Part shown: in pieces, positions 1 through 64,000 of the stretch
Layout of the letters: every line of letters starts with the position of its first letter
How positions within the stretch are numbered: position 1 is the stretch's first letter
Source: Oscillospiraceae bacterium
GTDB lineage: Bacteria; Bacillota; Clostridia; Oscillospirales; Oscillospiraceae
DNA: 64,000 nucleotides
NCBI GenBank assembly: GCA_902765595.1
Contig: CACXAQ010000002.1
Location: 124,001-188,000 of the forward strand
Direction of reading: 5' to 3'
The notes under the pieces: model-generated
What the model saw: only the letters and a program-made list of their open reading frames with translations
What the model was told of the DNA's origin: nothing
Database searches by the model: none
Position numbers and translations under genes: made by a program

Positions 1-200
1 TTTCCCAGCGCGCCGGAGAGAGTCTTTTTCATCAGCGCCAGATACTTTTCCTGCTCCTCCCCCGTCAGCAGCCCCAGGGACTCCTCCAGGGTAGAGATGA
101 TCTCTTTCGCGCCGTTCACATAGCAGCCATAGAGATGGGTAATGCTGTTGTGCTCGGGGCGGATCCGCCTGCGGATCTCCCGCAGCTCTTTTTGGTTCAT
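1..200 (-). CDS. DUF4317 family protein, N-terminal part
   Basis: The minus strand reads from an ATG at 198-200, preceded by an AAAGGA ribosome site, out through the left edge of the window, so only the first 66 residues are visible. It begins MNQKELREIRRRIRPEHNSI and continues with YGCYVNGAKEII and a stretch ending LMKKTLSGALG. This matches my memory of the start of the DUF4317 family (M-N-K-K-E-I-x-E-I-R-R...I-T-x-I-x-G-C-Y-V), common in Clostridia and of unknown function. The C-terminal part lies outside the window. The family call rests on remembered consensus only. Confidence 0.72.
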   Translation of the reverse strand, partial: MNQKELREIRRRIRPEHNSITHLYGCYVNGAKEIISTLEESLGLLTGEEQEKYLALMKKTLSGALG

Positions 201-248
201 GTCATAATCGTCCTTTCCAAAACTTGCAGGGGGCATTATGGCACAAAG

Positions 249-283
249 CAGCCCGTTTGTCCAGCGCAAAGCGGAACGGGCTG
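249..283. terminator. stem-loop between divergent genes
   Basis: CAGCCCGTT pairs with AACGGGCTG around a partly paired loop. It lies between the divergent DUF4317 and PI-PLC genes and has no T-tract, so it may be a leader structure rather than a terminator. Confidence 0.3.
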
Positions 284-381
284 GGACTGGCGCGGCGGAA
301 AAGAGGGAAAAGGCAGGGAATATCTTTTCTTTTCCCAACTACAATGATACAATGACAAAAAGAAGTAAAGGAGGAAAATCC

Positions 382-1395
382 ATGGTCATGAAAAAGACGG
401 ATATCCGCAAAAAGGCCGGCCCGCTGAAGGTTTGCCTGCGCATTTTGGGCGGCCTTCTCGCGGCGCTGCTGCTGTTTTTGCTGGTCATGTTCCTGATCCC
501 GCTGACCGAGACCGGAGACCGGACAAAGGTAGAGGGCAGCGCGGACTGGATGGCGAGGCTGGAGGATCCTATGCCGCTGGACGCGATCACGATCCCCGGC
601 ACCCATGACAGCGCTACCCGCTATGTGCAGCTGGGCTATTTTTCCAAGTGCCAGGCCATGAGCATCGGGGAGCAGCTGGAGGCCGGATACCGTTACCTGG
701 ACATCCGCCTGGCGGTGGACGGGGATGGGATGAAGCTGATGCACGGCTTTACCAACTGCCGCAGCGGCCCCATGCCCTGGAATGCCGCCCTGAGCCTGGA
801 TGAGGTGCTGGAGGAGTGCTACGTTTTCCTGGCGGAGCACCCGGGCGAGACGGTGATCTTCGCGGTCAAGCAGGAGCACGGGGACGAGAGCGTTGCAGAC
901 TTTGAGACGCTGCTGAACAGCTACGTCCGGAAAGAGCCGGAGTTCTGGCTGCTGACAGACCGGATCCCCACCCTGGGCGAGGCCCGGGGCAAGCTGGTGC
1001 TGATGCGCCGCTATGCGGACGAGGCGGGCCTGGGCACAGACGCGGGGATCCCGCTGCTGTGGCAGAACCAGAACGGCTATGGGGACCCGAGCCTGAATAT
1101 CGTGGCCGAAGATAACGGCAGCTACACCCTCTGGGTGCAGGACCGCTATGAGTACAACACGGAAGACAAGTGGACCGCGTTCATCACGGGCCTAAAGAAC
1201 GCGGAGACAGGCGAGGGGAACGTGGCCATCCACTTCCTCAGCACCAAGGGCACTGCCAAATTTGGGCATCCCTACAGCTTCGCCCCCACGCTCAACGGGA
1301 GACTCGCGCTGCATCAGGAGCTCTCCGGCTGGATCGTGGTGGACTTTGCCTCCGCTCCGTTGGCGGAGACGATCTATGGGCGGAACTTTGACTGA
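382..1395 (+). CDS. Membrane-anchored PI-PLC X-domain-like phosphodiesterase
   Basis: Start chosen at ATG 382 because GGAGGA sits 8 bases upstream; an in-frame open stretch continues to 238 without a ribosome site. The product is 337 residues. Residues about 15-40 form one hydrophobic segment (rich in L, A, F, V) giving an N-terminal anchor, with the rest probably outside the cell. The catalytic domain has ITIPGTHDSATRY and, 45 residues later, MKLMHGFTNC, the two histidine motifs of bacterial phosphatidylinositol-specific phospholipase C. DIRLAVDGDGMKL and VIFAVKQE fit the barrel strands. It would cleave phosphoinositides or a related phosphodiester; the substrate is unknown. It stands alone, separated from the next gene by a palindromic promoter region. 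Confidence 0.85.
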   Translation: MVMKKTDIRKKAGPLKVCLRILGGLLAALLLFLLVMFLIPLTETGDRTKVEGSADWMARLEDPMPLDAITIPGTHDSATRYVQLGYFSKCQAMSIGEQLEAGYRYLDIRLAVDGDGMKLMHGFTNCRSGPMPWNAALSLDEVLEECYVFLAEHPGETVIFAVKQEHGDESVADFETLLNSYVRKEPEFWLLTDRIPTLGEARGKLVLMRRYADEAGLGTDAGIPLLWQNQNGYGDPSLNIVAEDNGSYTLWVQDRYEYNTEDKWTAFITGLKNAETGEGNVAIHFLSTKGTAKFGHPYSFAPTLNGRLALHQELSGWIVVDFASAPLAETIYGRNFD

Positions 1396-1407
1396 TTGTG
1401 AATCCAT

Positions 1408-1469
1408 CCAATGTAATGTCAAGATATACCGGACAAATATCACGGTATATCTTGACATTTCTGCATTGG
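1408..1469. repeat. Long palindrome overlapping the kinase-gene promoter
   Basis: Two perfect 15-base arms, TGTCAAGATATACCG (1417-1431) and CGGTATATCTTGACA (1443-1457), flank an 11-base AT-rich centre. An outer CCAATG/CATTGG pair lies at 1408-1413 and 1464-1469. The right arm ends in TTGACA, the -35 hexamer of the downstream promoter. Low GC and no T-run argue against a terminator; a two-fold operator is more likely. Confidence 0.75.
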
Positions 1470-1480
1470 AATGATACGAT
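1452..1480 (+). promoter_or_regulatory. Sigma-A-type promoter for the sugar-nucleotide unit
   Basis: TTGACA at 1452-1457 and TACGAT at 1475-1480 are spaced by 17 bases, upstream of the kinase fusion gene at 1513. The -35 box is the end of a palindrome arm. Confidence 0.75.
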
Positions 1481-1512
1481 CGAATCGAGAAGAAACGTGA
1501 GGGGGAAGCGGC

Positions 1513-2916
1513 ATGGAGTATATGGACGTGCATCAGGCTGCGGAACGCTGGCAGGTACCGGAACGGAAAGTGACCGCGCTGTGCCGCGACGGCAGGATCC
1601 CCGGGGCGAGAAAGAGCGGGAAGACCTGGCTGCTGCCGGAAAACAGCACAAAACCGCTGGACGCCCGGACCCGTGCGTATGCCGCGCAGCGGGAGGCGGG
1701 GAACGAGCGCTCGTCCGCCGCCTATGGGCGGAGGAACTGGACCGGGGGCGCCGTTTCCGCCTTTCGGGAGACCTACCGCAAGGACCCGGAGACGGTCGCC
1801 TTTACGCCGTATCGGATCTGCCCCATCGGGGCGCACAGCGACCACAACCTGGGAAAGGTGACGGGCTTTGCCATCGACAAGGGCATCCACATTGCCTGTG
1901 GCCCGAAGCTCAACGGGGTCATCGAGATCCAGTCGCTCCAATTTCCCAAACGGGCTCAGTGGCATGTGAACTCCACTCCGGCGGAGAAACAGAACGATTG
2001 GGCGGACCATCTGCGTGGGGCCACCATTGCTCTTTCTCGGCGTTTTCCCCTGCACAGGGGTCTCTGCGCCATGATCGACGGAGAGCTTCCCATCGGCGGG
2101 CTGTCCTCGTCTGCCGCTGTGATCATCAGCTTTCTCTCCGCCCTCTGCAGGCTCAACGGCATCCGGCTGAGTCCCCGGGAGCTGATCCAGATCGCGCTGG
2201 AGGCGGAGAACAGCTATGTGGGCGTATCCTGCGGGAAACTGGACCAGTCCTGCGAGGTGTACTGCAAAAAGGACCACATGCTTTATCTGGACACCCGGGA
2301 CGACAGCTATGAGCGGATCCCACGGCACCCGGACTGCAAGCCTTTTGAATTTGCCGTGTTTTTCAGCGGTATGGAGCGCAGCCTTGCCGGCTCCCGTTTC
2401 AACATGCGCGTGGACGAGGCCCGCAGCGCGGCTTATGCGCTGAAGGCTTATGCGGGCATGGAATATGGCAAGTTCTCCGATGCGAATCTGCGCGATGTGC
2501 CCGAGGAGGTTTTCCGAAAGTACAAAGACCGACTGCCGGAGAATTGGGCCAAACGGGCGGAGCATTGGTATACGGAGTTTCGCCGGGTCGAGGCCGGGGC
2601 CGAGGCGTGGCGCAGGGGAGACATCGAGACCTACGGCCGCCTCTCCTTTGAGAGCGGGCACAGCAGCATCGTCAACTGGGAGACCGGCTCCCCGGAGCTT
2701 ATCCGGCTATATGAGATCATGACCCAAACCGAGGGGATCTACGGCGGCCGCTTCAGCGGCGCGGGCTTCAAGGGCTGCTGCATCGCGCTCATTGATCCAG
2801 CCTGTGAGCAGCAGATCCTGGAGACGGTGGAGCGGGAGTACCTGCGGTCCTTCCCGGAAATGCGGGGGCGCTACAGCGCCTGCATCTGCCACAGTGCTGA
2901 CGGAGTGAAGCTATGA
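1513..2916 (+). CDS. HTH domain fused to galactokinase-like GHMP kinase
   Basis: 467 residues. Residues 1-48 look like an excisionase/MerR-type helix-turn-helix (MDVHQAAERWQVPERKVTAL followed by a basic CRDGRIPGARKSGKTW wing). The remainder is a GHMP sugar kinase: the galactokinase signature appears as RICPIGAHSDHNLGKV, the ATP-binding loop as LPIGGLSSSAAVII, and the C-terminal glycine motif as RFSGAGFKGCC. It should phosphorylate a hexose or uronic acid at C1 in the cytoplasm. The ribosome site is AGGGGGAA. The next gene overlaps it by 4 bases (ATGA), so kinase and nucleotidyltransferase are translationally coupled. Fusion of a DNA-binding domain to the kinase and a palindrome in its own promoter suggest autoregulation (inference). 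The exact sugar is unknown. Confidence 0.85.
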   Translation: MEYMDVHQAAERWQVPERKVTALCRDGRIPGARKSGKTWLLPENSTKPLDARTRAYAAQREAGNERSSAAYGRRNWTGGAVSAFRETYRKDPETVAFTPYRICPIGAHSDHNLGKVTGFAIDKGIHIACGPKLNGVIEIQSLQFPKRAQWHVNSTPAEKQNDWADHLRGATIALSRRFPLHRGLCAMIDGELPIGGLSSSAAVIISFLSALCRLNGIRLSPRELIQIALEAENSYVGVSCGKLDQSCEVYCKKDHMLYLDTRDDSYERIPRHPDCKPFEFAVFFSGMERSLAGSRFNMRVDEARSAAYALKAYAGMEYGKFSDANLRDVPEEVFRKYKDRLPENWAKRAEHWYTEFRRVEAGAEAWRRGDIETYGRLSFESGHSSIVNWETGSPELIRLYEIMTQTEGIYGGRFSGAGFKGCCIALIDPACEQQILETVEREYLRSFPEMRGRYSACICHSADGVKL

Positions 2917-3647
2917 AATGTGTGATCCTGGCGGCGGGCTACGCCACCCGCCTTTACCCCTTGACAGAGCATTTCCCCAAACCCCTGCTGAAGGTGGGGG
3001 AGAAGACCATCCTGGACTGGCTGGCGGACGATCTGAGTGCTGCCGGGCAGATCGAGGAAAGCTGCGTGGTTTCCAACCATCGATTTGCCCGGCATTTTGA
3101 AGCCTGGGCAGATGGGAGACCGGAGCGGATCACCGTCCTGGACGACGGAAGCACCGATAACGAAAACCGCCTCGGCGCCGTGCGGGATCTGCTGCTGGCG
3201 GCGGAGCGCCTGGGCGAAGCGGACGAGCTGCTGGTCATCGCGGGGGACAATCTGCTGGACTTTTCCCTGGAGAGGCTTCTGTCCTACGCCCGGGAGAAGG
3301 GCAGCAGCTGCGTGATGCGCTATGAGGAGCCCTCCCTGGTTCGCCTGCGCAGATGCGGCGTGCTCAAGCTGGGAGAGGGCGACCGGATCACGGGGATGAC
3401 GGAAAAATCCCCGGATCCTCCCAGCCACTGGGTCTGCCCGCCCTTTTATTGCTATACCCGGGAGGCGATCCGCCTGCTGCCGCAGGCGCTGGCGGAGGGC
3501 TGCGGAGCCGACGCGCCGGGGAGCTTCCTTGCCTGGCTCTGCGAGAGAGTCCCGGTCTATGCCATGGAAATGCCCGGAAAGCGCTATGACATCGGCACGC
3601 TGGAGAGCTATGAACAGGTAAAGAAAGAATACAAGGGGATACGGTGA
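2913..3647 (+). CDS. Sugar-1-phosphate nucleotidyltransferase
   Basis: 244 residues. The N-terminus MKCVILAAGYATRLYPLT and the FPKPLLKVGEKTI motif are the nucleotide-binding signature of glucose-1-phosphate thymidylyl/uridylyltransferases, and AGDNLLDFS supplies the metal-binding aspartate region. It would charge the sugar-1-phosphate made by the overlapping kinase to an NDP-sugar. At 244 residues it is a minimal catalytic domain without a C-terminal beta-helix. It starts inside the stop codon of the kinase gene. Substrate nucleotide and sugar cannot be fixed from sequence. Confidence 0.85.
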   Translation: MKCVILAAGYATRLYPLTEHFPKPLLKVGEKTILDWLADDLSAAGQIEESCVVSNHRFARHFEAWADGRPERITVLDDGSTDNENRLGAVRDLLLAAERLGEADELLVIAGDNLLDFSLERLLSYAREKGSSCVMRYEEPSLVRLRRCGVLKLGEGDRITGMTEKSPDPPSHWVCPPFYCYTREAIRLLPQALAEGCGADAPGSFLAWLCERVPVYAMEMPGKRYDIGTLESYEQVKKEYKGIR

Positions 3648-3731
3648 GACCGGAAACGGACGGAGAATGTTGCCCCGGAGGCCCAGGACTTCGCTGGGGC
3701 GCCGGGCCGGACACGGAAAAGGAGAAGCGAG

Positions 3732-4964
3732 ATGAAGATTACAGTTGCAGGCGTTGGCTATGTGGGCTTGTCCCTGGCTGTGCTGCTGGGACAGCACCAT
3801 CAGGTCACCGCAGTGACCACCACACCCGCCAAGGCGGAGTTGATCAATGGGCGAAAGAGCCCGATCCAGGACAAGGAGCTGGAGGAATATCTGGCGACAA
3901 AGCCCCTGGAGCTGTTTGCCACCACCGACCGTGAGGCCGCCTATCGGGATGCGGAGCTGGTGGTGATCGCGACGCCCACCAATTACGACCCCAAGCTCGG
4001 CTATTTTGACACCAGCGCCGTGGAGGACGTGATCGAGCGGGTGCTGGAGGTGAATCCCAAGGCTGCCATGGTGATCAAGAGCACCATCCCCGTGGGGTAT
4101 ACCGTTTCAGTCCGGGAGAAGTACCATTGCGACCGGATCCTTTTCAGCCCGGAGTTCCTGCGGGAGAGCCGCGCGCTGTATGACAATCTCCATCCCAGCC
4201 GCATCATCGTGGGTACGGATCTGAAGAACGAGGCCCAGGTGTCTGCGGCCCAGGTCTTTGCAGACCTCTTGCGGGAGGGGGCGGAGGAGGAAAACGTACC
4301 GACCTTGCTGATGGGCTTTACGGAGGCGGAGGCGGTCAAGCTCTTTGCCAATACTTATCTGGCCCTGCGCGTCAGTTACTTCAATGAGCTGGACACCTAT
4401 GCGGAGCTGAAGGGCCTGGACACCCGGCAGATCATCGACGGCGTGTGCCTGGACCCCCGGATCGGCAACCACTATAACAATCCCAGCTTCGGCTACGGCG
4501 GCTATTGCCTGCCCAAGGATACCAAACAGCTCCTGGCAAACTACGCCGACGTTCCCGAGAACCTGATCCAGGCCATCGTGGAATCCAACCGGACCCGGAA
4601 GGACTTCATTGCCGATCGGGTATTGGACAAGGCGGGCTACTACTCCGGCGACGCCAGCTGGAGCGCCGGAGCCGAGAAGAGCGTCACGGTGGGCGTCTAT
4701 CGGCTGACCATGAAGTCCAACAGCGATAATTTCCGCCAGAGCAGCATTCAGGGCGTCATGAAGCGCATCAAGGCCAGGGGAGCCACGGTGATCGTCTATG
4801 AACCTACGCTGCGGGACGGAGAGACCTTCTTCGGAAGCCAGGTGGTCAATGATCTGGAGGAGTTCAAGCGTCGGTCCGACGCCATCATCGCAAATCGGTA
4901 TGATCCCTGCCTGGACGATGTGGAGGACAAGGTCTATACCCGAGACCTGTTTCGAAGAGACTGA
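3732..4964 (+). CDS. UDP-glucose/GDP-mannose dehydrogenase family protein
   Basis: 410 residues beginning with a Rossmann fold, [19 protein letters not shown]. The middle has the family's SPEFLRES motif, and [14 protein letters not shown] contains the catalytic cysteine. It oxidises the C6 hydroxyl of an NDP-hexose to an NDP-uronate using two NAD+. A strong AAGGAG ribosome site precedes ATG 3732, 84 bases after the nucleotidyltransferase. With the kinase and nucleotidyltransferase this forms a sugar-to-NDP-uronate route that could feed the downstream polysaccharide locus (inference). A hairpin follows it, shared with the convergent cdsA. Confidence 0.9.
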
Positions 4965-4991
4965 ACATCAGTCAGAATCCTGTATGGATAA

Positions 4992-5031
4992 AACAGCGAA
5001 AGCGCAGCCAAACGGCTGCGCTTTCGCTGTT
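4992..5031. terminator. Bidirectional hairpin between convergent genes
   Basis: AACAGCGAAAGCGCAGCC pairs perfectly with its complement around a 4-base AAAC loop, midway between the dehydrogenase stop and the cdsA stop. T-tracts are weak on both sides. Confidence 0.6.
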
Positions 5032-5045
5032 GAAGGCGACCGTGG

Positions 5046-5846
5046 TCACAGACCCAGTCTCAAGGCAACATGCAGGCAGATGCTCGCAGTGGGGATGGAG
5101 AAGAGCAGACTGTCGGCCCGGTCGAACATACCGCCATGGCCGGGAATCAGGTTGGAGAAATCCTTGATGCCGATCATGCGCTTTACCAGGCTCTCCGCCA
5201 GGTCGCCGATTTGCCCCATGGAGGAGGCCAGGAACGCGGTAAGCAGGCATACGGGAAGGCTCAGCTCCGGGAAAATGGGGAGGAAATAGACGATGGCGCC
5301 CGCCGCCAGAGAGGAGATCGCCCCGCAGACTGCGCCTTCCACAGTCTTGTGCGGACTCACCAGGGGGGCAAGCTTGTGCTTGCCGAAGCGGGTGCCCCCG
5401 AAGAGGGCAAAGCTGTCGCACACCAGAGTGGACGCCGTGGCCAAAAGGAGTGCCTGCTGCCAGATCTCTCCCACGCCGATCATCATCAGCAGCCCGAACA
5501 AAAAGCCCGGATAGGCAAGGCCTGCCACGGTATAGATCGCGCCCTTGCCCTGGACCTTCTTGTGCAGGATGCCGGAGAACATGGCCAGGTACACGCCGAG
5601 GCCCATGCAGGCGATGTAATACAGGTGCCCCAGATGGAACAGCGTCAGCACGGCCTGGGCGGCGATGTAGGTGTACATGACCCAGGCGGCGCAGTAGACG
5701 CCCAGCTTTTCTACAGCCCGGCTGTATTCGTAACAGCAGAGGATCCCGGCTGCGGCAAAGAACAGGACCCGGCTCACTTCGGAGGCCAGGACAGAGGTCA
5801 GCGTGATGGCCAGCAGGACGACAGCGGAAAGAACACGTTGCTTCAA
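5046..5846 (-). CDS. cdsA: Phosphatidate cytidylyltransferase
   Basis: 266 residues, strongly hydrophobic with about seven or eight membrane segments. Near the C-terminus SLVKRMIGIKDFSNLIPGHG followed by GMFDR matches the CdsA signature (S-x-x-K-R-x4-K-D-x3-x-x-P-x-H-G-G-x-x-D-R) in full. It makes CDP-diacylglycerol from phosphatidate and CTP at the membrane. The start is a TTG at 5844-5846 behind GAGGG; no in-frame ATG fits the conserved N-terminus. It stands alone, convergent with the dehydrogenase gene, and not beside uppS/dxr as in many Firmicutes. Confidence 0.92.
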   Translation of the reverse strand: MKQRVLSAVVLLAITLTSVLASEVSRVLFFAAAGILCCYEYSRAVEKLGVYCAAWVMYTYIAAQAVLTLFHLGHLYYIACMGLGVYLAMFSGILHKKVQGKGAIYTVAGLAYPGFLFGLLMMIGVGEIWQQALLLATASTLVCDSFALFGGTRFGKHKLAPLVSPHKTVEGAVCGAISSLAAGAIVYFLPIFPELSLPVCLLTAFLASSMGQIGDLAESLVKRMIGIKDFSNLIPGHGGMFDRADSLLFSIPTASICLHVALRLGL

Positions 5847-5966
5847 AGCTCATCCCTCACTATAATTTGTCTTTATGTCTGATAAGATAGCACAAAAAGG
5901 AGCGGACAACAAGAGCGCGGGACTGCATTTTAAAAAAAGTTTGTGTTTGGGGCTTTTCTGTTTATG

Positions 5967-5995
5967 TTGCCATAAGCGATCGAATATGGTATAAT
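5967..5995 (+). promoter_or_regulatory. Promoter of the exopolysaccharide locus
   Basis: TTGCCA (5967-5972), 17-base spacer, TATAAT (5990-5995). It leaves an untranslated leader of about 150 bases before ATG 6155. The leader holds a small GGGAGC/GCTCCC hairpin at 6054-6067 followed by TTTAT, which could be an attenuator, but the signal is weak. The rest of 5847-6154 shows no gene. Confidence 0.8.
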
Positions 5996-6154
5996 ACTTT
6001 GCAAATGTCTGGGCGCTTTGCGGCGTTGACCGGGAAAAACGGCTATGCCGAATGGGAGCGGGCTCCCTTTATGCAAGGGGGATACTCCGTCACAACAACC
6101 TGACAAAACGGGATAAGGATTATCACGCAGAAAAGATAGAGCGAGGAATGCATT

Positions 6155-7489
6155 ATGGAAAAGCGTAAAATCAGCTTCAGCCCTCCTGACATCAGCGAGC
6201 TGGAGATCGCAGAAGTCGCCGAGGCGCTTAGAAGCGGATGGATCACGACCGGCCCGAGAACAAAGCTGCTGGAGCGCAGACTCGCTTCCTACATCGAGAC
6301 CGGGAGGAACGATGTGGACACGGAACGGGAGATCGAACGCTGGTGTGACCGCGTCGTTTGCCTGAATTCTGCTACAGCGGCAGAGGAGCTGGGCCTTCGT
6401 GTCCTTGGCATCAAGGAAGGGGACGAGGTTCTGGTCCCTGCCTATACATACACGGCGTCCGCATCCGCTGCGATCCACTGCGGCGCAACGGTGAGATTTG
6501 TGGATATTCAAAAAGACGGCGACCCGGATTCCCATATGCCGGAGATGGACTATGAGAAGCTGGAGGCGGCCCTTACGCCCAGGACCAAGGCGATCATTAC
6601 GGTGGACCTTGGCGGGCTCGTCTGTGACTATGATCGGGTCTTTGAGATCGTCGAGAGAAAGAAAGCCCTGTTTACACCGGCACAGCCGGACGGCAGCGCT
6701 CTGGGAAACCTGAGCAGTCGGATCCAGCAGGCCATCGGCCGTGTAGCGGTGCTTGCGGACTGCGCGCACAGCCTGGGATCTTCCAGGATCGTCAGCTGCG
6801 CGGGTGGGAAGCCGGTCGCGCGGCAGAGACGCAGCTGCGGTATGATCGCGGACTTTTCCACCTTCTCTTTCCATGCCGTGAAGAACTTCACGACGGCGGA
6901 GGGCGGCGCTGTCACCTGGCTGCCGCTGGAGCAGGTGGATAACGCGGAGATCTACAAGATGTTTCAGCTTCTGTCCCTGCATGGGCAGAACAAAGATGCG
7001 CTGGCAAAGAGCCAGCTGGGGTCCTGGGAATACGATATCATCGGCCCGTGGTACAAATGCAATATGACCGATATCATGGCGGCAATGGGGCTGCGGCAGC
7101 TGGATCGCTATCCGGGCTTCCTGGCCCGCAGGGCGGAGATCATCCGCCGCTATGACGCGGCCTGCGATGAGCTGGGCATCCGTCATCTGAACCATCATAC
7201 GGACATTGTGGACGGCAACGGGCATCTTTACCTGATCCGGGTGCCGGGCATCGGCGAGGAAGAGAGAAACAGCCTGATCAGAGCGCTGGCGGAAGCGGGG
7301 ATTGGCACCAACGTCCACTACAAGCCGCTGCCGATGATGACGGCCTATGGCAGGGACTGCTCCGCGTACCCGAATGCCTATGACTACTATCGCAATCTGA
7401 TCTCGCTCCCGATCCACACGCTGCTGTCGGATGAGGACGTAGAATATGTTTGCGAAACGCTCAAAAGCGTTATGAAGAGTTTTTGCTGA
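6155..7489 (+). CDS. DegT/DnrJ/EryC1/StrS-type sugar aminotransferase
   Basis: 444 residues. The fold-type I PLP enzyme features are present: TASASAAIHCGATVRFVDI, ADCAHSLGSS with the cofactor-binding aspartate, and FSFHAVKNFTTAEGG with the Schiff-base lysine (K of HAVKN). C-terminal GTNVHYKPLPMM is typical of the family. It transfers an amino group from glutamate to a keto-sugar nucleotide. It is longer than the usual 370-390 residues because of an insertion around residues 165-235. First gene of the polysaccharide locus, 15 bases before the ATP-grasp gene. Confidence 0.92.
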   Translation: MEKRKISFSPPDISELEIAEVAEALRSGWITTGPRTKLLERRLASYIETGRNDVDTEREIERWCDRVVCLNSATAAEELGLRVLGIKEGDEVLVPAYTYTASASAAIHCGATVRFVDIQKDGDPDSHMPEMDYEKLEAALTPRTKAIITVDLGGLVCDYDRVFEIVERKKALFTPAQPDGSALGNLSSRIQQAIGRVAVLADCAHSLGSSRIVSCAGGKPVARQRRSCGMIADFSTFSFHAVKNFTTAEGGAVTWLPLEQVDNAEIYKMFQLLSLHGQNKDALAKSQLGSWEYDIIGPWYKCNMTDIMAAMGLRQLDRYPGFLARRAEIIRRYDAACDELGIRHLNHHTDIVDGNGHLYLIRVPGIGEEERNSLIRALAEAGIGTNVHYKPLPMMTAYGRDCSAYPNAYDYYRNLISLPIHTLLSDEDVEYVCETLKSVMKSFC

Positions 7490-7504
7490 AGAGAGGATCC
7501 TGGT

Positions 7505-8605
7505 ATGAAAGTCCTGATATTGGGTGTTGCATCCGTACAGATGGACGCGGTCCTGGAGCTCAAAAAGATGGGCTGTGAGACCTTTACGGTGGCCATGGCG
7601 AAGGACGGACCCGCCGCGGATGCGGCCGACCACTTTGCGCAGATCAACATTCTGGATGAAGAGGCTGTCATTAAGCATATTCTGGAAAACCACATCGACG
7701 CGGTGTATTCTACCGGCTCCGATCTTGCCATGCCGGTAGCCTGCCGGATCAGCGAGCGGCTGGGAATGCCCCATTTTGTGAGCTCCCAGGCGGCTTTTGT
7801 CTGCAATCACAAGAACGCCATGCGCGCGGCCTTGACTGCCGATTGCGAGGGGAACGTTCCGTTCCAGGTGATGAGCCAGCCCGAGCAGATCACGGTGGGC
7901 TTTCCTGCGATCCTCAAGCCCTCGGACGCCCAGGGACAGCGGGGCATTTTCAAGCTCAGCTCTCAGGAGGAGCTGGAGGAGCATTTCGAAGAGGCGAAGC
8001 GCTTTTCCCGGGAGGGAAAGGTGATCGTAGAAAAATATGTAGATGGCCCGGAGGTCTCCGTGAACGGATACATGGTAAACGGAGTCCTTCGCTTTGTCGT
8101 TGCCTCCGACCGGGACACCTGGCCGGAGTATACCGGGCTGATCCACCGGCATGTGGTGCCCGGGAAGGCTTTCAGCAGGGAAGCGGAAGAGAAAATGAAA
8201 CGCGTTTTGCAGGATGCCTGCAACCGGGTGGGGATCCTCAACGGTCCGGTCTATTTCCAGATGAAGGTGAGCGGCGACCAGCCCTATATCATCGAAATGA
8301 CCCCGCGGCTGGACGGCTGCCACATGTGGAACATCCTCGCGAGGGCAACGGGCGTGAACCTGATGAAGCTGACCTTCCGGCACCTCCTGTGCAACGACGT
8401 GTCCGAGCTGGAGAAGTTCAATGAGACCGTGCAGCCCATGGAGCTGGTCTTCTGGTGCCAGGTGCCCCGAACCACGATGGATCGGGAAAAGCTGGAGCTC
8501 CCGGAGGACGCGGTGGACCATTTCTACTATTATGAGACCGGCGATCTGATCCGCCCCGTAAACGGGCGTTATGATAAGATCGGATATTATATCCGGAATC
8601 TGTGA
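7505..8605 (+). CDS. ATP-grasp domain protein (carbamoyl-phosphate-synthase-like)
   Basis: 366 residues. An N-terminal Rossmann-like preATP-grasp region ([20 protein letters not shown]) is followed by the ATP-grasp core: [36 protein letters not shown] and [12 protein letters not shown], the last carrying the metal-binding Glu/Asn-type residues. Such enzymes form an amide or ester through an acyl-phosphate. In polysaccharide loci they probably attach an amino acid or other acid to a sugar. Ribosome site GAGG; it sits between the aminotransferase and an epimerase, so it may modify the amino sugar (inference). Confidence 0.82.
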
Positions 8606-8618
8606 CAGGGGAGAGAGT

Positions 8619-9494
8619 ATGAGATTTGCCATAACGGGTGGGAACGGTTTCCTGGCTGGTTATCTGATCGATGAGCTTCTGCAGAACGGGCACGAGGTCG
8701 TGCTGCTGAGTCGGACAGAAGGAACAAAAAAGAATATCGGATTCTCCGTTACGGATTATTCGGAGGAATCCCTGGATGATATTTTTGCGAAAGAAAAGCT
8801 GGACGGTATTGCCCACCTGGCATCCTCCCGCAAGGTTGCCGATCGCTTCTCTTTCTATCAGGGCTTGATCGACTCGACCCAGAATCTCTATCGTTCCGCT
8901 GAAAAGAACGGGATCCGCAATATTGTTTATACCTCATCCATTTCCGTTTATTCCGGTGAGGATCTCCCCTATTCGGAGAGCCAGCCTCCCGCGCCGACCA
9001 ATATGTACGGCCTGTATAAGCTCACCTGTGAATTGATCGGAACGATGTGCAATTCCAGGGGAATGAGGATCAAAAACCTCAGGATGGCCCATCTGTACGG
9101 CGCAAATGAAAAAAACGACTATATGATCAACCGCTTTTTCCGGCAGGCCCATGCGCATGAGCAGCTGACGGTCAACTGTGTGAGCGTGGCGAAGCGGGAA
9201 ATGCTCTATACCAAAGATGCGGCAAGGGGGATCCGACTGGCGCTGGAGCACCCGGAACTGTCCGGGACCTTCGATATCGGCAGCGGTCAGGCCCTTACGA
9301 ACGAGGAGATCGCAAAAACCATCTGTGAGGTCATGAGTCCGGAACTGGAGGTTTGTCTGGGGGACGGGGTCGAGACGATCAAATCCTCCTATATGAGCAG
9401 CGCAAAATCCGGAGAATGCCTCGGATTCGTTCCAAAGTATACGCTCCGGGACGCTGTGGTCGAGATTGAAGCCAGTATGGGAGGAACGCGGTAA
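8619..9494 (+). CDS. NAD-dependent epimerase/dehydratase (extended SDR)
   Basis: 291 residues. ATG 8619 was chosen because GGGGAGAG lies just upstream and the product starts directly with the Rossmann strand [17 protein letters not shown]. The catalytic YxxxK is in [12 protein letters not shown], and [10 protein letters not shown] supplies the conserved serine. It acts on a nucleotide sugar in the cytoplasm, probably as a 4-epimerase or 4-reductase. The glycine motif has an alanine where many relatives have glycine (GFLAG). Two bases separate it from the sugar transferase. Confidence 0.85.
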
Positions 9495-9496
9495 AA

Positions 9497-10087
9497 ATGC
9501 TGTATAAGAACTGCTTGAAGCGGCTGCTGGATATTATGCTGTCCCTTCTGGCCCTGCCCTTCGTGGCGATCGTGGGCATCCCCATTGCGATCGCCGTCAA
9601 GAGGGAGGACGGCGGCCCCGTTTTTTATCGGAGCCTGCGGTATGGGAAAGACATGAAAAAATTCTCCATGCTGAAGTTTCGCAGCATGAAGGTGAACTCG
9701 AAGGATATCCGCAACCAGGATGGGACGACGTATAATTCCGAGAATGATGAGCGTCAGACCAGGATCGGGAGACTCCTGCGGAAAACCAGCCTGGATGAGC
9801 TTCCCCAATTTGTCAATGTGCTGAAGGGCGATATGAGCTTCATCGGCCCCCGGCCAAGTCCCATGGGGAACGAGGCCACCTACACGGATTTTGTAAAAAA
9901 GAAATTCCGTGTCCGTCCCGGGATCACCGGCTATAACCAGGCCTTGAAGCGCAACAGCGCGACGCTGGAGGAGAGATACAGGAACGACGTTTTTTATGCG
10001 GAGAACGTCTCGTTCCCCTTGGATGTGAAGATCATTCTCATGACGATCGTGTCGGTTGTGAAAAGAAAGAACATTTACAGATCATAA
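9497..10087 (+). CDS. Priming sugar-phosphate transferase (PglC/WbaP catalytic type)
   Basis: 196 residues, the short monotopic form. It has one hydrophobic re-entrant segment (LLDIMLSLLALPFVAIVGIP), then GPVFYRSLRYGKDMKKFSML, LKFRSMKVN, the catalytic RLLRKTSLDELPQ (Asp-Glu pair) and SFIGPRPSP. It transfers a sugar-1-phosphate from an NDP-sugar to undecaprenyl phosphate and so starts each repeat unit. Start ATG lies two bases after the previous stop, with GGAGGA inside the preceding gene. Confidence 0.95.
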   Translation: MLYKNCLKRLLDIMLSLLALPFVAIVGIPIAIAVKREDGGPVFYRSLRYGKDMKKFSMLKFRSMKVNSKDIRNQDGTTYNSENDERQTRIGRLLRKTSLDELPQFVNVLKGDMSFIGPRPSPMGNEATYTDFVKKKFRVRPGITGYNQALKRNSATLEERYRNDVFYAENVSFPLDVKIILMTIVSVVKRKNIYRS

Positions 10088-10109
10088 ATTGAAAAACGGA
10101 GAAATGACC

Positions 10110-11393
10110 ATGAGCGCGGGGAAACTGCTGCTTCTTTTGACGAATTACTATCCCTTTTACAAAGGGGAAGAGTATATTGAAAACGAAATTGCTATCGCGG
10201 CGGAAAGATTTGAAAAAGTCTTGATCGTTCCGACGATGGCAACAAAAGAAATGCTTCCTACAAGAAAGGTGCCCGAAAACGTTGAAATCATCAAACTGGA
10301 CCTGGACTATTCTCTGCCGGGAAGAGTAAAAATGGTTTTGCGCGGATTGAAGAACACCGGGGGCGCCAAGGCAAAGACGGCTGCGGGGAAAAAGCTCGGA
10401 CCCAAGCAGAGAGCATACAGCCTATATTTTGCCGCAAGAGCGGAATATGTTTTTTCAGAGATCACGAAAAACAGCGCGTTCAACACCGTAACGGCCCAGT
10501 ACGATCCCAAAGATATTGCCATTTACAGTTATTGGCTTCATATCACCGCCAGTGTTGCCGTTCGCCTGAAGGAGAGAGTGTTTCATCACCAGTGCGTATG
10601 CATCTCCCGCGGACATCGGTATGACCTTTACGATTATGCAGCGCCCTGCAGCTACATTCCCGATCGGGAGTACATGCTGAAGCATATCGATGCGGTGTAT
10701 CCGTGCTCCGAGGATGGTGTGCGATACCTGAATCAGCATTACGGAGAATTTGCCGACAAGATCACGGTCGGACGTCTGGGAACGCTGGAGCGGGAGAAAG
10801 TAACATGTGAAAGGGAACCGGTCTTTTCCATCGTGTCCTGCTCGGCGGTCAGAGAAGTCAAGCGGCTGGACAAGATCATCGATACGGTCGCATATCTGAA
10901 CAGCAAGGGCTATGCGATCCGATGGACCCATCTGGGCGACGGACCGTATCTGGACGAAGACAAGAAGTATGCGGAAAAGAATCTGCCGGAGAAGCTTTAC
11001 CGTTTTGCGGGGCGCCTGGCCAACAAGGATCTGTTTGGCTGGTACGCATCCAATCCCGTCTCCTGCTTCATGAACCTGTCCGACTCCGAAGGCGTCCCGG
11101 TAGCCATCATGGAAGTGATGTCCTGCGGGATCCCGACTATTGCGACAGACGTGGGCGGGACGAAGGAGATCGTTCTGAACGGCGTTAACGGCTATGTGGT
11201 GCAGACGACGGATCCTGTGGAAAAGATCGCGGCGTCTGTGATCGAAATGATGGAACTGCCCGAGCAGGCTTATCAGAACATGTGCCGTGAAGCCATCCGG
11301 ATCTGGAATGAGCGTTCCAATGCAAAAGAACTGTATCGGGACTTCTACGAGCAGTTGACTGTCTTGATGAGCCAAAACGCTCGCGCGCAGTGA
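10110..11393 (+). CDS. GT4-type glycosyltransferase
   Basis: 427 residues from ATG 10110, which has GGAG 8 bases upstream; ATG 10104 and TTG 10089 are in frame but badly spaced. The GT-B C-terminal half is clear: IVSCSAVREVKRLDKIIDT, WTHLGDGPYLDED, YRFAGRLANKDLFGW, then SDSEGVPVAIMEVMSCGIPT and TDVGGTKEIV with the E-x7-E nucleotide-sugar motif. The N-terminal acceptor half is divergent, as usual. It adds a sugar to the lipid-linked repeat unit on the cytoplasmic face. Confidence 0.9.
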   Translation: MSAGKLLLLLTNYYPFYKGEEYIENEIAIAAERFEKVLIVPTMATKEMLPTRKVPENVEIIKLDLDYSLPGRVKMVLRGLKNTGGAKAKTAAGKKLGPKQRAYSLYFAARAEYVFSEITKNSAFNTVTAQYDPKDIAIYSYWLHITASVAVRLKERVFHHQCVCISRGHRYDLYDYAAPCSYIPDREYMLKHIDAVYPCSEDGVRYLNQHYGEFADKITVGRLGTLEREKVTCEREPVFSIVSCSAVREVKRLDKIIDTVAYLNSKGYAIRWTHLGDGPYLDEDKKYAEKNLPEKLYRFAGRLANKDLFGWYASNPVSCFMNLSDSEGVPVAIMEVMSCGIPTIATDVGGTKEIVLNGVNGYVVQTTDPVEKIAASVIEMMELPEQAYQNMCREAIRIWNERSNAKELYRDFYEQLTVLMSQNARAQ

Positions 11394-11448
11394 TCGGCAG
11401 CCGGACCCAAATCCAAACGGAAAGGGAATTGATCCAATTCACGCGTCT

Positions 11449-12333
11449 ATGGTGAAAGAAATGGTTTCAGTAATTATTCCGACCTATAACAGAGAAAAAG
11501 TGATCCGGGAAGCCGCGCGCAGCGTGCTGAATCAGACGTACAAAGACCTGGAACTGATTATCGTTGATGACGGATCGACAGATTCCACCTCCCGTGTGGT
11601 GGGAGAGCTTGGAGATCCCCGGGTCAGATATGTGGTTCAGGAAAATGCCGGCGCCTGCGTGGCAAGAAATCACGGGATCTCTGTGGCCCGCGGAGAGTGT
11701 ATCGCTTTTCAGGACAGCGACGATACCTGGAAAGCAGATAAGCTCGAAAAACAGATACGAGTTCTGGAAAATGATCCTGCCGTAGATATCGTTTGCTGCC
11801 GGACCGTTCTGAAAAGACTGGATGGAACGACGATCGTGACCGCAAATCGCATAAAGGAAGGCTTTGTCGATAAAAAAACCGGTCCTGTCGGTTTCAGCAC
11901 GCAGACCTTGGTGATGCGGAAAAGGGTCGTCGAGAAAGTTTTGTTTGACCCAAAGGTGACCCGGTATCAGGATCTGGACTTTTTGATCGCTGCCATGCGA
12001 GAGGGATTCACGCTGTATTGTGTAGACGAATGCCTTGTAGAGAGGACGAACAGACCGGATTCCATCACGAATAATCCAGGCCGGGCGTACGATATGGCGA
12101 AATACTTCGAATCGAAATATGCTGATATATTCGAGGAGAAGGGGAATTACCTCTCAAGGTTCTTTTCCAGCGTCCTGCTCGAAGCGGCGAGCGCGCTAAA
12201 GAAGAACCACAAAGAGTACAAACATGTTTACAGGGAAGCCTTGCGCCTGGAGCATTCTTTGAAAACCGTCGGGAAGTATTGGATGCTGCGCACAGGCGTG
12301 TTTGACTATTATAAGCATTTGCGTCATTCCTGA
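11449..12333 (+). CDS. GT2 family glycosyltransferase
   Basis: 294 residues. The GT-A start MVSVIIPTYNREKVIREAAR (from residue 5), the LELIIVDDGSTDST nucleotide motif, NAGACVARNHGI and FQDSDDTW with the metal-binding DxD-like residues are textbook GT2. RYQDLDFLIAAMREG fits the ED-type acceptor region. Two ATGs (11449 and 11461) are possible and neither has a good ribosome site. Genes 11.4-15.4 kb are more AT-rich than the flanks, as is usual for the strain-specific core of a capsule locus. Confidence 0.92.
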   Translation: MVKEMVSVIIPTYNREKVIREAARSVLNQTYKDLELIIVDDGSTDSTSRVVGELGDPRVRYVVQENAGACVARNHGISVARGECIAFQDSDDTWKADKLEKQIRVLENDPAVDIVCCRTVLKRLDGTTIVTANRIKEGFVDKKTGPVGFSTQTLVMRKRVVEKVLFDPKVTRYQDLDFLIAAMREGFTLYCVDECLVERTNRPDSITNNPGRAYDMAKYFESKYADIFEEKGNYLSRFFSSVLLEAASALKKNHKEYKHVYREALRLEHSLKTVGKYWMLRTGVFDYYKHLRHS

Positions 12334-12494
12334 TGCAGAAAGGGTTGAGTCTGGAAAAGCAGAGGCGGCAGGACCGCCGCGATTTGCGCAGGCGCAGACG
12401 GAAACAGCAGTTTTCCAACAGAAAGGGGAAGGACGGTCACAGCCCCCTTTTTCCCGGGGAAGGGTTTTCGCTTAATATAAACGAAGTGGGTTAA
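12333..12494 (+). CDS. Possible small basic protein
   Basis: A 53-residue frame starts at an ATG overlapping the GT2 stop (TGATG) and ends one base before the flippase ATG. It is very rich in Arg, Lys and Gln in its first half (RRQDRRDLRRRRRKQQ). No family is recognised. Stop-start coupling at both ends is the only support; it may be a chance open frame in a 162-base spacer. Confidence 0.3.
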   Translation: MQKGLSLEKQRRQDRRDLRRRRRKQQFSNRKGKDGHSPLFPGEGFSLNINEVG

Positions 12495-12495
12495 C

Positions 12496-13995
12496 ATGCA
12501 AAAAGAGTTAAAGCTGAACACGATCTCCTCGCTTTTGTTTGAGATCCTGACCATCGTATGCGGGTTTATCCTGCCCAGGTTGATCATGGAGCAGTATGGC
12601 TCGGAGATCAATGGGCTGGTCAATTCTATTACGCAGTTTATCGGTATCATCACGTTTCTTGAATTTGGCGTAGGAAAAGTTGTTCAGTCGGCGCTGTATA
12701 AGCCGCTTACAGAGAATGATAAAGGAGAGATCAGCAGGATAGTTGTCTCCGCGAGGAAGTTTTTCAACAGAATTGCCTTGATTATGGCAGTTTATGTTGC
12801 TTTCCTCTTTGTGGTCTACCCGTTTATTTCCAAGCAGAACTTCGGCTGGTTATATACTGCGATGCTGCTGGCGGCCATGAGTATCAGCTCCTACGCGCAG
12901 TACTTTTTCGGGATCGTTGATCGCCTCCTCCTTACTGCGGACCAGAAAGGCTATATTCAATATACTGCTCAGGCGATCACGCTGATCCTGAACACCGTCG
13001 CCTGCGTGATCCTGATCAAGCTTGGATGCAGTATTCACGTGGTGAAAATGACTTCCTCCATTATCTTCCTTGCCAGGCCGATCTATTTGAGCTGGTACGT
13101 TCGCCGCCATTATGATATCGACACGAAGATCGAGTATGAGGGAGAGCCGATCAAGCAGAAATGGAACGGCTTGGCGCAGCACCTCGCTTATACGGTCCTG
13201 AATGATACGGATACGATCGTCCTGACGATCATGGGGACGCTTTCGGAAGTGTCGATTTATGGAGCCTATAATCTGGTTGTTGTCGGGGTCAAAAAGCTGT
13301 TTACTTCCGCAATGAACGGGGTTGAAGCATACTTAGGAAATCTTTGGGCAAGACAGGATGAGCAGAAGCTTCATGAGACTTTTTCCTGGACGGAATGGCT
13401 TGTCCATACAGCGGTCATCTTTGTTTTTGGCTGCACAGGTGTTCTGATTGTTCCTTTCGTTCAGTGCTATACAAAGGGGGTAACAGACGCCAACTACATC
13501 CAGCCCCTGTTTGCCGTTTTGATCGTGGCTGCCCACGCCTGCCACTGCCTGCGCCTCCCCTATAATCTGATGATTTTCGCTGCCGGCCACTATAAGCAGA
13601 CACAGAGCAATTATATTATCGCAACGGTCATGAACATCGTGATTTCTGTTGCTTGCGTGAAGTTCTGGGGCTTGGTAGGCGTTGCGATCGGCACCCTTGT
13701 TTCCATGCTGTACCAAACTGTCTGGATGGCTTTTTACAATGCTAGGCATTTGGTAAGGAGACCGGTCAAGTTATTTGCAAAACAGTTTCTCGTGGACGCG
13801 ATCACGGTCGTGTGCTATGTGCTGATTCCTTTCGCGAGAGTGTTGGAAAACGTGAGTTATCTGAGTTGGATCGTTCTGGCTGTTGAAATCGCAGCAACAT
13901 TCATGGCGGTTTCCTTCGCAATCAATTTTATCTTTTACAGGAGCTTTCTCCTTCAACTATATCAGCGCGTACTTTTAAAGATGAAAAAAGCGTGA
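12496..13995 (+). CDS. Polysaccharide flippase (Wzx/MATE-like membrane protein)
   Basis: 499 residues with about 12-14 predicted membrane segments spread over the whole length. The start MQKELKLNTISSLLFEILTI followed by CGFILPRLIMEQYGSEINGL is typical of polysaccharide biosynthesis C-type/Wzx proteins of Firmicutes. It should move the undecaprenyl-linked repeat unit across the membrane. It lies between glycosyltransferases and the polymerase candidate, the usual Wzx position. Confidence 0.88.
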   Translation: MQKELKLNTISSLLFEILTIVCGFILPRLIMEQYGSEINGLVNSITQFIGIITFLEFGVGKVVQSALYKPLTENDKGEISRIVVSARKFFNRIALIMAVYVAFLFVVYPFISKQNFGWLYTAMLLAAMSISSYAQYFFGIVDRLLLTADQKGYIQYTAQAITLILNTVACVILIKLGCSIHVVKMTSSIIFLARPIYLSWYVRRHYDIDTKIEYEGEPIKQKWNGLAQHLAYTVLNDTDTIVLTIMGTLSEVSIYGAYNLVVVGVKKLFTSAMNGVEAYLGNLWARQDEQKLHETFSWTEWLVHTAVIFVFGCTGVLIVPFVQCYTKGVTDANYIQPLFAVLIVAAHACHCLRLPYNLMIFAAGHYKQTQSNYIIATVMNIVISVACVKFWGLVGVAIGTLVSMLYQTVWMAFYNARHLVRRPVKLFAKQFLVDAITVVCYVLIPFARVLENVSYLSWIVLAVEIAATFMAVSFAINFIFYRSFLLQLYQRVLLKMKKA

Positions 13996-14129
13996 GAGAG
14001 TGATCTCCCGATCCATTTCGGATATATTATTCGGAGGCTCCACAAAGCTCCTGATTCTGTTTTTGCCCTATGTTCCGCAATTGTTCTTTTGACAGAACAA
14101 GAACACTTTAGATTCAAAGGATAATTGAG

Positions 14130-15404
14130 ATGGCGATCACGATCAACAGAAAAGAAATACAGATTAGTTTGCTGTATTTATTAATACTATGTCGATACCT
14201 GCTTCCCTATTACTTTATGGATAACACCGAAGGAATCATCAGCAGGTTCCCAATTGTCGACTATTCTCTTCTGGCTGTCTCTACGCTGCTGATGGTCACA
14301 CAACTGGTTTTTGGCGGTTTTCGACTGAGCCGTACGGACTTGTTCGTGATCTTGGTTTATGCGTTTCTTGTGCTCTCCACGATCCTGAACCACGGAGAAA
14401 TCCTAGCCTGTCTGATTAATGCCGTACAGGTGATTCTAATCTGCTTCGTACTGAAGGACGCATTGCAGGATGAGACAAAAAAATGGGTGCTCATCCGACT
14501 GATTCGCAATATCACCCTGGTGATCTTTATCGCCAACATCATTGCCACATTTCTTTTCCCGAGCGGCGTCCCATATAGCATAAAGCATGAGGATCCTCCC
14601 TACTTCCTCTATGGAAACGTGAACACAACGATAAAGTTCCTCTTTCCCGGTCTGCTATGTTCCTTTATTCTGGATATCAAAAGGCACAAGACTGTTTCAA
14701 TTTCAACCGGCGTGTTTTATGTCGGCTATTTATATCTGTGCTTTCATATTTACCTGATGGCAACGGGCTTTTGCGCCATGCTCTTTGTCCTTTTATGGAA
14801 GCTGAACAGACAGATCATCACCAAAAACATCAGGCTGATCTGTACGGTTGTGATCTCCGTCATAATCCTGTTTGAACTGTCGATACTCGTTTTTACCAAT
14901 CAGGGCTTGATCAATTCGGTATTATCGCTGTTTGGAAAGGCGCCCGGCTTTACGGGAAGAGACTATCTATGGCACAATTGCATTCGGTGTATCAAAGAAA
15001 GAATCGTTCTTGGCCACGGGATAATTCCTTCTTCTCGGCTAGAGGCGATGGTCGGCAATCCGTCCGGCTCACACAATTATTATCTGGATCTCCTCTTTCA
15101 GAGAGGTGTCATCGGATTTGTCCCGTTTTTGCTCTTTATTATTGTTCCTATCTTCAAGCCCGGCCAAAGAACCTATAGCAAAGAGCACTATATTTTGAGT
15201 GGGTTTGCGATCGCCTATTTGATCATGTTCATGTTTGAACCGTTTTATGCTGTCGAAAGATTTCACATCCCTGTTTTTTATGTCCTGAACCTGCTGACGG
15301 AGCGCGTTCCATCCATAACACCAGGGAGAATTGGAGGGCGTATTTCGCCGGAGCCTGCACCGGCGGATGCCTTCTGCGGCAAGAGCGTAATGGCAGGAGA
15401 CTAG
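14130..15404 (+). CDS. O-antigen polymerase/ligase-like membrane protein
   Basis: 424 residues with about 10-12 membrane segments. A soluble loop near residues 275-315 contains GRDYLWHNCIRCIKERIVLG followed by HGIIPSSR and GSHNYYLDLLFQRGVIGF. The H-N-x-x-L-D-L and R-G-x-x-G pattern is that of the Wzy_C/O-antigen ligase superfamily. It would polymerise repeat units outside the membrane or attach chains. AAAGGAT precedes the ATG. The 134-base gap upstream holds a small GTTCTT/AAGAAC hairpin and no gene. Confidence 0.85.
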   Translation: MAITINRKEIQISLLYLLILCRYLLPYYFMDNTEGIISRFPIVDYSLLAVSTLLMVTQLVFGGFRLSRTDLFVILVYAFLVLSTILNHGEILACLINAVQVILICFVLKDALQDETKKWVLIRLIRNITLVIFIANIIATFLFPSGVPYSIKHEDPPYFLYGNVNTTIKFLFPGLLCSFILDIKRHKTVSISTGVFYVGYLYLCFHIYLMATGFCAMLFVLLWKLNRQIITKNIRLICTVVISVIILFELSILVFTNQGLINSVLSLFGKAPGFTGRDYLWHNCIRCIKERIVLGHGIIPSSRLEAMVGNPSGSHNYYLDLLFQRGVIGFVPFLLFIIVPIFKPGQRTYSKEHYILSGFAIAYLIMFMFEPFYAVERFHIPVFYVLNLLTERVPSITPGRIGGRISPEPAPADAFCGKSVMAGD

Positions 15405-15444
15405 TCCGGGAAAGCGGACAGAACAGCAAAGGAGGAATATCATT

Positions 15445-16422
15445 ATGGGAAGATTATATCAGATCAGCAGTATCCTGCAATTGGGCGGGGTAAAGCTGCT
15501 GTATTACAGGGTCACAGACAGATTGTTCCACCAAAAACGATACTTTCAGGAAACGTACAGGATCTGCAAAGCGGCGAAGCCGGAAGACTATCAGAGGATC
15601 TTAACCCTCTGGAACGGCGCCAGATCCGGGCTTAAGGTCGATCTGGATCATCCCACGACCTTTATCGAGAAGCTCCAGTGGATGAAGATCTATGACGCCA
15701 CAGAACTGAAGACCCGTCTTGCCGACAAGTACGCGGTCAGGGATTGGATCAAGGAACAGATCGGTGAGAAATACCTGATCCCGCTTCTGGGCGTATGGGA
15801 TTCTTTTGATGAGATCCCGTTCGACGAACTGCCCCAGAGCTTCGTGCTGAAATGCAACCATGGCAGTCAGATGAACCTGATCGTACCGGACAAGTCTTCC
15901 TTGGACATCCCGGAAGCCAAACGGAAGTTTGACGCGTGGATGAAAACCAATTTTGCCTTTTGCTTTGGCCTGGAGATGCAGTACAGCGCCATTAAGCCAA
16001 GAATCATAGCGGAGGAGTACCTTCCTCAGCTTGCGGAGGGAGTTCAGGACTATAAGTTCCACTGCTTCCAGGGCGAGCCGGAGCTGGTCGAGATCATCGG
16101 TGCCAGAATCCCGGGCACCCATCAGGCCAAGGAGATAACCGTGTCGCTGGATTGGAAAAGATATCCCGGCGACCCCTTCTGCACCATGTCGCTGTATGAT
16201 ACAGTACCGGAAAAGCCCGCCTGCTACGAGGAAATGCTCTCCGTCGCAAAGAAGCTCAGCGCACAGTTCCCGTATGTCAGAGTGGATCTGTACGATATCG
16301 ACGGGCAGGTTAAGTTTGGAGAAATGACGTTTTCACCGGGCAGCGGGACGGAAACTGTTCCTGAAAATTTTGAATTTACGGACAGGATCGTTCTGCCGGG
16401 CAAAACGAACCCAGGTGAGTAA
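15445..16422 (+). CDS. TupA-like ATP-grasp protein
   Basis: 325 residues. TFIEKLQWMKIYDATELKTR, LADKYAVRDWI, PLLGVWDSFDEIPFDELP, FVLKCNHGSQMNLIV and the C-terminal VRVDLYDIDGQVKFGEMTF are the hallmarks of the TupA-like ATPgrasp family. These are found in teichuronopeptide and capsule loci and are thought to ligate an amino acid to a uronic acid. If so it would use the uronate made by the 1.5-5 kb genes (inference). Strong AAAGGAGGA ribosome site. Confidence 0.88.
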   Translation: MGRLYQISSILQLGGVKLLYYRVTDRLFHQKRYFQETYRICKAAKPEDYQRILTLWNGARSGLKVDLDHPTTFIEKLQWMKIYDATELKTRLADKYAVRDWIKEQIGEKYLIPLLGVWDSFDEIPFDELPQSFVLKCNHGSQMNLIVPDKSSLDIPEAKRKFDAWMKTNFAFCFGLEMQYSAIKPRIIAEEYLPQLAEGVQDYKFHCFQGEPELVEIIGARIPGTHQAKEITVSLDWKRYPGDPFCTMSLYDTVPEKPACYEEMLSVAKKLSAQFPYVRVDLYDIDGQVKFGEMTFSPGSGTETVPENFEFTDRIVLPGKTNPGE

Positions 16423-16601
16423 AGGAAGCGTACGCTGTTCTCTGACGCGAGGCGCGTTTCTTGCGTAACGGAAAGTCACATACGTACGTGTGATATGGCT
16501 TTTTACATTGCGAAGACAGTTTTGGCAAGAGGGTTGTCGATGCAGCTTCATGATGAGGCTGCAACAATCCACAACAGAAAGAGTCAAATGAGGTTGATCC
16601 T
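16423..16601. other. Spacer with small palindrome, no gene
   Basis: 179 bases. CACATACGTACGTGTG near 16481-16496 is palindromic apart from one mismatch and is followed by ATATGGCTTTTTAC, a possible weak attenuator. Nothing else is recognisable. Confidence 0.3.
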
Positions 16602-18074
16602 ATGAACAATGAAAACACGGAAATCACTATCCGGCTGTCGGATCTTTGCGCGGCATTTCTGCGCGCGTTCAAGCCAATCCTGCTTTTTGTGCTTATTCTG
16701 AGCCTTCTTGGTGCGCTTTACGGGGCACGCGGGCCTCGAGAAACGCAGACGACCTCCAGCGTTGAGCAGATCCGGGAGGCGGAAGCTGCTCTTGTGGATG
16801 CTGAGAGAGCTCGAGATGACGCCCAAAAGACGCTGGACCGGATCCTGGAAATCGAGATTCCCACCGCCGAGAGAGAGATCGAACACAGGGAGTCCCTTGC
16901 CCGTGGTTGGCGCGAATATATGGATAACAGCATCTGGTATTCGCTGGATCCCTTCCATCTCGGCGTTTCCCGCGTGACAGTGCTCCTCGAATCGGAGACG
17001 GAAGAACCGCTCATTGTTGGGGAGATCGCCCCGGAGGCCACGAGCGGAGCTACGATCGCATACGCGCAGATCACGCCGGTGGATCTGGAGATGATGGAGA
17101 GCATCCGGCAGATTTTGCAGGTCGATGCGGATCTGGCATATATCAATGAGCTGATGCGTGTTACGGTCATCTCCGAAAATGTTGTCGAGATCTGCGTCTG
17201 CTTTGACGATCCGAACCTTGCCAAGCAGGCCACCGATTTTATGCTGGAGCGGCTTCAGGCCAGTCTGGCCGAGCGGGAGGATGGGTATACGGCCCAGGTG
17301 GTGGGAGAGTATACGGGCTACGAAGTGAATACCTACCTTATGGGGATCCAGAACAACAGCAGCAAGAGCTATACAACGGCGATTTCAGACCTGCAGAAAG
17401 CGGAGCAGGTGCTGCAGAATCTGAATTCGACCAACAGAGCAAATGCCGAAACAGTTCTCAACGACGCCAATGCCGCCGTTGCGAAGGCGGAGACACAGCT
17501 TCAAAAGCTGCTGCAGGACCAGGCAAACAGCAGCACTGCTGGATTCAGGGGCAATCTGAAAAGCGCGCTGCGCTACGGCATCCTGTTTTTTGTACTCGGC
17601 CTCTTCCTCTCCTGCGTGACCGTATTCCTCACAATGGTGTTCAGCGGGAAACTGCAGAATGTGAATTGCGCGCTTACCCGCTATGCCTTCCCAGTCATCG
17701 GGATCATTCCCAGGAAGAAAAAAAGATGGTTTGAGAAAACGATCTGCAAACTGGAGGGCGAGCCGTACCAGGATTATGAAAGCGCCGGTCGGGCCACCGC
17801 GCAGAGCCTGCTGTCCATTGTGGGAGAGCGAAAAGTCGCGCTGGTCTCCTCTGAGGGAGACAGGCTGATCCAGGCGGTTCTCCCCTTCGTCGATGGCAAG
17901 ATCCCGGCCTGCGGCGACCTGCTGAAGGATGCTGAGGCTGTCAAAGCCGCGGATCGGTTCGAGGGCTTTGTACTGGTTGAGGCGAAGGGAAAGTCCCAGG
18001 TTGGCCTGATCGACGCAGAGACCCGCCGGATCCAATCCCTCGGTAAAAATGTCGAAGGCATGATCCTCCTCTGA
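16602..18074 (+). CDS. Wzz-like chain-length/coiled-coil membrane protein
   Basis: 490 residues. One membrane segment lies near the N-terminus (FKPILLFVLILSLLGALYG, about 25-43) and a second near 325-347 (LRYGILFFVLGLFLSCVTVF), with a long periplasm-like region between them rich in heptads (residues about 55-95 and 265-310). This is the layout of Wzz/polysaccharide co-polymerase proteins, though no strong proline-rich motif is visible and the C-terminal 140 residues after the second segment are cytoplasmic and unusual. Last plus-strand gene of the locus, followed by a tandem repeat and a strong terminator. Confidence 0.72.
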   Translation: MNNENTEITIRLSDLCAAFLRAFKPILLFVLILSLLGALYGARGPRETQTTSSVEQIREAEAALVDAERARDDAQKTLDRILEIEIPTAEREIEHRESLARGWREYMDNSIWYSLDPFHLGVSRVTVLLESETEEPLIVGEIAPEATSGATIAYAQITPVDLEMMESIRQILQVDADLAYINELMRVTVISENVVEICVCFDDPNLAKQATDFMLERLQASLAEREDGYTAQVVGEYTGYEVNTYLMGIQNNSSKSYTTAISDLQKAEQVLQNLNSTNRANAETVLNDANAAVAKAETQLQKLLQDQANSSTAGFRGNLKSALRYGILFFVLGLFLSCVTVFLTMVFSGKLQNVNCALTRYAFPVIGIIPRKKKRWFEKTICKLEGEPYQDYESAGRATAQSLLSIVGERKVALVSSEGDRLIQAVLPFVDGKIPACGDLLKDAEAVKAADRFEGFVLVEAKGKSQVGLIDAETRRIQSLGKNVEGMILL

Positions 18075-18080
18075 GAAACC

Positions 18081-18128
18081 GAAAGTCAACCCACTTCTGC
18101 AGACCGGAAGTCAATCCACTTCTGCAGA
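18081..18128. repeat. Two-copy 25-base tandem repeat
   Basis: GAAAGTCAACCCACTTCTGC at 18081-18100 and GGAAGTCAATCCACTTCTGC at 18106-18125 differ at two positions and have a 25-base period. Each ends in CTGCAGA. Located just before the terminator hairpin. Confidence 0.7.
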
Positions 18129-18174
18129 AAGAGCGGGCGCCTGTCAGCTAATGCCGACAGGCGCCCGCTCTTTC
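18127..18174. terminator. Strong bidirectional terminator
   Basis: A 19-base arm from GAAAGAGCGGGCGCCTGTC pairs perfectly with 18156-18174 around a 10-base loop, and TTTT follows on the plus strand. It ends both the polysaccharide operon and the convergent dehydratase gene. Confidence 0.9.
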
Positions 18175-18204
18175 TTTTCGTATGCGTTCGGAATCTGATC
18201 CAGA

Positions 18205-20259
18205 TCAGACCTCAAGCGCCGCTTCCTTTTCAGCACCTGCGGAAACGGACTCCGGCGCGTCACGGATGGGAACGGGGTCCGGGAGGACCCTTTGCCCGTT
18301 GTAGGTGGGATGATAGGTGGGAACGATCTTTTCCACATATTCGCGAATGCCGACGTCGTTCCTGCCGGCAATTTCGCTCAGCTCATACAGATTGTCCAGG
18401 AAATGATCCGTGTCGAAGGGGATCGGACAGCCGATATGGATCAGCTTGTTGTCTGTGGTCCGCAGACCCTCCTCCGCCATCAGTTTTTCCTCATACAGCT
18501 TTTCGCCGGGACGGAGACCGGTGTATTCGATCTTGATATCCACGTCCGGCTTCAGTCCGGAGAGCCGGATCATATTCCGTGCGAGGGAATCGATCTTTAC
18601 AGGGCTGCCCATATCCAGGACGAAGATCTCGCCGCCGTGAGCGTAGGTTCCTGCCAGCATTACCAGGCTGACGGCTTCGGGCACTGTCATGAAATAACGA
18701 ATGATGTCCGGGTGCGTGACCGTTACGGGGCCGCCGCGTTCGATCTGGCGTTTGAAAATCGGGACGACGGAGCCGTTGGAACCGAGAACATTGCCGAAGC
18801 GTACGGCGACAAACTCCGTTTTAATGCTGCGGAAGAATTCATCCGTAAACTCATGGCTGTGGTCGTGACCGCCGCGGTGCATATAAAACTGGGGGATCTC
18901 GGCGGCCTTGCCGGCCTTGATCTTCGCGTCAAAGCACTGGATGATCATTTCGCAAAGCCGCTTGCTGGCACCCATGATATTGGTGGGGTTGACGGCCTTG
19001 TCCGTGCTGATCAGCACAAAGCGCTCACAGCCGTGCATCATGGCGGCGTAGGCGGTTTTGTATGTACCGATGGAGTTGTTCTTGATGGCCTCGCAGGGGC
19101 TGTCCTCCATCAGGGGGACATGCTTATGGGCTGCGGCGTGATAGATGATCTGCGGACGGTAATCGTGGCAGACCTGGAAGATCCGGCGGCTGTCCCGCAC
19201 GGAACCGATCAATACGACAATGTCCAGATCCGGGTATTTATCCTTCAGCTCCAGCTGGATGTCATAGGCGTTGTTTTCATAAATGTCAAAAATGATCAAA
19301 CGCTTCGGGTTATGACCGGCAATTTGCCGGCAGAGCTCCGAACCGATGCTGCCGCCGCCGCCGGTGACCATGACGGTTTTTCCCTTGATGAACTCAAAGA
19401 CCTCCGTCAGATCGGGCTTGATCGGATCACGACCAAGAAGATCCTCAATGGAGACGTTTTTCAGGGCGCTGGCTGTGAGTTGGCCCTTCATGAACTGGTA
19501 CATACCGGGGAGATTCTTGACCTCGCATTCCGTCTCGTTGCAGATGGTGATGATGTCGCGGCGGTCCGTCATGGAGGCGCTGGGGATCGCAAGAAAAATC
19601 TTGTTCACCCGGTATTTTTTTACATTCTCCATGATGCTGTCCCGTCCGCCCACGACCCGGACGTTGTCCACATAGCGACCCCATTTGTTGGGATTGTCGT
19701 CAATGATGCAGACGACTTTTCCGTTGGAGCGGTCCTCGTTCAGGTCCCGCAGGATCATCTGGCCTGCGGCGCCGGCGCCGATCAGCATGATCCGATCGCT
19801 GCCGTTGCGGATGGAGGCGTTGAGAAAGAACAGCAGGATCCGATAGGAAAAGCGGATCCCCAGGACGAAAGTGAACTGGAGCATGGCGCCGATCACATAG
19901 TAGGAGATCGGCATTCTCCGGAAGAACAGGAGCGTGATGATCACGTGAAGCGCAGAGGCCAGGAAAGAGGCGATCAGAGTCTTGATAAACTCGCTGAAGC
20001 TGGCAAAGCGCCAGATGCTGCGGTACAGGCCAAAGGCGGTAAAAAGCAAAACGCAAAGCAAGCCATAGATCGGAGCGAATCTGGTCCAAACAGAGATATA
20101 GGATGTCGAGATCAGGGAATAGCGAAAATCATAGCGGATCAGCAGCGCAAGAAAATAGGAAGAGTTGACCATCACCGCGTCATAGACGATGAGCAGCGCG
20201 GCAATGATTTTCCAGTGTTCATATTTGAAAGCTTTTTTCAACTGTTTTTTCGGTTCCAT
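18205..20259 (-). CDS. CapD/FlaA1-type nucleotide-sugar 4,6-dehydratase with membrane domain
   Basis: 684 residues. Four membrane segments occupy residues about 15-130, then a first Rossmann-like domain (DRIMLIGAGAAGQMILRDL) precedes the catalytic SDR domain: VMVTGGGGSIGSELCRQI, YHAAAHKHVPLMED, ISTDKAVNPTNIMGASKRL and VRFGNVLGSNGSVVPIF. It probably converts UDP-GlcNAc to a 4-keto-6-deoxy sugar, supplying the aminotransferase and the priming transferase across the terminator. Catalytic residues of the S-D/M-K form (STDKA) are intact. Own promoter at 20372-20400. Confidence 0.93.
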   Translation of the reverse strand: MEPKKQLKKAFKYEHWKIIAALLIVYDAVMVNSSYFLALLIRYDFRYSLISTSYISVWTRFAPIYGLLCVLLFTAFGLYRSIWRFASFSEFIKTLIASFLASALHVIITLLFFRRMPISYYVIGAMLQFTFVLGIRFSYRILLFFLNASIRNGSDRIMLIGAGAAGQMILRDLNEDRSNGKVVCIIDDNPNKWGRYVDNVRVVGGRDSIMENVKKYRVNKIFLAIPSASMTDRRDIITICNETECEVKNLPGMYQFMKGQLTASALKNVSIEDLLGRDPIKPDLTEVFEFIKGKTVMVTGGGGSIGSELCRQIAGHNPKRLIIFDIYENNAYDIQLELKDKYPDLDIVVLIGSVRDSRRIFQVCHDYRPQIIYHAAAHKHVPLMEDSPCEAIKNNSIGTYKTAYAAMMHGCERFVLISTDKAVNPTNIMGASKRLCEMIIQCFDAKIKAGKAAEIPQFYMHRGGHDHSHEFTDEFFRSIKTEFVAVRFGNVLGSNGSVVPIFKRQIERGGPVTVTHPDIIRYFMTVPEAVSLVMLAGTYAHGGEIFVLDMGSPVKIDSLARNMIRLSGLKPDVDIKIEYTGLRPGEKLYEEKLMAEEGLRTTDNKLIHIGCPIPFDTDHFLDNLYELSEIAGRNDVGIREYVEKIVPTYHPTYNGQRVLPDPVPIRDAPESVSAGAEKEAALEV

Positions 20260-20371
20260 AGCAGAAGACCTTCCGTCGCATATATCTAAGCTGAGATTCC
20301 AAGGTGAAATCGATCATCACCGCGAAAAAAGGAAATAGGATCATCATGGGTATGACACATCCCTTTTTATT

Positions 20372-20400
20372 AATCTACCATGATTAGCGCTGAATTGCAA
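20372..20400 (-). promoter_or_regulatory. Promoter of the dehydratase gene
   Basis: On the minus strand TTGCAA (20395-20400), 17-base spacer, TAGATT (20372-20377). The 330-base gap 20260-20589 otherwise holds a CCGGGAC/GTCCCGG hairpin at 20501-20518 and the terminator at 20555-20582; no gene is seen. Confidence 0.6.
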
Positions 20401-20554
20401 CTGAAAAAGCAATAATCGGATAATTTGATAAGACAATAAGGAAAAAAGAGGTACTGGATCGCCCACAAAACACAGGGATGGAAGCACCGCGCCTCCGATG
20501 CCGGGACCCTTGTCCCGGGATTGACCGGAAGACTGCTGAGTTGGGCAAAAAGGA

Positions 20555-20582
20555 GGGAAGCGGTTCCACAGTTCCGCTTCCC
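20555..20582 (-). terminator. Terminator of the 108-residue protein gene
   Basis: GGGAAGCGG pairs with CCGCTTCCC. On the minus strand the stem is followed by TCCTTTTTG, giving an intrinsic terminator just downstream of the stop at 20590. Confidence 0.75.
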
Positions 20583-20589
20583 CCAGTAT

Positions 20590-20916
20590 TTACGCCGGCT
20601 CATAGCTGCGGCTCATTTCCTTGCCGTCGGCGTCATATTCGATGTTTTCCATCAGCGCCAGGTCCACCCGACTCCGCTTCTTGACGATCAGGCCCTCGCC
20701 CTGGTTGTTGAAGACCCAGATATGATAACCCGGGAAATCCGGATCGGGCTTATTGAACGCGCCGCTCACATTCAGCCGACAAAACCTGGAGCGACCCTCC
20801 GGCGTGTCCATCATGTCGCCGGGGCCCTTGTAATACAGCTCGTCCTGCATGGCCTTTTTCTTGAATTCTTCCCATTCCTCATCGGGGACCCGGTCTACGT
20901 CACGGGGATCGATCAT
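20590..20916 (-). CDS. Conserved-looking hypothetical protein, 108 residues
   Basis: Not recognised. It is a soluble, acidic protein starting MIDPRDVDRVPDEEWEEFKK, with YHIWVFNNQGEGLIVKKRSR suggesting a small beta domain. Single-gene unit: AAGGAAGGA ribosome site, promoter at 21022-21050 and terminator at 20555-20582 all fit it, so it is very likely a real gene. No signal peptide or membrane segment. Divergent from degV. Confidence 0.7.
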   Translation of the reverse strand: MIDPRDVDRVPDEEWEEFKKKAMQDELYYKGPGDMMDTPEGRSRFCRLNVSGAFNKPDPDFPGYHIWVFNNQGEGLIVKKRSRVDLALMENIEYDADGKEMSRSYEPA

Positions 20917-21021
20917 GTACTATCCTTCCTTTCAAGCGATGGGAGCAGCCGCACTGAGGCGCGAAGAGCAGCGTCGGGGCGGGCCCCGCCTCTTTAATGC
21001 GCACCATCTTTATTGTTTTGT

Positions 21022-21050
21022 ATTATCATACAAGTAGCCGAGAATTGCAA
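21022..21050 (-). promoter_or_regulatory. Promoter of the 108-residue protein gene
   Basis: On the minus strand TTGCAA (21045-21050), 17-base spacer, GATAAT (21022-21027). The leader contains a GGCGGGGCCCGCC palindrome near 20975-20990. Confidence 0.55.
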
Positions 21051-21090
21051 GGTCTATTCTGAAACTTTTGCCCGGGCCTGAAATCTATCG

Positions 21091-21119
21091 TAGACAAGAG
21101 GGAAGGCCTTTGCTATAAT
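21091..21119 (+). promoter_or_regulatory. Promoter of the degV-family gene
   Basis: TAGACA (21091-21096), 17-base spacer, TATAAT (21114-21119), with AGGAGGGG just before ATG 21146. Confidence 0.75.
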
Positions 21120-21145
21120 AGCATGCGATAGGAGGGGATTGCTGT

Positions 21146-21997
21146 ATGCCCAAACCCGTAATCATCACCGCCGACAGCACGGTAGACCTTTCTCCGGAAC
21201 TGAAAGAGCGGTTTCAAATCAAGATCATCCCCCTGATGATCACCCTGAGGGAGGATCACTTTATGGACGATGGGGTCAGCTTTACCCCGCTGGACATGTA
21301 TAAGCGCTATCATGAGAACGGTCTGCTGCCCAAGACCTCGGCCCCCGGTGTGCAGGAGTTTTTGGAATTCTTTACGCCTCTTGTGAATGAAGGATATGAG
21401 ATTGTCCATCTGGATATCAGCGCGGAGCTCTCCAATACCTTTAACGCGGCGCGGCTTGCCGCAGAAGAGCTGGAGGGCGTCTATGTGGTAGACAGCCGCA
21501 TGCTCTCCACCGGTGTGGGCCTGCTTGCCATCGAAGGGGCAGAGTGCCGGGACCGGGGCATGAGCGCCGCCGAGATCGCCGAGCATCTGGAGAGCCTGAC
21601 CGGAAAGGTGTCCACCAGCTTCGTGCTGGACACGCTGGAGTTCATGTGGAAGGGCGGCCGCTGCACCGGCGTGGCCGCGCTGGGCGCGAACCTGCTGAAG
21701 CTGAAGCCCGGCCTTGAGATGAAGGACGGCAAGCTCGGCGTCTATAAAAAGTACCGCGGAAATATCGAAAAGGTCTATGAGCAGTATATCCGCGAGCGGC
21801 TGGAGGGAAAGAAGGTCCGTCCGGGCCACATCTTCGTCACCGAGTCCGGCGAGATCGACCCGGCGGTGATCGAGCAGATGTGCGCCCTGGCCAAGGAACT
21901 CTCCGGCTGCCGGGAGGTTCACCACACCATGGCCGGCTGCACCGTTTCTACCCACTGCGGCCCCAAAACCCTGGGCGTGCTGTTCATCGAGGAATAA
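21146..21997 (+). CDS. DegV family fatty-acid-binding protein
   Basis: 283 residues, the usual length. The start VIITADSTVDLSPEL, the P-L-x-I region (IKIIPLMITLREDHFMDDG), SAPGVQEFLEFF, VHLDISAELSNTFNAAR and DSRMLSTGVGLLA are the family's lipid-binding landmarks. DegV/FakB proteins bind a fatty acid and, where FakA is present, present it for phosphorylation. No fakA gene lies here. Monocistronic, with its own promoter and a hairpin 12 bases after the stop. Confidence 0.93.
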   Translation: MPKPVIITADSTVDLSPELKERFQIKIIPLMITLREDHFMDDGVSFTPLDMYKRYHENGLLPKTSAPGVQEFLEFFTPLVNEGYEIVHLDISAELSNTFNAARLAAEELEGVYVVDSRMLSTGVGLLAIEGAECRDRGMSAAEIAEHLESLTGKVSTSFVLDTLEFMWKGGRCTGVAALGANLLKLKPGLEMKDGKLGVYKKYRGNIEKVYEQYIRERLEGKKVRPGHIFVTESGEIDPAVIEQMCALAKELSGCREVHHTMAGCTVSTHCGPKTLGVLFIEE

Positions 21998-22008
21998 AGA
22001 GAAAGCTT

Positions 22009-22040
22009 GCAGGAGCCGGGACAACTGTCCCGGCTCCTGC
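22009..22040 (+). terminator. Hairpin after the degV-family gene
   Basis: GCAGGAGCCGGGACA pairs perfectly with TGTCCCGGCTCCTGC. There is no T-run, so it may be an imperfect terminator or a processing/stability element. Confidence 0.6.
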
Positions 22041-22141
22041 TGCATCCTCACATGAGCGGCTGCGCCTTTCAGACGGAACCGGATCGAATAACGACGACTA
22101 TTTTACCTTCATGCGGGCAGACTATCGGTGAGGTGATTTTG

Positions 22142-22318
22142 ATGAGGTATGTTCCAGGCGCACCCGAGAATTTCCTGGGGGAGTTGGACCGGAACGAGCC
22201 GGCCAGAGACAGGTTTTATGCGCTGAGCCAGGAGGAACAGCAGCGCATCATTCATCAGGCCCAGTCTGTCAGGGACATCTATGAAATGCGTGCCCTTGTT
22301 AACAGCATCCGGGCTTGA
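22142..22318 (+). CDS. Small hypothetical protein, 58 residues
   Basis: ATG 22142 follows GAGGTGATTTTG. The peptide starts MRYVPGAPENFLGELDRNEP and ends with a helical SQEEQQRIIHQAQSVRDIYE segment. No family is recognised. A clean terminator 12 bases after the stop and a good ribosome site support it. An in-frame open stretch extends upstream to 22007 but crosses the degV hairpin and is unlikely to be coding. Confidence 0.6.
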   Translation: MRYVPGAPENFLGELDRNEPARDRFYALSQEEQQRIIHQAQSVRDIYEMRALVNSIRA

Positions 22319-22329
22319 ACTCACCCGCG

Positions 22330-22356
22330 GGGCGGCCACACGGCCGCCCTGTTTTT
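22330..22356 (+). terminator. Intrinsic terminator of the small gene
   Basis: GGGCGGCC, loop ACAC, GGCCGCCC, then TGTTTTT. Confidence 0.88.
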
Positions 22357-22414
22357 GAATCAGGAAAGTTTACATAACGACAAAATGACACATGCGGCCG
22401 GAGCTGCGCACACA

Positions 22415-22448
22415 AAAATGGCTTCCTCTCTGTGAGAGGAAGCCATTT
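22415..22448 (-). terminator. Intrinsic terminator of the recJ-galE operon
   Basis: AAAATGGCTTCCTCTC pairs with its complement around a 2-base centre. The minus-strand transcript ends in a T-run just after galE. Confidence 0.88.
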
Positions 22449-22459
22449 TGGGTATCCGC

Positions 22460-23482
22460 TTATTCCGCGTCGGCGTAGCCCATGGGATTCTTGGACTGCC
22501 AGGACCAGGTGTCCCGGCACATATCCTCCAGGGTGTACTGGGCTTTCCAGCCCAGGAGCTGTGCGCTCTTGTCCGGGTTGGAGTAGAGCCGCGGCAGATC
22601 GCCCGCCCGGCGGCCGGTGATCTCATAGGGGATCTTGATGCCGTTGACCCGCTCAAAGGTCTTCACCATGTCCAGCACGCTGTAGCCGGTGCCGGTACCC
22701 AGGTTGAAGACGTTTTCACCCCGGTGCTTGCGCATGTAGTCGATGGCGGCCACGTGGCCCCGGGCCAGATCCGTCACATGAATGTAGTCCCGGATGCAGG
22801 TGCCGTCGGGGGTGTCATAGTCGTCGCCGAATACGTTCAGATGGTCCCTGCGGCCAACGGCCACCTGGGCGATAAAGGGCATCAGATTGTTGGGGATGCC
22901 GCGGGGATCCTCGCCGATGAGGCCGCTGCGGTGGGCGCCGATGGGATTGAAGTAGCGGAGCAGGGAGACGGAGAAATCGTCCACCGCCTTGGCGGTGTCC
23001 CGCAGGATCTGCTCGGACATATATTTGGTCCAGCCGTAGGGATTGGTGCAGCCGCCGGTGACGGCGTTCTCCTTCAGGGGCATCTCGTTGCTCCCGTTGT
23101 ATACCGTGGCGGAGGAGGAAAACACGATGTCACGGACGCCGTGGTCCCGCATAGCTTCGCACAGGGTGATGGTGGAGAACAGGTTGTTGTCGTAGTATTC
23201 CAGGGGCATGACCACCGATTCACCCACGGCCTTCAGCCCGGCAAAATGGATGGCGCAGTCGATCTTGTGCTTTTCAAAGATCCGGTCCAGGGCGGCCCGG
23301 TTGCGCACGTCCTCCTGATAAAAGTCCACATGCTTGCCGGTGATCTGCTCCACCCGCTCAATGGCTTTTGCACTGGAATTGACCAGGTTGTCAATGACGA
23401 CGACGCCGATGTCCTGCTCCAGCAGCTCCACGCAGGTGTGGCTCCCGATATAACCGGCGCCGCCGGTGACGAGTACGTTCAT
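22460..23482 (-). CDS. galE: UDP-glucose 4-epimerase
   Basis: 340 residues, standard length. MNVLVTGGAGYIGSHTCVEL binds NAD, VFSSSATVYNG carries the catalytic serine and PYGWTKYMSEQIL the YxxxK. AIHFAGLKAVGESV, LRYFNPIGAH and GTGTGYSVLDMV are all conserved GalE positions. It interconverts UDP-glucose and UDP-galactose in the cytoplasm, feeding Leloir metabolism and the glycan precursors used by the nearby polysaccharide locus. Last gene of the minus-strand operon, 22 bases after the nucleotidyltransferase. Confidence 0.97.
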   Translation of the reverse strand: MNVLVTGGAGYIGSHTCVELLEQDIGVVVIDNLVNSSAKAIERVEQITGKHVDFYQEDVRNRAALDRIFEKHKIDCAIHFAGLKAVGESVVMPLEYYDNNLFSTITLCEAMRDHGVRDIVFSSSATVYNGSNEMPLKENAVTGGCTNPYGWTKYMSEQILRDTAKAVDDFSVSLLRYFNPIGAHRSGLIGEDPRGIPNNLMPFIAQVAVGRRDHLNVFGDDYDTPDGTCIRDYIHVTDLARGHVAAIDYMRKHRGENVFNLGTGTGYSVLDMVKTFERVNGIKIPYEITGRRAGDLPRLYSNPDKSAQLLGWKAQYTLEDMCRDTWSWQSKNPMGYADAE

Positions 23483-23504
23483 GTTGGTTCCTCCTCAGTT
23501 TTTT

Positions 23505-24413
23505 TCAATCCAATAAGGTGATGGGGTAAAGCCCCTCTTTGCGCATCCGGGCAATGTTGCTGACCACGTCCGGCAGATCTTCCCGATAGGTCACGCCGTA
23601 CCAGGCTTCATGGCAGGGAAGCACGCGCACGGTGCCCTGCCCCTCGTGAATGATGGCGTTGGCCACGAAGGGCAGAAAATACTCCGCCTTTTCGGGGTCG
23701 ACCAGAAGGTTTGCGTCCAGCCAGGCAGGGAAGCGGTCCCGGAGCTGGCGCATCATATCCGGGCCAAAGCCCCAGAAGTTCATGGAAACCGGGTCCGTTC
23801 CGGACAGCGGTTCCCAGGTCTCACCGTCCTCGGTGTAGGCGGCATCCTCACCGCGCTTGGCAATCTTCGTGTGTTCCACCACGTCGGTCAGCAGCCCGTT
23901 TTCCACCTGGCAGATGCCGCGGGCCACGGTCCCGTGCTCGGTGACGGTGTTTTTCAGCAGGTAGGCCACCATGGCATGCTCCGTGTCTGCGCGCTCCTCC
24001 GAGAGGAAACGGTAGATGGTCTCGTAAGCGCCGCGCCCGTAGAAGTCGTCGGCGTTGATGACCGCAAAGGGCCCCTTCACCGCCTCGGCGGCGCAGAGGA
24101 CCGCGTGGGCGGTGCCCCAGGGCTTTTTCCGCTGGGGCGGCACCGCGTAGCCCTCCGGCAGCATGTCGATCTGCTGGAAGACATAGCTCACATCAAAAAA
24201 TTTCTCCATCCGGCGGCCAACGGCGGCCTTGAAATCCTCTTCGATCTCATGCTTGATGATAAAGGCAACCTTGCGGAAGCCCGCGCGATAGGCGTCATAC
24301 AGGGAAAAATCAATGATGGCGTGGCCATATTCATCCACCGGGGTGATCTGCTTGAGCCCGCCGAAGCGGCTGCCCATACCGGCGGCCAGGATCACAAGTG
24401 TGGGTTCGTTCAT
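23505..24413 (-). CDS. Sugar-phosphate nucleotidyltransferase family protein
   Basis: 302 residues. The N-terminus TLVILAAGMGSRFGGLKQIT is the NTP-binding loop, and VINADDFYGRGAYE carries the metal-binding aspartates. KKPWGTAHAVLCA fits the sugar-binding region. Many Clostridia have this protein beside galE or galU-like genes; a uridylyltransferase role is likely but the sugar is not determined. Operon-linked to galE and the MBL hydrolase by gaps of about 20 bases. Confidence 0.85.
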   Translation of the reverse strand: MNEPTLVILAAGMGSRFGGLKQITPVDEYGHAIIDFSLYDAYRAGFRKVAFIIKHEIEEDFKAAVGRRMEKFFDVSYVFQQIDMLPEGYAVPPQRKKPWGTAHAVLCAAEAVKGPFAVINADDFYGRGAYETIYRFLSEERADTEHAMVAYLLKNTVTEHGTVARGICQVENGLLTDVVEHTKIAKRGEDAAYTEDGETWEPLSGTDPVSMNFWGFGPDMMRQLRDRFPAWLDANLLVDPEKAEYFLPFVANAIIHEGQGTVRVLPCHEAWYGVTYREDLPDVVSNIARMRKEGLYPITLLD

Positions 24414-24431
24414 GTCGACTCCTCCTTGCTG

Positions 24432-25043
24432 TCAGGCGTTCATCGCTGCCCGGCAATAGTAGTTGAACATCCTCTCCCGGGCGAGAGAACTGGGATCCAT
24501 GTGGCCGGGATAGACCTCGTAGTCGCCGGGGAGCAGGCAGAGCTTTTTGAGCGAGCGCAGTTCCTCGTCCATGTCCCCGCCGGGCAGGTCTGTACGGCCG
24601 CAGCTGCCGCGAAACAGGGTGTCCCCGGTAAAAAGGGCGCTGCCGCAGCGCAGGGTCACACCGCCCGGCGTGTGTCCCGGCGTTGCCAGGACCTCAAACC
24701 GCAAGCCCGCGATCTCCACGCTGTCCCCATCGTCATAGTATTCCCCGTTCTCCGGAAGATGAAAGGGAAAGTGGAGGTCGCCGCGGACTTCGGCGTCGTC
24801 CTTCCGGTTCATATACACGGTGGCTCCGGTCTCTTCGGCCACGGCCTCCACCGCGCCCACATGGTCGTAGTGACCGTGGGTCAGGAAAATGGCCCGGCAG
24901 TGCAGACGGTTGTCCTCCAGATAATCCAGGATGGCGTTGCTCTCGTCGCCTGGATCGATCACGGCGCAGTCCAAGGTGTTTTCATCGGTGACCACATAGC
25001 AGTTGGTCTCCAGCTGGCCTGTGGGAATGGTCTTGATCAGCAT
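24432..25043 (-). CDS. Metallo-beta-lactamase-fold hydrolase (glyoxalase II-like)
   Basis: 203 residues from ATG 25043, preceded by AAGGAG inside the end of dtd; a longer in-frame extension overlapping dtd is rejected. IFLTHGHYDHVGAVEA is the zinc-binding HxHxDH. ATPGHTPGGVTL and FTGDTLFRGSCGRTDLPGG supply the further His and Asp ligands of the small cytoplasmic glyoxalase II-like group. Substrate unknown. It follows dtd as in many Firmicutes recJ-relA operons. Confidence 0.9.
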   Translation of the reverse strand: MLIKTIPTGQLETNCYVVTDENTLDCAVIDPGDESNAILDYLEDNRLHCRAIFLTHGHYDHVGAVEAVAEETGATVYMNRKDDAEVRGDLHFPFHLPENGEYYDDGDSVEIAGLRFEVLATPGHTPGGVTLRCGSALFTGDTLFRGSCGRTDLPGGDMDEELRSLKKLCLLPGDYEVYPGHMDPSSLARERMFNYYCRAAMNA

Positions 25044-25047
25044 GAGC

Positions 25048-25494
25048 TCACAGCTCCTTCGTGTCCAGAATAATGGTAAAGGGTCCCTCGTTGACGGAGG
25101 AAACCAGCATTTTTTCTCCAAATACACCCGTCTCGACCCGGAAGCCTCTGGCCCGGCATTCGTCGATGACCAACTCATAGAGCGGGATGGCGGTCTCGGG
25201 ACGGGCGGCGTGGGAAAAGCCGGGACGGCGGGACCGACAGTCGGCAAACAGGGTGAACTGACTGATGATCAGCAGGGAAGCGGCCCCGGCGTTGACGGGA
25301 TTGACGTTGATCTTTCCTTCTTCGTCCTCAAAGATCCTCAGACCGCAGATCTTGTCTGCGATCTTTTTGGCCTCATTTTCGGTGTCGTCCTCGTGGACGC
25401 CCAGAAGGACCAGAAAGCCCCGGCCGATCTGACCGTGGATCTTGCCTGCGATCTCCACCGAGGCGGAATCGACTCTTGTAACGACTGCTCTCAT
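25048..25494 (-). CDS. dtd: D-aminoacyl-tRNA deacylase
   Basis: 148 residues, exact family length. It starts MRAVVTRVDSASVEI, has the LIISQFTLFAD motif with the catalytic-site SQFT, and ends with SSVNEGPFTIILDT, the Gly-cisPro motif used across the dimer. It removes D-amino acids from charged tRNA. It lies 20 bases after the relA 3' end on the same operon. Confidence 0.97.
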   Translation of the reverse strand: MRAVVTRVDSASVEIAGKIHGQIGRGFLVLLGVHEDDTENEAKKIADKICGLRIFEDEEGKINVNPVNAGAASLLIISQFTLFADCRSRRPGFSHAARPETAIPLYELVIDECRARGFRVETGVFGEKMLVSSVNEGPFTIILDTKEL

Positions 25495-25513
25495 AAAGTA
25501 CCTCTACAGGGGC

Positions 25514-27361
25514 TTATTTTCCGTTTCGGCTGACTTCCGTCACGCTGGGGACGGCGCCGAGACGGTTCATGATCTGCCGCAGCTCCGAGCTGTTTTTCAC
25601 TTCCAGGGTGACGATCACCAGCGCAAGCCCCAGGTTGTCCCGGGCGGAAAGGTTGCGGACCTTGGCGTTGAGACTGTTGAGCACAGTGGCGATGTCCATG
25701 ACCAGACCCGCGCGGTCTTTGGCGGCAATGGTGATGGTGGTAACGTAGCTGTCGGTGATCTGGCTGGCCCAGTTCACGCGGATCCAGCGGCCCTCGTCCT
25801 CCTGCTGCCGGCTGCGGCGGAGATAGTTCTGACAATCCTTGCGGTGAATGGAAACGCCCTGGCCGCGGGTGATGAAGCCGATGATATCGTCGCCGGGAAC
25901 AGGAGTGCAGCAGCGGGAGAATTTGACCAGGCAATTGTCCAGCCCCTCCACAAGGATGCCGTGGACGGCTTTGCCCTCTTTCTTGGCCCGCTCTTCCCGC
26001 CGCTCGGCTGCGGCGGAGACCCGGTCCAAAACGGTTTTCTTCTCCTCCTGCACACTCCTGAACTCATCCCGCAGCCGGTTTGCCACCCGCACCGCGGTGA
26101 CGCCGCCGTAACCGATGGCGGCGTACATGTCCTCGGGAGAGGCGTAGGACAGACGCTTGAGGGTGGGCCCCATGATCTCCTCGGAGGATACGTCTTCCAG
26201 GGTCAGCTCGTTATGCCGCAGCTCGTCCTCCAGCATCTCCCGCCCGCGGGTGACGTTCTCATCCCGCCGTTCCCGCTTGAACCACTGCTTGATCTTGGTG
26301 CGGGCGGAGCCGCTTTTGACGATATTCAGCCAGTCCCGGCTGGGTCCGGGAGCAGACTTGGAGGTGCGGATCTCCACAATGTCGCCGTTTTGGAGCACGT
26401 AGTCGAAGGTCACGATGCGGCCGTTGACTTTGGCGCCCACCATGTGGTTGCCCACATCCGAGTGAATGTTATAGGCAAAGTCGATGGGACTTGCGCCGGC
26501 GGGAAGATTGATCACGTCTCCCTTGGGGGAGAAGACGAAGACCTCGTCGGCAAACATGTCGATCTTCAGATCGTGGAAGAAATCCTGGGCGTCGGACTCC
26601 TGCTGGTCCTCCAGCAGACGGCGGACCCAGGCAAATTTCTCCTCGTCTCCGCCCTTGACCGCGCTGCTGCCGTCGCCCATTTTGTACTTCCAGTGGGCGG
26701 CGATGCCGTATTCGGCGGTATGGTGCATCTCCCAGGTGCGGATCTGCACCTCAAAGGGGATGCCCTCGGAGCCGATAACGGTGGTGTGCAGGCTCTGATA
26801 CATGTTGGGCTTGGGGGTGGAGATATAATCCTTGAAGCGCCCGGGAACGGGCTTGAACATGTCGTGGATCACGCCCAGCACGTTGTAGCAGTCGGGCAGG
26901 GAATCCACAATGACCCGGAAGGCGCACAGGTCAAAAATACCGTTGATGTCCAGCTTCTGGGCGTACATCTTCCGGTAGATGCTGTATACATGCTTGATGC
27001 GGGAATAGATGGAGGCGCTGATCCCCTCGATTTCCAGACGTTTGCGGATCTTCTCCTCCACGCTGCTCATGAAGGCTTCCAGCTCGGGCATACGCTGGTT
27101 CAGCGTTTCGGTGATCTCCTTATAGCCGGTGGGGTCCAGATAGCGCAGCGACAGATCCTCCAGCTCCCACTTGGCCTGCTGCATGCCCAGCCGGTGGGCG
27201 ATGGGGGCGTAGATCTCCATGGTCTCCAGGGACTTGGTCCGCTGCTTTTCGGGCGTCTGGTAGTCCATGGTGCGCATGTTATGCATCCGGTCGGCGATCT
27301 TGATGAGGATCACGCGGATGTCCTTGGCCATGGCCATGAGCATCTTGCGCAGGTTCTCCAT
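25514..27361 (-). CDS. relA: RelA/SpoT C-terminal part: synthetase, TGS and ACT domains
   Basis: An open frame of 615 residues starting at an internal ATG (MENLRKMLMAMAKD). It carries the end of the HD hydrolase domain (ILIKIADRMHNMRTM), the synthetase domain (VPGRFKDYISTPKPNMYQSL, EVQIRTWEMH), a TGS domain (VFVFSPKGDVINLPAGASP), the Cys-Cys-containing KFSRCCTPVPGDDIIGF region and a C-terminal ACT domain. The N-terminal HD half lies in another frame (27310-27672), with about 30 residues apparently missing between them. If the lesion is real, this fragment could still be translated from its internal ATG, but no good ribosome site was seen there. Synthetase residues appear intact. Confidence 0.85.
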   Translation of the reverse strand: MENLRKMLMAMAKDIRVILIKIADRMHNMRTMDYQTPEKQRTKSLETMEIYAPIAHRLGMQQAKWELEDLSLRYLDPTGYKEITETLNQRMPELEAFMSSVEEKIRKRLEIEGISASIYSRIKHVYSIYRKMYAQKLDINGIFDLCAFRVIVDSLPDCYNVLGVIHDMFKPVPGRFKDYISTPKPNMYQSLHTTVIGSEGIPFEVQIRTWEMHHTAEYGIAAHWKYKMGDGSSAVKGGDEEKFAWVRRLLEDQQESDAQDFFHDLKIDMFADEVFVFSPKGDVINLPAGASPIDFAYNIHSDVGNHMVGAKVNGRIVTFDYVLQNGDIVEIRTSKSAPGPSRDWLNIVKSGSARTKIKQWFKRERRDENVTRGREMLEDELRHNELTLEDVSSEEIMGPTLKRLSYASPEDMYAAIGYGGVTAVRVANRLRDEFRSVQEEKKTVLDRVSAAAERREERAKKEGKAVHGILVEGLDNCLVKFSRCCTPVPGDDIIGFITRGQGVSIHRKDCQNYLRRSRQQEDEGRWIRVNWASQITDSYVTTITIAAKDRAGLVMDIATVLNSLNAKVRNLSARDNLGLALVIVTLEVKNSSELRQIMNRLGAVPSVTEVSRNGK

Positions 27362-27672
27362 CTGCTCGTCTTCCTTGCTGGTGTACTAAGGCTGGTATCC
27401 TCGATCACGTCGTGCAGAAGGGCCGCACAGATGGAGTCTTCATCCAGGCCCAGATCCACAGAGATATCCGCCGCAGCCACGCAGTGCGTCACATAGGGGG
27501 AGCAGCCGTCCTTGCGGAGCTGGCCCGCGTGGGCCAGCTTCGCCATCTCATAGGCAGCACGGATCCGCCCCAGGTCCATGGGATGACCGGAGCTTTGGAT
27601 CTTCTTCTCCAGCGCGTCATACATGACGTCCGGATCCAGAGGAATATTGACCTGTTTTACTTCTTCATTCAT
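27310..27672 (-). pseudogene. relA: RelA/SpoT N-terminal HD fragment, frameshifted
   Basis: Starts MNEEVKQVNIPLDPDVMYDA and carries AGQLRKDGCSPYVTHCV and LLHDVIEDT, the first metal-binding His and His-Asp of the (p)ppGpp hydrolase. After EDTSL the reading leaves the family (STPARKTSRW) and ends at 27310. In the other frame the sequence resumes with YTSKEDEQMENL. The family normally has about 30 residues between these points, including the EVA-LVEGVT stretch, so a deletion of a length not divisible by three is inferred near 27385-27392. The join is flanked by a GCTGGT direct repeat (27377-27382 and 27391-27396). Assembly error is an alternative. Confidence 0.8.
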
Positions 27673-27703
27673 TGCGGGACTCCCGGATACCAGAATAGGA
27701 ACT

Positions 27704-29728
27704 TCAAATGGTCAGATCCTGCGCTTCCCGACTGAGCTGCTGCATCAGCCCGGTGGCGTTCAGATCGGCTTTCCCCTCGATGGAGGCGGTACAGGCGTTG
27801 AAAATGCGTCCGTCGGGGCTTTTCAGCAGCCCGGCCTCCAATAAAACCATCAGGCACAGGCAGAAGCGCTCCGGCTCCATGTCGGGGGGACACTGACGGA
27901 GGATCTCTTCCACGGTCGGACCCAGAGAGATGCACCCGTCGAAACGACGCCAGAGCTGGACAAAATCGGAACGGTCCGGACAGAACACCGAAGCGGCATA
28001 GCAGCTTTGTGCGTCTCCCAAAAGGATGCGCCTACAGAGCGCTGTCCCATCATGTCTGCGGATGGCCGAGACGATCAGCTGCAGAGAACAGTGGCCGCGA
28101 AACTCGTTGGCCTGAGGAACAAAAGCCACATCGACCCGATCACCCTCGGAGATCCCCAGCTCCTGGGCGGAGTGGGAAAAGAAGATCCCTTCCAGCCTGG
28201 CGCGCCCATAGCGAAAACGCAGCTTCAAATGACGGCCGCCGCCGACCTGATCGGCCGACTCCAGCAAAGCGTTGTTCAAGCAAAAGACAGGCTTGGGATT
28301 GCCGTTCCCGTAGGGCTCCAGCCGGTCCAGCTCCCGCACGTTTTCCAAAGAGAGCAGAGAGGGGTCCCGGATCAGCAGATCGCAGGAGACTTCCGGCTGC
28401 GGTTCCGGGCGGTTTTTCCGATAATAGTCCGAGAGCGCGCGGCGGAAATCCGGCAGCTTCTCGCTGCGGATGGTCATCCCCGCGGCCAGAGCATGTCCGC
28501 CGAAGCCCAGCAGATGCTCCGAACAGGCGGAGAGCGCCTCAAAGAGATTGAAGCCGCCGTAGCTCCGGCAGGAGCCTTTGCCATGATCCCCCGTGAGGCA
28601 GACCATGATGGCAGGCAGCGAAAACTGCTCCGCCAGACGGGAGGCGGCAATGCCGATGACGCCTTGATGCCAGCGGTCGCTGGCCAGCACGATGGGACCG
28701 TCCGGCGTTTTTCCCTCCAGCTTGGAGAGCGCGTCATGCCAGATCTCCGTTTCGATGCTTTGCCGCTTCCGGTTGAGCTCGCACAGCTCCGCAGCCAGGG
28801 AGGCGGCTTCGGCGGGATCCGTGCACATGAGCAGATCCGCGGCCTTGGTGGCCTGTCCCAGCCTGCCGGCGGCGTTGAGCCGGGGGGCCAGGCTGAAGCC
28901 GATGGCGGATGCGGTCAGCCGTTCCGGATCGACCCCGGCCTCTTTCAGCATGGCGGAAAAACCGGGACGGGGATGAGAGGACAGCATTTCCAGCCCCCGG
29001 CGGACCAGATAACGGTTCTCCCCCACAAGGGGCATTACATCCGCCACGGTACCCACCGCCACCAGGTCGGCATAACGGTCCAGCATGGCGGCAGGGTCGC
29101 CATCCACGGCACAGATCAGCTTCAGCGCCACGCCCACACCGGCAAGATCCGGGTTGGGGTAGCGGTTGCCCTCCTGCTTGCAGTCGATCACCGCGAGAGC
29201 GTCCGGCAGGGCGCCCTCTTTGCATTCGTGGTGATCGGTAACGATCATATCCAGCCCAATCTTCCGGGTATAAGCGGCCTCCTCCACGGCGGTGATGCCG
29301 CAGTCGACCGTAATGAGCAGGGTTACACCCTCCCGCCGCAGGCTGTCCAGCGCGGCGCAGTTGAGCCCATAGCCTTCTTCATTGCGGTCGGGGATATAAC
29401 CCACACAGTGCAAACCCTTGCTCTGCAGATAGTCCGTTACGAGACAGGTGGCGGTGATCCCGTCCACATCATAGTCACCGTAGACGGCGACGGATTCCCG
29501 CTTCTCGATGGCCCGGCGGATCCGCTCTACGGCTTCGGGCATGCCTGCCATCAGCAGCGGATCATGCAGACAGGCAAGCCCGCCGTCCAAAAGGGCGCGG
29601 GCGTCTGTGACCGTGCGGATCCCCCGCAGAGCCAGGACAGCAGAAAGGAGCGGCCCGCAGCCCGCTTGTCTCAGCTCCGCCGGGTATTCCGGACGGGTAT
29701 ATGGTATTTTCCAATCCTGCAGCTTCAT
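27704..29728 (-). CDS. recJ: Single-stranded-DNA-specific exonuclease
   Basis: 674 residues from ATG 29728; upstream in-frame sequence precedes the promoter and is not counted. The DHH-family motifs are present: VYGDYDVDGITATCLV, LLITVDCGIT, IVTDHHECKEGALP, and LAPRLNAAGRLGQA. The DHHA1 domain has GFGGHALAAGM. RecJ degrades 5' ends of single-stranded DNA in recombination and repair. First gene of the operon, with a promoter at 29762-29790; relA follows after 31 bases. apt, often between recJ and relA, is absent. Confidence 0.95.
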   Translation of the reverse strand: MKLQDWKIPYTRPEYPAELRQAGCGPLLSAVLALRGIRTVTDARALLDGGLACLHDPLLMAGMPEAVERIRRAIEKRESVAVYGDYDVDGITATCLVTDYLQSKGLHCVGYIPDRNEEGYGLNCAALDSLRREGVTLLITVDCGITAVEEAAYTRKIGLDMIVTDHHECKEGALPDALAVIDCKQEGNRYPNPDLAGVGVALKLICAVDGDPAAMLDRYADLVAVGTVADVMPLVGENRYLVRRGLEMLSSHPRPGFSAMLKEAGVDPERLTASAIGFSLAPRLNAAGRLGQATKAADLLMCTDPAEAASLAAELCELNRKRQSIETEIWHDALSKLEGKTPDGPIVLASDRWHQGVIGIAASRLAEQFSLPAIMVCLTGDHGKGSCRSYGGFNLFEALSACSEHLLGFGGHALAAGMTIRSEKLPDFRRALSDYYRKNRPEPQPEVSCDLLIRDPSLLSLENVRELDRLEPYGNGNPKPVFCLNNALLESADQVGGGRHLKLRFRYGRARLEGIFFSHSAQELGISEGDRVDVAFVPQANEFRGHCSLQLIVSAIRRHDGTALCRRILLGDAQSCYAASVFCPDRSDFVQLWRRFDGCISLGPTVEEILRQCPPDMEPERFCLCLMVLLEAGLLKSPDGRIFNACTASIEGKADLNATGLMQQLSREAQDLTI

Positions 29729-29761
29729 ACGATCCCACTTGTATTCTTTTCTTATTATAAT

Positions 29762-29790
29762 ATCATACCAAAACTCATGTTTGATTGCAA
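29762..29790 (-). promoter_or_regulatory. Promoter of the recJ-relA-dtd-galE operon
   Basis: Minus strand TTGCAA (29785-29790), 17-base spacer, TATGAT (29762-29767), 34 bases before the recJ start. Confidence 0.7.
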
Positions 29791-29811
29791 GTGCGGAGGG
29801 GAACTTAATTG

Positions 29812-30393
29812 CTATTTGTTGTAATCGGTCAGCCTTTTGAGCCCGCCGCTGAAAACGGGCGCATGCAGCACATGCTCCAGCGCCTCCTCCGGCGTGGCGC
29901 ATACCGCGAAGAGCTCAAAGCAGCGGCGGCTGAGAAAGCCGTCTTCCGCGGCGCGCTCCAGAAGAGCTGTCAGGGGAGCGTAGTAATCTCGGGTATTCAG
30001 CAGCGCCATGGGCTTTCCGTGGCGGCCCAGCTGCTTGAGAGTGAGCGTCTCAAAGAACTCCTCAAAGGTTCCGATCCCGCCGGGGAGGGCGATAAAAGCG
30101 TCGCTTTCCCGGTGCATGGCGGTTTTCCGCTCGGCCATGGTGTCGGTATAGAGAAAGCGGGTGCAGCCGGGATACAGGACCCCCGGCTCGTCAAAGAAAC
30201 GCGGGGCGATCCCAAGGATCTCGCCGCCGCGCTCTGCGGCACCCTCGGCGCAGGCCCCCATCAATCCGCCTGCCCCGCCGCCGAATACCAGGCTGTGGCC
30301 CGCTGCCGCGAGAAGCCGCCCAAGTTCCCGGGCTGCCTCGAAGTATGCGCGATCAAGCTCCGAAGAGGACGCGCCGTATACACAGATCCTCAT
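29812..30393 (-). CDS. LOG-family (TIGR00730-type) Rossmann protein
   Basis: 193 residues from ATG 30393, with AGGAGGA upstream. It starts MRICVYGASSSELDRAYF, has LVFGGGAGGLMGACAEGA and the diagnostic IALPGGIGTFEEFFETL (PGGxGTxxE). Family members are nucleoside-5'-monophosphate phosphoribohydrolases, often mis-named lysine decarboxylase. Cytoplasmic and monocistronic, with its own promoter at 30423-30451. Confidence 0.92.
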   Translation of the reverse strand: MRICVYGASSSELDRAYFEAARELGRLLAAAGHSLVFGGGAGGLMGACAEGAAERGGEILGIAPRFFDEPGVLYPGCTRFLYTDTMAERKTAMHRESDAFIALPGGIGTFEEFFETLTLKQLGRHGKPMALLNTRDYYAPLTALLERAAEDGFLSRRCFELFAVCATPEEALEHVLHAPVFSGGLKRLTDYNK

Positions 30394-30422
30394 ATCCCGA
30401 TCCTCCTGTTTCCTTTGACCAG

Positions 30423-30451
30423 AGTATAGCATACTTGCCACCGGAGCGCAA
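30423..30451 (-). promoter_or_regulatory. Promoter of the LOG-family gene
   Basis: Minus strand TTGCGC (30446-30451), 17-base spacer, TATACT (30423-30428). Confidence 0.65.
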
Positions 30452-30567
30452 ACCGGGATGAAAACCAGTAAGCGAGAAGCCGATCCGGCAGATGCTGCAC
30501 GGTTCCGGACCCGGTAAGGTCCGACGGAAAAGAAGAAAACGGTCATACCTATTATAATATGGAAGCT

Positions 30568-30608
30568 CAGCGGCACTGGGCCCCGCAAATGGGGACCCTG
30601 TGCCGCTG
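30568..30608. terminator. Stem-loop in the divergent spacer
   Basis: CAGCGGCAC at 30568-30576 pairs with GTGCCGCTG at 30600-30608, with an inner GGGCCCC/GGGG region. It lies in the 347-base spacer between the divergent LOG and EamA genes, which contains no gene and two promoters. Role uncertain. Confidence 0.4.
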
Positions 30609-30628
30609 AAATTCACCCTGCGATGCAC

Positions 30629-30657
30629 TTGCATGGTCCGGGCTGACCGGCTATAAT
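30629..30657 (+). promoter_or_regulatory. Promoter of the EamA transporter gene
   Basis: TTGCAT (30629-30634), 17-base spacer, TATAAT (30652-30657). Confidence 0.75.
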
Positions 30658-30740
30658 GAAATGCGGAAGAACTTTTCCCGCACAGTCGCATGGCCCCCAA
30701 AACCAACTTTCCCGCCCACCTGGAATCGGTAGAGAATGCT

Positions 30741-31667
30741 ATGAACAATGAACGCATGAACAACTGGAAAGTGTACATTGCCTGCATCATCGGCCACGTG
30801 TTCTGGGGCTTCAGCTTCTTTGCCTCGCGCACGGCGCTGAATATTGCCCATGTGTTCGTTCTGCTCAGTCACCGCTTTCTGATTGCCTTTCTTCTGATGA
30901 GCCTGCCGGCTGTCCGCCTCGTTCGCTTAAGGGGGAAGGGGAGGCGGGTGCTCCTGCTGGTGCTGCTGGGCCTTGCCGAGCCGGTGGTGTATTTCTTCGG
31001 TGAGCAATACGGACTGCTGCATTCCAACACCATCTTTTCCGGCGTGATGATCGCCATGATCCCCATCGTCTGCACGCTTCTTGCGATCCCTTTCCTGGGG
31101 GAGCGGGTGAGCGGAGGACAGGTCTTTTTCAGCCTTCTCTCCGTCGGCGGCGTCATCGGGATCGGTTTGCTGCAGAAAAGCTCCGGCAGCCTGGATTGGA
31201 TCGGTGTGCTGGCCCTGTTGGTGGCGGTGCTCTCCGCCTCCGCCTACACGCTGATCAGCCGCGGCATTTCCAAGGATTTTACAGCTTTTGAGCGCACCTA
31301 TATGATGATGCTGGAAGGCGCCGTCGCCTTCAGCGTGCTGGCGCTGATCCAATGCCGGGGAAGCGTCTCTGCCTATCTGCAGCCGCTGCAGAACGGTACG
31401 TATTTGCTGTCGCTGCTGTTCCTGTCTGTCTGCTGCTCGGTAGTGGCCTATTTTCTTTCCGGCTATTCCATCGGCAAGCTGAGCGTCGCCCGCCAGACGG
31501 TCTTTGCCAATCTGACTACGGCGGTGTCGATCTTCGCCGGCGCCGTATTCCTGCATGAACCCTTTTCCTGGGAGAGCCTCATGTGCTGCATCCTGATCCT
31601 TGGCGGAATATACGGGGTCCAGCATATGGCGTCCCATGAGGAGCGAGCAAAAACTCGGGAAGGATGA
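30741..31667 (+). CDS. EamA/DMT-family transporter
   Basis: 308 residues from ATG 30741 (an in-frame ATG at 30690 adds a polar tail with no better ribosome site). Ten hydrophobic segments in two five-helix halves are visible, for example VYIACIIGHVFWGFSFFASR at the start and VFANLTTAVSIFAGAVFLHE near the end, the latter typical of EamA repeat 2. Likely exports or imports a small metabolite; substrate unknown. Own promoter and a strong terminator mark a single-gene unit. Confidence 0.88.
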   Translation: MNNERMNNWKVYIACIIGHVFWGFSFFASRTALNIAHVFVLLSHRFLIAFLLMSLPAVRLVRLRGKGRRVLLLVLLGLAEPVVYFFGEQYGLLHSNTIFSGVMIAMIPIVCTLLAIPFLGERVSGGQVFFSLLSVGGVIGIGLLQKSSGSLDWIGVLALLVAVLSASAYTLISRGISKDFTAFERTYMMMLEGAVAFSVLALIQCRGSVSAYLQPLQNGTYLLSLLFLSVCCSVVAYFLSGYSIGKLSVARQTVFANLTTAVSIFAGAVFLHEPFSWESLMCCILILGGIYGVQHMASHEERAKTREG

Positions 31668-31686
31668 ACCGCCCCCACGAGACATC

Positions 31687-31732
31687 AAAAGGAGCCTGAC
31701 ACAAAGCACTTGCTTCGTGTCAGGCTCCTTTT
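31687..31732. terminator. Bidirectional intrinsic terminator
   Basis: AAAAGGAGCCTGACAC pairs perfectly with GTGTCAGGCTCCTTTT around a 14-base loop. It ends the transporter gene and faces the deacetylase remnant. Confidence 0.9.
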
Positions 31733-31743
31733 GTCTTTGCCAT

Positions 31744-31992
31744 TCATTTGGCCCACTGTCTTCCTGTGTTGTCGATATAGGTGTCGCCGGAGAGCAGGAT
31801 CTGGGATACGGGGACGATGGTGTAGCCGTCCGCCTGCAGCGCCTCGATGATCCCGGGCAAGGCCTCCGGCGTATGTTCGGCGGCGTTGTGGAAGAGGATG
31901 ATGCTGCCGGAACGGACGTTTTTCAGCACCCGCTGCTGGATCTCCTGTGCAGAGATGCCCTTCCAGTCCAGACTGTCGCGATCCCATATAGC
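31744..31992 (-). pseudogene. Polysaccharide deacetylase, 3' remnant
   Basis: The minus strand encodes WDRDSLDWKGISAQEIQQRV, then SGSIILFHNAAEHTPEALP, IIEALQADGYTIVPVSQIL and a tail. This is the C-terminal third of a NodB-type deacetylase (PdaB/SpoIIQ-like group), with the conserved D-S-L-D-W-K and the ILFHN motif carrying the final catalytic-site His. Homology stops abruptly at about 31992, and the N-terminal two thirds, including the metal-binding Asp and His-x3-His, are absent. The terminator at 31687-31732 still serves its 3' end. Truncation coincides with the start of the accessory region. Confidence 0.8.
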
Positions 31993-32217
31993 TGAAACCC
32001 TGAATTTACAAGGCTTTCATCAACAACAACGATGACGTCCTTTGGCTTTTCGGCTTCTGGTTATTTCCAAAGAAGGACAGATCGTTTCTGCAAAAAACTG
32101 ATCCCCTCCCGGAACGGCGTGCTTCAATAACTGCCTTGATTTTTTGTTTCAAAGTTGCAGTCTGAGCTTGAGCTGTTGAAGTTTTTCAGCATCTCGCCAA
32201 ATAGGCTAAAATATCTT
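31993..32217. other. Gene-free junction sequence
   Basis: AT-richer than both sides. The minus strand has an open stretch of about 45 codons (32009-32146) without a start codon that I cannot assign, possibly a remnant of a mobile gene. No other signal was seen. Confidence 0.4.
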
Positions 32218-32246
32218 TTGTCATTTCTTTCCCAGCATGGTATAAT
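32218..32246 (+). promoter_or_regulatory. Promoter of the alpha-CTD/ParB/helicase operon
   Basis: TTGTCA (32218-32223), 17-base spacer, TATAAT (32241-32246), near-consensus, 34 bases before GTG 32280. Confidence 0.8.
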
Positions 32247-32279
32247 TATTTAAAATGCTGACGGAAGGCGGATGGTTCG

Positions 32280-34973
32280 GTGAAGTATGTAACGCGAGAA
32301 GATGATATTTCAGTATTGCAAATGTCCGTCCGGGTGACCAATTGCATGAACAGGGTAAAGCTTCATACAGTCGGTGAGTTTCTGGATTATCCGGAAGATC
32401 AGTTTCTTGATATTCGTAATCTTGGGAAAACTTCGCTTGAGGAAATCATGCGGATTCGCGCGGAACTGACCGGCGATAGCGGAGCCCAATTTCGACTTGT
32501 CGATAAAGAAGATCTCCCTGAAGATGATGCTCAAGCAGATGATATCATAGTGTCGGGCTCCACTGCGGAGGATCCCCACGTGCTGCTCTATGATCTCCCA
32601 ATCTCAGAAATGGGCCTATCCGTCCGGGCAAGAAACTGCCTGAACCGAGAAGGCTGGACAACCGCCTCACAGCTTGTCGGAAAAAGCTTGGAAGATCTTC
32701 TGGCGGTAAAGAACATGGGACGCAAAACCGCAGAGGAGATTCTCGCTGCGGTGTCAGAACTGTCTCTCCGGCTCTCTGATCAAGCCACGGGACTGTCCGC
32801 ATCCGGCAACAATGAAATTGCCGTCCTGGCGGAAGAACTGGCCAATGTTTTTGGCGGGATGGCCGGCACGTGGGCCTTGAAACTGGAGCAACTGCGTGAC
32901 GGCAATGCTTATGATCGGGAAACTCTTCTGAATCGCCTTCTTCAGGAAAATGAGATCTGCAGCGCGCAGAAGAATGCGATCTGTGATTATCTGGAAGCCC
33001 ATGAGGATCAGTCCTCCATGGCTGAGCTTATGGATTATATGGAAACGCGACTTGCCAGCGGCGCATTTACAGTAGCTCTCGTTGAGGAACTGGAAATCGA
33101 AGGGAAAATCGAGAGAAACGGTTCCACGGTGTTTCGGCGTTATGCGAGCGCTGCGGACTATGCGGAGGGGCTGAAAGACGAACGCCAAAAGGAAGTTTTG
33201 CTTGCCAGACTGAGCGGAAAAACCCTGGAGGAAACAGCCTCCGCATACAATATCACGAGAGAGCGCGTCAGACAGATTCAGAATAAAGCGCTAATCGGGC
33301 GTCCTCGTCTGAGAGAAGACAAGTATCTCTATGCTTTCCAGACCTATTTTTTCTCTCGGGAAGATTTCTGCATTGCCTTTGATGAGCCGGATGAAGTCTT
33401 TTATTTCTTGGAAATCGTAACCGGCAGAAAACAGACCGATACCCAACCGATTGAAAAGGCCCTAGAGGATGAAAACATCTCCGTAAAGATGCGGCGGCAG
33501 ATCGAGCGGGCTGTGTACAAACAGTTTGTGGTCATCGACGGTGTTCGGATTCTGAAGAAACGCCCTGATCTTGTGCGCTATGTTGTCAGCCGGTTTTGCA
33601 GAGAGCAGACGGATTACCAGGACTTCCTATCCTATTATGAGATGTTTCTGGAGGACCACGGCCTCACTGAAAAGGAAGACTTGATTATTGACAGCAGGAC
33701 ATATGAGAACAAGCTGAACGCCTGTGACTATGTTCTGTGGGCACACGGAAAAAGGTTGAGATATTATCCGATTGCGGACCATGATTACAACGAACTCTTT
33801 TCGATCATCACTTCTGAAGAGTATCAAAACAAGGAACTCTCCGCCCGCCTTTTCTTCTTGAATTACCCGGAACTCATGAGAGAGTTGGATATCCGCGATG
33901 AATATGAACTGCACAATATGCTGCGAAAAGCCTGGCCGGAAGAAGATGACCGAGTTCACTTTGGGAAGAATCCTACTCTGACGATCGGCCAGGCCAACCG
34001 GGATGATCAGGTCCTGGACCTGCTGCTTCAGTTCGCCCCAATCAGCGCACAGGATCTGGCTGCAAAGATGAAGGAGCTGTATGGCTTTGATCCGGCTACT
34101 TCGATAGGCTCATATTTTAACAGCTTTCGTGACTATTATCACAACGGTATCTATTCTATCAGCGCAAACGCACTGCCTCCTGAGCGCTTCATAGCCTTGC
34201 AAGAGACATTGACCCGAGATTTCTATTCTATTGAGAATATCCAAAAGCAGTATTTGCGTCTGTTCCCCACGTCAGAGAAATCGGATATCAATCCCTACAC
34301 GCTCAACACGCTTGGATTCCACGTTTATTCGGGCTATGTTATCAGCAGACGTTATTCCAACGCAACAGAGTATTTTACAAAACTGCTTACGGAAAACGAT
34401 ATTACAAATCTGGACGAGTTCAGCAAAGAGCTGCCATACATTGGTGCCTTTTCCAGCACGCTGCTCCACCTGCGGCAGCATCGAGAGGTCATCGAATTTG
34501 AACCCCACCGACTGGTCCATATCCGGCGTCTGGAAGCAGGCGGCGTTACGAAAGAGAAGCTCGCCGATTATTGCGACCGGGTTCTAAATTGGGTCGGACC
34601 CGATCGGATCTTTACCATTCATGCGATCCGTAGAGAGGGCTTTGCCCACGATCTGGACGATCTCGGTTTTGACGACTGGTTCTATTCCTCCCTTATTTGC
34701 GAGGATCCCCGTTTTTCTGCCCGCCGCATGGGCGGAACACGGCTCCTTTACAGCGGTCAGCGTGCCATCGTGCTGGAAGACCTGCTGACTGAACTCCTGT
34801 TGGAAAGAGAAAAGATTGAGATCTACGATCTGAAAGACCTTTTGGAGCAAGAATACGGTATTGTTCTGGACAAGGACAAGCTGACCTGGCTTGTGAAAGA
34901 GAGCAGCCTCTATTTCGATAACATCATGGAAACCGTATACCTGGATTACGATACATATTTTGAGGAGATATGA
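32280..34973 (+). CDS. Protein with two RNA polymerase alpha-CTD-like domains and a sigma-region-4-like HTH
   Basis: 897 residues from a GTG start behind GGAAGG. Residues about 9-64 and 104-161 each resemble the RNA polymerase alpha C-terminal domain (LGKTSLEEIM and MGLSVRARNCLNREGWTTAS with NMGRKTAEEIL), the HhH-type DNA- and protein-binding module. Residues about 310-340 (GKTLEETASAYNITRERVRQ followed by IQNKAL) match sigma-70 region 4.2. The remaining 550 residues are helical, possibly repeated winged-helix-like, and unrecognised. It overlaps or abuts the ParB-like gene. I infer a transcription-machinery-targeting or DNA-binding component of a multigene system; no enzymatic motif was seen. 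Confidence 0.75.
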   Translation: MKYVTREDDISVLQMSVRVTNCMNRVKLHTVGEFLDYPEDQFLDIRNLGKTSLEEIMRIRAELTGDSGAQFRLVDKEDLPEDDAQADDIIVSGSTAEDPHVLLYDLPISEMGLSVRARNCLNREGWTTASQLVGKSLEDLLAVKNMGRKTAEEILAAVSELSLRLSDQATGLSASGNNEIAVLAEELANVFGGMAGTWALKLEQLRDGNAYDRETLLNRLLQENEICSAQKNAICDYLEAHEDQSSMAELMDYMETRLASGAFTVALVEELEIEGKIERNGSTVFRRYASAADYAEGLKDERQKEVLLARLSGKTLEETASAYNITRERVRQIQNKALIGRPRLREDKYLYAFQTYFFSREDFCIAFDEPDEVFYFLEIVTGRKQTDTQPIEKALEDENISVKMRRQIERAVYKQFVVIDGVRILKKRPDLVRYVVSRFCREQTDYQDFLSYYEMFLEDHGLTEKEDLIIDSRTYENKLNACDYVLWAHGKRLRYYPIADHDYNELFSIITSEEYQNKELSARLFFLNYPELMRELDIRDEYELHNMLRKAWPEEDDRVHFGKNPTLTIGQANRDDQVLDLLLQFAPISAQDLAAKMKELYGFDPATSIGSYFNSFRDYYHNGIYSISANALPPERFIALQETLTRDFYSIENIQKQYLRLFPTSEKSDINPYTLNTLGFHVYSGYVISRRYSNATEYFTKLLTENDITNLDEFSKELPYIGAFSSTLLHLRQHREVIEFEPHRLVHIRRLEAGGVTKEKLADYCDRVLNWVGPDRIFTIHAIRREGFAHDLDDLGFDDWFYSSLICEDPRFSARRMGGTRLLYSGQRAIVLEDLLTELLLEREKIEIYDLKDLLEQEYGIVLDKDKLTWLVKESSLYFDNIMETVYLDYDTYFEEI

Positions 34974-34975
34974 AC

Positions 34976-36184
34976 ATGAATCTGTTGACCGAGGGCCTCG
35001 CCCTGCACCTTGTGGAACCCACCACGCTCAGCCGCAAGCTGACCATCGACGGCATCACCAAGGCCTACCCTGTCTATAAGGTGAAGCTGGATCAGCTCTT
35101 TTACAACGATCAGAACGACCGCATCGCCACCTGGATCAGTCAGTATAAGTCCCAGCACGGTGGCCAGGCGCCGAGCTCCGCCGATCGAGAGGCCTACAAC
35201 GCACTGATCGAGCAGTTCATCATCGAAAGTAATCCGGACGCCATCAAAAAGACCCAGAACAACATCGAGATGGTGGATCAGCGGGAGCCGGGCGTGATCC
35301 TGTGCGACGGGCGCATCATCGATGGCAACCGCCGCTTTACCTGTCTGCGTCGCCTGCAGCAGAAGAATCCCCGCTTCGGCTACTTTGAGACCGTCATCCT
35401 TGACCACAGCATCGAGCACAGCGCCAAGCAGATCAAGATGCTGGAGCTGTCGATCCAGCACGGCGAAGAGGCCCGCGTGGACTACAACCCCGTGGATCGG
35501 CTGGTCGGCGTGTACAACGATATCATCGACACCGGGCTGCTGACCGTTGAGGAATATGCCAAGAGCACCAACGAGACGCCCGCCCAGGTAAAATCCCGCA
35601 TGGAGACGGCCCAGCTCATGGTGGACTTCCTGGAGTTCATCAACGCACCGAAGCAGTTTTATATTGCCCGCGACCTGCAGGTAGTTTTCCCTCTGGAGGA
35701 GCTTGCGCGGCTGATGAAAAAGTGCCGTACGGAGGACGAAGCGGAGGACATCAAGATTGCGGTCTTTACCAACATCCTTATGAAGCCCTCCGGGGACATG
35801 ACCCGCTATATCCGCAGCATCAAGGCCATTGTGGGCAGCGAGTACCAGGAGGAGTTCCTCGCCGAGCAGCAGGAGCTGGCCATGCAGGTCGTGGACAGCC
35901 TGCCGCCGGTGGGCAAGGTCAGCAGCGAAAGCATCCGTGAGGAGATCCGCACCAATACCGAGATCACTGAGGCGCTGGATCGCTCCCTCGAAAAGGCCAC
36001 GACCAAGGTCAAAAAGAACGAGACTCGCAACCGCCCCATCCAGCTGGCCGAGAAGGCCACCAACTTTCTGGACGATATCGACGCCAACATTCTGCTGAAA
36101 ATGAACGACAGCGAGCTGCGCCGCTTCGAGCGGCAGCTTGACCGGCTGGAGGCCGTGATCGCTGCGCTGCGGGAGAATCTGTGA
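34976..36184 (+). CDS. ParB/sulfiredoxin-fold domain protein
   Basis: 402 residues from ATG 34976, which has GAGGAG 8 bases upstream; ATG 34970 overlaps the previous stop but is too close to the ribosome site. Residues about 111-120, DGRIIDGNRR, are the ParB/Srx signature (G-x-x-x-x-D-G-x-R-R), shared with DndB-like and other ParB-fold proteins that bind or hydrolyse nucleotides. The C-terminal half is helical with a coiled-coil-like tail (LRRFERQLDRLEAVIAAL). It ends inside the start of the helicase gene (GTGATG), so the three genes form one translationally coupled operon. Confidence 0.78.
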   Translation: MNLLTEGLALHLVEPTTLSRKLTIDGITKAYPVYKVKLDQLFYNDQNDRIATWISQYKSQHGGQAPSSADREAYNALIEQFIIESNPDAIKKTQNNIEMVDQREPGVILCDGRIIDGNRRFTCLRRLQQKNPRFGYFETVILDHSIEHSAKQIKMLELSIQHGEEARVDYNPVDRLVGVYNDIIDTGLLTVEEYAKSTNETPAQVKSRMETAQLMVDFLEFINAPKQFYIARDLQVVFPLEELARLMKKCRTEDEAEDIKIAVFTNILMKPSGDMTRYIRSIKAIVGSEYQEEFLAEQQELAMQVVDSLPPVGKVSSESIREEIRTNTEITEALDRSLEKATTKVKKNETRNRPIQLAEKATNFLDDIDANILLKMNDSELRRFERQLDRLEAVIAALRENL

Positions 36185-38043
36185 TGTGGCTGCTGGACTA
36201 TGACGGCGCGCTGCTCATGCGCTTGCCGACAGAAGAGACAGACGCGTTTCTGGCCGGGAGCTTCTATAAGCTCTTCCTGCGGCGCTATGTGAAAGAGGCG
36301 CTGCCGGGCTTTCTGCGCTTCAAGCCCGCGCTGACCTATCTGGACTACAAAAAAGTCATCGATCTGGTGAGCCGGGAAAGCGAAAAACGCGGCACGACGT
36401 TTACGGTGTCCAACGCCCTGCGGGACTATATTGCCGCCAGAGAGATGCACATCGAGATCCGCTCCCGCCTGGGTGCGGAACTGAAAGCCCACGATCCCAA
36501 GCTGGCCGAGCGCTATGAGAAATATAAAGCCGTTGTGGACAGCAGAATGGTGCGCCCCCTGCGGGAGCGGCAGATGTGGGACAGCTTCTTCATGTGCGCC
36601 ATGCAGAAGTCCGCCAACTTCTCCGTTCCCGGCTCGGGCAAGACGGCCTCGGTTCTGGGCGTCTATGCCTATCTTTCCGCCAAAGGCGCGGTCAAGCGCA
36701 TCCTGGTCATTTGCCCGAAGAATGCCTTTGGCTCCTGGATGGACGAGTTTTCCGCCTGCTTCGGCGCGAAGGAGCCGCTGCGGGTGCTGAACATCCACAG
36801 TCCGGCCTACAAGGGCACCAAGGATCGCCGCACGGCGCTGGAATACGAGTCCGGCGGCTGCAATCTGATTCTGGTCAATTATGAGTCCGTCGGCCAGCTG
36901 GACGACATTCTCAAGACGCTGGCCGAGGATCGGACGCTGCTGGTCTTCGACGAGGTGCACAAGGTCAAGCGCATCGGCGGCGAGTATGCCTCCCACGCCC
37001 TGAACGTGGCCAAGGACCCGGCCTATGTGATTGCCCTCACCGGAACGCCGCTGCCCAACGCCTATACGGACGTATACAATCTGCTGCACATCCTCTTCCC
37101 CTACGAGTACGAGGAGTTCTTCGGCTTCACGCCCGCCCAGCTCCGCAAACCCGCGGCGCAGGACGTGCAGGCGGTCAACGACAAGCTGCAGCCCTTCTTC
37201 TGCCGCACCACCAAGGATCAGCTGGGCGTTCCCCGCGCAAATCCCGACACCATGGTGCCCACGGAGGCCACGCCGGACGAGAACAGGATCCTGAAGATAC
37301 TGTCCATGAAGTACAAGAAGAACAAGTTGGCGCTGCTGATCCGCATCCTGCAGCTGGAATCCAACCCCCGCGCGCTGCTGGAGAGTCTGAGCCTCAAGGA
37401 CTTTGAGTATTTGCTGGACGACAGCGTGGATGCCGACGAGATCGACTATGCCGATTACAGCGGCGAGGTGCGCGCTTTGATCGAGGGCTGCGGCGTGCCG
37501 TCCAAGTTCCGCACCTGCGTGGAGCTGGCGGAGAAACTGACGAGGGAAGGCAAGCCCGTCATCCTCTGGTGTATCTTCATCGACTCCATCCACCGCCTTG
37601 CCGCGGAGCTGGAAAAGCACGGCGTCCGCTGCCGCTGCGTCTACGGGGAGGTACCACTGGAGGAGCGGCAGCAGATTCTGGCGGATTTTCGCAGCGGTGA
37701 GATCCAGGTGCTGTTGACCAATCCCCACACGCTGGCGGAGTCGGTGTCCCTGCACAGCGTCTGCCATGATGCCGTGTACTTTGAGTACAGCTACAACCTG
37801 GTGCATCTGCTGCAGTCCAAAGACCGTATCCACCGCCTGGGCCTCCCGGAGGGGCAGTATACCCAGTATTACTATCTGGAGACCGACTATCAGACCGACG
37901 ACGGCCCTTGGTCCCTGGATCAGGCCATCTATGACCGACTGAAGGAAAAAGAGCAGATCATGCTCGACGCCATCGACAATCACGTCCTTGAAACTATGCC
38001 CACCAGCGAGGAGGATATGGAGATTATCTTTGCGAGGCTGTAA
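36184..38043 (+). CDS. SNF2/DEAH-type superfamily 2 helicase
   Basis: 619 residues from ATG 36184, overlapping the upstream stop. Motif I is NFSVPGSGKTASVLG (about 145-159), motif II LLVFDEVHKVK (256-259 is DEVH), motif III ALTGTPLPNAYTD, then a C-terminal lobe with TNPHTLAESVSLH and DRIHRLGLPEGQ (motifs V and VI). An alanine/serine-rich NFSVPGSGKT form replaces the usual DEMGLGKT of SNF2 remodellers. It should translocate on double-stranded DNA with ATP. Residues 1-120 are a unique N-terminal region. Confidence 0.88.
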   Translation: MWLLDYDGALLMRLPTEETDAFLAGSFYKLFLRRYVKEALPGFLRFKPALTYLDYKKVIDLVSRESEKRGTTFTVSNALRDYIAAREMHIEIRSRLGAELKAHDPKLAERYEKYKAVVDSRMVRPLRERQMWDSFFMCAMQKSANFSVPGSGKTASVLGVYAYLSAKGAVKRILVICPKNAFGSWMDEFSACFGAKEPLRVLNIHSPAYKGTKDRRTALEYESGGCNLILVNYESVGQLDDILKTLAEDRTLLVFDEVHKVKRIGGEYASHALNVAKDPAYVIALTGTPLPNAYTDVYNLLHILFPYEYEEFFGFTPAQLRKPAAQDVQAVNDKLQPFFCRTTKDQLGVPRANPDTMVPTEATPDENRILKILSMKYKKNKLALLIRILQLESNPRALLESLSLKDFEYLLDDSVDADEIDYADYSGEVRALIEGCGVPSKFRTCVELAEKLTREGKPVILWCIFIDSIHRLAAELEKHGVRCRCVYGEVPLEERQQILADFRSGEIQVLLTNPHTLAESVSLHSVCHDAVYFEYSYNLVHLLQSKDRIHRLGLPEGQYTQYYYLETDYQTDDGPWSLDQAIYDRLKEKEQIMLDAIDNHVLETMPTSEEDMEIIFARL

Positions 38044-38044
38044 G

Positions 38045-38560
38045 ATGTACTATACAGTTGTAGATCCTAATGATGAGTTTGATCTCAGAATACTATGGTT
38101 GCCAGAAGAAATATGTAAAGGCCGCGAAAGCAGCGGCTATATTGTGCAGCACATGCATATTGAGAGTCAATTGCCTTCAATTAAAAATGTTGATTATTGG
38201 GAATGCTGGAAAGTAATTTCATTATCTCTATCTGATAGCCGTGGCGGATATTCTTACGATGACAGTTGGTGCCCTTTACCTGCTTATATGGCGCATTGCT
38301 TTTTGGATGAAATTTCGAATTCCAAAAACGGAACAGTAGTGTACTATTCAGAGGTTTATTATATTCCTAAATGCTCATTGGAATATGAAGAAGTGGAAAA
38401 ATGGAAGCCTGTACAAGGAAGTCCGGCATATGAATTGCCAATGACTTATCACTTCAATTGCGAGGTTAGCAGTTATTATCTATGTGATAGATATAAAAGT
38501 TGGGACTATAAAAAGCTGTTACAAATAAATGAAGAAGTTGAAAGCGATAATCACGCATAG
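38045..38560 (+). CDS. AT-rich hypothetical protein, 171 residues
   Basis: ATG 38045 lies one base after the helicase stop. The protein starts MYYTVVDPNDEFDLRILWLP and contains many Tyr, Trp and Cys (SYDDSWCPLPAYMAHCF, YYSEVYYIPKCSLEYEEVEK). No family was recognised. Its base and codon use is far more AT-rich than the helicase it follows, pointing to separate acquisition. Position last in the operon would suit an immunity or accessory protein, but this is inference only. Confidence 0.65.
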   Translation: MYYTVVDPNDEFDLRILWLPEEICKGRESSGYIVQHMHIESQLPSIKNVDYWECWKVISLSLSDSRGGYSYDDSWCPLPAYMAHCFLDEISNSKNGTVVYYSEVYYIPKCSLEYEEVEKWKPVQGSPAYELPMTYHFNCEVSSYYLCDRYKSWDYKKLLQINEEVESDNHA

Positions 38561-38650
38561 TTCAACGCTACCTTAAGAGCCCAATCTTCTGTCGCAAAAC
38601 CGCCGCACCTGGGTGGGGTTTGGGCGTTTCCATGCAGCAGATCATGCCAT

Positions 38651-38692
38651 GCCGGATTTTCTCGACTGTCGGGAAAATCCGGCTTGTTTTTT
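38651..38692 (+). terminator. Intrinsic terminator of the helicase operon
   Basis: GCCGGATTTTC pairs with GAAAATCCGGC and TTGTTTTTT follows. Just upstream, 38589-38631, lies a degenerate copy of the GTCGCAAAACCGCCGCACCT cassette described at 40087. Confidence 0.88.
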
Positions 38693-38711
38693 GCCTGCGT
38701 TGTGTTATACT
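38684..38711 (+). promoter_or_regulatory. Putative promoter of the DUF4143 ATPase gene
   Basis: TTGTTT (38684-38689), 16-base spacer, TATACT (38706-38711). It overlaps the T-tract of the terminator, so it is tentative. Confidence 0.45.
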
Positions 38712-38766
38712 ATAGACGTCAAGAACGAATTTGCGAGCAAGTCGAGAAAATTCGGAGGGAAACAAT

Positions 38767-40083
38767 ATGCCAGATATCAAACGCGAGCTGTATGTCGACC
38801 GCCTGCTGTCCAGGCGCTGGAACGGCAAAGTCAAGATCATCACGGGCATCCGCCGCTGCGGGAAGAGCTATCTGCTCAGCCATCTGTTCAAGGATCGGCT
38901 GCTGGCGGAGGGCGTGCCCGCCGATCACATTCTGGAGATCGCACTGGACCGCAAAGAGCACGCCGATCTGCGCGACCCGAACCGCCTTTATGCCTGGGTG
39001 CTGGAGCATCTGGCGGACGAAGCGCCAACTTATCTCTTCATCGATGAGATCCAGCTCTCCTATAAGGTGCGGCGCGAGGGTGTGGATGAGAGCCGGATCG
39101 CGCCGGAGGATCGGGATCTTGCCTATATCAGCTTCTACGACGTTCTCAACGACCTGATGACGCGGCCCAATCTGGATATCTATGTGACCGGCTCCAATTC
39201 GCGGATGCTGTCCAAAGACATTGCCACCAATTTCCGGGATCGCGGCACGGAGCTGCGCATGTTTCCGCTGAGCTTTGCGGAGTATTACGCCACGTCCGGG
39301 CTGGAAAAAGCCGACGCCTGGGCGGAGTACGTGATCTGGGGCGGCATGCCGCTGGCGGTGCTGGAAAAGGACGAAGCTGAGCGGGCGCGGTATCTGTCCG
39401 GCCTGTTTGAAAAGGTGTACGTGGCCGACGTGGTGGAGCGCTACGGTGTGGAGGACGGCTATCTGGAAAGCCTGATCGACGTGGTGGCCTCGGCGGTCGG
39501 CTCCCTGACCAACCCCTCGAAGCTTGCCAACACGCTCAACTCGGTCAACCACGCCGGAACCACGGACAAGACCGTGAAAAAGTACCTGGACGCGCTGGAG
39601 GACGCCTTCATCTTCGAGAGGGCGCGCCGCTACGACGTCAAGGGCAAGGCCTATCTGGATTCTCCCGTCAAGTATTATGCCACGGACGTCGGCCTGCGCA
39701 ACGCGCGGCTGGGATTTCGGCAGATCGAGGAGACGCACCTGATGGAGAACATCCTCTACAACGAGCTGATCCGCCGCGGCTATGCCGTGGATGTGGGCAC
39801 GGTGCGATATGCCGAGACCAGGGACGGGAAGAAAACCGAAAAGCAGCATGAGATCGACTTTGTGGTGAACCTGGGCATGAAGAAGGTGTATATCCAGTCG
39901 GCGTTCCGGATCGACGACGAGGAAAAACGCCGCCAGGAGATCCTGCCGCTATTAAAGAGCGGGGATTTCTTCAAAAAAATCGTCGTCACCTCCGGCAGCG
40001 CCCGGCCGCACATGGATGACAACGGGATCCAGTACGTGGGCATCATCCCGTTCCTGCTGGATGAAAACAGCATCGAGTGGTGA
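38767..40083 (+). CDS. AAA+ ATPase with DUF4143 C-terminal domain
   Basis: 438 residues from ATG 38767 behind GGAGGGA. The start RELYVDRLLSRRWNGKVKII and GIRRCGKSYLLSHLF (Walker A), YLFIDEIQLS (Walker B) and VTGSNSRMLSKD (sensor 1) are typical of the ATP-binding/DUF4143 proteins widespread in gut bacteria. The C-terminal half includes YATDVGLRNARLGF and HEIDFVVNLG, the latter a PD-(D/E)XK-like motif often seen in this family. Function unknown. It is followed by a terminator-promoter cassette. Confidence 0.9.
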   Translation: MPDIKRELYVDRLLSRRWNGKVKIITGIRRCGKSYLLSHLFKDRLLAEGVPADHILEIALDRKEHADLRDPNRLYAWVLEHLADEAPTYLFIDEIQLSYKVRREGVDESRIAPEDRDLAYISFYDVLNDLMTRPNLDIYVTGSNSRMLSKDIATNFRDRGTELRMFPLSFAEYYATSGLEKADAWAEYVIWGGMPLAVLEKDEAERARYLSGLFEKVYVADVVERYGVEDGYLESLIDVVASAVGSLTNPSKLANTLNSVNHAGTTDKTVKKYLDALEDAFIFERARRYDVKGKAYLDSPVKYYATDVGLRNARLGFRQIEETHLMENILYNELIRRGYAVDVGTVRYAETRDGKKTEKQHEIDFVVNLGMKKVYIQSAFRIDDEEKRRQEILPLLKSGDFFKKIVVTSGSARPHMDDNGIQYVGIIPFLLDENSIEW

Positions 40084-40086
40084 TAT

Positions 40087-40173
40087 GCTGTCGCAAAACC
40101 GCCGCACCTGCGGCGGTTTTTGGGCGTTTTGGGGAGATTTGCGATTGACATTGACTTTGAATATATATATAAT
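40087..40173 (+). promoter_or_regulatory. Terminator-promoter cassette, copy A
   Basis: GCTGTCGCA, then the hairpin AAAACCGCCGC-ACCT-GCGGCGGTTTT (40095-40120), then TTGACA (40145-40150), 17-base spacer and TATAAT (40168-40173). It ends the ATPase unit and starts the next gene. A second copy with about 80 percent identity by eye lies at 40885-40970. Confidence 0.85.
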
Positions 40174-40215
40174 TTGAGGTACAGTGAGAGCTGAAAAGAA
40201 AAAGGAGTTCAGACA

Positions 40216-40881
40216 ATGAGCATGGTCAGCAGCGCACAAACAAACATTATAATCAAAAGCAAGAAAATCGCAGAACTCTTTAGCCAATATAGAGACATCA
40301 TACTATCCCTCAACGAAGATAGGTTCTTCCCCTGTTCCGTGGAGATCAAGGAAGACACAATCAACCTGGAGATACCGAGTGTAGACAGCGAAACATTCTG
40401 CCCGAAAACACTTGATTCTTTCCTGGATGAACTGATCAATCTGTTCAGCGGGGATGTAGCGCTCCTGGCCGCATTGGAAGACGACGAGGATCCGGGCGAG
40501 CTTGAAGAAGAATTTGGAGAAATTGTTCCTTTTGCAGCGGACATGTTTTCTCATGCGAAAGAATTGGTTGAATCGTTGGTTTCCGCTAAATGGGAGACGA
40601 TTACTGAAGAGTATGAAGAGAGCAAGAAAACAGAGGAACTGTTCACTTTTGATCGTAGCAGTGGCGAGCAGTATACCTGCCGTACAGAAGCGATCAAGGT
40701 GGAGTCAGATGTAGAGGATGGCTTTGACTTCTCTGATTCCGTTACATGTGACTTCTGCAACCGGGAATGTGCGGAAGATGAGATCGTTCGGAAGCGGTCA
40801 CCGGATGGATCGATCAGCACCGTCTGCGAACAATGCTGTGTTGATTACGATCTTTCCGACTGGGAGACGGTGGTAGAATAA
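40216..40881 (+). CDS. Acidic hypothetical protein with C-terminal zinc-binding motif
   Basis: 221 residues, AAGGAG ribosome site. Strongly acidic (EDDEDPGELEEEFGEI). Residues about 175-210 contain CDFCNREC and CEQC, two CxxC pairs that would bind one zinc. No enzymatic motif or signal peptide. Not recognised. It is a single-gene unit between two near-identical terminator-promoter cassettes, so it looks like an inserted cassette gene. Confidence 0.7.
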   Translation: MSMVSSAQTNIIIKSKKIAELFSQYRDIILSLNEDRFFPCSVEIKEDTINLEIPSVDSETFCPKTLDSFLDELINLFSGDVALLAALEDDEDPGELEEEFGEIVPFAADMFSHAKELVESLVSAKWETITEEYEESKKTEELFTFDRSSGEQYTCRTEAIKVESDVEDGFDFSDSVTCDFCNRECAEDEIVRKRSPDGSISTVCEQCCVDYDLSDWETVVE

Positions 40882-40884
40882 AAT

Positions 40885-40970
40885 GCTGTCGCAAAACCGC
40901 CGCACCTGCGGCGGTTTTGGACGTTTTGGGGTGATTTGTGATTGACTTCCATTTTTATGATATATATAAT
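40885..40970 (+). promoter_or_regulatory. Terminator-promoter cassette, copy B
   Basis: GCTGTCGCA, hairpin AAAACCGCCGC-ACCT-GCGGCGGTTTT (40893-40918), then TTGACT (40942-40947), 17-base spacer, TATAAT (40965-40970). After the -10 box TTTGAG-TACAG-GAGAGCTGAA is also shared with copy A. Confidence 0.85.
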
Positions 40971-41019
40971 TTGAGATACAGCGAGAGCTGAATTTAACAC
41001 TGTAATGGGGGTCGATACC

Positions 41020-41499
41020 ATGCAACAGCAGGGCGGATTTACAATCAGTTGTATTGATGCGGATTGCACAAAACAGGTTGCCGAAGCTGCAAAAGTATTT
41101 CTTAAGGACCAGAATGTTGATAGTTGGGCAGATGAAGTATTTGCACTTGGGGATTCCGTCAAGGTTGATTACGAGTGCTTTATTGATTTCGATGTATTTG
41201 ACGGACTGTTTGAAAAACTGTGCAAGCATATCGAAGATGAATGCCCCGGCTGTATAGTAAGTGGTGATGCGCGATATGCCAATCTGTCCACTGATTATAC
41301 TTGGGAATTATCAATGTCGCGCACCGAATCCGGCATCAATGTTTCCAGCGAGGCGGTAGACTGGGATGCCGTGTTCAGTATGCTTGACGATGGAATGGAT
41401 ATTGAAGAGGTAGCAAGTATTTTCGATGTTGATCCGAGTGTGATCGAGAGGAAGCTCGGTTCTGGCGAAGATGATGCTTTTGACGAGGATGACAACTAA
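41020..41499 (+). CDS. Acidic hypothetical protein with C-terminal HTH-like segment
   Basis: 159 residues from ATG 41020 (GGGGG 9 bases upstream; ATG 41005 is in frame but has no ribosome site). Acidic, with Cys residues in CIDADCTKQVAEA. The end GMDIEEVASIFDVDPSVIER resembles a short helix-turn-helix. No family recognised. Its promoter cassette duplicates that of the preceding gene although the proteins are not evidently similar. Confidence 0.65.
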   Translation: MQQQGGFTISCIDADCTKQVAEAAKVFLKDQNVDSWADEVFALGDSVKVDYECFIDFDVFDGLFEKLCKHIEDECPGCIVSGDARYANLSTDYTWELSMSRTESGINVSSEAVDWDAVFSMLDDGMDIEEVASIFDVDPSVIERKLGSGEDDAFDEDDN

Positions 41500-41653
41500 G
41501 TTGTCTTATAAAACCGACACCTTCCGGCCAACATTTTGTTGCAAATCCTCGACAGCTCTGGTAAACTGACAATAGAATAATTTGACAGAAGGGATGCTTG
41601 AATTGCATAGGCAGATTCGAGCGTCCCTTTTGTTGTTCAGCCTGATCTCTCAT

Positions 41654-41725
41654 GTAGGGGAGGCTATCAGCCGCCCGCAGACTACAGAACCGACTGCGAG
41701 GCGGGCGGCAGATTGCCGCCCCTAC
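41654..41725. repeat. GTAGGGG...CCCCTAC palindromic element
   Basis: Ends GTAGGGG and CCCCTAC, with inner GCCGCCCGC/GCGGGCGGC arms. Related elements lie at 42745-42825, 57928-58027 and 60340-60402. The spacer 41500-41769 contains nothing else except a possible TTGACA at 41581. Confidence 0.75.
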
Positions 41726-41769
41726 GGGGAAGGACGAAGGACGCAATCTAAATCAAGGAGGAAACACCC

Positions 41770-42741
41770 ATGGAAAGCGACGGCAAGATGAGAATGCTCC
41801 GGATCCTGGAGCTGCTGCGAAACGAGACAGACGAGCGCCACCCCATTTCTACTGCTGAGATCGAGCGCACCCTGCGCGATCGCTGGGGCCTGGAGGCCTA
41901 CCGCATCACGATCCAGAAGGACATCGCCGCCCTCTGCGCGGCGGGCTATGAGATCGAGACCATCCGCTCCACCCAGAACAAATACTACCTCGCCCGGCGC
42001 CTCTTCGAGCTGCCGGAGCTGAAGCTGCTGATCGACGCGGTGGAGTCCTCGAAGTTCATCACGGCGAAAAAGAGCCGCGTCCTGACCGAAAAGCTCACGA
42101 CCCTCGCCAGCATCAACGAGGCCGGGCAGCTGCGGCGCAACGTCAGCATCGCGGACCGGGTCAAGGCGGGCAACGAGCAGATCTATTACATCATGGATGC
42201 GCTCAACGACGCCATCAACTTAAAGCGCAAGGTGCGCTTTTTGTACTTCGAGTACGACGGCAGGAAGCACCGGCAGCTCAAAAACGGCGGCGAGCCCTAC
42301 ACCCTCAGCCCCTACACGCTGACCTGGAACGGCGATTTTTACTACGTGGTGGGCTGGTCGGACAAGCACGGGAAGATCGCCACCTTCCGGGTGGATCGGA
42401 TCTTCGAGGTGCCGACGATCCTGCCGGACAAGGCCGTGCCGAAGCCGAAGCAATACAGCATCGGGGACTTTGCGGAGAAGGCCTTCCAGCTCTTCGACAG
42501 CGAGCACGCCCGGGTGGAGCTCCTCTGCGAGAACGCCATGATGAACACGGTGCTGGATCACTTCGGCGAGAAGGTCAAGGTCAAAAAGGCCGACGGGGAG
42601 CACTTCACCTTTACCGCCGAGGTCTCCGTCAGCCCCACCTTTTTCGCCTGGGTCTTCGAGTTCGGCGGGAAGATCAAGATCCTCGGCCCCCAGAGCGTCA
42701 AGGACGCCTACGCGGAATTGGTCAAGAAAGCGATGGAATAA
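41770..42741 (+). CDS. WYL-domain transcriptional regulator
   Basis: 323 residues, AAGGAGG ribosome site. Residues 1-75 are a winged helix (MRMLRILELLRNETDERHP, YRITIQKDIAALCAAGYEIE). The WYL domain lies about 140-215, with YTLSPYTLTWNGDFYYVVGW and FRVDRIFEV. A C-terminal WCX-like domain follows. WYL regulators sense ligands, often nucleic acids or nucleotides, and often control defence genes. It is the first gene of the LRR/MoxR/VWA region and a candidate regulator of it (inference). Confidence 0.92.
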   Translation: MESDGKMRMLRILELLRNETDERHPISTAEIERTLRDRWGLEAYRITIQKDIAALCAAGYEIETIRSTQNKYYLARRLFELPELKLLIDAVESSKFITAKKSRVLTEKLTTLASINEAGQLRRNVSIADRVKAGNEQIYYIMDALNDAINLKRKVRFLYFEYDGRKHRQLKNGGEPYTLSPYTLTWNGDFYYVVGWSDKHGKIATFRVDRIFEVPTILPDKAVPKPKQYSIGDFAEKAFQLFDSEHARVELLCENAMMNTVLDHFGEKVKVKKADGEHFTFTAEVSVSPTFFAWVFEFGGKIKILGPQSVKDAYAELVKKAME

Positions 42742-42744
42742 CGC

Positions 42745-42825
42745 GTAGGGAGGCATCCCCAGATGCCTCCGCGGACTTCGCGGACGGCCGGTAAACAGCG
42801 GAGCGATCTGGGGATCGTTCCCTAC
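42745..42825. repeat. GTAGGG...CCCTAC palindromic element
   Basis: GTAGGGAGGCATCCCCAGAT at the left end and GATCTGGGGATCGTTCCCTAC-like complement at the right, with an inner CCGCGGACTTCGCGGA hairpin. It fills most of the spacer before the first LRR gene. Confidence 0.75.
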
Positions 42826-42856
42826 GATACAAAGATGAACCGAGGAGGAAACAAAT

Positions 42857-44326
42857 ATGAGCAACGCAAGCGATTTCATCATTGAGAACGGCATTTTGAA
42901 AAAGTACGTCGGTCCCGGCGGGGACGTGGTCATCCCGGAGGGCGTGACGAGCATTTATCGAGGGGCGTTTTCTGCCTGTGATAGTCTCAGTAGTGTGACG
43001 ATCCCAGAGGGAGTAACCAGCATTGGAGATCAGGCTTTTGAGTACTGCGAAAATCTGACAAGTGTAAGAATTCCGGATAGTGTGGTCAGCATTGGCGGCT
43101 GGGCGTTCCAAGTATGCAACAACTTGACATGTATTAGCATGGGTCAGTGGTTACGCGGGTTTGAAGAAGTTATGAGCCGGGTAAAGCGTCCTGGTCGGCT
43201 TGACTTCGCCGTCCAAACAGCATCGGCTGTTTCAGCGGTTCACGTAAAAGCGCGGAAAAATGCGCTGCTCGGCTTTGCCGTGGAGAACCCAAAAGATCTG
43301 CTGTCGGAACGGGCACGGTCATATCTGGACTATGCAAAGAAAAATGCGGAAAAACTTGCTGAGTTTGCGATCAGCCATCCTGAATTGCTTTTGTATCTAT
43401 GCGACCACAATCTGATTCTGCCAAAGAACTATGACGCTTATCTTGCCGAAGCTGAAAAAAATGGTGGCACAGAGGAAAAAGCGATTCTGCTCAATTACGG
43501 AAATAAACTTGGCGCCCAGGCAATTGAAGCAGCACGAAAAAAGAAAGAACGAACTATAGAAGCAGGCGACGAACAGTTGATAGAGCGCATGGCGGCTCAG
43601 AATCCAGCTAAAGGCATTGAGGGCATGACTTTCGTCATTGCAGATTTGCCAAAATGGTGGAGATCGAAGAGCCTCCTTAAAGATTTCTTGGTGAGTTACG
43701 GCGCTGTTCTTGAGTCGACGGTTACAAAGAAAACAAACTATCTGGTTGTTGAGGGAATGGACAACCATGTGGAAAAAATAAGCAAAGCACAGAGACTCGG
43801 AGTTCAGATCCTTTCCGGGGAAGACTTCAATGACATGGTTTGCTGGTATTACAAGAATAAAGAGCGCATTTTAGTTCCCGCTTGGATCAAGGAAATCCAA
43901 GGCTTTGCATTCTCAGACTGCAGCAACCTGGAATCCATCAATGTCGCAGAAGAAAGTGCTTTTTTCAAGTCAACAGAGGAAGGCTTGTTGCTATCTGCTG
44001 ACGGGAAAACACTGGTTGCGTGTCCAAGAAAAGTGAAATCTGTTTCAATTCCGGAAGGAGTGACCCTTATCGCCGACAGGGCATTCTATGGTTGCAAGGA
44101 ATTAATTCGTGTTTCGATCCCGGACGGCGTGACGAGCATCGGTGAATGGGCATTTCGCAACTGCGATAGCTTAAAAGATTTGTCTATTCCGCGTAGTGTG
44201 AGGGCTATCGGCCTCCTTGCAATCCCCTCTGCCGGTCGAGGCTATTCAGTGACAATCCATGCTCCGGCTAAAAGTTTTGCAGCGAGATACGCAATAGAAA
44301 ACAACATCCCCTTTGTAGCAGAATGA
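42857..44326 (+). CDS. Cytoplasmic LRR (BspA-type) protein with BRCT domain, paralog 1
   Basis: 489 residues, GAGGAGG ribosome site. It opens with the leader shared by most paralogs (SDFIIENGILKKYVGPGGDV). Residues about 25-95 hold three 23-residue BspA-type LRRs (VTSIGDQAFEYCENLTSVRI). A helical region with KAILLNYGNKLG follows. Residues about 254-320 are a BRCT domain (GIEGMTFVIADL, FLVSYGAVLESTVTKKTNYL). Further LRRs and a HAPAKSFAARYAIENNIPF cap end the protein. No signal peptide or anchor, so unlike secreted BspA proteins it should be intracellular. Confidence 0.87.
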   Translation: MSNASDFIIENGILKKYVGPGGDVVIPEGVTSIYRGAFSACDSLSSVTIPEGVTSIGDQAFEYCENLTSVRIPDSVVSIGGWAFQVCNNLTCISMGQWLRGFEEVMSRVKRPGRLDFAVQTASAVSAVHVKARKNALLGFAVENPKDLLSERARSYLDYAKKNAEKLAEFAISHPELLLYLCDHNLILPKNYDAYLAEAEKNGGTEEKAILLNYGNKLGAQAIEAARKKKERTIEAGDEQLIERMAAQNPAKGIEGMTFVIADLPKWWRSKSLLKDFLVSYGAVLESTVTKKTNYLVVEGMDNHVEKISKAQRLGVQILSGEDFNDMVCWYYKNKERILVPAWIKEIQGFAFSDCSNLESINVAEESAFFKSTEEGLLLSADGKTLVACPRKVKSVSIPEGVTLIADRAFYGCKELIRVSIPDGVTSIGEWAFRNCDSLKDLSIPRSVRAIGLLAIPSAGRGYSVTIHAPAKSFAARYAIENNIPFVAE

Positions 44327-44345
44327 CCGAAAGGAGACAAACATT

Positions 44346-44507
44346 ATGACTTGCCCCAGATGCGGAACGAAAACGGATAGCTGGCCCTGCCCCGAGTGCG
44401 GCTTCCCGGTGACGCGGTATCGGAGGAAGAGAAGAAACGCCGGCTATGCCTTCCCCTTGAGGGGAAGGTGCCCCAGTGCGCACACTGGGGCGGATGAGGT
44501 GGAATAA
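44346..44507 (+). CDS. Small zinc-ribbon protein with repeat-derived C-terminus
   Basis: 53 residues, ATG 44346 behind AAAGGAGA. Starts MTCPRCGTKTDSWPCPECGF, two CxxC pairs forming a zinc ribbon, followed by a basic RYRRKRRNAGY. From about residue 35 the frame runs into the palindromic element at 44448 and ends within it at TAA 44505, so its tail is encoded by the repeat. Possibly an older, longer gene truncated by the insertion. It lies between LRR paralog 1 and the VWA gene. Confidence 0.6.
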   Translation: MTCPRCGTKTDSWPCPECGFPVTRYRRKRRNAGYAFPLRGRCPSAHTGADEVE

Positions 44508-44556
44508 CGGCACCTCATCAGTCGCTGACTCGACAGCTTCCCCTCAAGGGAAAGCC
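44448..44556. repeat. MITE-like palindrome, family 2 copy A
   Basis: GCCTTCCCCTTGAGGGGAAG at the left end and a GCTTCCCCTCAAGGGAAAGC right end, with inner CCCCAGTG/CACTGGGG and GATGAGGTG/CACCTCATC arms. A second copy is at 45950-46065; the pair brackets the VWA gene. Confidence 0.85.
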
Positions 44557-44570
44557 ATAAGGAGTTATCC

Positions 44571-45947
44571 ATGGACGAACAACTTGAAAAACGGAATAAG
44601 CTCGCGCTCGACGTGCTGCGTCTTTCCCGCAACACGCTGCTGGTGAATCTGCGCTTTCTGGACGCGGCGCTCAATCAGCTCGAGCCGCTGGCTGTGGAGG
44701 GCCTGACCCTCGCCACGGACGGCGAGGCGCTGGCCTACGATCCCGCCCACGTCCTGCGCCTGTACAGGGACGAGCGCGAGGCGGTCACGCGCGCCTATCT
44801 CCACATGGTGCTGCACGGCGTGTTCCGGCACATGTTTGTGCACACGCTGGTGGATCACCACGTCTGGGATTTGGCCTGCGACATCGCGGCGGAGTACGTG
44901 ATCGCAGGCCTCGGCCTCAAGGCGGCCACCACCCGGCGGGAGCTGCTGCAAAAGAGCGTGTACGCGGAGCTCCAGAAGGAGATCAGGCAGCTCACCGCCG
45001 AGAAGATCTACCGCTATTACCTGGACAAGCAGCTGCCGCCGGAGAAGATTGCAGAGCTGCGCGGCGCGTTTTACAACGACGATCACCGCCTCTGGTACAT
45101 GTCGGAGGCGGAGCGGGCGCTGGCGCTGGGTCGGCCGGTTTCCGTCAGCGTCAGTGTTGAAGATGGCGACGAGGACGGCGAGGGGGAAGACACTCTCCTG
45201 CCCGTTAGCGTCTCGGCTATCGAGGAGCGCTGGGCGGAGATCTCCCGCCGCATGCAGATGGACATGGAGACCTTTTCCAAACAACAGGGCGACCGGGCCG
45301 GGAACCTGATGCAGAACCTGCGGGAGGTCAACCGGGAAAAGTACGACTACACGGCCTTCCTCAAAAAGTTCGCCGTGCGCGGCGAGGCCATGCGTATCAA
45401 CGACGAGGAATTCGATTACGTCTACTACACCTACGGCCTGAAGCTCTACAAGAAAATGCCGCTGGTGGAGCCGCTGGAATACAAGGAGGTCAAGCGTATC
45501 CGGGAGTTCGTGATCGCCATCGACACCTCCGGCTCCGTGGCGGGCGAGCAGGTGCAGAGCTTTTTGCAGAAGACCTTCAACATCCTCAAGAGCACCGAGA
45601 GCTTCTTCTCCAAGATCAACGTCCACATCATCCAGTGCGACGCGACCATCCAGGAGGACGCGAAGATCACCAGCCAGGAGGAGTTTGACGCCTATCTCAA
45701 GAGCATGACGATCCACGGTCTCGGCGGCACGGACTTCCGCCCGGTGTTTTCCTATGTGGACTGGCTGCGGGAGAAGAAGGAGTTTCAAAATCTCAAGGGC
45801 CTCATCTACTTCACCGACGGCTGGGGCATCTTCCCGGCGAAGAAGCCGGACTACGACGCGGCCTTCGTCTTTATCGACGACGGCATCAACAACTACGACG
45901 TGCCGCCTTGGACGATCAAATTGGTATTGCAGAAAGAAGAGATATAA
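44571..45947 (+). CDS. VWA domain protein with N-terminal metallopeptidase-like domain (DUF2201 type)
   Basis: 458 residues, AAGGAG ribosome site. Residues about 70-110 hold YLHMVLHGVFRHMFVH, resembling the His-rich putative metallopeptidase region of VWA-like DUF2201 proteins. An acidic linker (VSVSVEDGDEDGEGED) follows at about 190-208. The C-terminal VWA domain has the MIDAS motif IAIDTSGSVAG (318-322 DTSGS) and GLGGTDFRPVF, and ends NYDVPPWTIKLVLQKEEI. VWA proteins of this kind work with MoxR AAA+ ATPases, here encoded at 53326. Its 3' end is duplicated twice downstream (47477, 49166). Confidence 0.9.
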   Translation: MDEQLEKRNKLALDVLRLSRNTLLVNLRFLDAALNQLEPLAVEGLTLATDGEALAYDPAHVLRLYRDEREAVTRAYLHMVLHGVFRHMFVHTLVDHHVWDLACDIAAEYVIAGLGLKAATTRRELLQKSVYAELQKEIRQLTAEKIYRYYLDKQLPPEKIAELRGAFYNDDHRLWYMSEAERALALGRPVSVSVSVEDGDEDGEGEDTLLPVSVSAIEERWAEISRRMQMDMETFSKQQGDRAGNLMQNLREVNREKYDYTAFLKKFAVRGEAMRINDEEFDYVYYTYGLKLYKKMPLVEPLEYKEVKRIREFVIAIDTSGSVAGEQVQSFLQKTFNILKSTESFFSKINVHIIQCDATIQEDAKITSQEEFDAYLKSMTIHGLGGTDFRPVFSYVDWLREKKEFQNLKGLIYFTDGWGIFPAKKPDYDAAFVFIDDGINNYDVPPWTIKLVLQKEEI

Positions 45948-45949
45948 AA

Positions 45950-46065
45950 GCCTTCCCCTTGAGGGGAAGGTGGCAGCCGGCGTCTCACGCAAGCCGGATG
46001 TCGGATGAGGTGAAAAAAGGAACACCTCATCACCGCTCCGCGGAGCTTCCCCTCAAGGGGAAGCC
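45950..46065. repeat. MITE-like palindrome, family 2 copy B
   Basis: GCCTTCCCCTTGAGGGGAAG left end and GCTTCCCCTCAAGGGGAAGC right end, with inner GATGAGGTG/CACCTCATC arms and a CCGCTCCGCGGAG hairpin. Starts three bases after the VWA stop. Confidence 0.88.
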
Positions 46066-46095
46066 AAACGAAAACGAACACAGGAGGAAAGACAC

Positions 46096-47472
46096 ATGAG
46101 CAGCGCAAGCGATTTTATCATCGAAAACGGTGTATTGAAAAAGTACATCGGCCCCGGCGGGGACGTGGTCATACCGGATGGCGTGACGGAGATCGGGGAT
46201 CATGCATTTTGTACGGTGGAGAGCATCGGCGGCCGTGAACACTTCTGGTTCAACGATACCCTGACGAGAGTGACCCTGCCTGAAGGCTTAGTCAAAATCG
46301 GTAACGGTGCCTTTGACCAGTGCGTCCTGCTTACGCAGATCGTGTTTCCGGAATCCCTGCGGGAGATTGGGGCGCAAGCTTTCCACAGCAGCGGCCTGGT
46401 CGACGTCAAGATCCCGTCAGGCGTCAAGAAGATTGGAGACGAAGCGTTCTGCGCCTTGGGCATATTCAAAATCGTAGACGGGGAAGTCTGGGCGAGCGAA
46501 GAAGGCCGGGACCGCCTGCACACAATCAAAATATGCGGAACACCCAAGATGGGGAAAAGAGTTTTTGGAATCATTGATGGACTACAGGAATACATAGACG
46601 GGAATCTGAAAGTCCAAATTGAGATGGCGGACGACATTCCTTTGCTGCCTCTCGTGCTGTCCTGGACAGACTTTAGCCCGTATCAAAAGGAACATCTGTT
46701 CCTGTTTATGCTGCGGGAGCCGGAGAGATTTCGCCGAGCGGACATCAAGTATGTTGCCGCGAACGTGAAGAAGGGGCAAAAAACGCTGTATCCGGAGCTG
46801 CTCAAGGAGCTTGGCGCGGCAGAGACGGCTTTGTTCCTGGACCTTAACATGGTTGATGCGGAAAACGCGGACACCGTGTTGGAGCTCGTTAAAGACAGGC
46901 CATCGGAAAAAGCGGTTTTCCTGGATTATATCGCAAAGCACGTCACGCTGGAGGCCAGAGAGAACGTAATCGAGAAGAAAGCAGAAAATCAGGTCGAAAA
47001 GATCATCAAAAGAAACAAGGCGATTGAGGAAGCGATCTCCCTCTTTGCGAAAAAGAAGCCAGCGGATGTGAAGAAGGAGTGGGCGGTAACCGAAGTCGAA
47101 GACGGTCTGCGGATCGAACAATACAAAGGAAAGGATGTCTGTATCGTTGTTCCGGCCATGATCGGGAAGGTGGGCGTTGTTGAGATCGCGAATGACGCTC
47201 TGCGGGCCTCCGCGCTAGGTGGCACGAAAAATGCTTATCAAAAGAAGATGTATAAGAACAAGTGCGTTGTGATCCAGGAAGGAGTCCACAAGATCGGTGA
47301 CTATGTTCTTTTCGGATGCGTGTATTTGACGGATATTGTGATTCCGGCTTCGGTAACCGAAATCGGGACCGGCGCCTTCAGAGATTGCCGCAAGCTTACC
47401 ATCCACGCCCCGGCGGGTTCTTATGCCGAACAGTACGCGAGAGATAACAACATCCCCTTCGTGGCGGAATAA
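46096..47472 (+). CDS. Cytoplasmic LRR protein, paralog 2
   Basis: 458 residues, CAGGAGGAAA ribosome site. Shared leader (SDFIIENGVLKKYIGPGGDV), then LRRs to about residue 125 (LREIGAQAFHSSGLVDVKIP). The middle 130-320 is a helical region unlike the other paralogs. A second beta/LRR region (VTEIGTGAFRDCRKLTIHAP) and the cap HAPAGSYAEQYARDNNIPFV follow. No BRCT domain and no signal peptide. Function inferred only from context as one of a set of variable sensor-like proteins. Confidence 0.82.
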   Translation: MSSASDFIIENGVLKKYIGPGGDVVIPDGVTEIGDHAFCTVESIGGREHFWFNDTLTRVTLPEGLVKIGNGAFDQCVLLTQIVFPESLREIGAQAFHSSGLVDVKIPSGVKKIGDEAFCALGIFKIVDGEVWASEEGRDRLHTIKICGTPKMGKRVFGIIDGLQEYIDGNLKVQIEMADDIPLLPLVLSWTDFSPYQKEHLFLFMLREPERFRRADIKYVAANVKKGQKTLYPELLKELGAAETALFLDLNMVDAENADTVLELVKDRPSEKAVFLDYIAKHVTLEARENVIEKKAENQVEKIIKRNKAIEEAISLFAKKKPADVKKEWAVTEVEDGLRIEQYKGKDVCIVVPAMIGKVGVVEIANDALRASALGGTKNAYQKKMYKNKCVVIQEGVHKIGDYVLFGCVYLTDIVIPASVTEIGTGAFRDCRKLTIHAPAGSYAEQYARDNNIPFVAE

Positions 47473-47476
47473 AACC

Positions 47477-47578
47477 CCCGACTACGACGCGGCTTTCGTC
47501 TTCGTAGACGACGGCATGAACAACTACGACGTGCCGCCTTGGGCGATTAAATTGGTATTGCAGAAGGAAGAGATATAG
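47477..47578 (+). pseudogene. Duplicated 3' end of the VWA gene, scar 1
   Basis: 33 codons and a stop reading PDYDAAFVFVDDGMNNYDVP and then PWAIKLVLQKEEI, the last 33 residues of the VWA protein with three substitutions. It sits directly after the LRR paralog 2 stop, with no VWA upstream, so it is a leftover of a duplicated block. Confidence 0.9.
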
Positions 47579-47599
47579 AATGTCAGGAGGAGTCATTTT

Positions 47600-49162
47600 A
47601 TGAACGAGCAACAACAAAACTTTGTGAAAAATATCATGGAAAACAGCGATGGCAGCGAGAAGCGCATCGGGGATTTCGTTATTCGGAACGACTATGGTTC
47701 TCATGCATACTATGTTGGTCCGGGAGGGGATGTGGTGATCCCGGAAGAGGTTGGGAAAGCTGATCTCAACTTTACATTTGAAAGTAGCAGGAATATTTTT
47801 TCTCTTCAATTTCCCGGTACAGTAACAAGGCTCTCGGATTTCTTCAGATTTGGTAGCAAGGAAACAATTGAAAAGCTGGTGTTCGAAGAAGGTCTGGAAG
47901 CGATTTGGGGTGGGAGTTTTTTCGCCAACTGCAAAAGCTTGAAAGAGGTCTTATTGCCGCAGTCATTGGAGTATTTGGGCCAAGGAGCGTTCAAAAAGAC
48001 GCCCTGGTATGAGCAAAACGTGGAGATCATAGACGGTTGCCACTACTTGGGGAGATTCCTGGTCGATTCGGATAAGGCGATCAAACATGCCGTTGTACGG
48101 AGTGGAACCGTCATGATCTGCGCCAATGCGTTTCGCGGACGCACAGAGTTGATAGGCGTGTCTATACCTGATTCTGTCCATACTCTCGGACAAATGGCCT
48201 TCTGTGGGTGCGTTTCTCTGGAAAAGATCATTCTCCCAGAGAGCGTAAAAAGAGTCGAAGAATCATGCTTCACAAACTGCCCAGCTCTGCGGAGCATCGA
48301 AGTGCTGAATACGAATGTTGCCTTTGCCCACAACGCACTCGGTTCAAAGATGAGCAAGGCCCTTTATTATCCGGATCACGCATACATCCCCATTGAGATC
48401 CCGGGGTCCGGCGTGGAAAAGCTCCTTTTCGCCCACTGCTATCTCACCAGCCGGGAGCGCTTCTCCCCGGAGCTGCAGGCGTTCAACGACGCTGTTGTTA
48501 AAAAGAACAAAAGCAAACTGCTTGAACTGGTGATGGAGACCGGGAACCTTGCTGCATTGCAGGCGATCGCGCCATTTGCACTCAATGCAGCCAATATTGA
48601 TAAGCTGGTCGAGCTCGCGCAGAGAAAGGGAGCGACAGAGTTTACGGCTTTCCTTCTGGAATGGCGGGGGAAGAACATTAGTACTGCTGATCGGGATAGG
48701 CAGGCGGCGAAAGAATTGAACCGAGATCCGCTGAGCGCGACAGAACTGAAAAAGCTCTGGAATACAAAAAAGCTCCCGGACGGCACACTGGGGATCACGT
48801 CATACAAGGGAAACGAAAGCGAGATCGTGATTCCTGCGTCTATCGGCAAGGCGAAGGTGACCGTGATCTGCCGCGAGGCATTCAGCGCATCGGATTATTC
48901 GCCTGTAGGAAAAAAAGTTTCGGAGGAGCAACGCGCTGTACGAAAAGCCATTCGATCGGTGCGGATTCCGTTAGGTGTGACAAAGATCGAAATATCTGCT
49001 TTTGAATGCTGCGATCATTTGGAACATGTATATATGCCTGTGAGCATGAAAGATGTAAGTGGGGCATTTTACGGCTGCAATCAACTTACCATCCACGCGC
49101 CCGCAGGCTCCTATGCCGAGCAGTACGCGAAAGAGAACAACATCCCCTTCGTGGCGGAATAA
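47600..49162 (+). CDS. Cytoplasmic LRR protein, paralog 3
   Basis: 520 residues, AGGAGG ribosome site. A diverged leader (RIGDFVIRNDYGSHAYYVGP then GGDVVIPEEV), LRRs to about residue 230 (ELIGVSIPDSVHTLGQMAFC), a helical region with EFTAFLLEWRGKNI, a linker, and a C-terminal LRR region ending HAPAGSYAEQYAKENNIPFV. Clearly more AT-rich than the adjacent VWA, MoxR and exonuclease genes. No BRCT and no signal peptide. The copied VWA 3' end lies on both sides of it. Confidence 0.82.
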   Translation: MNEQQQNFVKNIMENSDGSEKRIGDFVIRNDYGSHAYYVGPGGDVVIPEEVGKADLNFTFESSRNIFSLQFPGTVTRLSDFFRFGSKETIEKLVFEEGLEAIWGGSFFANCKSLKEVLLPQSLEYLGQGAFKKTPWYEQNVEIIDGCHYLGRFLVDSDKAIKHAVVRSGTVMICANAFRGRTELIGVSIPDSVHTLGQMAFCGCVSLEKIILPESVKRVEESCFTNCPALRSIEVLNTNVAFAHNALGSKMSKALYYPDHAYIPIEIPGSGVEKLLFAHCYLTSRERFSPELQAFNDAVVKKNKSKLLELVMETGNLAALQAIAPFALNAANIDKLVELAQRKGATEFTAFLLEWRGKNISTADRDRQAAKELNRDPLSATELKKLWNTKKLPDGTLGITSYKGNESEIVIPASIGKAKVTVICREAFSASDYSPVGKKVSEEQRAVRKAIRSVRIPLGVTKIEISAFECCDHLEHVYMPVSMKDVSGAFYGCNQLTIHAPAGSYAEQYAKENNIPFVAE

Positions 49163-49165
49163 AAA

Positions 49166-49266
49166 CCCGACCTCGACGCAGCCTTCGTCTTTGTGGACAA
49201 CGGCCTGAACAACTACGACGTGCCCCATGGGCGATCAAGCTGGTATTGCGAAAGGAAGAGAAATAA
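49166..49266 (+). pseudogene. Duplicated 3' end of the VWA gene, scar 2 (frameshifted)
   Basis: Reads PDLDAAFVFVDNGLNNYDVP, then loses one base relative to scar 1 at the CCTTGG position and shifts frame, while the DNA still matches the VWA end up to the GAAGAGAAATAA stop region. Same position relative to LRR paralog 3 as scar 1 has to paralog 2. Confidence 0.88.
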
Positions 49267-49316
49267 GAAACTTTAATTATACTAATAATGCTCTAATAAT
49301 TAGGGAGGAACACAAG

Positions 49317-50975
49317 ATGAGCTATGTCGGAGAAATCAAAGATGGCGTATTGAAACGCTACGTCGATGCCCCAGGTGCAAAACTGAAGATTTCGACGAAA
49401 GCAACTGTCATTGGGCCGAGTGCATTTAAAGGGAAAAACAGTCTCAGAGAGGTTGTGCTACATGATTCCGTCACAGAGATCGGCAGCAATGCATTCAGCG
49501 GATGTGAGAATCTGACGAAGATTAACTTTCCGGAAGGACTCCGGGAGATCGGCGAGCAGGCATTCATGGGCTGCAAAAATATTCGAGAAGTGCAGCTTCC
49601 TTCCACGCTGGAGAAAATTGGCGGCTTTGCATTCTCAGACACAGCATGGCTGAAGGAAGCAGACGAAAACCTCTATGCCGCCGGCTTCTTATTGCGCGCT
49701 TTTCTGCAAGACGGTGAATTTGAAATAGCGCCGGGAACCCGTGGTGTTGTAGGCGGCGCGTTTGAGGGCTGCGCCAATCTGAACAAGCTCACGATCCCCG
49801 AAGGAGTAACCTTCCTCGGCGATGGGATCTTCCGTTCAAGATATGGAAATGGCCCTGAATGGGATAAGCTGGAGGAAATTGTGATTCCGGACTCCGTGAC
49901 ATATATCGGCGCGGAGGCCTTTTCTGGCTGCACTGCACTTTGCCGCATCATAATCAGCGAGGAAACTGTAAAGCGTCTCGGCCAACGCATGATCGAGCGC
50001 GCATTCTTCGGCGTCAGCGTCATGGACTACAGGCGCGCCGCAGAAGCGTACCGTAAGAGCCTGCCGCTACGTGCGCTGCAGGGAGATCCTATCGAACTCA
50101 GCGCTCTGCGCGAACCGCTCGATGTGTTTCTTCGCAAAAAGGACACCCGCGCAGAGCTCTTTCCGTTCCTAATCGAAAACGATATGCCGCATTCACTTAC
50201 AGCGGCGCTAAAGGCGCAGAAAAAGCTGCCGCTGGATGAGCTTGAAACATATCTTGACCTGGCGGAAAAGAAGCAATCCGTCGAGCTCAAGGCTATACTC
50301 ATGGATTATCAGAACAGCAAGTTCACCGTGAAAGAAAAAGAGAAAAAAGCACGGGAGGACGATGAAAAGGCTCTGGGGATGAAGGAACTCTCCCTTGCAG
50401 ACTGGAGAAAAATTTTCAAGGTTGCCGTCAAGGACGGCAAGGCCACAATTTCCGGCTATGTGGGCAATGAGCCTGAAGCGACGATTCCCGAAACTATCGG
50501 CAAGTATATCGTGACAGAGATCAAGGAACGAGCGTTTTCCGGCAATAAAACCCTGAACCATCTGGACATTCAGGCGAAGCTTAAGACGATTCCTCAAAAA
50601 GCATTCGAGCGGAGTGCGCTTGTTTCGCTGAAAATGCCGGATTCTGTTAAGTCGATCGGTTCCGAAGCGTTCGTTGGCTGCACCAATTTGGAAACGATAC
50701 ATTTGTCAAAAAAGCTTCAGACAATTGGATTTGCCGCTTTCCGCCATTGCAGCAACCTTCAATCCCTTTCGCTCCCAAATGGATTGAAAACGATACACTC
50801 TTGGGCATTTGCTTACTGCGGTGCGTTAAAACGCGTCGATCTGCCGGATACTGTGGTGGAAATGACTGTGGGCAATGAATTCTTCTTTTGCGAGAATCTC
50901 ACCATCCACGCACCCGTCGGCTCCTATGCCGAGCAGTATGCAAAAGAGAACAACATCCCCTTCGTGGCGGAGTGA
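49317..50975 (+). CDS. Cytoplasmic LRR protein, paralog 4
   Basis: 552 residues from ATG 49317 behind AGGGAGGA; an in-frame extension into scar 2 is rejected. Leader diverged (GEIKDGVLKRYVDAPGAKLK). LRRs about 35-210, a helical region with ELKAILMDYQNSKF, a linker LSLADWRKIFKVAVKDGKAT shared with paralog 8, a second LRR block (LKTIPQKAFERSALVSLKMP) and the cap HAPVGSYAEQYAKENNIPFV. No BRCT domain. Confidence 0.84.
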   Translation: MSYVGEIKDGVLKRYVDAPGAKLKISTKATVIGPSAFKGKNSLREVVLHDSVTEIGSNAFSGCENLTKINFPEGLREIGEQAFMGCKNIREVQLPSTLEKIGGFAFSDTAWLKEADENLYAAGFLLRAFLQDGEFEIAPGTRGVVGGAFEGCANLNKLTIPEGVTFLGDGIFRSRYGNGPEWDKLEEIVIPDSVTYIGAEAFSGCTALCRIIISEETVKRLGQRMIERAFFGVSVMDYRRAAEAYRKSLPLRALQGDPIELSALREPLDVFLRKKDTRAELFPFLIENDMPHSLTAALKAQKKLPLDELETYLDLAEKKQSVELKAILMDYQNSKFTVKEKEKKAREDDEKALGMKELSLADWRKIFKVAVKDGKATISGYVGNEPEATIPETIGKYIVTEIKERAFSGNKTLNHLDIQAKLKTIPQKAFERSALVSLKMPDSVKSIGSEAFVGCTNLETIHLSKKLQTIGFAAFRHCSNLQSLSLPNGLKTIHSWAFAYCGALKRVDLPDTVVEMTVGNEFFFCENLTIHAPVGSYAEQYAKENNIPFVAE

Positions 50976-51069
50976 TTGCGATTTGTAAGATCAGATTTAA
51001 AAAATAAAGCGCAAAAACTGATGCGATAACTGACTACATACAAATTGACGGATATTGGAGGAAAGACAC

Positions 51070-52848
51070 ATGAGCAGCGTGAGCGATTTCGTCATCAAAA
51101 ACGGTATTTTGAAGAAATATATTGGCTCGGGCGGAGATGTAGTCATCCCAGAGGGCGTGACGGCCGTTGCAGACCATGCCTTCTGTGGATGCCGCAACTT
51201 AACGCGTGTGATGATCCCAGAAGGAGTGACAAGCATCGGCTATGAAGCCTTTGCCGATTGTGAAAAGCTTGAAGTTGTTTGCATTCCCAACAGCGTGTCA
51301 ACGATCTACTGGGGTGCGTTTCGCAACTGTGGAAGTCTGAAGAAAGTGACGATTCCAAAGGGTGTGTCCAAGATCGACTGGCGCTTGTTTGAAAACTGCT
51401 GCAGTCTGAAACAAATTGATATCCAAAACCCGGATATTCGCATTGACGATGCTGCATTTGACGGATGCTGCGGACTTGCCGATTCGGATGGATTTTTGAT
51501 CATGAAAGGGGTCCTATTCGACTATTTCGGTAAAGGCGGCGAAGTAACGATTCCCAAAACAGTTGCCAGAATCGCCAGCTATGCTTTTTATGATTGCAAA
51601 GCATTGAAATGCGTAGCGATCCCCGAAAGCGTGACGGAGGTCAGCGAAAACGCGTTCAAAAATTGCGGAGAGCTGACAGTCATTCTTCCCGAGAGCATTA
51701 AAAAAGCTAAATCGGCTTTTTCCGGCTGCGCCTGTAGAGTGCAGATCAAGCGATGGTCCGCAGCGGTCAATCGGCTCATGGCGGACTGCGTCCTTGAGGA
51801 GGCCTTTTCCGAAGACTACTCTGCTTTTCCACCGGCCGAGCTTTTATCACGGGCGGTAAAGTTGTCAAAAGAGAAAACGTGGGATCCGAATGCCCAAAAC
51901 GAGTCTGCCATGCTGGCAGCTCTAAAGAAAAACGCGGGCAAGCTGAGCGGATCGGCGACAGATGATCTTGAGCAGTTGAACTTTCTGTGCTCTAACCGGT
52001 TGATTACGGCAAAGGAGATCGACGCCTATCTGGCGGAGGCCGAAAAGCGAGAAAAACCGGAGATAAAAGCATTGTTGCTTGACTACCAGAACAAGCTCGG
52101 TGCCGAGTCCGTTGCCAAAGCCCGCGCAAAGAAAGAGAAGGCCAAGAAGGACTACGAGGACGCGCTGGTGGAGCGCATGACTGCGCGAGACCCGTCGAAG
52201 GGCGTTGAAGGGCTTACCATTGCTGTGACAGGAAGACTTGAAACATTTAATAACCGGAATGAGCTGAAAGCTTTTCTCGCAGATAATGGCGCAAAACTCG
52301 CTTCTTCCTTGATGGCAAAGGTGGATTACCTGATTATGAACGATCCCCAATCCGACAGCGACAAAGCACAGAAAGCGCGAGAACTGGGGGTCGAGATCAT
52401 TACGGAACAGCGTTTCAACGAGCTGGCAGGCCACCTCTTCTCCATAGAGGAAGCAACTCTGGTTCGTTATTACGGTAACGGAGGAGATGTAGTGATCCCA
52501 GATGGTGTGACGATCATCGGCCACGAGACGTTCTTTTGTTGCAACGGCCTGACAAGCATAACAATCCCAGGAAGTGTGACCTCCATCGGAGATGGGGCGT
52601 TTTTCGGTTGCAAAGACCTGACAAGTGTGACGATCCCTGATACCGTGACGAGCATCGGTGACATAGCGTTTTGTGGCTGTAGCCGCCTGACAAGTATAAC
52701 AATCCCAGGAAGTGTGACCTCCATCGGAGATGGGGCTTTCAGTAATGGGCTTTTTGATAACAATTCTTCCATAATCATCCATGCGCCTGCCGGCTCTTAC
52801 GCCGAGCAGTACGCGAAGAAGAACAACATCCCCTTCGTAGTGGAGTGA
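51070..52848 (+). CDS. Cytoplasmic LRR protein with BRCT domain, paralog 5
   Basis: 592 residues from ATG 51070 behind GGAGGAAAG. Shared leader (SDFVIKNGILKKYIGSGGDV), about nine LRRs, a helical region with EIKALLLDYQNKLGAESVAK, then a BRCT domain at about 378-455 (GVEGLTIAVTGRLETFNNRN, LKAFLADNGAKLASSLMAKV, DYLIMND, GVEIITEQRF), very like the DNA-ligase BRCT. A second leader-like block (LVRYYGNGGDVVIPDGVTII) starts another LRR array and the HAPAGSYAEQYAKKNNIPFV cap. The second array contains near-identical 138-base-spaced DNA blocks. Confidence 0.88.
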   Translation: MSSVSDFVIKNGILKKYIGSGGDVVIPEGVTAVADHAFCGCRNLTRVMIPEGVTSIGYEAFADCEKLEVVCIPNSVSTIYWGAFRNCGSLKKVTIPKGVSKIDWRLFENCCSLKQIDIQNPDIRIDDAAFDGCCGLADSDGFLIMKGVLFDYFGKGGEVTIPKTVARIASYAFYDCKALKCVAIPESVTEVSENAFKNCGELTVILPESIKKAKSAFSGCACRVQIKRWSAAVNRLMADCVLEEAFSEDYSAFPPAELLSRAVKLSKEKTWDPNAQNESAMLAALKKNAGKLSGSATDDLEQLNFLCSNRLITAKEIDAYLAEAEKREKPEIKALLLDYQNKLGAESVAKARAKKEKAKKDYEDALVERMTARDPSKGVEGLTIAVTGRLETFNNRNELKAFLADNGAKLASSLMAKVDYLIMNDPQSDSDKAQKARELGVEIITEQRFNELAGHLFSIEEATLVRYYGNGGDVVIPDGVTIIGHETFFCCNGLTSITIPGSVTSIGDGAFFGCKDLTSVTIPDTVTSIGDIAFCGCSRLTSITIPGSVTSIGDGAFSNGLFDNNSSIIIHAPAGSYAEQYAKKNNIPFVVE

Positions 52849-52858
52849 GGTACATAAT

Positions 52859-53329
52859 ATGGATAAAACGGATAACCAACTCAAATATGAAAACTACCGC
52901 GAGCAGTTCAAACGCCTAAACAGCGCCCTGAGTAATGGCTTTAATCTGGAAGCCATGTTTATTGAGTACGCGATCATGGAGGATCGGACAGAATCAATTC
53001 TTCGACATGCGGAAAAGTGGGAGGCATATATAAAAAGCCGCAAGGGGCGCGACCCTACGATCAATTCCAAAGTCAAGTACATCCAAAAACTTGCGGCGTT
53101 CAATAATGACCCACTGCACAAGTATTTCTCTGACAGCCTGCTTGATCGACTCTTGGTGTGGAAAGATGAGCGCAACCGCCTTATCCATGCCCTGCTGAAA
53201 CAACAGCTGGAGCATAATGAGGTCAGCGAACTGGCGGCGCAGGGCAAGCAGCTTGTGGACGAGCTGCGGAACAGAGCCAATAAGTATAATCGGGCAATCG
53301 ACCGTAAGAGAGCAAAGGACACGCCATGA
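52859..53329 (+). CDS. HEPN-like helical protein
   Basis: 156 residues, all-helical by composition. It contains FNLEAMFIEYAIMEDRTESI and, near residues 100-110, WKDERNRLIHALLKQ, in which R-N-x3-H matches the R-polar-x(3-5)-H motif of HEPN RNases and nucleotidyltransferase partners. Its TGA overlaps the MoxR ATG (ATGA), so the two are co-translated. HEPN proteins commonly act as RNA-cleaving effectors in conflict systems, but this assignment is from the short motif only. Ten bases separate it from LRR paralog 5. Confidence 0.55.
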   Translation: MDKTDNQLKYENYREQFKRLNSALSNGFNLEAMFIEYAIMEDRTESILRHAEKWEAYIKSRKGRDPTINSKVKYIQKLAAFNNDPLHKYFSDSLLDRLLVWKDERNRLIHALLKQQLEHNEVSELAAQGKQLVDELRNRANKYNRAIDRKRAKDTP

Positions 53330-54837
53330 ACATCAAACAAGCCAAGGAACAGATCAAGCACGCCATGACGGCGTATTTCACCAAAGACAAGTTCGGAAAC
53401 TACGTGATCCCCATCGAAAAGCAGCGGCCGATCTTTCTCATGGGGCCTCCGGGCATCGGCAAGACCGCCATCATGGAGCAGATCGCCCAGGAGCTGGGCG
53501 TGGCGCTGGTGAGCTATTCCATGACCCACCACACCCGCCAGTCGGCGCTGGGCCTGCCCTTCATCGAAACGAAGACCTATGGCGGCAAGGAGTACAGTGT
53601 CTCGGAGTACACTATGTCGGAGATCATCGCCGCCTGCTACGACATGACCGAGGCCACCGGGCTCAAGGAAGGCATCCTCTTCCTGGACGAGATCAACTGC
53701 GTCTCTGAGACCCTGGCCCCCTCCATGCTGCAATTCCTGCAATACAAGATCTTCGGCCGCCACCGGGTGCCGGAGGGCTGGATCGTGGTCACGGCGGGCA
53801 ACCCGCCCGAGTACAATAACTCCGTGCGCGACTTCGATATCGTCACCTGGGACCGCCTCAAGCGCATCGACGTGGAGCCGGACTATGACGTGTGGAAAGA
53901 GTACGCCTATCGCTCCGGCGTGCACCCGGCCATCACGACTTACTTAGACATCAAGAAAGCGGACTTCTACAAGATCGAGACCACGGTGGACGGCAAGAGC
54001 TTTGTCACCGCCCGCGGCTGGTCGGATTTGAGCGACATGATCCGCCTCTTTGAGCAGAACAACATCAAGGTGGACGAGAGCCTGGTGGGGCAATATCTGC
54101 AAAACCGCAAGATCGCCAAGGACTTCGCCGTGTACTATGACCTCTTCAACAAGTACCGGGCGGACTACCAGATCGACCGGATCCTGGCCGGGGAGCCGGT
54201 GGAGGTCATCAAGGGCCGCGCCCGCGCCGCCCGCTTTGACGAGCGGCTGAGCCTGCTGGGTCTGCTGCTGGATGCAGTGACGGGCGAGCTGCGGGCGGTC
54301 TGCAACGAGGAGAAGGCCCAGGCCGAGCTGCTGGCTGCGCTCAAGGCCGTGCGGCTGGAGCTGGCCCGCCCCGGCAGCGACCCGGACGCGGTGCTGCAGA
54401 AGCAGATCGCCCAGCGGCAGAAGACGCTGGAGAGCGGGCGGAAGTCCGGCTCTCTGTCAGCCGATGATCAGTTCGCCCAGCAGAGCGTGATCGCTGCGCT
54501 GGAGGCCGAGCGGGCGCTCCTGACCCGCGAGACACCGGAGAACGGCAGCGCCGCTTTTGCCCTGCTGAAAGCCGACTTCGACAAGCGCACCAAGGCGCTG
54601 AAAAAGCACGCCGAGGACGCGGGCAAGAAGCTCTCCAATATGTTCAAGTTCTGCGAGGACGTGTTCGAGGAGGGGCAGGAGATGGTCATCCTGGTCACGG
54701 AGCTGACCATCAGCTACTACGGCGCCCGCTTCATCTCCCGCTACGGCTGCAAGGAGTACTTTGCCCACAACAAGGAGCTGCTCTTCTACGAGCGCCAGAA
54801 GGAGATCATCGCCGAGATGGAGGATCTGGAGCTGTAA
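53326..54837 (+). CDS. MoxR-type AAA+ ATPase
   Basis: 503 residues. Walker A is FLMGPPGIGKTAIM (40-47), the MoxR-specific QSALGLPFIETKTYGG region follows, Walker B is ILFLDEINCV (121-125) and sensor 1 VVTAGNPPEYN. A C-terminal helical coiled-coil-rich region of about 230 residues ends ERQKEIIAEMEDLEL. MoxR ATPases are chaperone-like partners of VWA proteins, fitting the VWA gene at 44571. In E. coli yehL (MoxR), yehP (VWA) and yehI (DUF4132) form a similar set. A 3' copy of this gene survives at 60246-60323. Confidence 0.93.
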   Translation: MNIKQAKEQIKHAMTAYFTKDKFGNYVIPIEKQRPIFLMGPPGIGKTAIMEQIAQELGVALVSYSMTHHTRQSALGLPFIETKTYGGKEYSVSEYTMSEIIAACYDMTEATGLKEGILFLDEINCVSETLAPSMLQFLQYKIFGRHRVPEGWIVVTAGNPPEYNNSVRDFDIVTWDRLKRIDVEPDYDVWKEYAYRSGVHPAITTYLDIKKADFYKIETTVDGKSFVTARGWSDLSDMIRLFEQNNIKVDESLVGQYLQNRKIAKDFAVYYDLFNKYRADYQIDRILAGEPVEVIKGRARAARFDERLSLLGLLLDAVTGELRAVCNEEKAQAELLAALKAVRLELARPGSDPDAVLQKQIAQRQKTLESGRKSGSLSADDQFAQQSVIAALEAERALLTRETPENGSAAFALLKADFDKRTKALKKHAEDAGKKLSNMFKFCEDVFEEGQEMVILVTELTISYYGARFISRYGCKEYFAHNKELLFYERQKEIIAEMEDLEL

Positions 54838-54845
54838 AGAATCAT

Positions 54846-54928
54846 GTCATCCTGAGCGGAGCGCAGCGGAGTCGAAGGATCTAAACGGCGAAGAGAAGAT
54901 CCTTCGACGCGCTGCTCCTCAGGATGAC
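54846..54928. repeat. GTCATCCTGAG palindromic element
   Basis: GTCATCCTGAG and CTCAGGATGAC ends with inner GTCGAAGGATCT/AGATCCTTCGAC arms. This is a third dispersed palindrome family, of a type I recall from many bacterial genomes. It lies just after the MoxR stop. Confidence 0.85.
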
Positions 54929-54933
54929 AGAAT

Positions 54934-55011
54934 CAAGCTGTCGCAGATCTGCGGCAGCTTGCGGCGTTTTGGGGATTCTTGGTTGAAAACAGCGTATTTA
55001 CCCGGTATAAT
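54934..55011 (+). promoter_or_regulatory. Terminator-promoter cassette, copy C
   Basis: CAAGCTGTCGCAGA pairs with TCTGCGGCAGCTTG (54934-54961), then CGGCGTTTTGGGGATT, TTGAAA (54983-54988), 17-base spacer and TATAAT (55006-55011). Copies D and E lie before the LRR genes at 58163 and 60550; A and B share the GCTGTCGCA...GGCGTTTTGGGG frame. Confidence 0.85.
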
Positions 55012-55056
55012 GAGATTATCTGAACCCGGAAAAACGACGCACAGGAGGAATCGAAC

Positions 55057-57909
55057 ATGAGCAATCCAAGCGATTTTGTGATCGAAAACGGTGTTCTGAA
55101 AAAATATGTCGGCCCCGGCGGGGACGTGACGGTCCCGGAGGGCGTAACGAGCATCGGAAACTCGGCGTTCTACTGGTGCAGAAGCCTGACGAGCGTGACG
55201 ATCCCGGACGGCGTGACGAGCATCGGCTACGAGGCGTTCTACGACTGCAGCAGCCTCGCGAGCGTGACGATCCCGGAGGGCGTAACGAGCATCGGAAACT
55301 CGGCGTTCGGGGGCTGCGGCGGGCTGGCAGATGCCGAAGGCTTTATCATTGTAAAAGGTGTTCTGTACGATTACAAGGGACCCGGCTGGGACGTGGTCAT
55401 CCCCGATGGTGTGACGTGCGTCGGCGCAAAAGCGTTCTTCTACTGCGAGAACCTGACGAGTGTGACGATCCCGGATAGCGTGACGAGTATCGGCAACGAG
55501 GCGTTCTACCACTGCAGCAGCCTCGCGAGCGTGACGATCCCGGACGGCGTGACGAGCATCGGCGAAGAGGCATTCCGTGGCTGCAGCAAGCTGACGAGCG
55601 TGACGATCCCGGACGGCGTGACGAGCATCGGCTACCAGGCGTTCTACGAATGCAAAAGCCTCGCGAGCGTGACGATCCCGGACGGCGTGACGAGCATCGG
55701 CTACCAGGCGTTCTACGAATGCAAAAGCCTCGCGAGCGTGACGATCCCGGACAGTGTGACGAGCATCGGGGAATGTGTATTCGACAGCTGCGAGCAACTC
55801 CAAAAGCTGGATGTGGGACAAAAGCTCAAAAGCCTGGGAAGGGATCCCTTCGGATCCACCATCCCCGAAAAGCTTCATGGGAGACTGTCCGGTCTCTTGC
55901 ACGCGCTGACGGATGCTTCGATCAAAAACTATCTGTTGGAGCGGGATTGGGGGGAGCCACCGCTTTGGGAGAAGCTCTCCGAGGAGGATAAGCTCCAGAC
56001 CTATCTGACACGCCAGGGCAAGACCCTGTTGGGGGCCTATCCGTCGGCCGTGAGCGCAGATACGGCCCAGGCGATCCAGGAAGCGCTCGTTGCGCGCATG
56101 ACGGGGAAGGCCTCTCTCAAAGACTGCAACACCGCGGCGAACTTCCTGACCACGCTCTATGAAAAGATCCCGGCTGAGGGGATGAAAGAGCTCTTCGCGC
56201 TGCTGCAAAAGGAGAAAAACGGCGCCAAGGCCGTGAAGCTCGTGGAAGGGCATGTCCCCGCCATGGAGAAGCTGGGCAGCGCTGTGGAGGTGGACCGCTC
56301 GCTCTCACCCGCGATGCAGAAGGTGATGGAAGCGCTGATCGCGGAGAAGAAGAACTTCAAGGACCTGGAGCAGGACCTGAAGAAGATGTATTCCATGACG
56401 ACGAAGGAACTCCCGAAGCTGCTCAGCGCGGAAGGGGCGGAGGAGGATCCCCAGGTCCTGGCCTGGCTCCTGACAGCCCATGAGATGATGGAGGGCGGAC
56501 AGTGGGATCAGGGCGTCGTTGCTGCAGAATACAAGAGCCCCGGCCTCTGCCCGGAGGCGGAGCAGGTGGTCGCGCTGCTGGACCCGAAGAGCCTGCAGGA
56601 GGCTGTGAGAGCGCTGGCGGACACCCATTTGGTCGCCTATCAGAACGCGAAGAAGAAGTTTCTGGCTTATCCCTTCTGCCGCTATGCCGACGAGGCGAAC
56701 ATGGCGGAGCTGACGAAGCGCGCCCCCAAGTGGGCGACCTCCGTGTCCGGCAACAGCGCGCCGCCGCTGTGGCAGCTGCGCAACGCGGTGAAATACAGCA
56801 ACACCCGGGCGGCCATGCTCTTCGCCGAGCGCTATGGGGAGCTGGACGAATACGCCAAGCTCCGGGGCATGACCGAGGACGAGCTGCGGGACAAGTATCT
56901 GTCCGACGTGGGGCTGGACGAGCAGGGCGGCAAGGTCTACGACCTGGGCAGCCAGACGGTCACGGCGCGGCTGCAGAAGGACCTGAGCTTCCTCTTTGAG
57001 CTGCCCAGCGGCAAGACCGCCAAGTCCCTGCCCAAGAAGGGCGCAGATCCGGCAAAGTACGAGGCGGCCAAGGCGGACTTCGACGAGATGCGCAAGGCGG
57101 TGAAGAAGATCCTGAAGAGCCGGGGCGCCGTGCTCTTCGGCGACTTCCTCAGCGGCCGGGAGCGGGAGAGCAACCCGTGGCAGGAGGCCTATCTGAAAAA
57201 CCCGCTGCTGCGCATGGCGGCAGGGCTGGTGGTCTGGGACCAGGGCGGGAAGAGCTTCACCCTCACCGACGCCGGAGCCATCGATGTCGACGGGCAGCCC
57301 TATACGATCGGGGAGACGCCGATTAAAGTGGCCCATCCCATGGAAATGGACGCGGCGGAGGCGCAGACCTGGCAGAAGTACTTCAACGCCCGGGGCCTGA
57401 AGCAGCCCTTCGCCCAGGTCTGGGAGCCGGTGATCGATCCCAAGGCCATCAGGGAGGACCGGTATAAAGGCGCGGTGCTGTCCATGTTCCGGTTCACGGG
57501 GATGGACAAGCATGGCATCCACTCTGGAAATCTCCATGCGTATTCAGAAGATATCGGCTTCGTGTTGGACGATTGCGTGATCGACTACAAGGCTTCCACT
57601 TGGCGGGTCGTGCCCTGGGATAATAATGAGCCGACCTACGCCCTTGGGACCTTCGGCTTCAAGAAATTCACCCGAAAGGTGAACCATATCGTCTCCATCT
57701 TGGACAAATGGACAGTGGGAGACCGGGTCCGGAAGGACGATGTGACGGTGATGGAGCTGATGGATTCTTTCACTCTCGCCCAAATTACGGAGTTCATCAA
57801 GACCGCCCAGGAGGCCAACGCCGTGAACGTCCTGGCCCTGCTGCTGGAGTACAAGAACGCCCACTTCGCCGACTTCGATCCCATGGACGAGTTCACGTTG
57901 GAGTGGTAA
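55057..57909 (+). CDS. LRR-DUF4132 fusion protein, paralog 6
   Basis: 950 residues, GGAGG ribosome site. Leader (SDFVIENGVLKKYVGPGGDV) and about nine nearly perfect 23-residue LRRs to residue 260 (VTSIGYQAFYECKSLASVTI). The rest is a DUF4132/MolR-like region: WATSVSGNSAPPLWQLRNAV, NPLLRMAAGLVVWDQGGKSF, IKVAHPMEMDAAEAQTWQKY, QPFAQVWEPVID, and the end NVLALLLEYKNAHF, which resembles the LLDYQN motif of other paralogs. In E. coli the DUF4132 protein YehI carries a WGR domain; here LRRs take that place. Cytoplasmic. Function unknown, likely tied to the MoxR-VWA pair. Confidence 0.85.
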   Translation: MSNPSDFVIENGVLKKYVGPGGDVTVPEGVTSIGNSAFYWCRSLTSVTIPDGVTSIGYEAFYDCSSLASVTIPEGVTSIGNSAFGGCGGLADAEGFIIVKGVLYDYKGPGWDVVIPDGVTCVGAKAFFYCENLTSVTIPDSVTSIGNEAFYHCSSLASVTIPDGVTSIGEEAFRGCSKLTSVTIPDGVTSIGYQAFYECKSLASVTIPDGVTSIGYQAFYECKSLASVTIPDSVTSIGECVFDSCEQLQKLDVGQKLKSLGRDPFGSTIPEKLHGRLSGLLHALTDASIKNYLLERDWGEPPLWEKLSEEDKLQTYLTRQGKTLLGAYPSAVSADTAQAIQEALVARMTGKASLKDCNTAANFLTTLYEKIPAEGMKELFALLQKEKNGAKAVKLVEGHVPAMEKLGSAVEVDRSLSPAMQKVMEALIAEKKNFKDLEQDLKKMYSMTTKELPKLLSAEGAEEDPQVLAWLLTAHEMMEGGQWDQGVVAAEYKSPGLCPEAEQVVALLDPKSLQEAVRALADTHLVAYQNAKKKFLAYPFCRYADEANMAELTKRAPKWATSVSGNSAPPLWQLRNAVKYSNTRAAMLFAERYGELDEYAKLRGMTEDELRDKYLSDVGLDEQGGKVYDLGSQTVTARLQKDLSFLFELPSGKTAKSLPKKGADPAKYEAAKADFDEMRKAVKKILKSRGAVLFGDFLSGRERESNPWQEAYLKNPLLRMAAGLVVWDQGGKSFTLTDAGAIDVDGQPYTIGETPIKVAHPMEMDAAEAQTWQKYFNARGLKQPFAQVWEPVIDPKAIREDRYKGAVLSMFRFTGMDKHGIHSGNLHAYSEDIGFVLDDCVIDYKASTWRVVPWDNNEPTYALGTFGFKKFTRKVNHIVSILDKWTVGDRVRKDDVTVMELMDSFTLAQITEFIKTAQEANAVNVLALLLEYKNAHFADFDPMDEFTLEW
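55147..55758 (+). repeat. In-gene 69-base LRR unit repeats
   Basis: Units of exactly 69 bases encode one LRR each. Units 55621-55689 and 55690-55758 are identical except at the last GGC/AGT codon. The units at 55147, 55216 and 55552 share the invariant GTGACGATCCCGGA and ACGAGCATCGG segments and vary only in the 25-30 bases between. Confidence 0.92.
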
Positions 57910-57927
57910 TGCCTTCCCCATTCCCTT

Positions 57928-58027
57928 GTAGGGGCCATTCATGAATGGCCCGCAACCGTATCGCCTCAGGGGACGCTTGTGCGACCTGAGCAAAGCGAAG
58001 TAGTCCCTTTAGGGAAAGCGCCCCTAC
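57928..58027. repeat. GTAGGGGCCATTC...CCCCTAC palindromic element
   Basis: Left GTAGGGGCCATTCATGAATG and right GCGCCCCTAC, with an inner CAGGGGAC/GTCCC arm. Lies between paralog 6 and cassette D. Confidence 0.8.
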
Positions 58028-58039
58028 GCAGAGATTATG

Positions 58040-58117
58040 CAAGCTGTCGCAGATCTGCGGCAGCTTGCGGCGTTTTGGAGGATTCCGGTTGAAAAGAGTA
58101 TCTATACCCAGTATAAT
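58040..58117 (+). promoter_or_regulatory. Terminator-promoter cassette, copy D
   Basis: Hairpin CAAGCTGTCGCAGA/TCTGCGGCAGCTTG (58040-58067), TTGAAA (58089-58094), 17-base spacer, TATAAT (58112-58117). Confidence 0.85.
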
Positions 58118-58162
58118 GAGCTTATCATAACCCGGAAAAACGACACACAGGAGGAAACAAGC

Positions 58163-58999
58163 ATGAGCAACTCAAGCGATTTCATCATCGAAAACGGTGT
58201 TCTGAAAAAATATGTCGGCCCCGGCGGGGATGTGGTCATCCCGGAGGGCGTGACGGAAATATTCTCCGTTCCGTTCTGCGACTTCCCGGAACCTTTTACG
58301 CTGACCCTTTCCGGCAGCATGAAGTGCTCTTTTGGTGATCTGCTCTCGCAGAGCATGACAAAACTGACGATCCCGGCCGGTACAGTATTCGACTGCAGCT
58401 ATGAAGGCCCGAATCACACAGCGTTCTACAGCTTGCTCAAGGAGATCCGTGTAGACCCGGCAAACCCGTACTGCGTTTCGAAAGATGGCATTCTCTACAG
58501 TAAGGACATGACGATTCTGTATGTATGCCCTGCTGCGCACGAAGGAAAGGTCGTGATCCCGGATACCGTGACGAAGATTGGATCTCACGCTTTCGACAGC
58601 TGCGTCGGACTGAAAGAGATCGTCATTCCTGCCTCTGTCGAAGAAATCGGGGAGCGCGCTTTTGTAGACTGCAAGGCGCTCAGCAAGCTGACTTTGTTAG
58701 GTACAGACACAAGGATCGGGGCAGAGGCTTTTCTGCGCTGCGGCAAGCTCACTTCGGCCGGTCTGGTCGGAACACAGAAGGGGAAAGGATATTCCTACGA
58801 ATTCTCTTGGGAGGATGCGCTTCCCGAGAATGCGTTTTCCGGGATGAACAAGCTAAAGACTGTTGTATTGCCAGAGAGCGTGAAGATGATCGGGAAAAAC
58901 GCCTTCAAGGGCTGTAAGGCGCTGGAACAGATCAATCTGCCGGTAGATGTCAAATATGACAAAAAGGCTTTTAAGGATTGCGCAAAGCTGTCCCTGTAA
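58163..58999 (+). CDS. Short cytoplasmic LRR protein, paralog 7
   Basis: 278 residues from ATG 58163 behind CAGGAGGAAA. Leader identical to paralog 6 (SDFIIENGVLKKYVGPGGDV), a diverged first LRR region, then clear LRRs (VTKIGSHAFDSCVGLKEIVI) to the C-terminus. It ends in mid-LRR (YDKKAFKDCAKLSL) without the usual HAPAGSYAEQY cap, so it looks C-terminally truncated. Paralog 8 begins eight bases later. Paralogs 7 and 8 may be one gene broken or two joined. Confidence 0.75.
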   Translation: MSNSSDFIIENGVLKKYVGPGGDVVIPEGVTEIFSVPFCDFPEPFTLTLSGSMKCSFGDLLSQSMTKLTIPAGTVFDCSYEGPNHTAFYSLLKEIRVDPANPYCVSKDGILYSKDMTILYVCPAAHEGKVVIPDTVTKIGSHAFDSCVGLKEIVIPASVEEIGERAFVDCKALSKLTLLGTDTRIGAEAFLRCGKLTSAGLVGTQKGKGYSYEFSWEDALPENAFSGMNKLKTVVLPESVKMIGKNAFKGCKALEQINLPVDVKYDKKAFKDCAKLSL

Positions 59000-59007
59000 C
59001 AAACCCG

Positions 59008-60180
59008 ATGGCAAACGCGAAAGATTATACCATTCAGGCGGGAAGACTTGTCCGTTACTGCGGGAAGGAGACCAGGATTACCGTCCCTGACGACGTGACG
59101 AGCATCGGCCGCCGCGCTTTCTATAGGAACGCTACGATCACTTCCGTGACGCTCCCAGCCGGTGTTGACACGGTGGAGCAGGAAGCCTTTGAATACTGCC
59201 ATGCGCTGAAGGAAATCAACATTCTGGGGACGATCAAAACGGCTGGCGTGAGGGCTTTTGGCTCGTTTGACGATCCAAAGAAGAAAGAACTGGAGATCTC
59301 CGTTTATGCATCGGTTCCCATTCGCGCGTTTACAAAAGCGGCGCAGGAAGCGGTGCTTCGTACATTCTCCCGACGCTTCTCAGAGTTTGACCAGAAAGCG
59401 GAAGCGTTCCGGGACAATCTCAATTTTATCGGGACGCACCTAAAACAGCCCCAAGCGTTTCAAAATGATAAATTCTATCATTTCCTCTCTGACAATAGCG
59501 CGCTTCGCCATGCGGTGCTGGATGCAGATGCGATACCGATCAAGGATGTTGATTGGCTGGTGGACGCGATTCAGGCTGAGGGAAACACAGCATTCGTCGC
59601 AGAGCTTTTGGATTACAGGAACCGGATTCTCTTGGATGGGAAGATCAAGCAGGCGCAGGAGAGGTCTCAAGCCCGGGCGGAAAAGAAAGCGCTTAATGCA
59701 GAGATGAGCGCCGCAGACTGGCGCAAGCTGCTAAAGTTTTCCTATGAGGACGGGGCGGTAGTCATCAAAGAAGTCAGGATCAAGGAGCCGGTCATTGAAC
59801 TGCCTGACCGTATCGGCGAGCGGCGTGTTCGTGTTATCGACCGACGGGCGTTTTCTTACAATCTGAAGCCGGGCGAAAAGGAGCTGTGGTCCCCCGATAA
59901 AATCGTCATCCCGGAGGGTGTAGAGGAGATCCGCAAAGGCGCATTTTACTGTGTAAGCGGTGCGGAGATTTTCTTTCCCGCTACCATTCGGGCGCTTCCT
60001 GAAGGCTGCTTTGTCGCTGCGGAAAACCTGATTTTGCATCTGCCTGCAACAATAGAAGAACTCCCGGAGGAATTAAGTTGGGATGACTTTACGCCCATCA
60101 AAGCCATCCACGCGCCCGCGGGTTCTTATGCCGAAAAATATGCGAAGGAGCACGGTGTTCCCTTTGTTGTTGAGGAGTGA
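59008..60180 (+). CDS. Cytoplasmic LRR protein, paralog 8
   Basis: 390 residues from ATG 59008; no ribosome site, so translation may depend on re-initiation after paralog 7 (a TTG at 58978 is the alternative). It starts with a diverged leader (KDYTIQAGRLVRYCGKETRI), two LRRs, a helical region with FVAELLDYRNRILL, the linker MSAADWRKLLKFSYEDGAVV seen in paralog 4, then a beta/LRR region and the cap HAPAGSYAEKYAKEHGVPFV. No BRCT. Directly followed by a copy of the exonuclease gene start. Confidence 0.75.
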   Translation: MANAKDYTIQAGRLVRYCGKETRITVPDDVTSIGRRAFYRNATITSVTLPAGVDTVEQEAFEYCHALKEINILGTIKTAGVRAFGSFDDPKKKELEISVYASVPIRAFTKAAQEAVLRTFSRRFSEFDQKAEAFRDNLNFIGTHLKQPQAFQNDKFYHFLSDNSALRHAVLDADAIPIKDVDWLVDAIQAEGNTAFVAELLDYRNRILLDGKIKQAQERSQARAEKKALNAEMSAADWRKLLKFSYEDGAVVIKEVRIKEPVIELPDRIGERRVRVIDRRAFSYNLKPGEKELWSPDKIVIPEGVEEIRKGAFYCVSGAEIFFPATIRALPEGCFVAAENLILHLPATIEELPEELSWDDFTPIKAIHAPAGSYAEKYAKEHGVPFVVEE

Positions 60181-60183
60181 CCT

Positions 60184-60323
60184 ATGGACGAACTGACCAT
60201 TCTCACCCGGCAGGAGCCGGGGATCGCGGAGCTTGACAAATAGCATTCGCCCACAACAGAGAGCTTCTCTTCTGCGAGCGGCAGAAGGAGATCATCACCG
60301 AGCTGGAGAATCTGGAGCTGTAA
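60184..60323 (+). pseudogene. Chimeric scar: exonuclease gene start joined to MoxR gene end
   Basis: 60184-60243 reads MDELTILTRQEPGIAELDK then stop, matching the first residues of the 62590 gene (MEELTILTRQEPGIAEL). 60246-60323 reads FAHNRELLFCERQKEIITEL then ENLEL and stop, matching the last 25 residues of MoxR. A deletion joined the two, implying an ancestral neighbour pair exonuclease-MoxR. Confidence 0.9.
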
Positions 60324-60339
60324 GCCTTCCCCCTCGCTC

Positions 60340-60402
60340 GTAGGGGCCATTCACGAATGGCCCACGGACAATTATGGCGGGCGCTTCGTGAAGCGCCCCT
60401 AC
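60340..60402. repeat. GTAGGGGCCATTC...CCCCTAC palindromic element, short form
   Basis: GTAGGGGCCATTCACGAATG left end, GGGCGCTTCGTGAAGCGCCC hairpin and CCCCTAC right end. Between the chimeric scar and cassette E. Confidence 0.85.
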
Positions 60403-60426
60403 AAGTGCCCTATATAGAAACACCGG

Positions 60427-60504
60427 CAAGCTGTCGCAGATCTGCGGCAGCTTGCGGCGCATTGGGGATTTCTGGTTGAAAATGGCGGATGCTGAATATA
60501 TAAT
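60427..60504 (+). promoter_or_regulatory. Terminator-promoter cassette, copy E
   Basis: Hairpin CAAGCTGTCGCAGA/TCTGCGGCAGCTTG (60427-60454), TTGAAA (60476-60481), 17-base spacer, TATAAT (60499-60504). Confidence 0.85.
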
Positions 60505-60549
60505 AAAGCTGTCTATTCGCGGGACAATCAAAAGCAGGAGGAAACGAAC

Positions 60550-62586
60550 ATGAGCAATCCCAGCGATTTCATCATTGAAAACGGCGTTCTGACGAAATAT
60601 GTCGGCCCCGGCGGGGATGTGGTCGTGCCGAATGGCGTGACTGTCATTGCCTCAAATGCATTCAAAGGCTGTGCAAACCTGACTGGCATAGTGATTTCGG
60701 AGAGCGTGACCGAAATCGGCGACTTTGCGTTTTGTGCTTGCAAAGATCTTCTGAATGTTACGTTTCCCAACATCCTTGAGAGCATCGGGAACAATGCGTT
60801 TTTTAATTGCAAAAACCTGACAAACCTCACCATACCCAAAAGCGTAAAGAGCATCGGAAGCGGAGCCTTCGGAGGCTGCGAAAAATTGGTGAGCATTTCG
60901 ATCCCGGACAACTTAACAAGCATTGGACACAGCGCCTTTTCCGGGTGTAAGAGTCTCGCAGAGTTCGTGATCCCGAGTTCCATTACAGATATCAAGCTCG
61001 GAACTTTTTCAGGATGCCAAAGCCTGAAAAGTCTGGCGATTCCGGAAGGCGTCGTGAACATTGAGGACGATGCTTTTTCCGGCTGCAGCGGTTTGACCGA
61101 AATCATCCTGCCGAGCGGGATCACAAAGATCAACCGCCGCGTTTTCGAAAGATGCAAGAGCCTTGCGCGTGTTTCGATTCCGGACTGCGTAACGGATATC
61201 GGGCGCGGCGCTTTTTCCCGGTGCGAGAGCCTGGAAAGCATAACGATCCCGGAAGGCATAACGAATCTCGGGGATTGGGCGTTTTTCGAGTGCGGAAGTT
61301 TGTCGAACGTAACAATTCCGACCGGCGTGAAGAACATCGGGGGATCAACGTTCGCACGATGCGGTAGTCTGACGGAGATCGCAATTCCGGAGGGCGTAAC
61401 AGAGATCGATAAGGAAGCCTTTTTTTCATGTACAAATTTGAGAAGTGTACATCTTCCAGACAGTATCGTAAAGATAGGAGAGAGCGCCTTTGCCTGCTGC
61501 CCCTCCCTTTCTGAAATCACGATCTCCGATCATGCCGGAAAGTATCGGTCAATAGACGGCGTGTTATTCAGCAAAGATGGGAAAAAGCTGATCGCGTTTC
61601 CTGCGGGACACAAAGGCGATACCTACGTCGTTCCCGACCAAACGGAACAGATCACACCTTATGCTTTTTATGGTGCGGAGCGGCTGAAGCGAATCACACT
61701 TCCTCAATCTTTGAAGAGCATTGGCGGCAACGCCTTTAAGCGTGTCGGCATCCCCTTCCTGACAGTTCCTCGGTCGGTTGCAAAGCTGCCGCAAAAGGCG
61801 TTTAATACCTCGGCCACGGAGCAAATCGACGATCTGCACGCGATTTCTTGTGTCATCCCATACGTCGCCGTATACGCGGCGGACATGGTTGGCGCTTTGG
61901 TACGCCCGATATACATCGGGGGGCCATTGACCGATATACCTGCAAAACTGAAGAACAGCGCAGTTGAAGGATTCTTTTATGCCGTGCAGCACGAAGTCGT
62001 TGATATTCTCCCGTTCAGGCAAAGCTATCTGGACCACATCAAGAGAAACAGCAAAACGTACGCAAAGCAGGCGGGTGAGGACGAGCCTGTCCTGCATCTT
62101 ATGGTCGAAGAAGCGCTGCTGTCCGATAAGGACGTCGAGTCGCTCCTGGATAAATTCACGGCGCAAAATCGCCCTGATCTTATCGCCGAACTGCTGGACT
62201 ATCAGAATGTGCAGTTTGTTGGAAAGAAAGTCCGTTCTTCCGCTTTTTACGTATCCGGGGAAGCGAAACGTTTACAGAAGATGCTTGAGCGTCGTGAGAC
62301 GATCAAGCGGCAGAAAGGCATCAAGGGAATCGCTTTTGTTCAGACCGGTGTGCTACAGGAATTTGGATATTATGATGAATACACCGGCGCGAAAGATATG
62401 AGCGATCTGAAGGAGTATATCGAGGATCGCGGCGGTTTTCTGCGCAGTGCGGTCAGCTCCAACACGGACTATCTGATCTGCAATGATCCGAACAGCAATT
62501 CCACGAAAAGTCAAAAAGCCAAAGAGCTGGGAGTGCCAGTCATCACCGAGGAAGAATTCCTCAGAATGGCGAACGAAAAGGAGTAA
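60550..62586 (+). CDS. Long cytoplasmic LRR protein with C-terminal BRCT domain, paralog 9
   Basis: 678 residues, CAGGAGG ribosome site. Shared leader (SDFIIENGVLTKYVGPGGDV), then about thirteen LRRs to residue 330, the longest array here (VKSIGSGAFGGCEKLVSISI). A helical region follows with LIAELLDYQNVQFVGKKVRS, and a C-terminal BRCT domain (GIKGIAFVQTGVLQEFG, EYIEDRGGFLRSAVSSNTDY, LICNDPNSNSTKSQKAKELG, VPVITEEEFL). It lacks the HAPAGSYAEQY cap. Three bases separate it from the exonuclease gene, so the two are one transcript from cassette E. Confidence 0.88.
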   Translation: MSNPSDFIIENGVLTKYVGPGGDVVVPNGVTVIASNAFKGCANLTGIVISESVTEIGDFAFCACKDLLNVTFPNILESIGNNAFFNCKNLTNLTIPKSVKSIGSGAFGGCEKLVSISIPDNLTSIGHSAFSGCKSLAEFVIPSSITDIKLGTFSGCQSLKSLAIPEGVVNIEDDAFSGCSGLTEIILPSGITKINRRVFERCKSLARVSIPDCVTDIGRGAFSRCESLESITIPEGITNLGDWAFFECGSLSNVTIPTGVKNIGGSTFARCGSLTEIAIPEGVTEIDKEAFFSCTNLRSVHLPDSIVKIGESAFACCPSLSEITISDHAGKYRSIDGVLFSKDGKKLIAFPAGHKGDTYVVPDQTEQITPYAFYGAERLKRITLPQSLKSIGGNAFKRVGIPFLTVPRSVAKLPQKAFNTSATEQIDDLHAISCVIPYVAVYAADMVGALVRPIYIGGPLTDIPAKLKNSAVEGFFYAVQHEVVDILPFRQSYLDHIKRNSKTYAKQAGEDEPVLHLMVEEALLSDKDVESLLDKFTAQNRPDLIAELLDYQNVQFVGKKVRSSAFYVSGEAKRLQKMLERRETIKRQKGIKGIAFVQTGVLQEFGYYDEYTGAKDMSDLKEYIEDRGGFLRSAVSSNTDYLICNDPNSNSTKSQKAKELGVPVITEEEFLRMANEKE

Positions 62587-62589
62587 TCC

Positions 62590-63927
62590 ATGGAAGAGCT
62601 GACTATACTCACCCGGCAAGAGCCAGGGATCGCGGAGCTGTATAACTTCGACGAGATTAAAGCCTATCTTGACCAAAGGCTGGATGCCTACCGAAATCTG
62701 GTCTATTCGAAGGACAGCCTGAAGACTGCCAAGGCGGACAAGGCCCAGCTCAACAAGCTGAAAAAGGCGCTGGATACCCGCCGCAAGGAGATCAAGGCCA
62801 TCTACATGGAGCCCTATCTGCGCATCGAGGCCCAGATCAAGGAGCTCACCGCCATGATCGACGAGCCGCTGGCGGCCATCGACGGCTTCGTCAAGGACAT
62901 GGAGGCCGAGGAAAAGCGGCAGAAGCGGGAGCTGATCCGGGACTGGTACCGGAAGGAGGCCGCTCCGCTGGGCGAGCTTTGGGAAAAGGTCTTTGAAGCG
63001 CCGGGCTTTGTGGACGCCAAATGGCTCAACAAGAGCTGCAAGGCCGCCGAATGGCAGCAGGCTGTGCGGGAGAAGATCGCCCGGGCCGCTGCGGATATCC
63101 AGACCATTCAAAACACCGCCGGGGCGCACACGACAGCCGTGTTGACCAAGTACCTTGACGGTATGGATCTGGCCGCGGCGACTGCTTTCAAGCGCGAACT
63201 CGAGGTCACAGCGGAAGTCGCGGAAACCGAGGTAACAACAGTCGAGGACGAGGATCGCACCGTCGGCTACAAAGTTCTGAAGGTCTCCGGCACCCAGCGG
63301 CAGATGGAGCAGCTTTTGGAGCAGTTGGAGCTGATGGGCATGGACTGTGACGTGCTGGAGGACGGCATGCCTCAGCCCATGAGGGAGCTGATGAAGCCCG
63401 ACTTTGACAGCTTCGTGGCCTTCGACATCGAGACCAGCGGCACCTTCGGCGCAGCCAGTGGCGACATGCCCGCGGAGATTACCGAGATCGGCGCCTCCAA
63501 GGTGATCGACGGCAAGGTTGTAGAGTGGAAGGACTGGTTCTGCAATCCTGGACGGAAGATCGTCCCTCGTATTGCCCGCCTGACCCATATCACCGACGAC
63601 ATGGTGGCCGATGCGCCAAGCGTGGAAGAAGTGATCCGGGAGTTCGCGGCCTTCGTCGGTGATCTGCCGCTGGTGGGACACAACATCAAAAGCTCCGACC
63701 TGCACTACATTAACCGCGCGCTCAAGCGGGCAGGCGTCGCCATGGACAACGGCTTCTTCGATACCTATCTCTATGCCAAAACGCTGAAGGATCGCTATGG
63801 CTGGGAGAACGTAAAGCTGGAGTATCTGTCCCAGGTCTTCGGTGTGGAGCAGCCGGAGGCCCACCGCGCTTACTGCGATGCCGAGGCCAACGTCGGCGTG
63901 TATTTCAAGCTGAAAGAATTGGACTGA
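62590..63927 (+). CDS. DUF1351-like protein fused to DEDDh 3'-5' exonuclease
   Basis: 445 residues. Residues 1-260 resemble phage DUF1351 proteins (YRNLVYSKDSLKTAKADKAQ, RRKEIKAIYMEPYLRIEAQI), with long helices. Residues about 274-445 form a DnaQ-fold exonuclease: FDIETSG (Asp279, Glu281), LVGHNIKSSDLHYINR (Asp370) and HRAYCDAEAN (His425, Asp430) complete the DEDDh set. It should remove nucleotides from DNA or RNA 3' ends. The ATG lies four bases after the paralog 9 stop. Its 5' end is duplicated in the scar at 60184. A phage-derived helper and a nuclease in one chain suggest a nucleic-acid-processing role. Confidence 0.88.
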   Translation: MEELTILTRQEPGIAELYNFDEIKAYLDQRLDAYRNLVYSKDSLKTAKADKAQLNKLKKALDTRRKEIKAIYMEPYLRIEAQIKELTAMIDEPLAAIDGFVKDMEAEEKRQKRELIRDWYRKEAAPLGELWEKVFEAPGFVDAKWLNKSCKAAEWQQAVREKIARAAADIQTIQNTAGAHTTAVLTKYLDGMDLAAATAFKRELEVTAEVAETEVTTVEDEDRTVGYKVLKVSGTQRQMEQLLEQLELMGMDCDVLEDGMPQPMRELMKPDFDSFVAFDIETSGTFGAASGDMPAEITEIGASKVIDGKVVEWKDWFCNPGRKIVPRIARLTHITDDMVADAPSVEEVIREFAAFVGDLPLVGHNIKSSDLHYINRALKRAGVAMDNGFFDTYLYAKTLKDRYGWENVKLEYLSQVFGVEQPEAHRAYCDAEANVGVYFKLKELD

Positions 63928-63950
63928 GCATTTTATACAAGATATATAAA

Positions 63951-63995
63951 GAATCGCCCGCGCGAAGCGCTTTTGATGCTTCGTGTGGGCGATTT
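63951..63995 (+). terminator. Intrinsic terminator at the end of the LRR/exonuclease unit
   Basis: GAATCGCCC and GCGAAGC pair with GCTTCG and GGGCGATTT, followed by CTTGT at the window end. Confidence 0.8.
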
Positions 63996-64000
63996 CTTGT

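Follow-up and report, generated by a model that had tools for sequence, protein, structure and literature searches.

A clostridial locus of a MoxR ATPase, a VWA protein and leucine-rich repeat proteins resembles a bacterial immune-receptor locus

In gut clostridia, the constant part of this system consists of a MoxR ATPase, a VWA protein of the DUF2201 type and a leucine-rich repeat (LRR) protein, and the locus described herein looks, as judged from its sequence, like a bacterial immune-receptor locus. It has apparently gathered nine LRR proteins and a likely RNA-cutting toxin by cassette swapping. A role in conflict is plausible. We give an even chance to the reading that the locus is a MoxR-vWA switch with a cytoplasmic LRR protein as its third component, usually with a shared helical domain of about 90 residues that matches no known family (MID), and that it probably serves to defend the cell against phages or other mobile DNA.

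The window, meaning the whole stretch analysed, comprises 64,000 nt (positions 124,001-188,000 of CACXAQ010000002.1, assembly GCA_902765595.1) from an Oscillospiraceae bacterium, order Oscillospirales, class Clostridia. The Pfam scan covered 20 window proteins from its second half. The window was compared with an even sample of 36 MoxR-positive genomes, evenly drawn from its order and class, and with a nearest-relative set of the 80 loci closest to its own. Many relatives of the locus come from gut and rumen samples. A survey of the order gave 24 MoxR-positive genomes, 14 strong and 10 weak (E above 1e-80), and the weak ones were left out of the fetched stretches. Genes in relatives were called crudely as the longest ORF, with ORFs having profile matches favoured; therefore, the LRR, MID and VWA counts vary by one or two between tallies. 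Some VWA genes of relatives are masked by antisense ORFs (e.g. in L029). DUF4132 was counted with a profile without the MID tail, which inflates matches.

All genes of the locus lie on the plus strand where the first-pass annotation had placed them (Table 1). The WYL, VWA, MoxR, HEPN-like, LRR-DUF4132 and DUF1351-DEDDh genes that it had named were recovered from Pfam matches and ORFs, the HEPN-like gene (52859-53329) having no Pfam match. Its nine LRR genes are nine only if the DUF4132 fusion is included, since eight stand alone and one is the fusion; of the caps that it had considered common to them, a C-terminal cap (repeat family D5) is present in six of the nine only. A BRCT domain in three LRR proteins (42857, 51055 and 60550) had been missed. 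The conserved leaders suggest that LRR3, LRR4, LRR7 and LRR8 probably start later than their longest ORFs, and the LRR5 leader, MSSVSDF, begins six codons into the ORF.

Table 1. Features of the locus, in window coordinates.
Feature	Position	Strand	Evidence
WYL-WCX transcriptional regulator, accessory	41770..42741	+	Pfam: WYL 3.5e-14, WCX 3.6e-8
LRR1: LRR-MID-BRCT-LRR	42857..44326	+	LRR_5 3.2e-42; BRCT 5e-4, just under Pfam cut-off; MID 3.2e-22
VWA (DUF2201), core	44571..45947	+	Pfam: DUF2201 1.9e-12, DUF2201_N 6.9e-8
LRR2: LRR-MID	46096..47472	+	LRR_5 2.2e-27; MID profile
Scrap: final 35 codons of a VWA gene, immediately 5' of LRR3	47471..47575	+	tblastn 88.6%; repeat family D6
LRR3: LRR-MID	47600..49162	+	Pfam, MID, leader ATG 47636
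Scrap: 3' end of a VWA gene, immediately 5' of LRR4	49163..49225	+	tblastn 85.7% over 21 codons, to L065 VWA
LRR4: LRR-MID-LRR	49227..50975	+	Pfam, MID, leader ATG 49317
LRR5: LRR-MID-BRCT-LRR	51055..52848	+	Pfam, MID
HEPN protein, likely ribonuclease effector (predicted)	52859..53329	+	overlaps MoxR by 4 bp
MoxR AAA+ ATPase, core	53326..54837	+	Pfam: AAA_5 3e-8, bpMoxR 1.8e-6
28-bp near-palindrome, copy 1	54934..54961		three exact copies in window
Promoter-like TTGAAA-17-TATAAT, copy 1	54983..55011	+	11 of 12
LRR6: LRR-DUF4132, MID at C-terminus	55057..57909	+	DUF4132 4e-26; MID 9.8e-10
28-bp near-palindrome, copy 2	58040..58067		exact copy
Promoter-like site, copy 2	58089..58117	+	
LRR7: LRR only	58163..58999 (longest ORF from 58037)	+	Pfam, leader
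LRR8: LRR-MID	59008..60180 (longest ORF from 58978)	+	Pfam, MID, leader
Scrap: 5' start of DUF1351-DEDDh gene	60173..60233	+	repeat D8, 85%
Scrap: last 25 codons of MoxR gene, 5' of LRR9	60246..60320	+	tblastn 88%; D7
28-bp near-palindrome, copy 3	60427..60454		exact copy
Promoter-like site, copy 3	60476..60504	+	
LRR9: LRR-MID-BRCT	60550..62586	+	LRR_5 8.3e-104; BRCT 8.6e-8; MID
DUF1351-DEDDh exonuclease, accessory	62590..63927	+	Pfam 7.8e-30; 5.9e-25; PADLOC DEDDh 1.6e-27

The core was defined by comparison across genomes. A VWA gene was found at MoxR in 35 of the 36 even-sample genomes and an LRR gene within the fetched stretch in 29; the recurrent linkage of LRR genes to the MoxR-VWA pair, seen also among the 80 nearest loci, bears out the earlier prediction. 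In 24 aligned VWA sequences, the MIDAS (D318-T-S-G-S322) and residues H78, H82, H87, D104 and E108 were invariant; the N-terminus is DUF2201_N, which is metallopeptidase-like, and no Glu follows H78. In 36 MoxR sequences, Walker A (G40, P42, G43, G45, K46 and T47) and Walker B (L118-F-L-D-E122) were likewise invariant. The genome of the window (2.1 Mb, 84% complete) has 28 LRR_5 matches, 26 of them inside the locus; the clustering is therefore beyond chance, and chance clustering of LRR genes was ruled out.

The LRR proteins look cytoplasmic. By a hydropathy rule, used in place of a signal-peptide program, a hydrophobic N-terminus was found in 2 of 138 LRR-MID proteins versus 19 of 24 control LRR proteins, which came from 20 stretches hand-picked among the listed matches away from MoxR. 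On these counts the absence of a secretion signal, claimed at first pass, holds, and secreted adhesins were ruled out. MID was found in eight of the nine window LRR proteins, the exception being LRR7 (58037-58999). Across the window and its 80 nearest relatives, 122 of 155 LRR ORFs carry it, as do the fusion to DUF4132 and genes next to MoxR that lack LRRs. Strong MoxR-positive genomes of the order carried it in 8 of 14 cases versus 2 of the 183 other genomes. It was detected in 21 of the 36 even-sample genomes, with 27 of 32 matches within 20 kb of MoxR, whereas LRR_5 repeats were generally scattered all over these genomes, and it was absent from all 24 control LRR proteins. This distribution argues against a purely selfish array of LRR genes, propagated by recombination next to a MoxR-VWA pair to which they are unrelated. 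Repeat-rich genes recombine readily, and irregular joins are seen in the gene scraps of the window, but we consider such an array very improbable.

In the nearer relatives of the window, sequence comparison indicates that genes are exchanged in the interval between VWA and MoxR. Two close pairs with core proteins 93-97% identical hold different LRR and effector-like genes. Between the window and L029, MoxR is 96% and VWA 93% identical (the WYL protein also has a 96% identical counterpart there), the best LRR match over most of its length is 38% identical, and the interval holds HEPN in the window and SIR2_2 in L029. L033 and L034 hold DUF4760 versus HEPN, and L050 and L052 represent another interval swap. 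In L044 and L048, the interval is 99.7% identical, with an LRR dS of 0.000 against core dS values of 0.70 and 1.20, showing, by these distances, one recent transfer of the interval. The exchange of LRR genes supposed at first pass is supported by the window/L029, L033/L034 and L044/L048 intervals. L035 and L109 may be one genome, and this pair was therefore set aside. Such a slot is not a general feature: fewer than 150 bp separate VWA from MoxR in 45 of 86 loci, and the LRR genes of the even sample lie mostly outside the interval. In some pairs with a single LRR gene, such as L139 and L141 (93%), this gene diverges along with the core. Where dN/dS could be computed, it was higher for LRR genes (0.07-0.37) than for the core (0.02-0.13), and these values give no sign of positive selection on the LRR genes. 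Fragments of the VWA, MoxR and DEDDh genes beside the LRR genes of the window look like scars of stacking.

The gene that overlaps MoxR encodes a protein whose assignment to HEPN is supported by both fold and residues. It has the HEPN helical fold, and R105, N106 and H110 were invariant in six homologues with identity down to 26%. The HEPN motif is defined as R-x4-6-H, which R105...H110 matches. The first-pass suggestion of a HEPN-like gene is upheld by these features, and the product is likely an RNA-cutting toxin. In some relatives, HEPN, SIR2_2/AbiH-like or DUF4760 genes, all putative effectors, lie between VWA and MoxR. Directly 5' of MoxR, a HEPN, DUF4760 or SIR2_2 gene was present in only 7 of the 80 loci having an upstream gene, the window included; HEPN was also found away from MoxR (G007).

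The DUF4132, WYL and DEDDh genes are sporadic in relatives. DUF4132, proposed earlier as part of the core, was found in 17 of the 80 nearest loci and one of the 36 even-sample loci. DEDDh (2/80 and 3/36) and WYL (3/80 and 2/36) did not prove to be regular parts either, and this sporadic presence ruled out all three as core components. The 26-bp core of the near-palindrome occurs nowhere in the genome assembly except at the three places in Table 1.

The flanks of 19 even-sample cassettes were compared with control regions hand-placed one per genome; after omission of large proteins (one flank, two control), 144 of 145 and 145 of 147 proteins were scanned. With short flanks at 19 loci, the anticipated enrichment beside known defence genes was not clear: mad3 gave 6 of 144 flank versus 6 of 145 control proteins and mad2 gave 3 versus 1. 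PADLOC families matched numbered 54 in flanks versus 14 in controls, and most of the 25 listed were single GajB-like and E1-E2-like matches. The flank genes were ordinary in a Pfam scan of the flanks alone (best 25 of 181 families). Such flanks would suit a MoxR-VWA chaperone of ordinary physiology, engaged in complex assembly or metal insertion as RavA-ViaA is, with the LRR proteins as substrate adaptors and the interval genes as passengers. Most even-sample genomes have one LRR gene beside the core, the LRR genes of some pairs are orthologous and evolve with it, and MoxR-vWA pairs are known chaperones (PMC7159879). Two observations speak against a chaperone: the occurrence is patchy (in the class, 24 genomes out of 391), and some close relatives differ completely in the content of the interval, one toxin-like gene taking the place of another. 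We regard a chaperone as a serious possibility but on balance improbable.

In the defence reading, the constant core is a VWA with intact MIDAS and a MoxR with intact Walker motifs, an LRR gene lying beside them. The variable interval of the nearer relatives takes LRR(-MID) genes, either alone or together with a small effector-like gene; the exchange would go by recombination within the terminal parts of the VWA and MoxR genes. The LRR part would sense a ligand in the cytoplasm, the ligand varying from allele to allele, and MID would dock the LRR protein on VWA. MoxR would use ATP to remodel VWA or the LRR protein, thereby releasing or activating the product of the gene adjoining MoxR; in this locus that would be a HEPN ribonuclease able to arrest growth. 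Nine receptors would form a repertoire feeding one switch, with phages or other mobile DNA as the likely target. A conflict locus could have another target, namely allorecognition or protection against toxins delivered by rival bacteria, which the LRR proteins would bind and neutralise directly. Stacked divergent LRR genes resemble immunity arrays, and gut and rumen samples are the source of many relatives, but the 20 proteins scanned with Pfam, from the second half of the window, included no recognisable toxin-delivery component, and simple binding would make the ATPase pair superfluous; we consider this unlikely.

In eukaryotes, innate immunity characteristically relies on LRR receptors. It is possible, although our doubt somewhat exceeds our confidence, that the defence locus is a counterpart of plant and animal LRR receptor loci, in which many sensors act through a shared helical adaptor on a single AAA+/vWA switch, sensor-effector cassettes are exchanged from strain to strain via the ends of the constant genes, and receptors accumulate into a repertoire, part of which is under a common locus-specific operator. 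If true, cytoplasmic LRR proteins exchangeable around a constant ATPase switch would tell how a bacterial cell can assemble its set of receptors and keep it fresh. The testable candidates are the adaptor domain MID, the recombination borders, and the HEPN/SIR2-like/DUF4760 partner set.

Several known systems share parts with the locus. BspA-type surface LRR proteins have LRR_5 repeats as well; unlike them, the LRR proteins here have no signal peptide and carry MID (controls 0/24). Residues 298-461 of LRR5 match PADLOC PDC-S48 (2.3e-15), and residues 329-450 match NCBIfam GapS2 below its cut-off (4.1e-7). This MID-BRCT stretch thus matches both PDC-S48 and the anti-phage GapS2, and the DEDDh gene matches PDC-S48 too; however, the parts are split here among separate proteins, with LRRs, and BRCT may account for most of the match. 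In contrast to MNT-HEPN, MntA-HpeT and Csm6 HEPN, the HEPN gene here neighbours LRR5 and MoxR, not a nucleotidyltransferase antitoxin. In E. coli, yehI-yehK-yehL-yehM-yehP-yehQ also holds DUF4132, MoxR and VWA genes in one stretch, and the DUF4132 domain is homologous (3.6e-12). YehL and YehP align just around the P-loop and the MIDAS, with hhalign probabilities of 15% and 0.6%, which ruled out a close kinship, and even at E values as high as 10 none of YehI, YehL, YehM, YehP and YehQ matched MID or LRR.

The closest likeness in architecture is to the MoxR-vWA ternary conflict systems: a core of adjacent MoxR AAA+ and vWA genes, a system-specific third component, and variable effector-like modules, here in some relatives. 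No FtsH or beta-propeller domain, both of which Pfam covers, was found in 14 cassette genes, and VMAP, iSTAND, iSTAND2 and TERNS3 gave no Pfam match there, although Pfam may lack such models. No effector is fused to the VWA C-terminus via vWA-L, as VWA ends just after the vWA domain (24 aligned sequences). In the systems of PMC7159879, the third components are VMAP, iSTAND, FtsH and beta-propeller, N-terminal WxhapG/PsWRxa motifs mark the VMAP type of MoxR, and a GXXXTAKS P-loop is frequent in the FtsH and beta-propeller types; iSTAND2 and TERNS3 come from PMC8195603. Neither kind of motif was found in 36 MoxR sequences (consensus N-terminus MNIKEAKE..., P-loop GPPGIGKT). In PMC7159879 'LRR' was found once, in a reference title, and in PMC8195603 in other contexts in the 12 of 13 places listed; DUF4132 was found in neither. 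The type described herein differs in its LRR-MID third component, its DUF2201-type VWA and its hosts: the systems of PMC7159879 are reported to be preponderantly from multicellular prokaryotes, whereas this one resides in anaerobic gut and rumen clostridia.

All the genes named in the first-pass annotation were found in the window. Its count of nine LRR genes (LRR1 to LRR9, 5' to 3') agrees with nine ORFs carrying BspA-type LRR_5 repeats, but only if the DUF4132 fusion (LRR6) is included. Three of these ORFs contain BRCT, and eight contain MID, a helical domain of about 90 residues. The LRR cluster is not random, since 26 of the 28 LRR_5 matches of this genome (2.1 Mb, 84% complete) fall in this one locus; chance clustering was thereby ruled out.

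The search of the order for MoxR gave matches in 24 of 197 genomes, 14 of them strong (E < 1e-80, own genome included). A profile search of the class matched 24 of 391 genomes at 1e-20, own genome included; of 398 genomes drawn evenly from the phylum, 7 matched at 1e-40, three of them from outside the class. The stretches round MoxR from 36 other strong positives of the order and class searches (the even sample) contained VWA in 35, LRR in 29, MID in 22, DEDDh (the DUF1351-DEDDh gene) in 3, WYL in 2 and DUF4132 in 1. The proposed linkage of LRR genes to the MoxR-VWA pair is thus recurrent. By hand count, the commonest layout in this sample was three consecutive genes, ordered LRR-VWA-MoxR (16 stretches) or VWA-MoxR-LRR (8 stretches), and an LRR gene lay between VWA and MoxR only in L109 and L123. 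LRR or MID was present within 5 kb in 22 of the 25 stretches having 5 kb on both sides. The 80 nearest relatives (the nearest named loci of 455 found, many on short contigs) contained LRR in 61, MID in 59, VWA in 58, DUF4132 in 17, HEPN in 5, WYL in 3 and DEDDh in 2. Among 86 loci in which both MoxR and VWA are full, LRR genes numbered none in 14, one in 42, two in 14 and three or more in 16; no locus exceeded the nine of the window. Given these locus-by-locus counts, the core is LRR(-MID), VWA and MoxR. DUF4132, previously placed in the core, and WYL and DEDDh, previously taken as regular parts, are accessory, as are the remaining genes.

LRR_5 is common elsewhere in MoxR-positive genomes (among the matches listed). 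MID was found in none of 24 comparison LRR proteins from such genomes and in 122 of 155 LRR ORFs from the window and its 80 nearest relatives; it is a better marker of the system than LRR_5. In the 36 MoxR-positive genomes, 27 of 32 MID matches (hand count) lay within 20 kb of MoxR, in stretches amounting to about 1.6% of the roughly 93 Mb searched, with a profile itself derived from MoxR neighbourhoods and with at least one genome (G007) common to the profile source and the searched set. Twenty-one of the 36 had a match. MID occurred in 10 of 197 genomes of the order, eight among the 14 strong MoxR-positives and two without a MoxR match, a tally that treats the two 197-genome draws as identical; the search of the 36 genomes adds weak MID matches in two more of the positives. 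The predicted structure has six helices (pLDDT 82, pTM 0.66), with no clear structural relative. Some genes adjacent to MoxR carry MID without LRR (see table). A gene of 308-329 aa lies between VWA and MoxR in four Oscillibacter-like loci (L060, L068, L071, L072); the L060 copy has no Pfam match. All four end, by eye, in a MID-like tail, and MID may therefore reach wider than its profile detects.

The LRR proteins had been described as lacking signal peptides, and this held: a hydrophobic N-terminal stretch (15-residue mean hydropathy >= 2.0 within the first 90 residues) was detected in 2 of 138 LRR-MID proteins vs. 19 of 24 other LRR proteins from MoxR-positive genomes. The Walker A and B residues of MoxR are invariant in 36 aligned sequences. 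In 24 VWA sequences, the MIDAS DTSGS is invariant, as are H78, H82, H87, D104 and E108 of a metallopeptidase-like N-terminus. Metallopeptidases as a rule carry HExxH. Because the glutamate after H78 is absent from all 24, the VWA N-terminus is probably not a protease.

VWA and MoxR are at least 150 bp apart in 41 of the 86 loci and closer in 45. The window and L029, a near relative, share 96% identity in MoxR, 93% in VWA and 96% in WYL, whereas their LRR proteins reach at most 38% over most of a protein (47% for the LRR part of LRR6 alone). Of the shorter interval, 16% is alignable, at 71.5%; DNA identity falls directly after the VWA stop and recovers at the MoxR start, and L029 has a SIR2_2/AbiH-like gene at the HEPN position. 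The same pattern separates L033 from L034, with DUF4760 vs. HEPN, each overlapping MoxR by 4 bp, and L050 and L052 have no interval sequence in common. In L044 and L048, the cores are diverged (dS 1.20 for VWA, 0.70 for MoxR), whereas the LRR gene is near-identical (dS 0.000, dN 0.003; interval 99.7%), the identical block running from the last ~126 nt of VWA to near the MoxR start. L048 and L051 have cores at dS 0.04-0.05, yet the same LRR gene at dS 0.32. From the swapped intervals between like cores and the L044/L048 transfer, we read this pattern as allele replacement. Such replacement is not universal. In 17 locus pairs compared, one of which is one genome counted twice, the intervals of three showed little or no relationship, and one had undergone a recent transfer. 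These cases favor the earlier suggestion of interchangeable LRR genes, but the other twelve pairs keep the interval wholly or partly.

Gene fragments lie beside several LRR genes of the window: the VWA 3' end immediately 5' of both LRR3 and LRR4, the MoxR 3' end 5' of LRR9, and the DEDDh 5' end after LRR8. Among 116 loci and the window, core-gene tails were found only in the window and in L030, where a VWA tail lies between the LRR gene and MoxR. N-terminal, middle and pre-terminal pieces of VWA and MoxR, used as queries, gave no match in the window and three weak N-terminal matches elsewhere. The scraps are close in length to the L044/L048 exchange border, and we infer that some LRR genes probably came in with the end of the preceding core gene.

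LRR6, LRR7 and LRR9 have in common a 216-nt segment of about 120 nt upstream DNA plus leader (77-86%, repeat family D4), with the same promoter-like TTGAAA-17-TATAAT. Promoter-like sites numbered 12 vs. 9.4 expected, and just these three score 11 of 12. The accompanying 28-bp near-palindrome looks like an operator, for which the WYL protein would be a candidate binder. Its 26-bp core occurs in the own genome at the three window sites only (up to 3 mismatches allowed) and also in L030, behind MoxR.

Positions of features in the window and in homologous loci
Feature	Locus	Position	Remark
VWA (DUF2201-type)	window	44571..45947 (+)	
HEPN	window	52859..53329 (+)	
MoxR	window	53326..54837 (+)	
28-bp near-palindrome, exact copies	window	54934-54961, 58040-58067, 60427-60454	upstream of LRR6, LRR7, LRR9 promoters
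DUF4760 gene	L033, L036, L037, L042, L063		Pfam, among interval genes submitted
SIR2_2 gene	L029 (one locus)		Pfam, among interval genes submitted
MID without LRR	L074		beside MoxR; ankyrin-like gene (by eye)
MID without LRR	L097		beside MoxR; DUF6273 gene
IS110-type transposase-like gene	L029	4013-5194	by eye; between WYL and VWA
897-aa gene (RNA polymerase alpha-CTD repeats, sigma-70 region 4), 404-aa gene of no assigned kind, SNF2 helicase	window	32280-38043	possibly a second conflict-type operon
AAA_14-DUF4143 ATPase	window	38731-40083	upstream; 2 of 80 relatives have it too
SbcD-/SbcC-like genes	L034; L057	13828-17348; 13978-17876	by eye; downstream
Fic-like and type I restriction methyltransferase-like genes	L192	2307-4911	by eye; after DEDDh gene, before contig end; region beyond window end

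That the exchange serves defence is our inference, and several results weigh against it. The genes flanking 19 cassettes are ordinary ones (ABC transporters, sulphur transport, ThiW, ferredoxins; Pfam, flanks only). PADLOC matched 54 families among the 144 flank proteins vs. 14 among 145 control proteins. The 25 of 54 flank families listed are mostly single matches to GajB-like and E1-E2-like models, those matched more than once being mad3 (6 vs. 6 in the control) and mad2 (3 vs. 1), and among these 25 there is no clear defence-gene enrichment. In addition, the LRR gene looks orthologous in some single-LRR pairs, and its dN/dS is 0.07-0.37 where computable. Given these results, we put a role in defence against phage or mobile DNA at about one half. 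The alpha-CTD/sigma-70 region 4 gene has homologues in 4 of the 197 order genomes; 5 of the 80 nearest loci also contain one.

MoxR-vWA systems with VMAP, iSTAND, FtsH and beta-propeller are described in the available sections of PMC7159879, and those of PMC8195603 add iSTAND2 and TERNS3. The available text of PMC10907252 reports DGR-diversified sensors in MoxR systems and does not contain LRR as a word; that of PMC12935923 counts GAPS2 among Providencia defence systems. In the open PMC literature on MoxR/vWA conflict systems, DUF4132, DUF2201, LRR/BspA and yehI/L/P, the accessible portions of the papers listed held no description of this system, and no paper joined MoxR with DUF4132. Unlike the described MoxR-vWA types, the locus has neither the vWA-effector feature, nor their MoxR motifs, nor an FtsH/propeller third component. 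Because of these three differences, we file it as a locus of the MoxR-vWA kind that is distinct from the described types in its vWA-effector, MoxR-motif and FtsH/propeller features.
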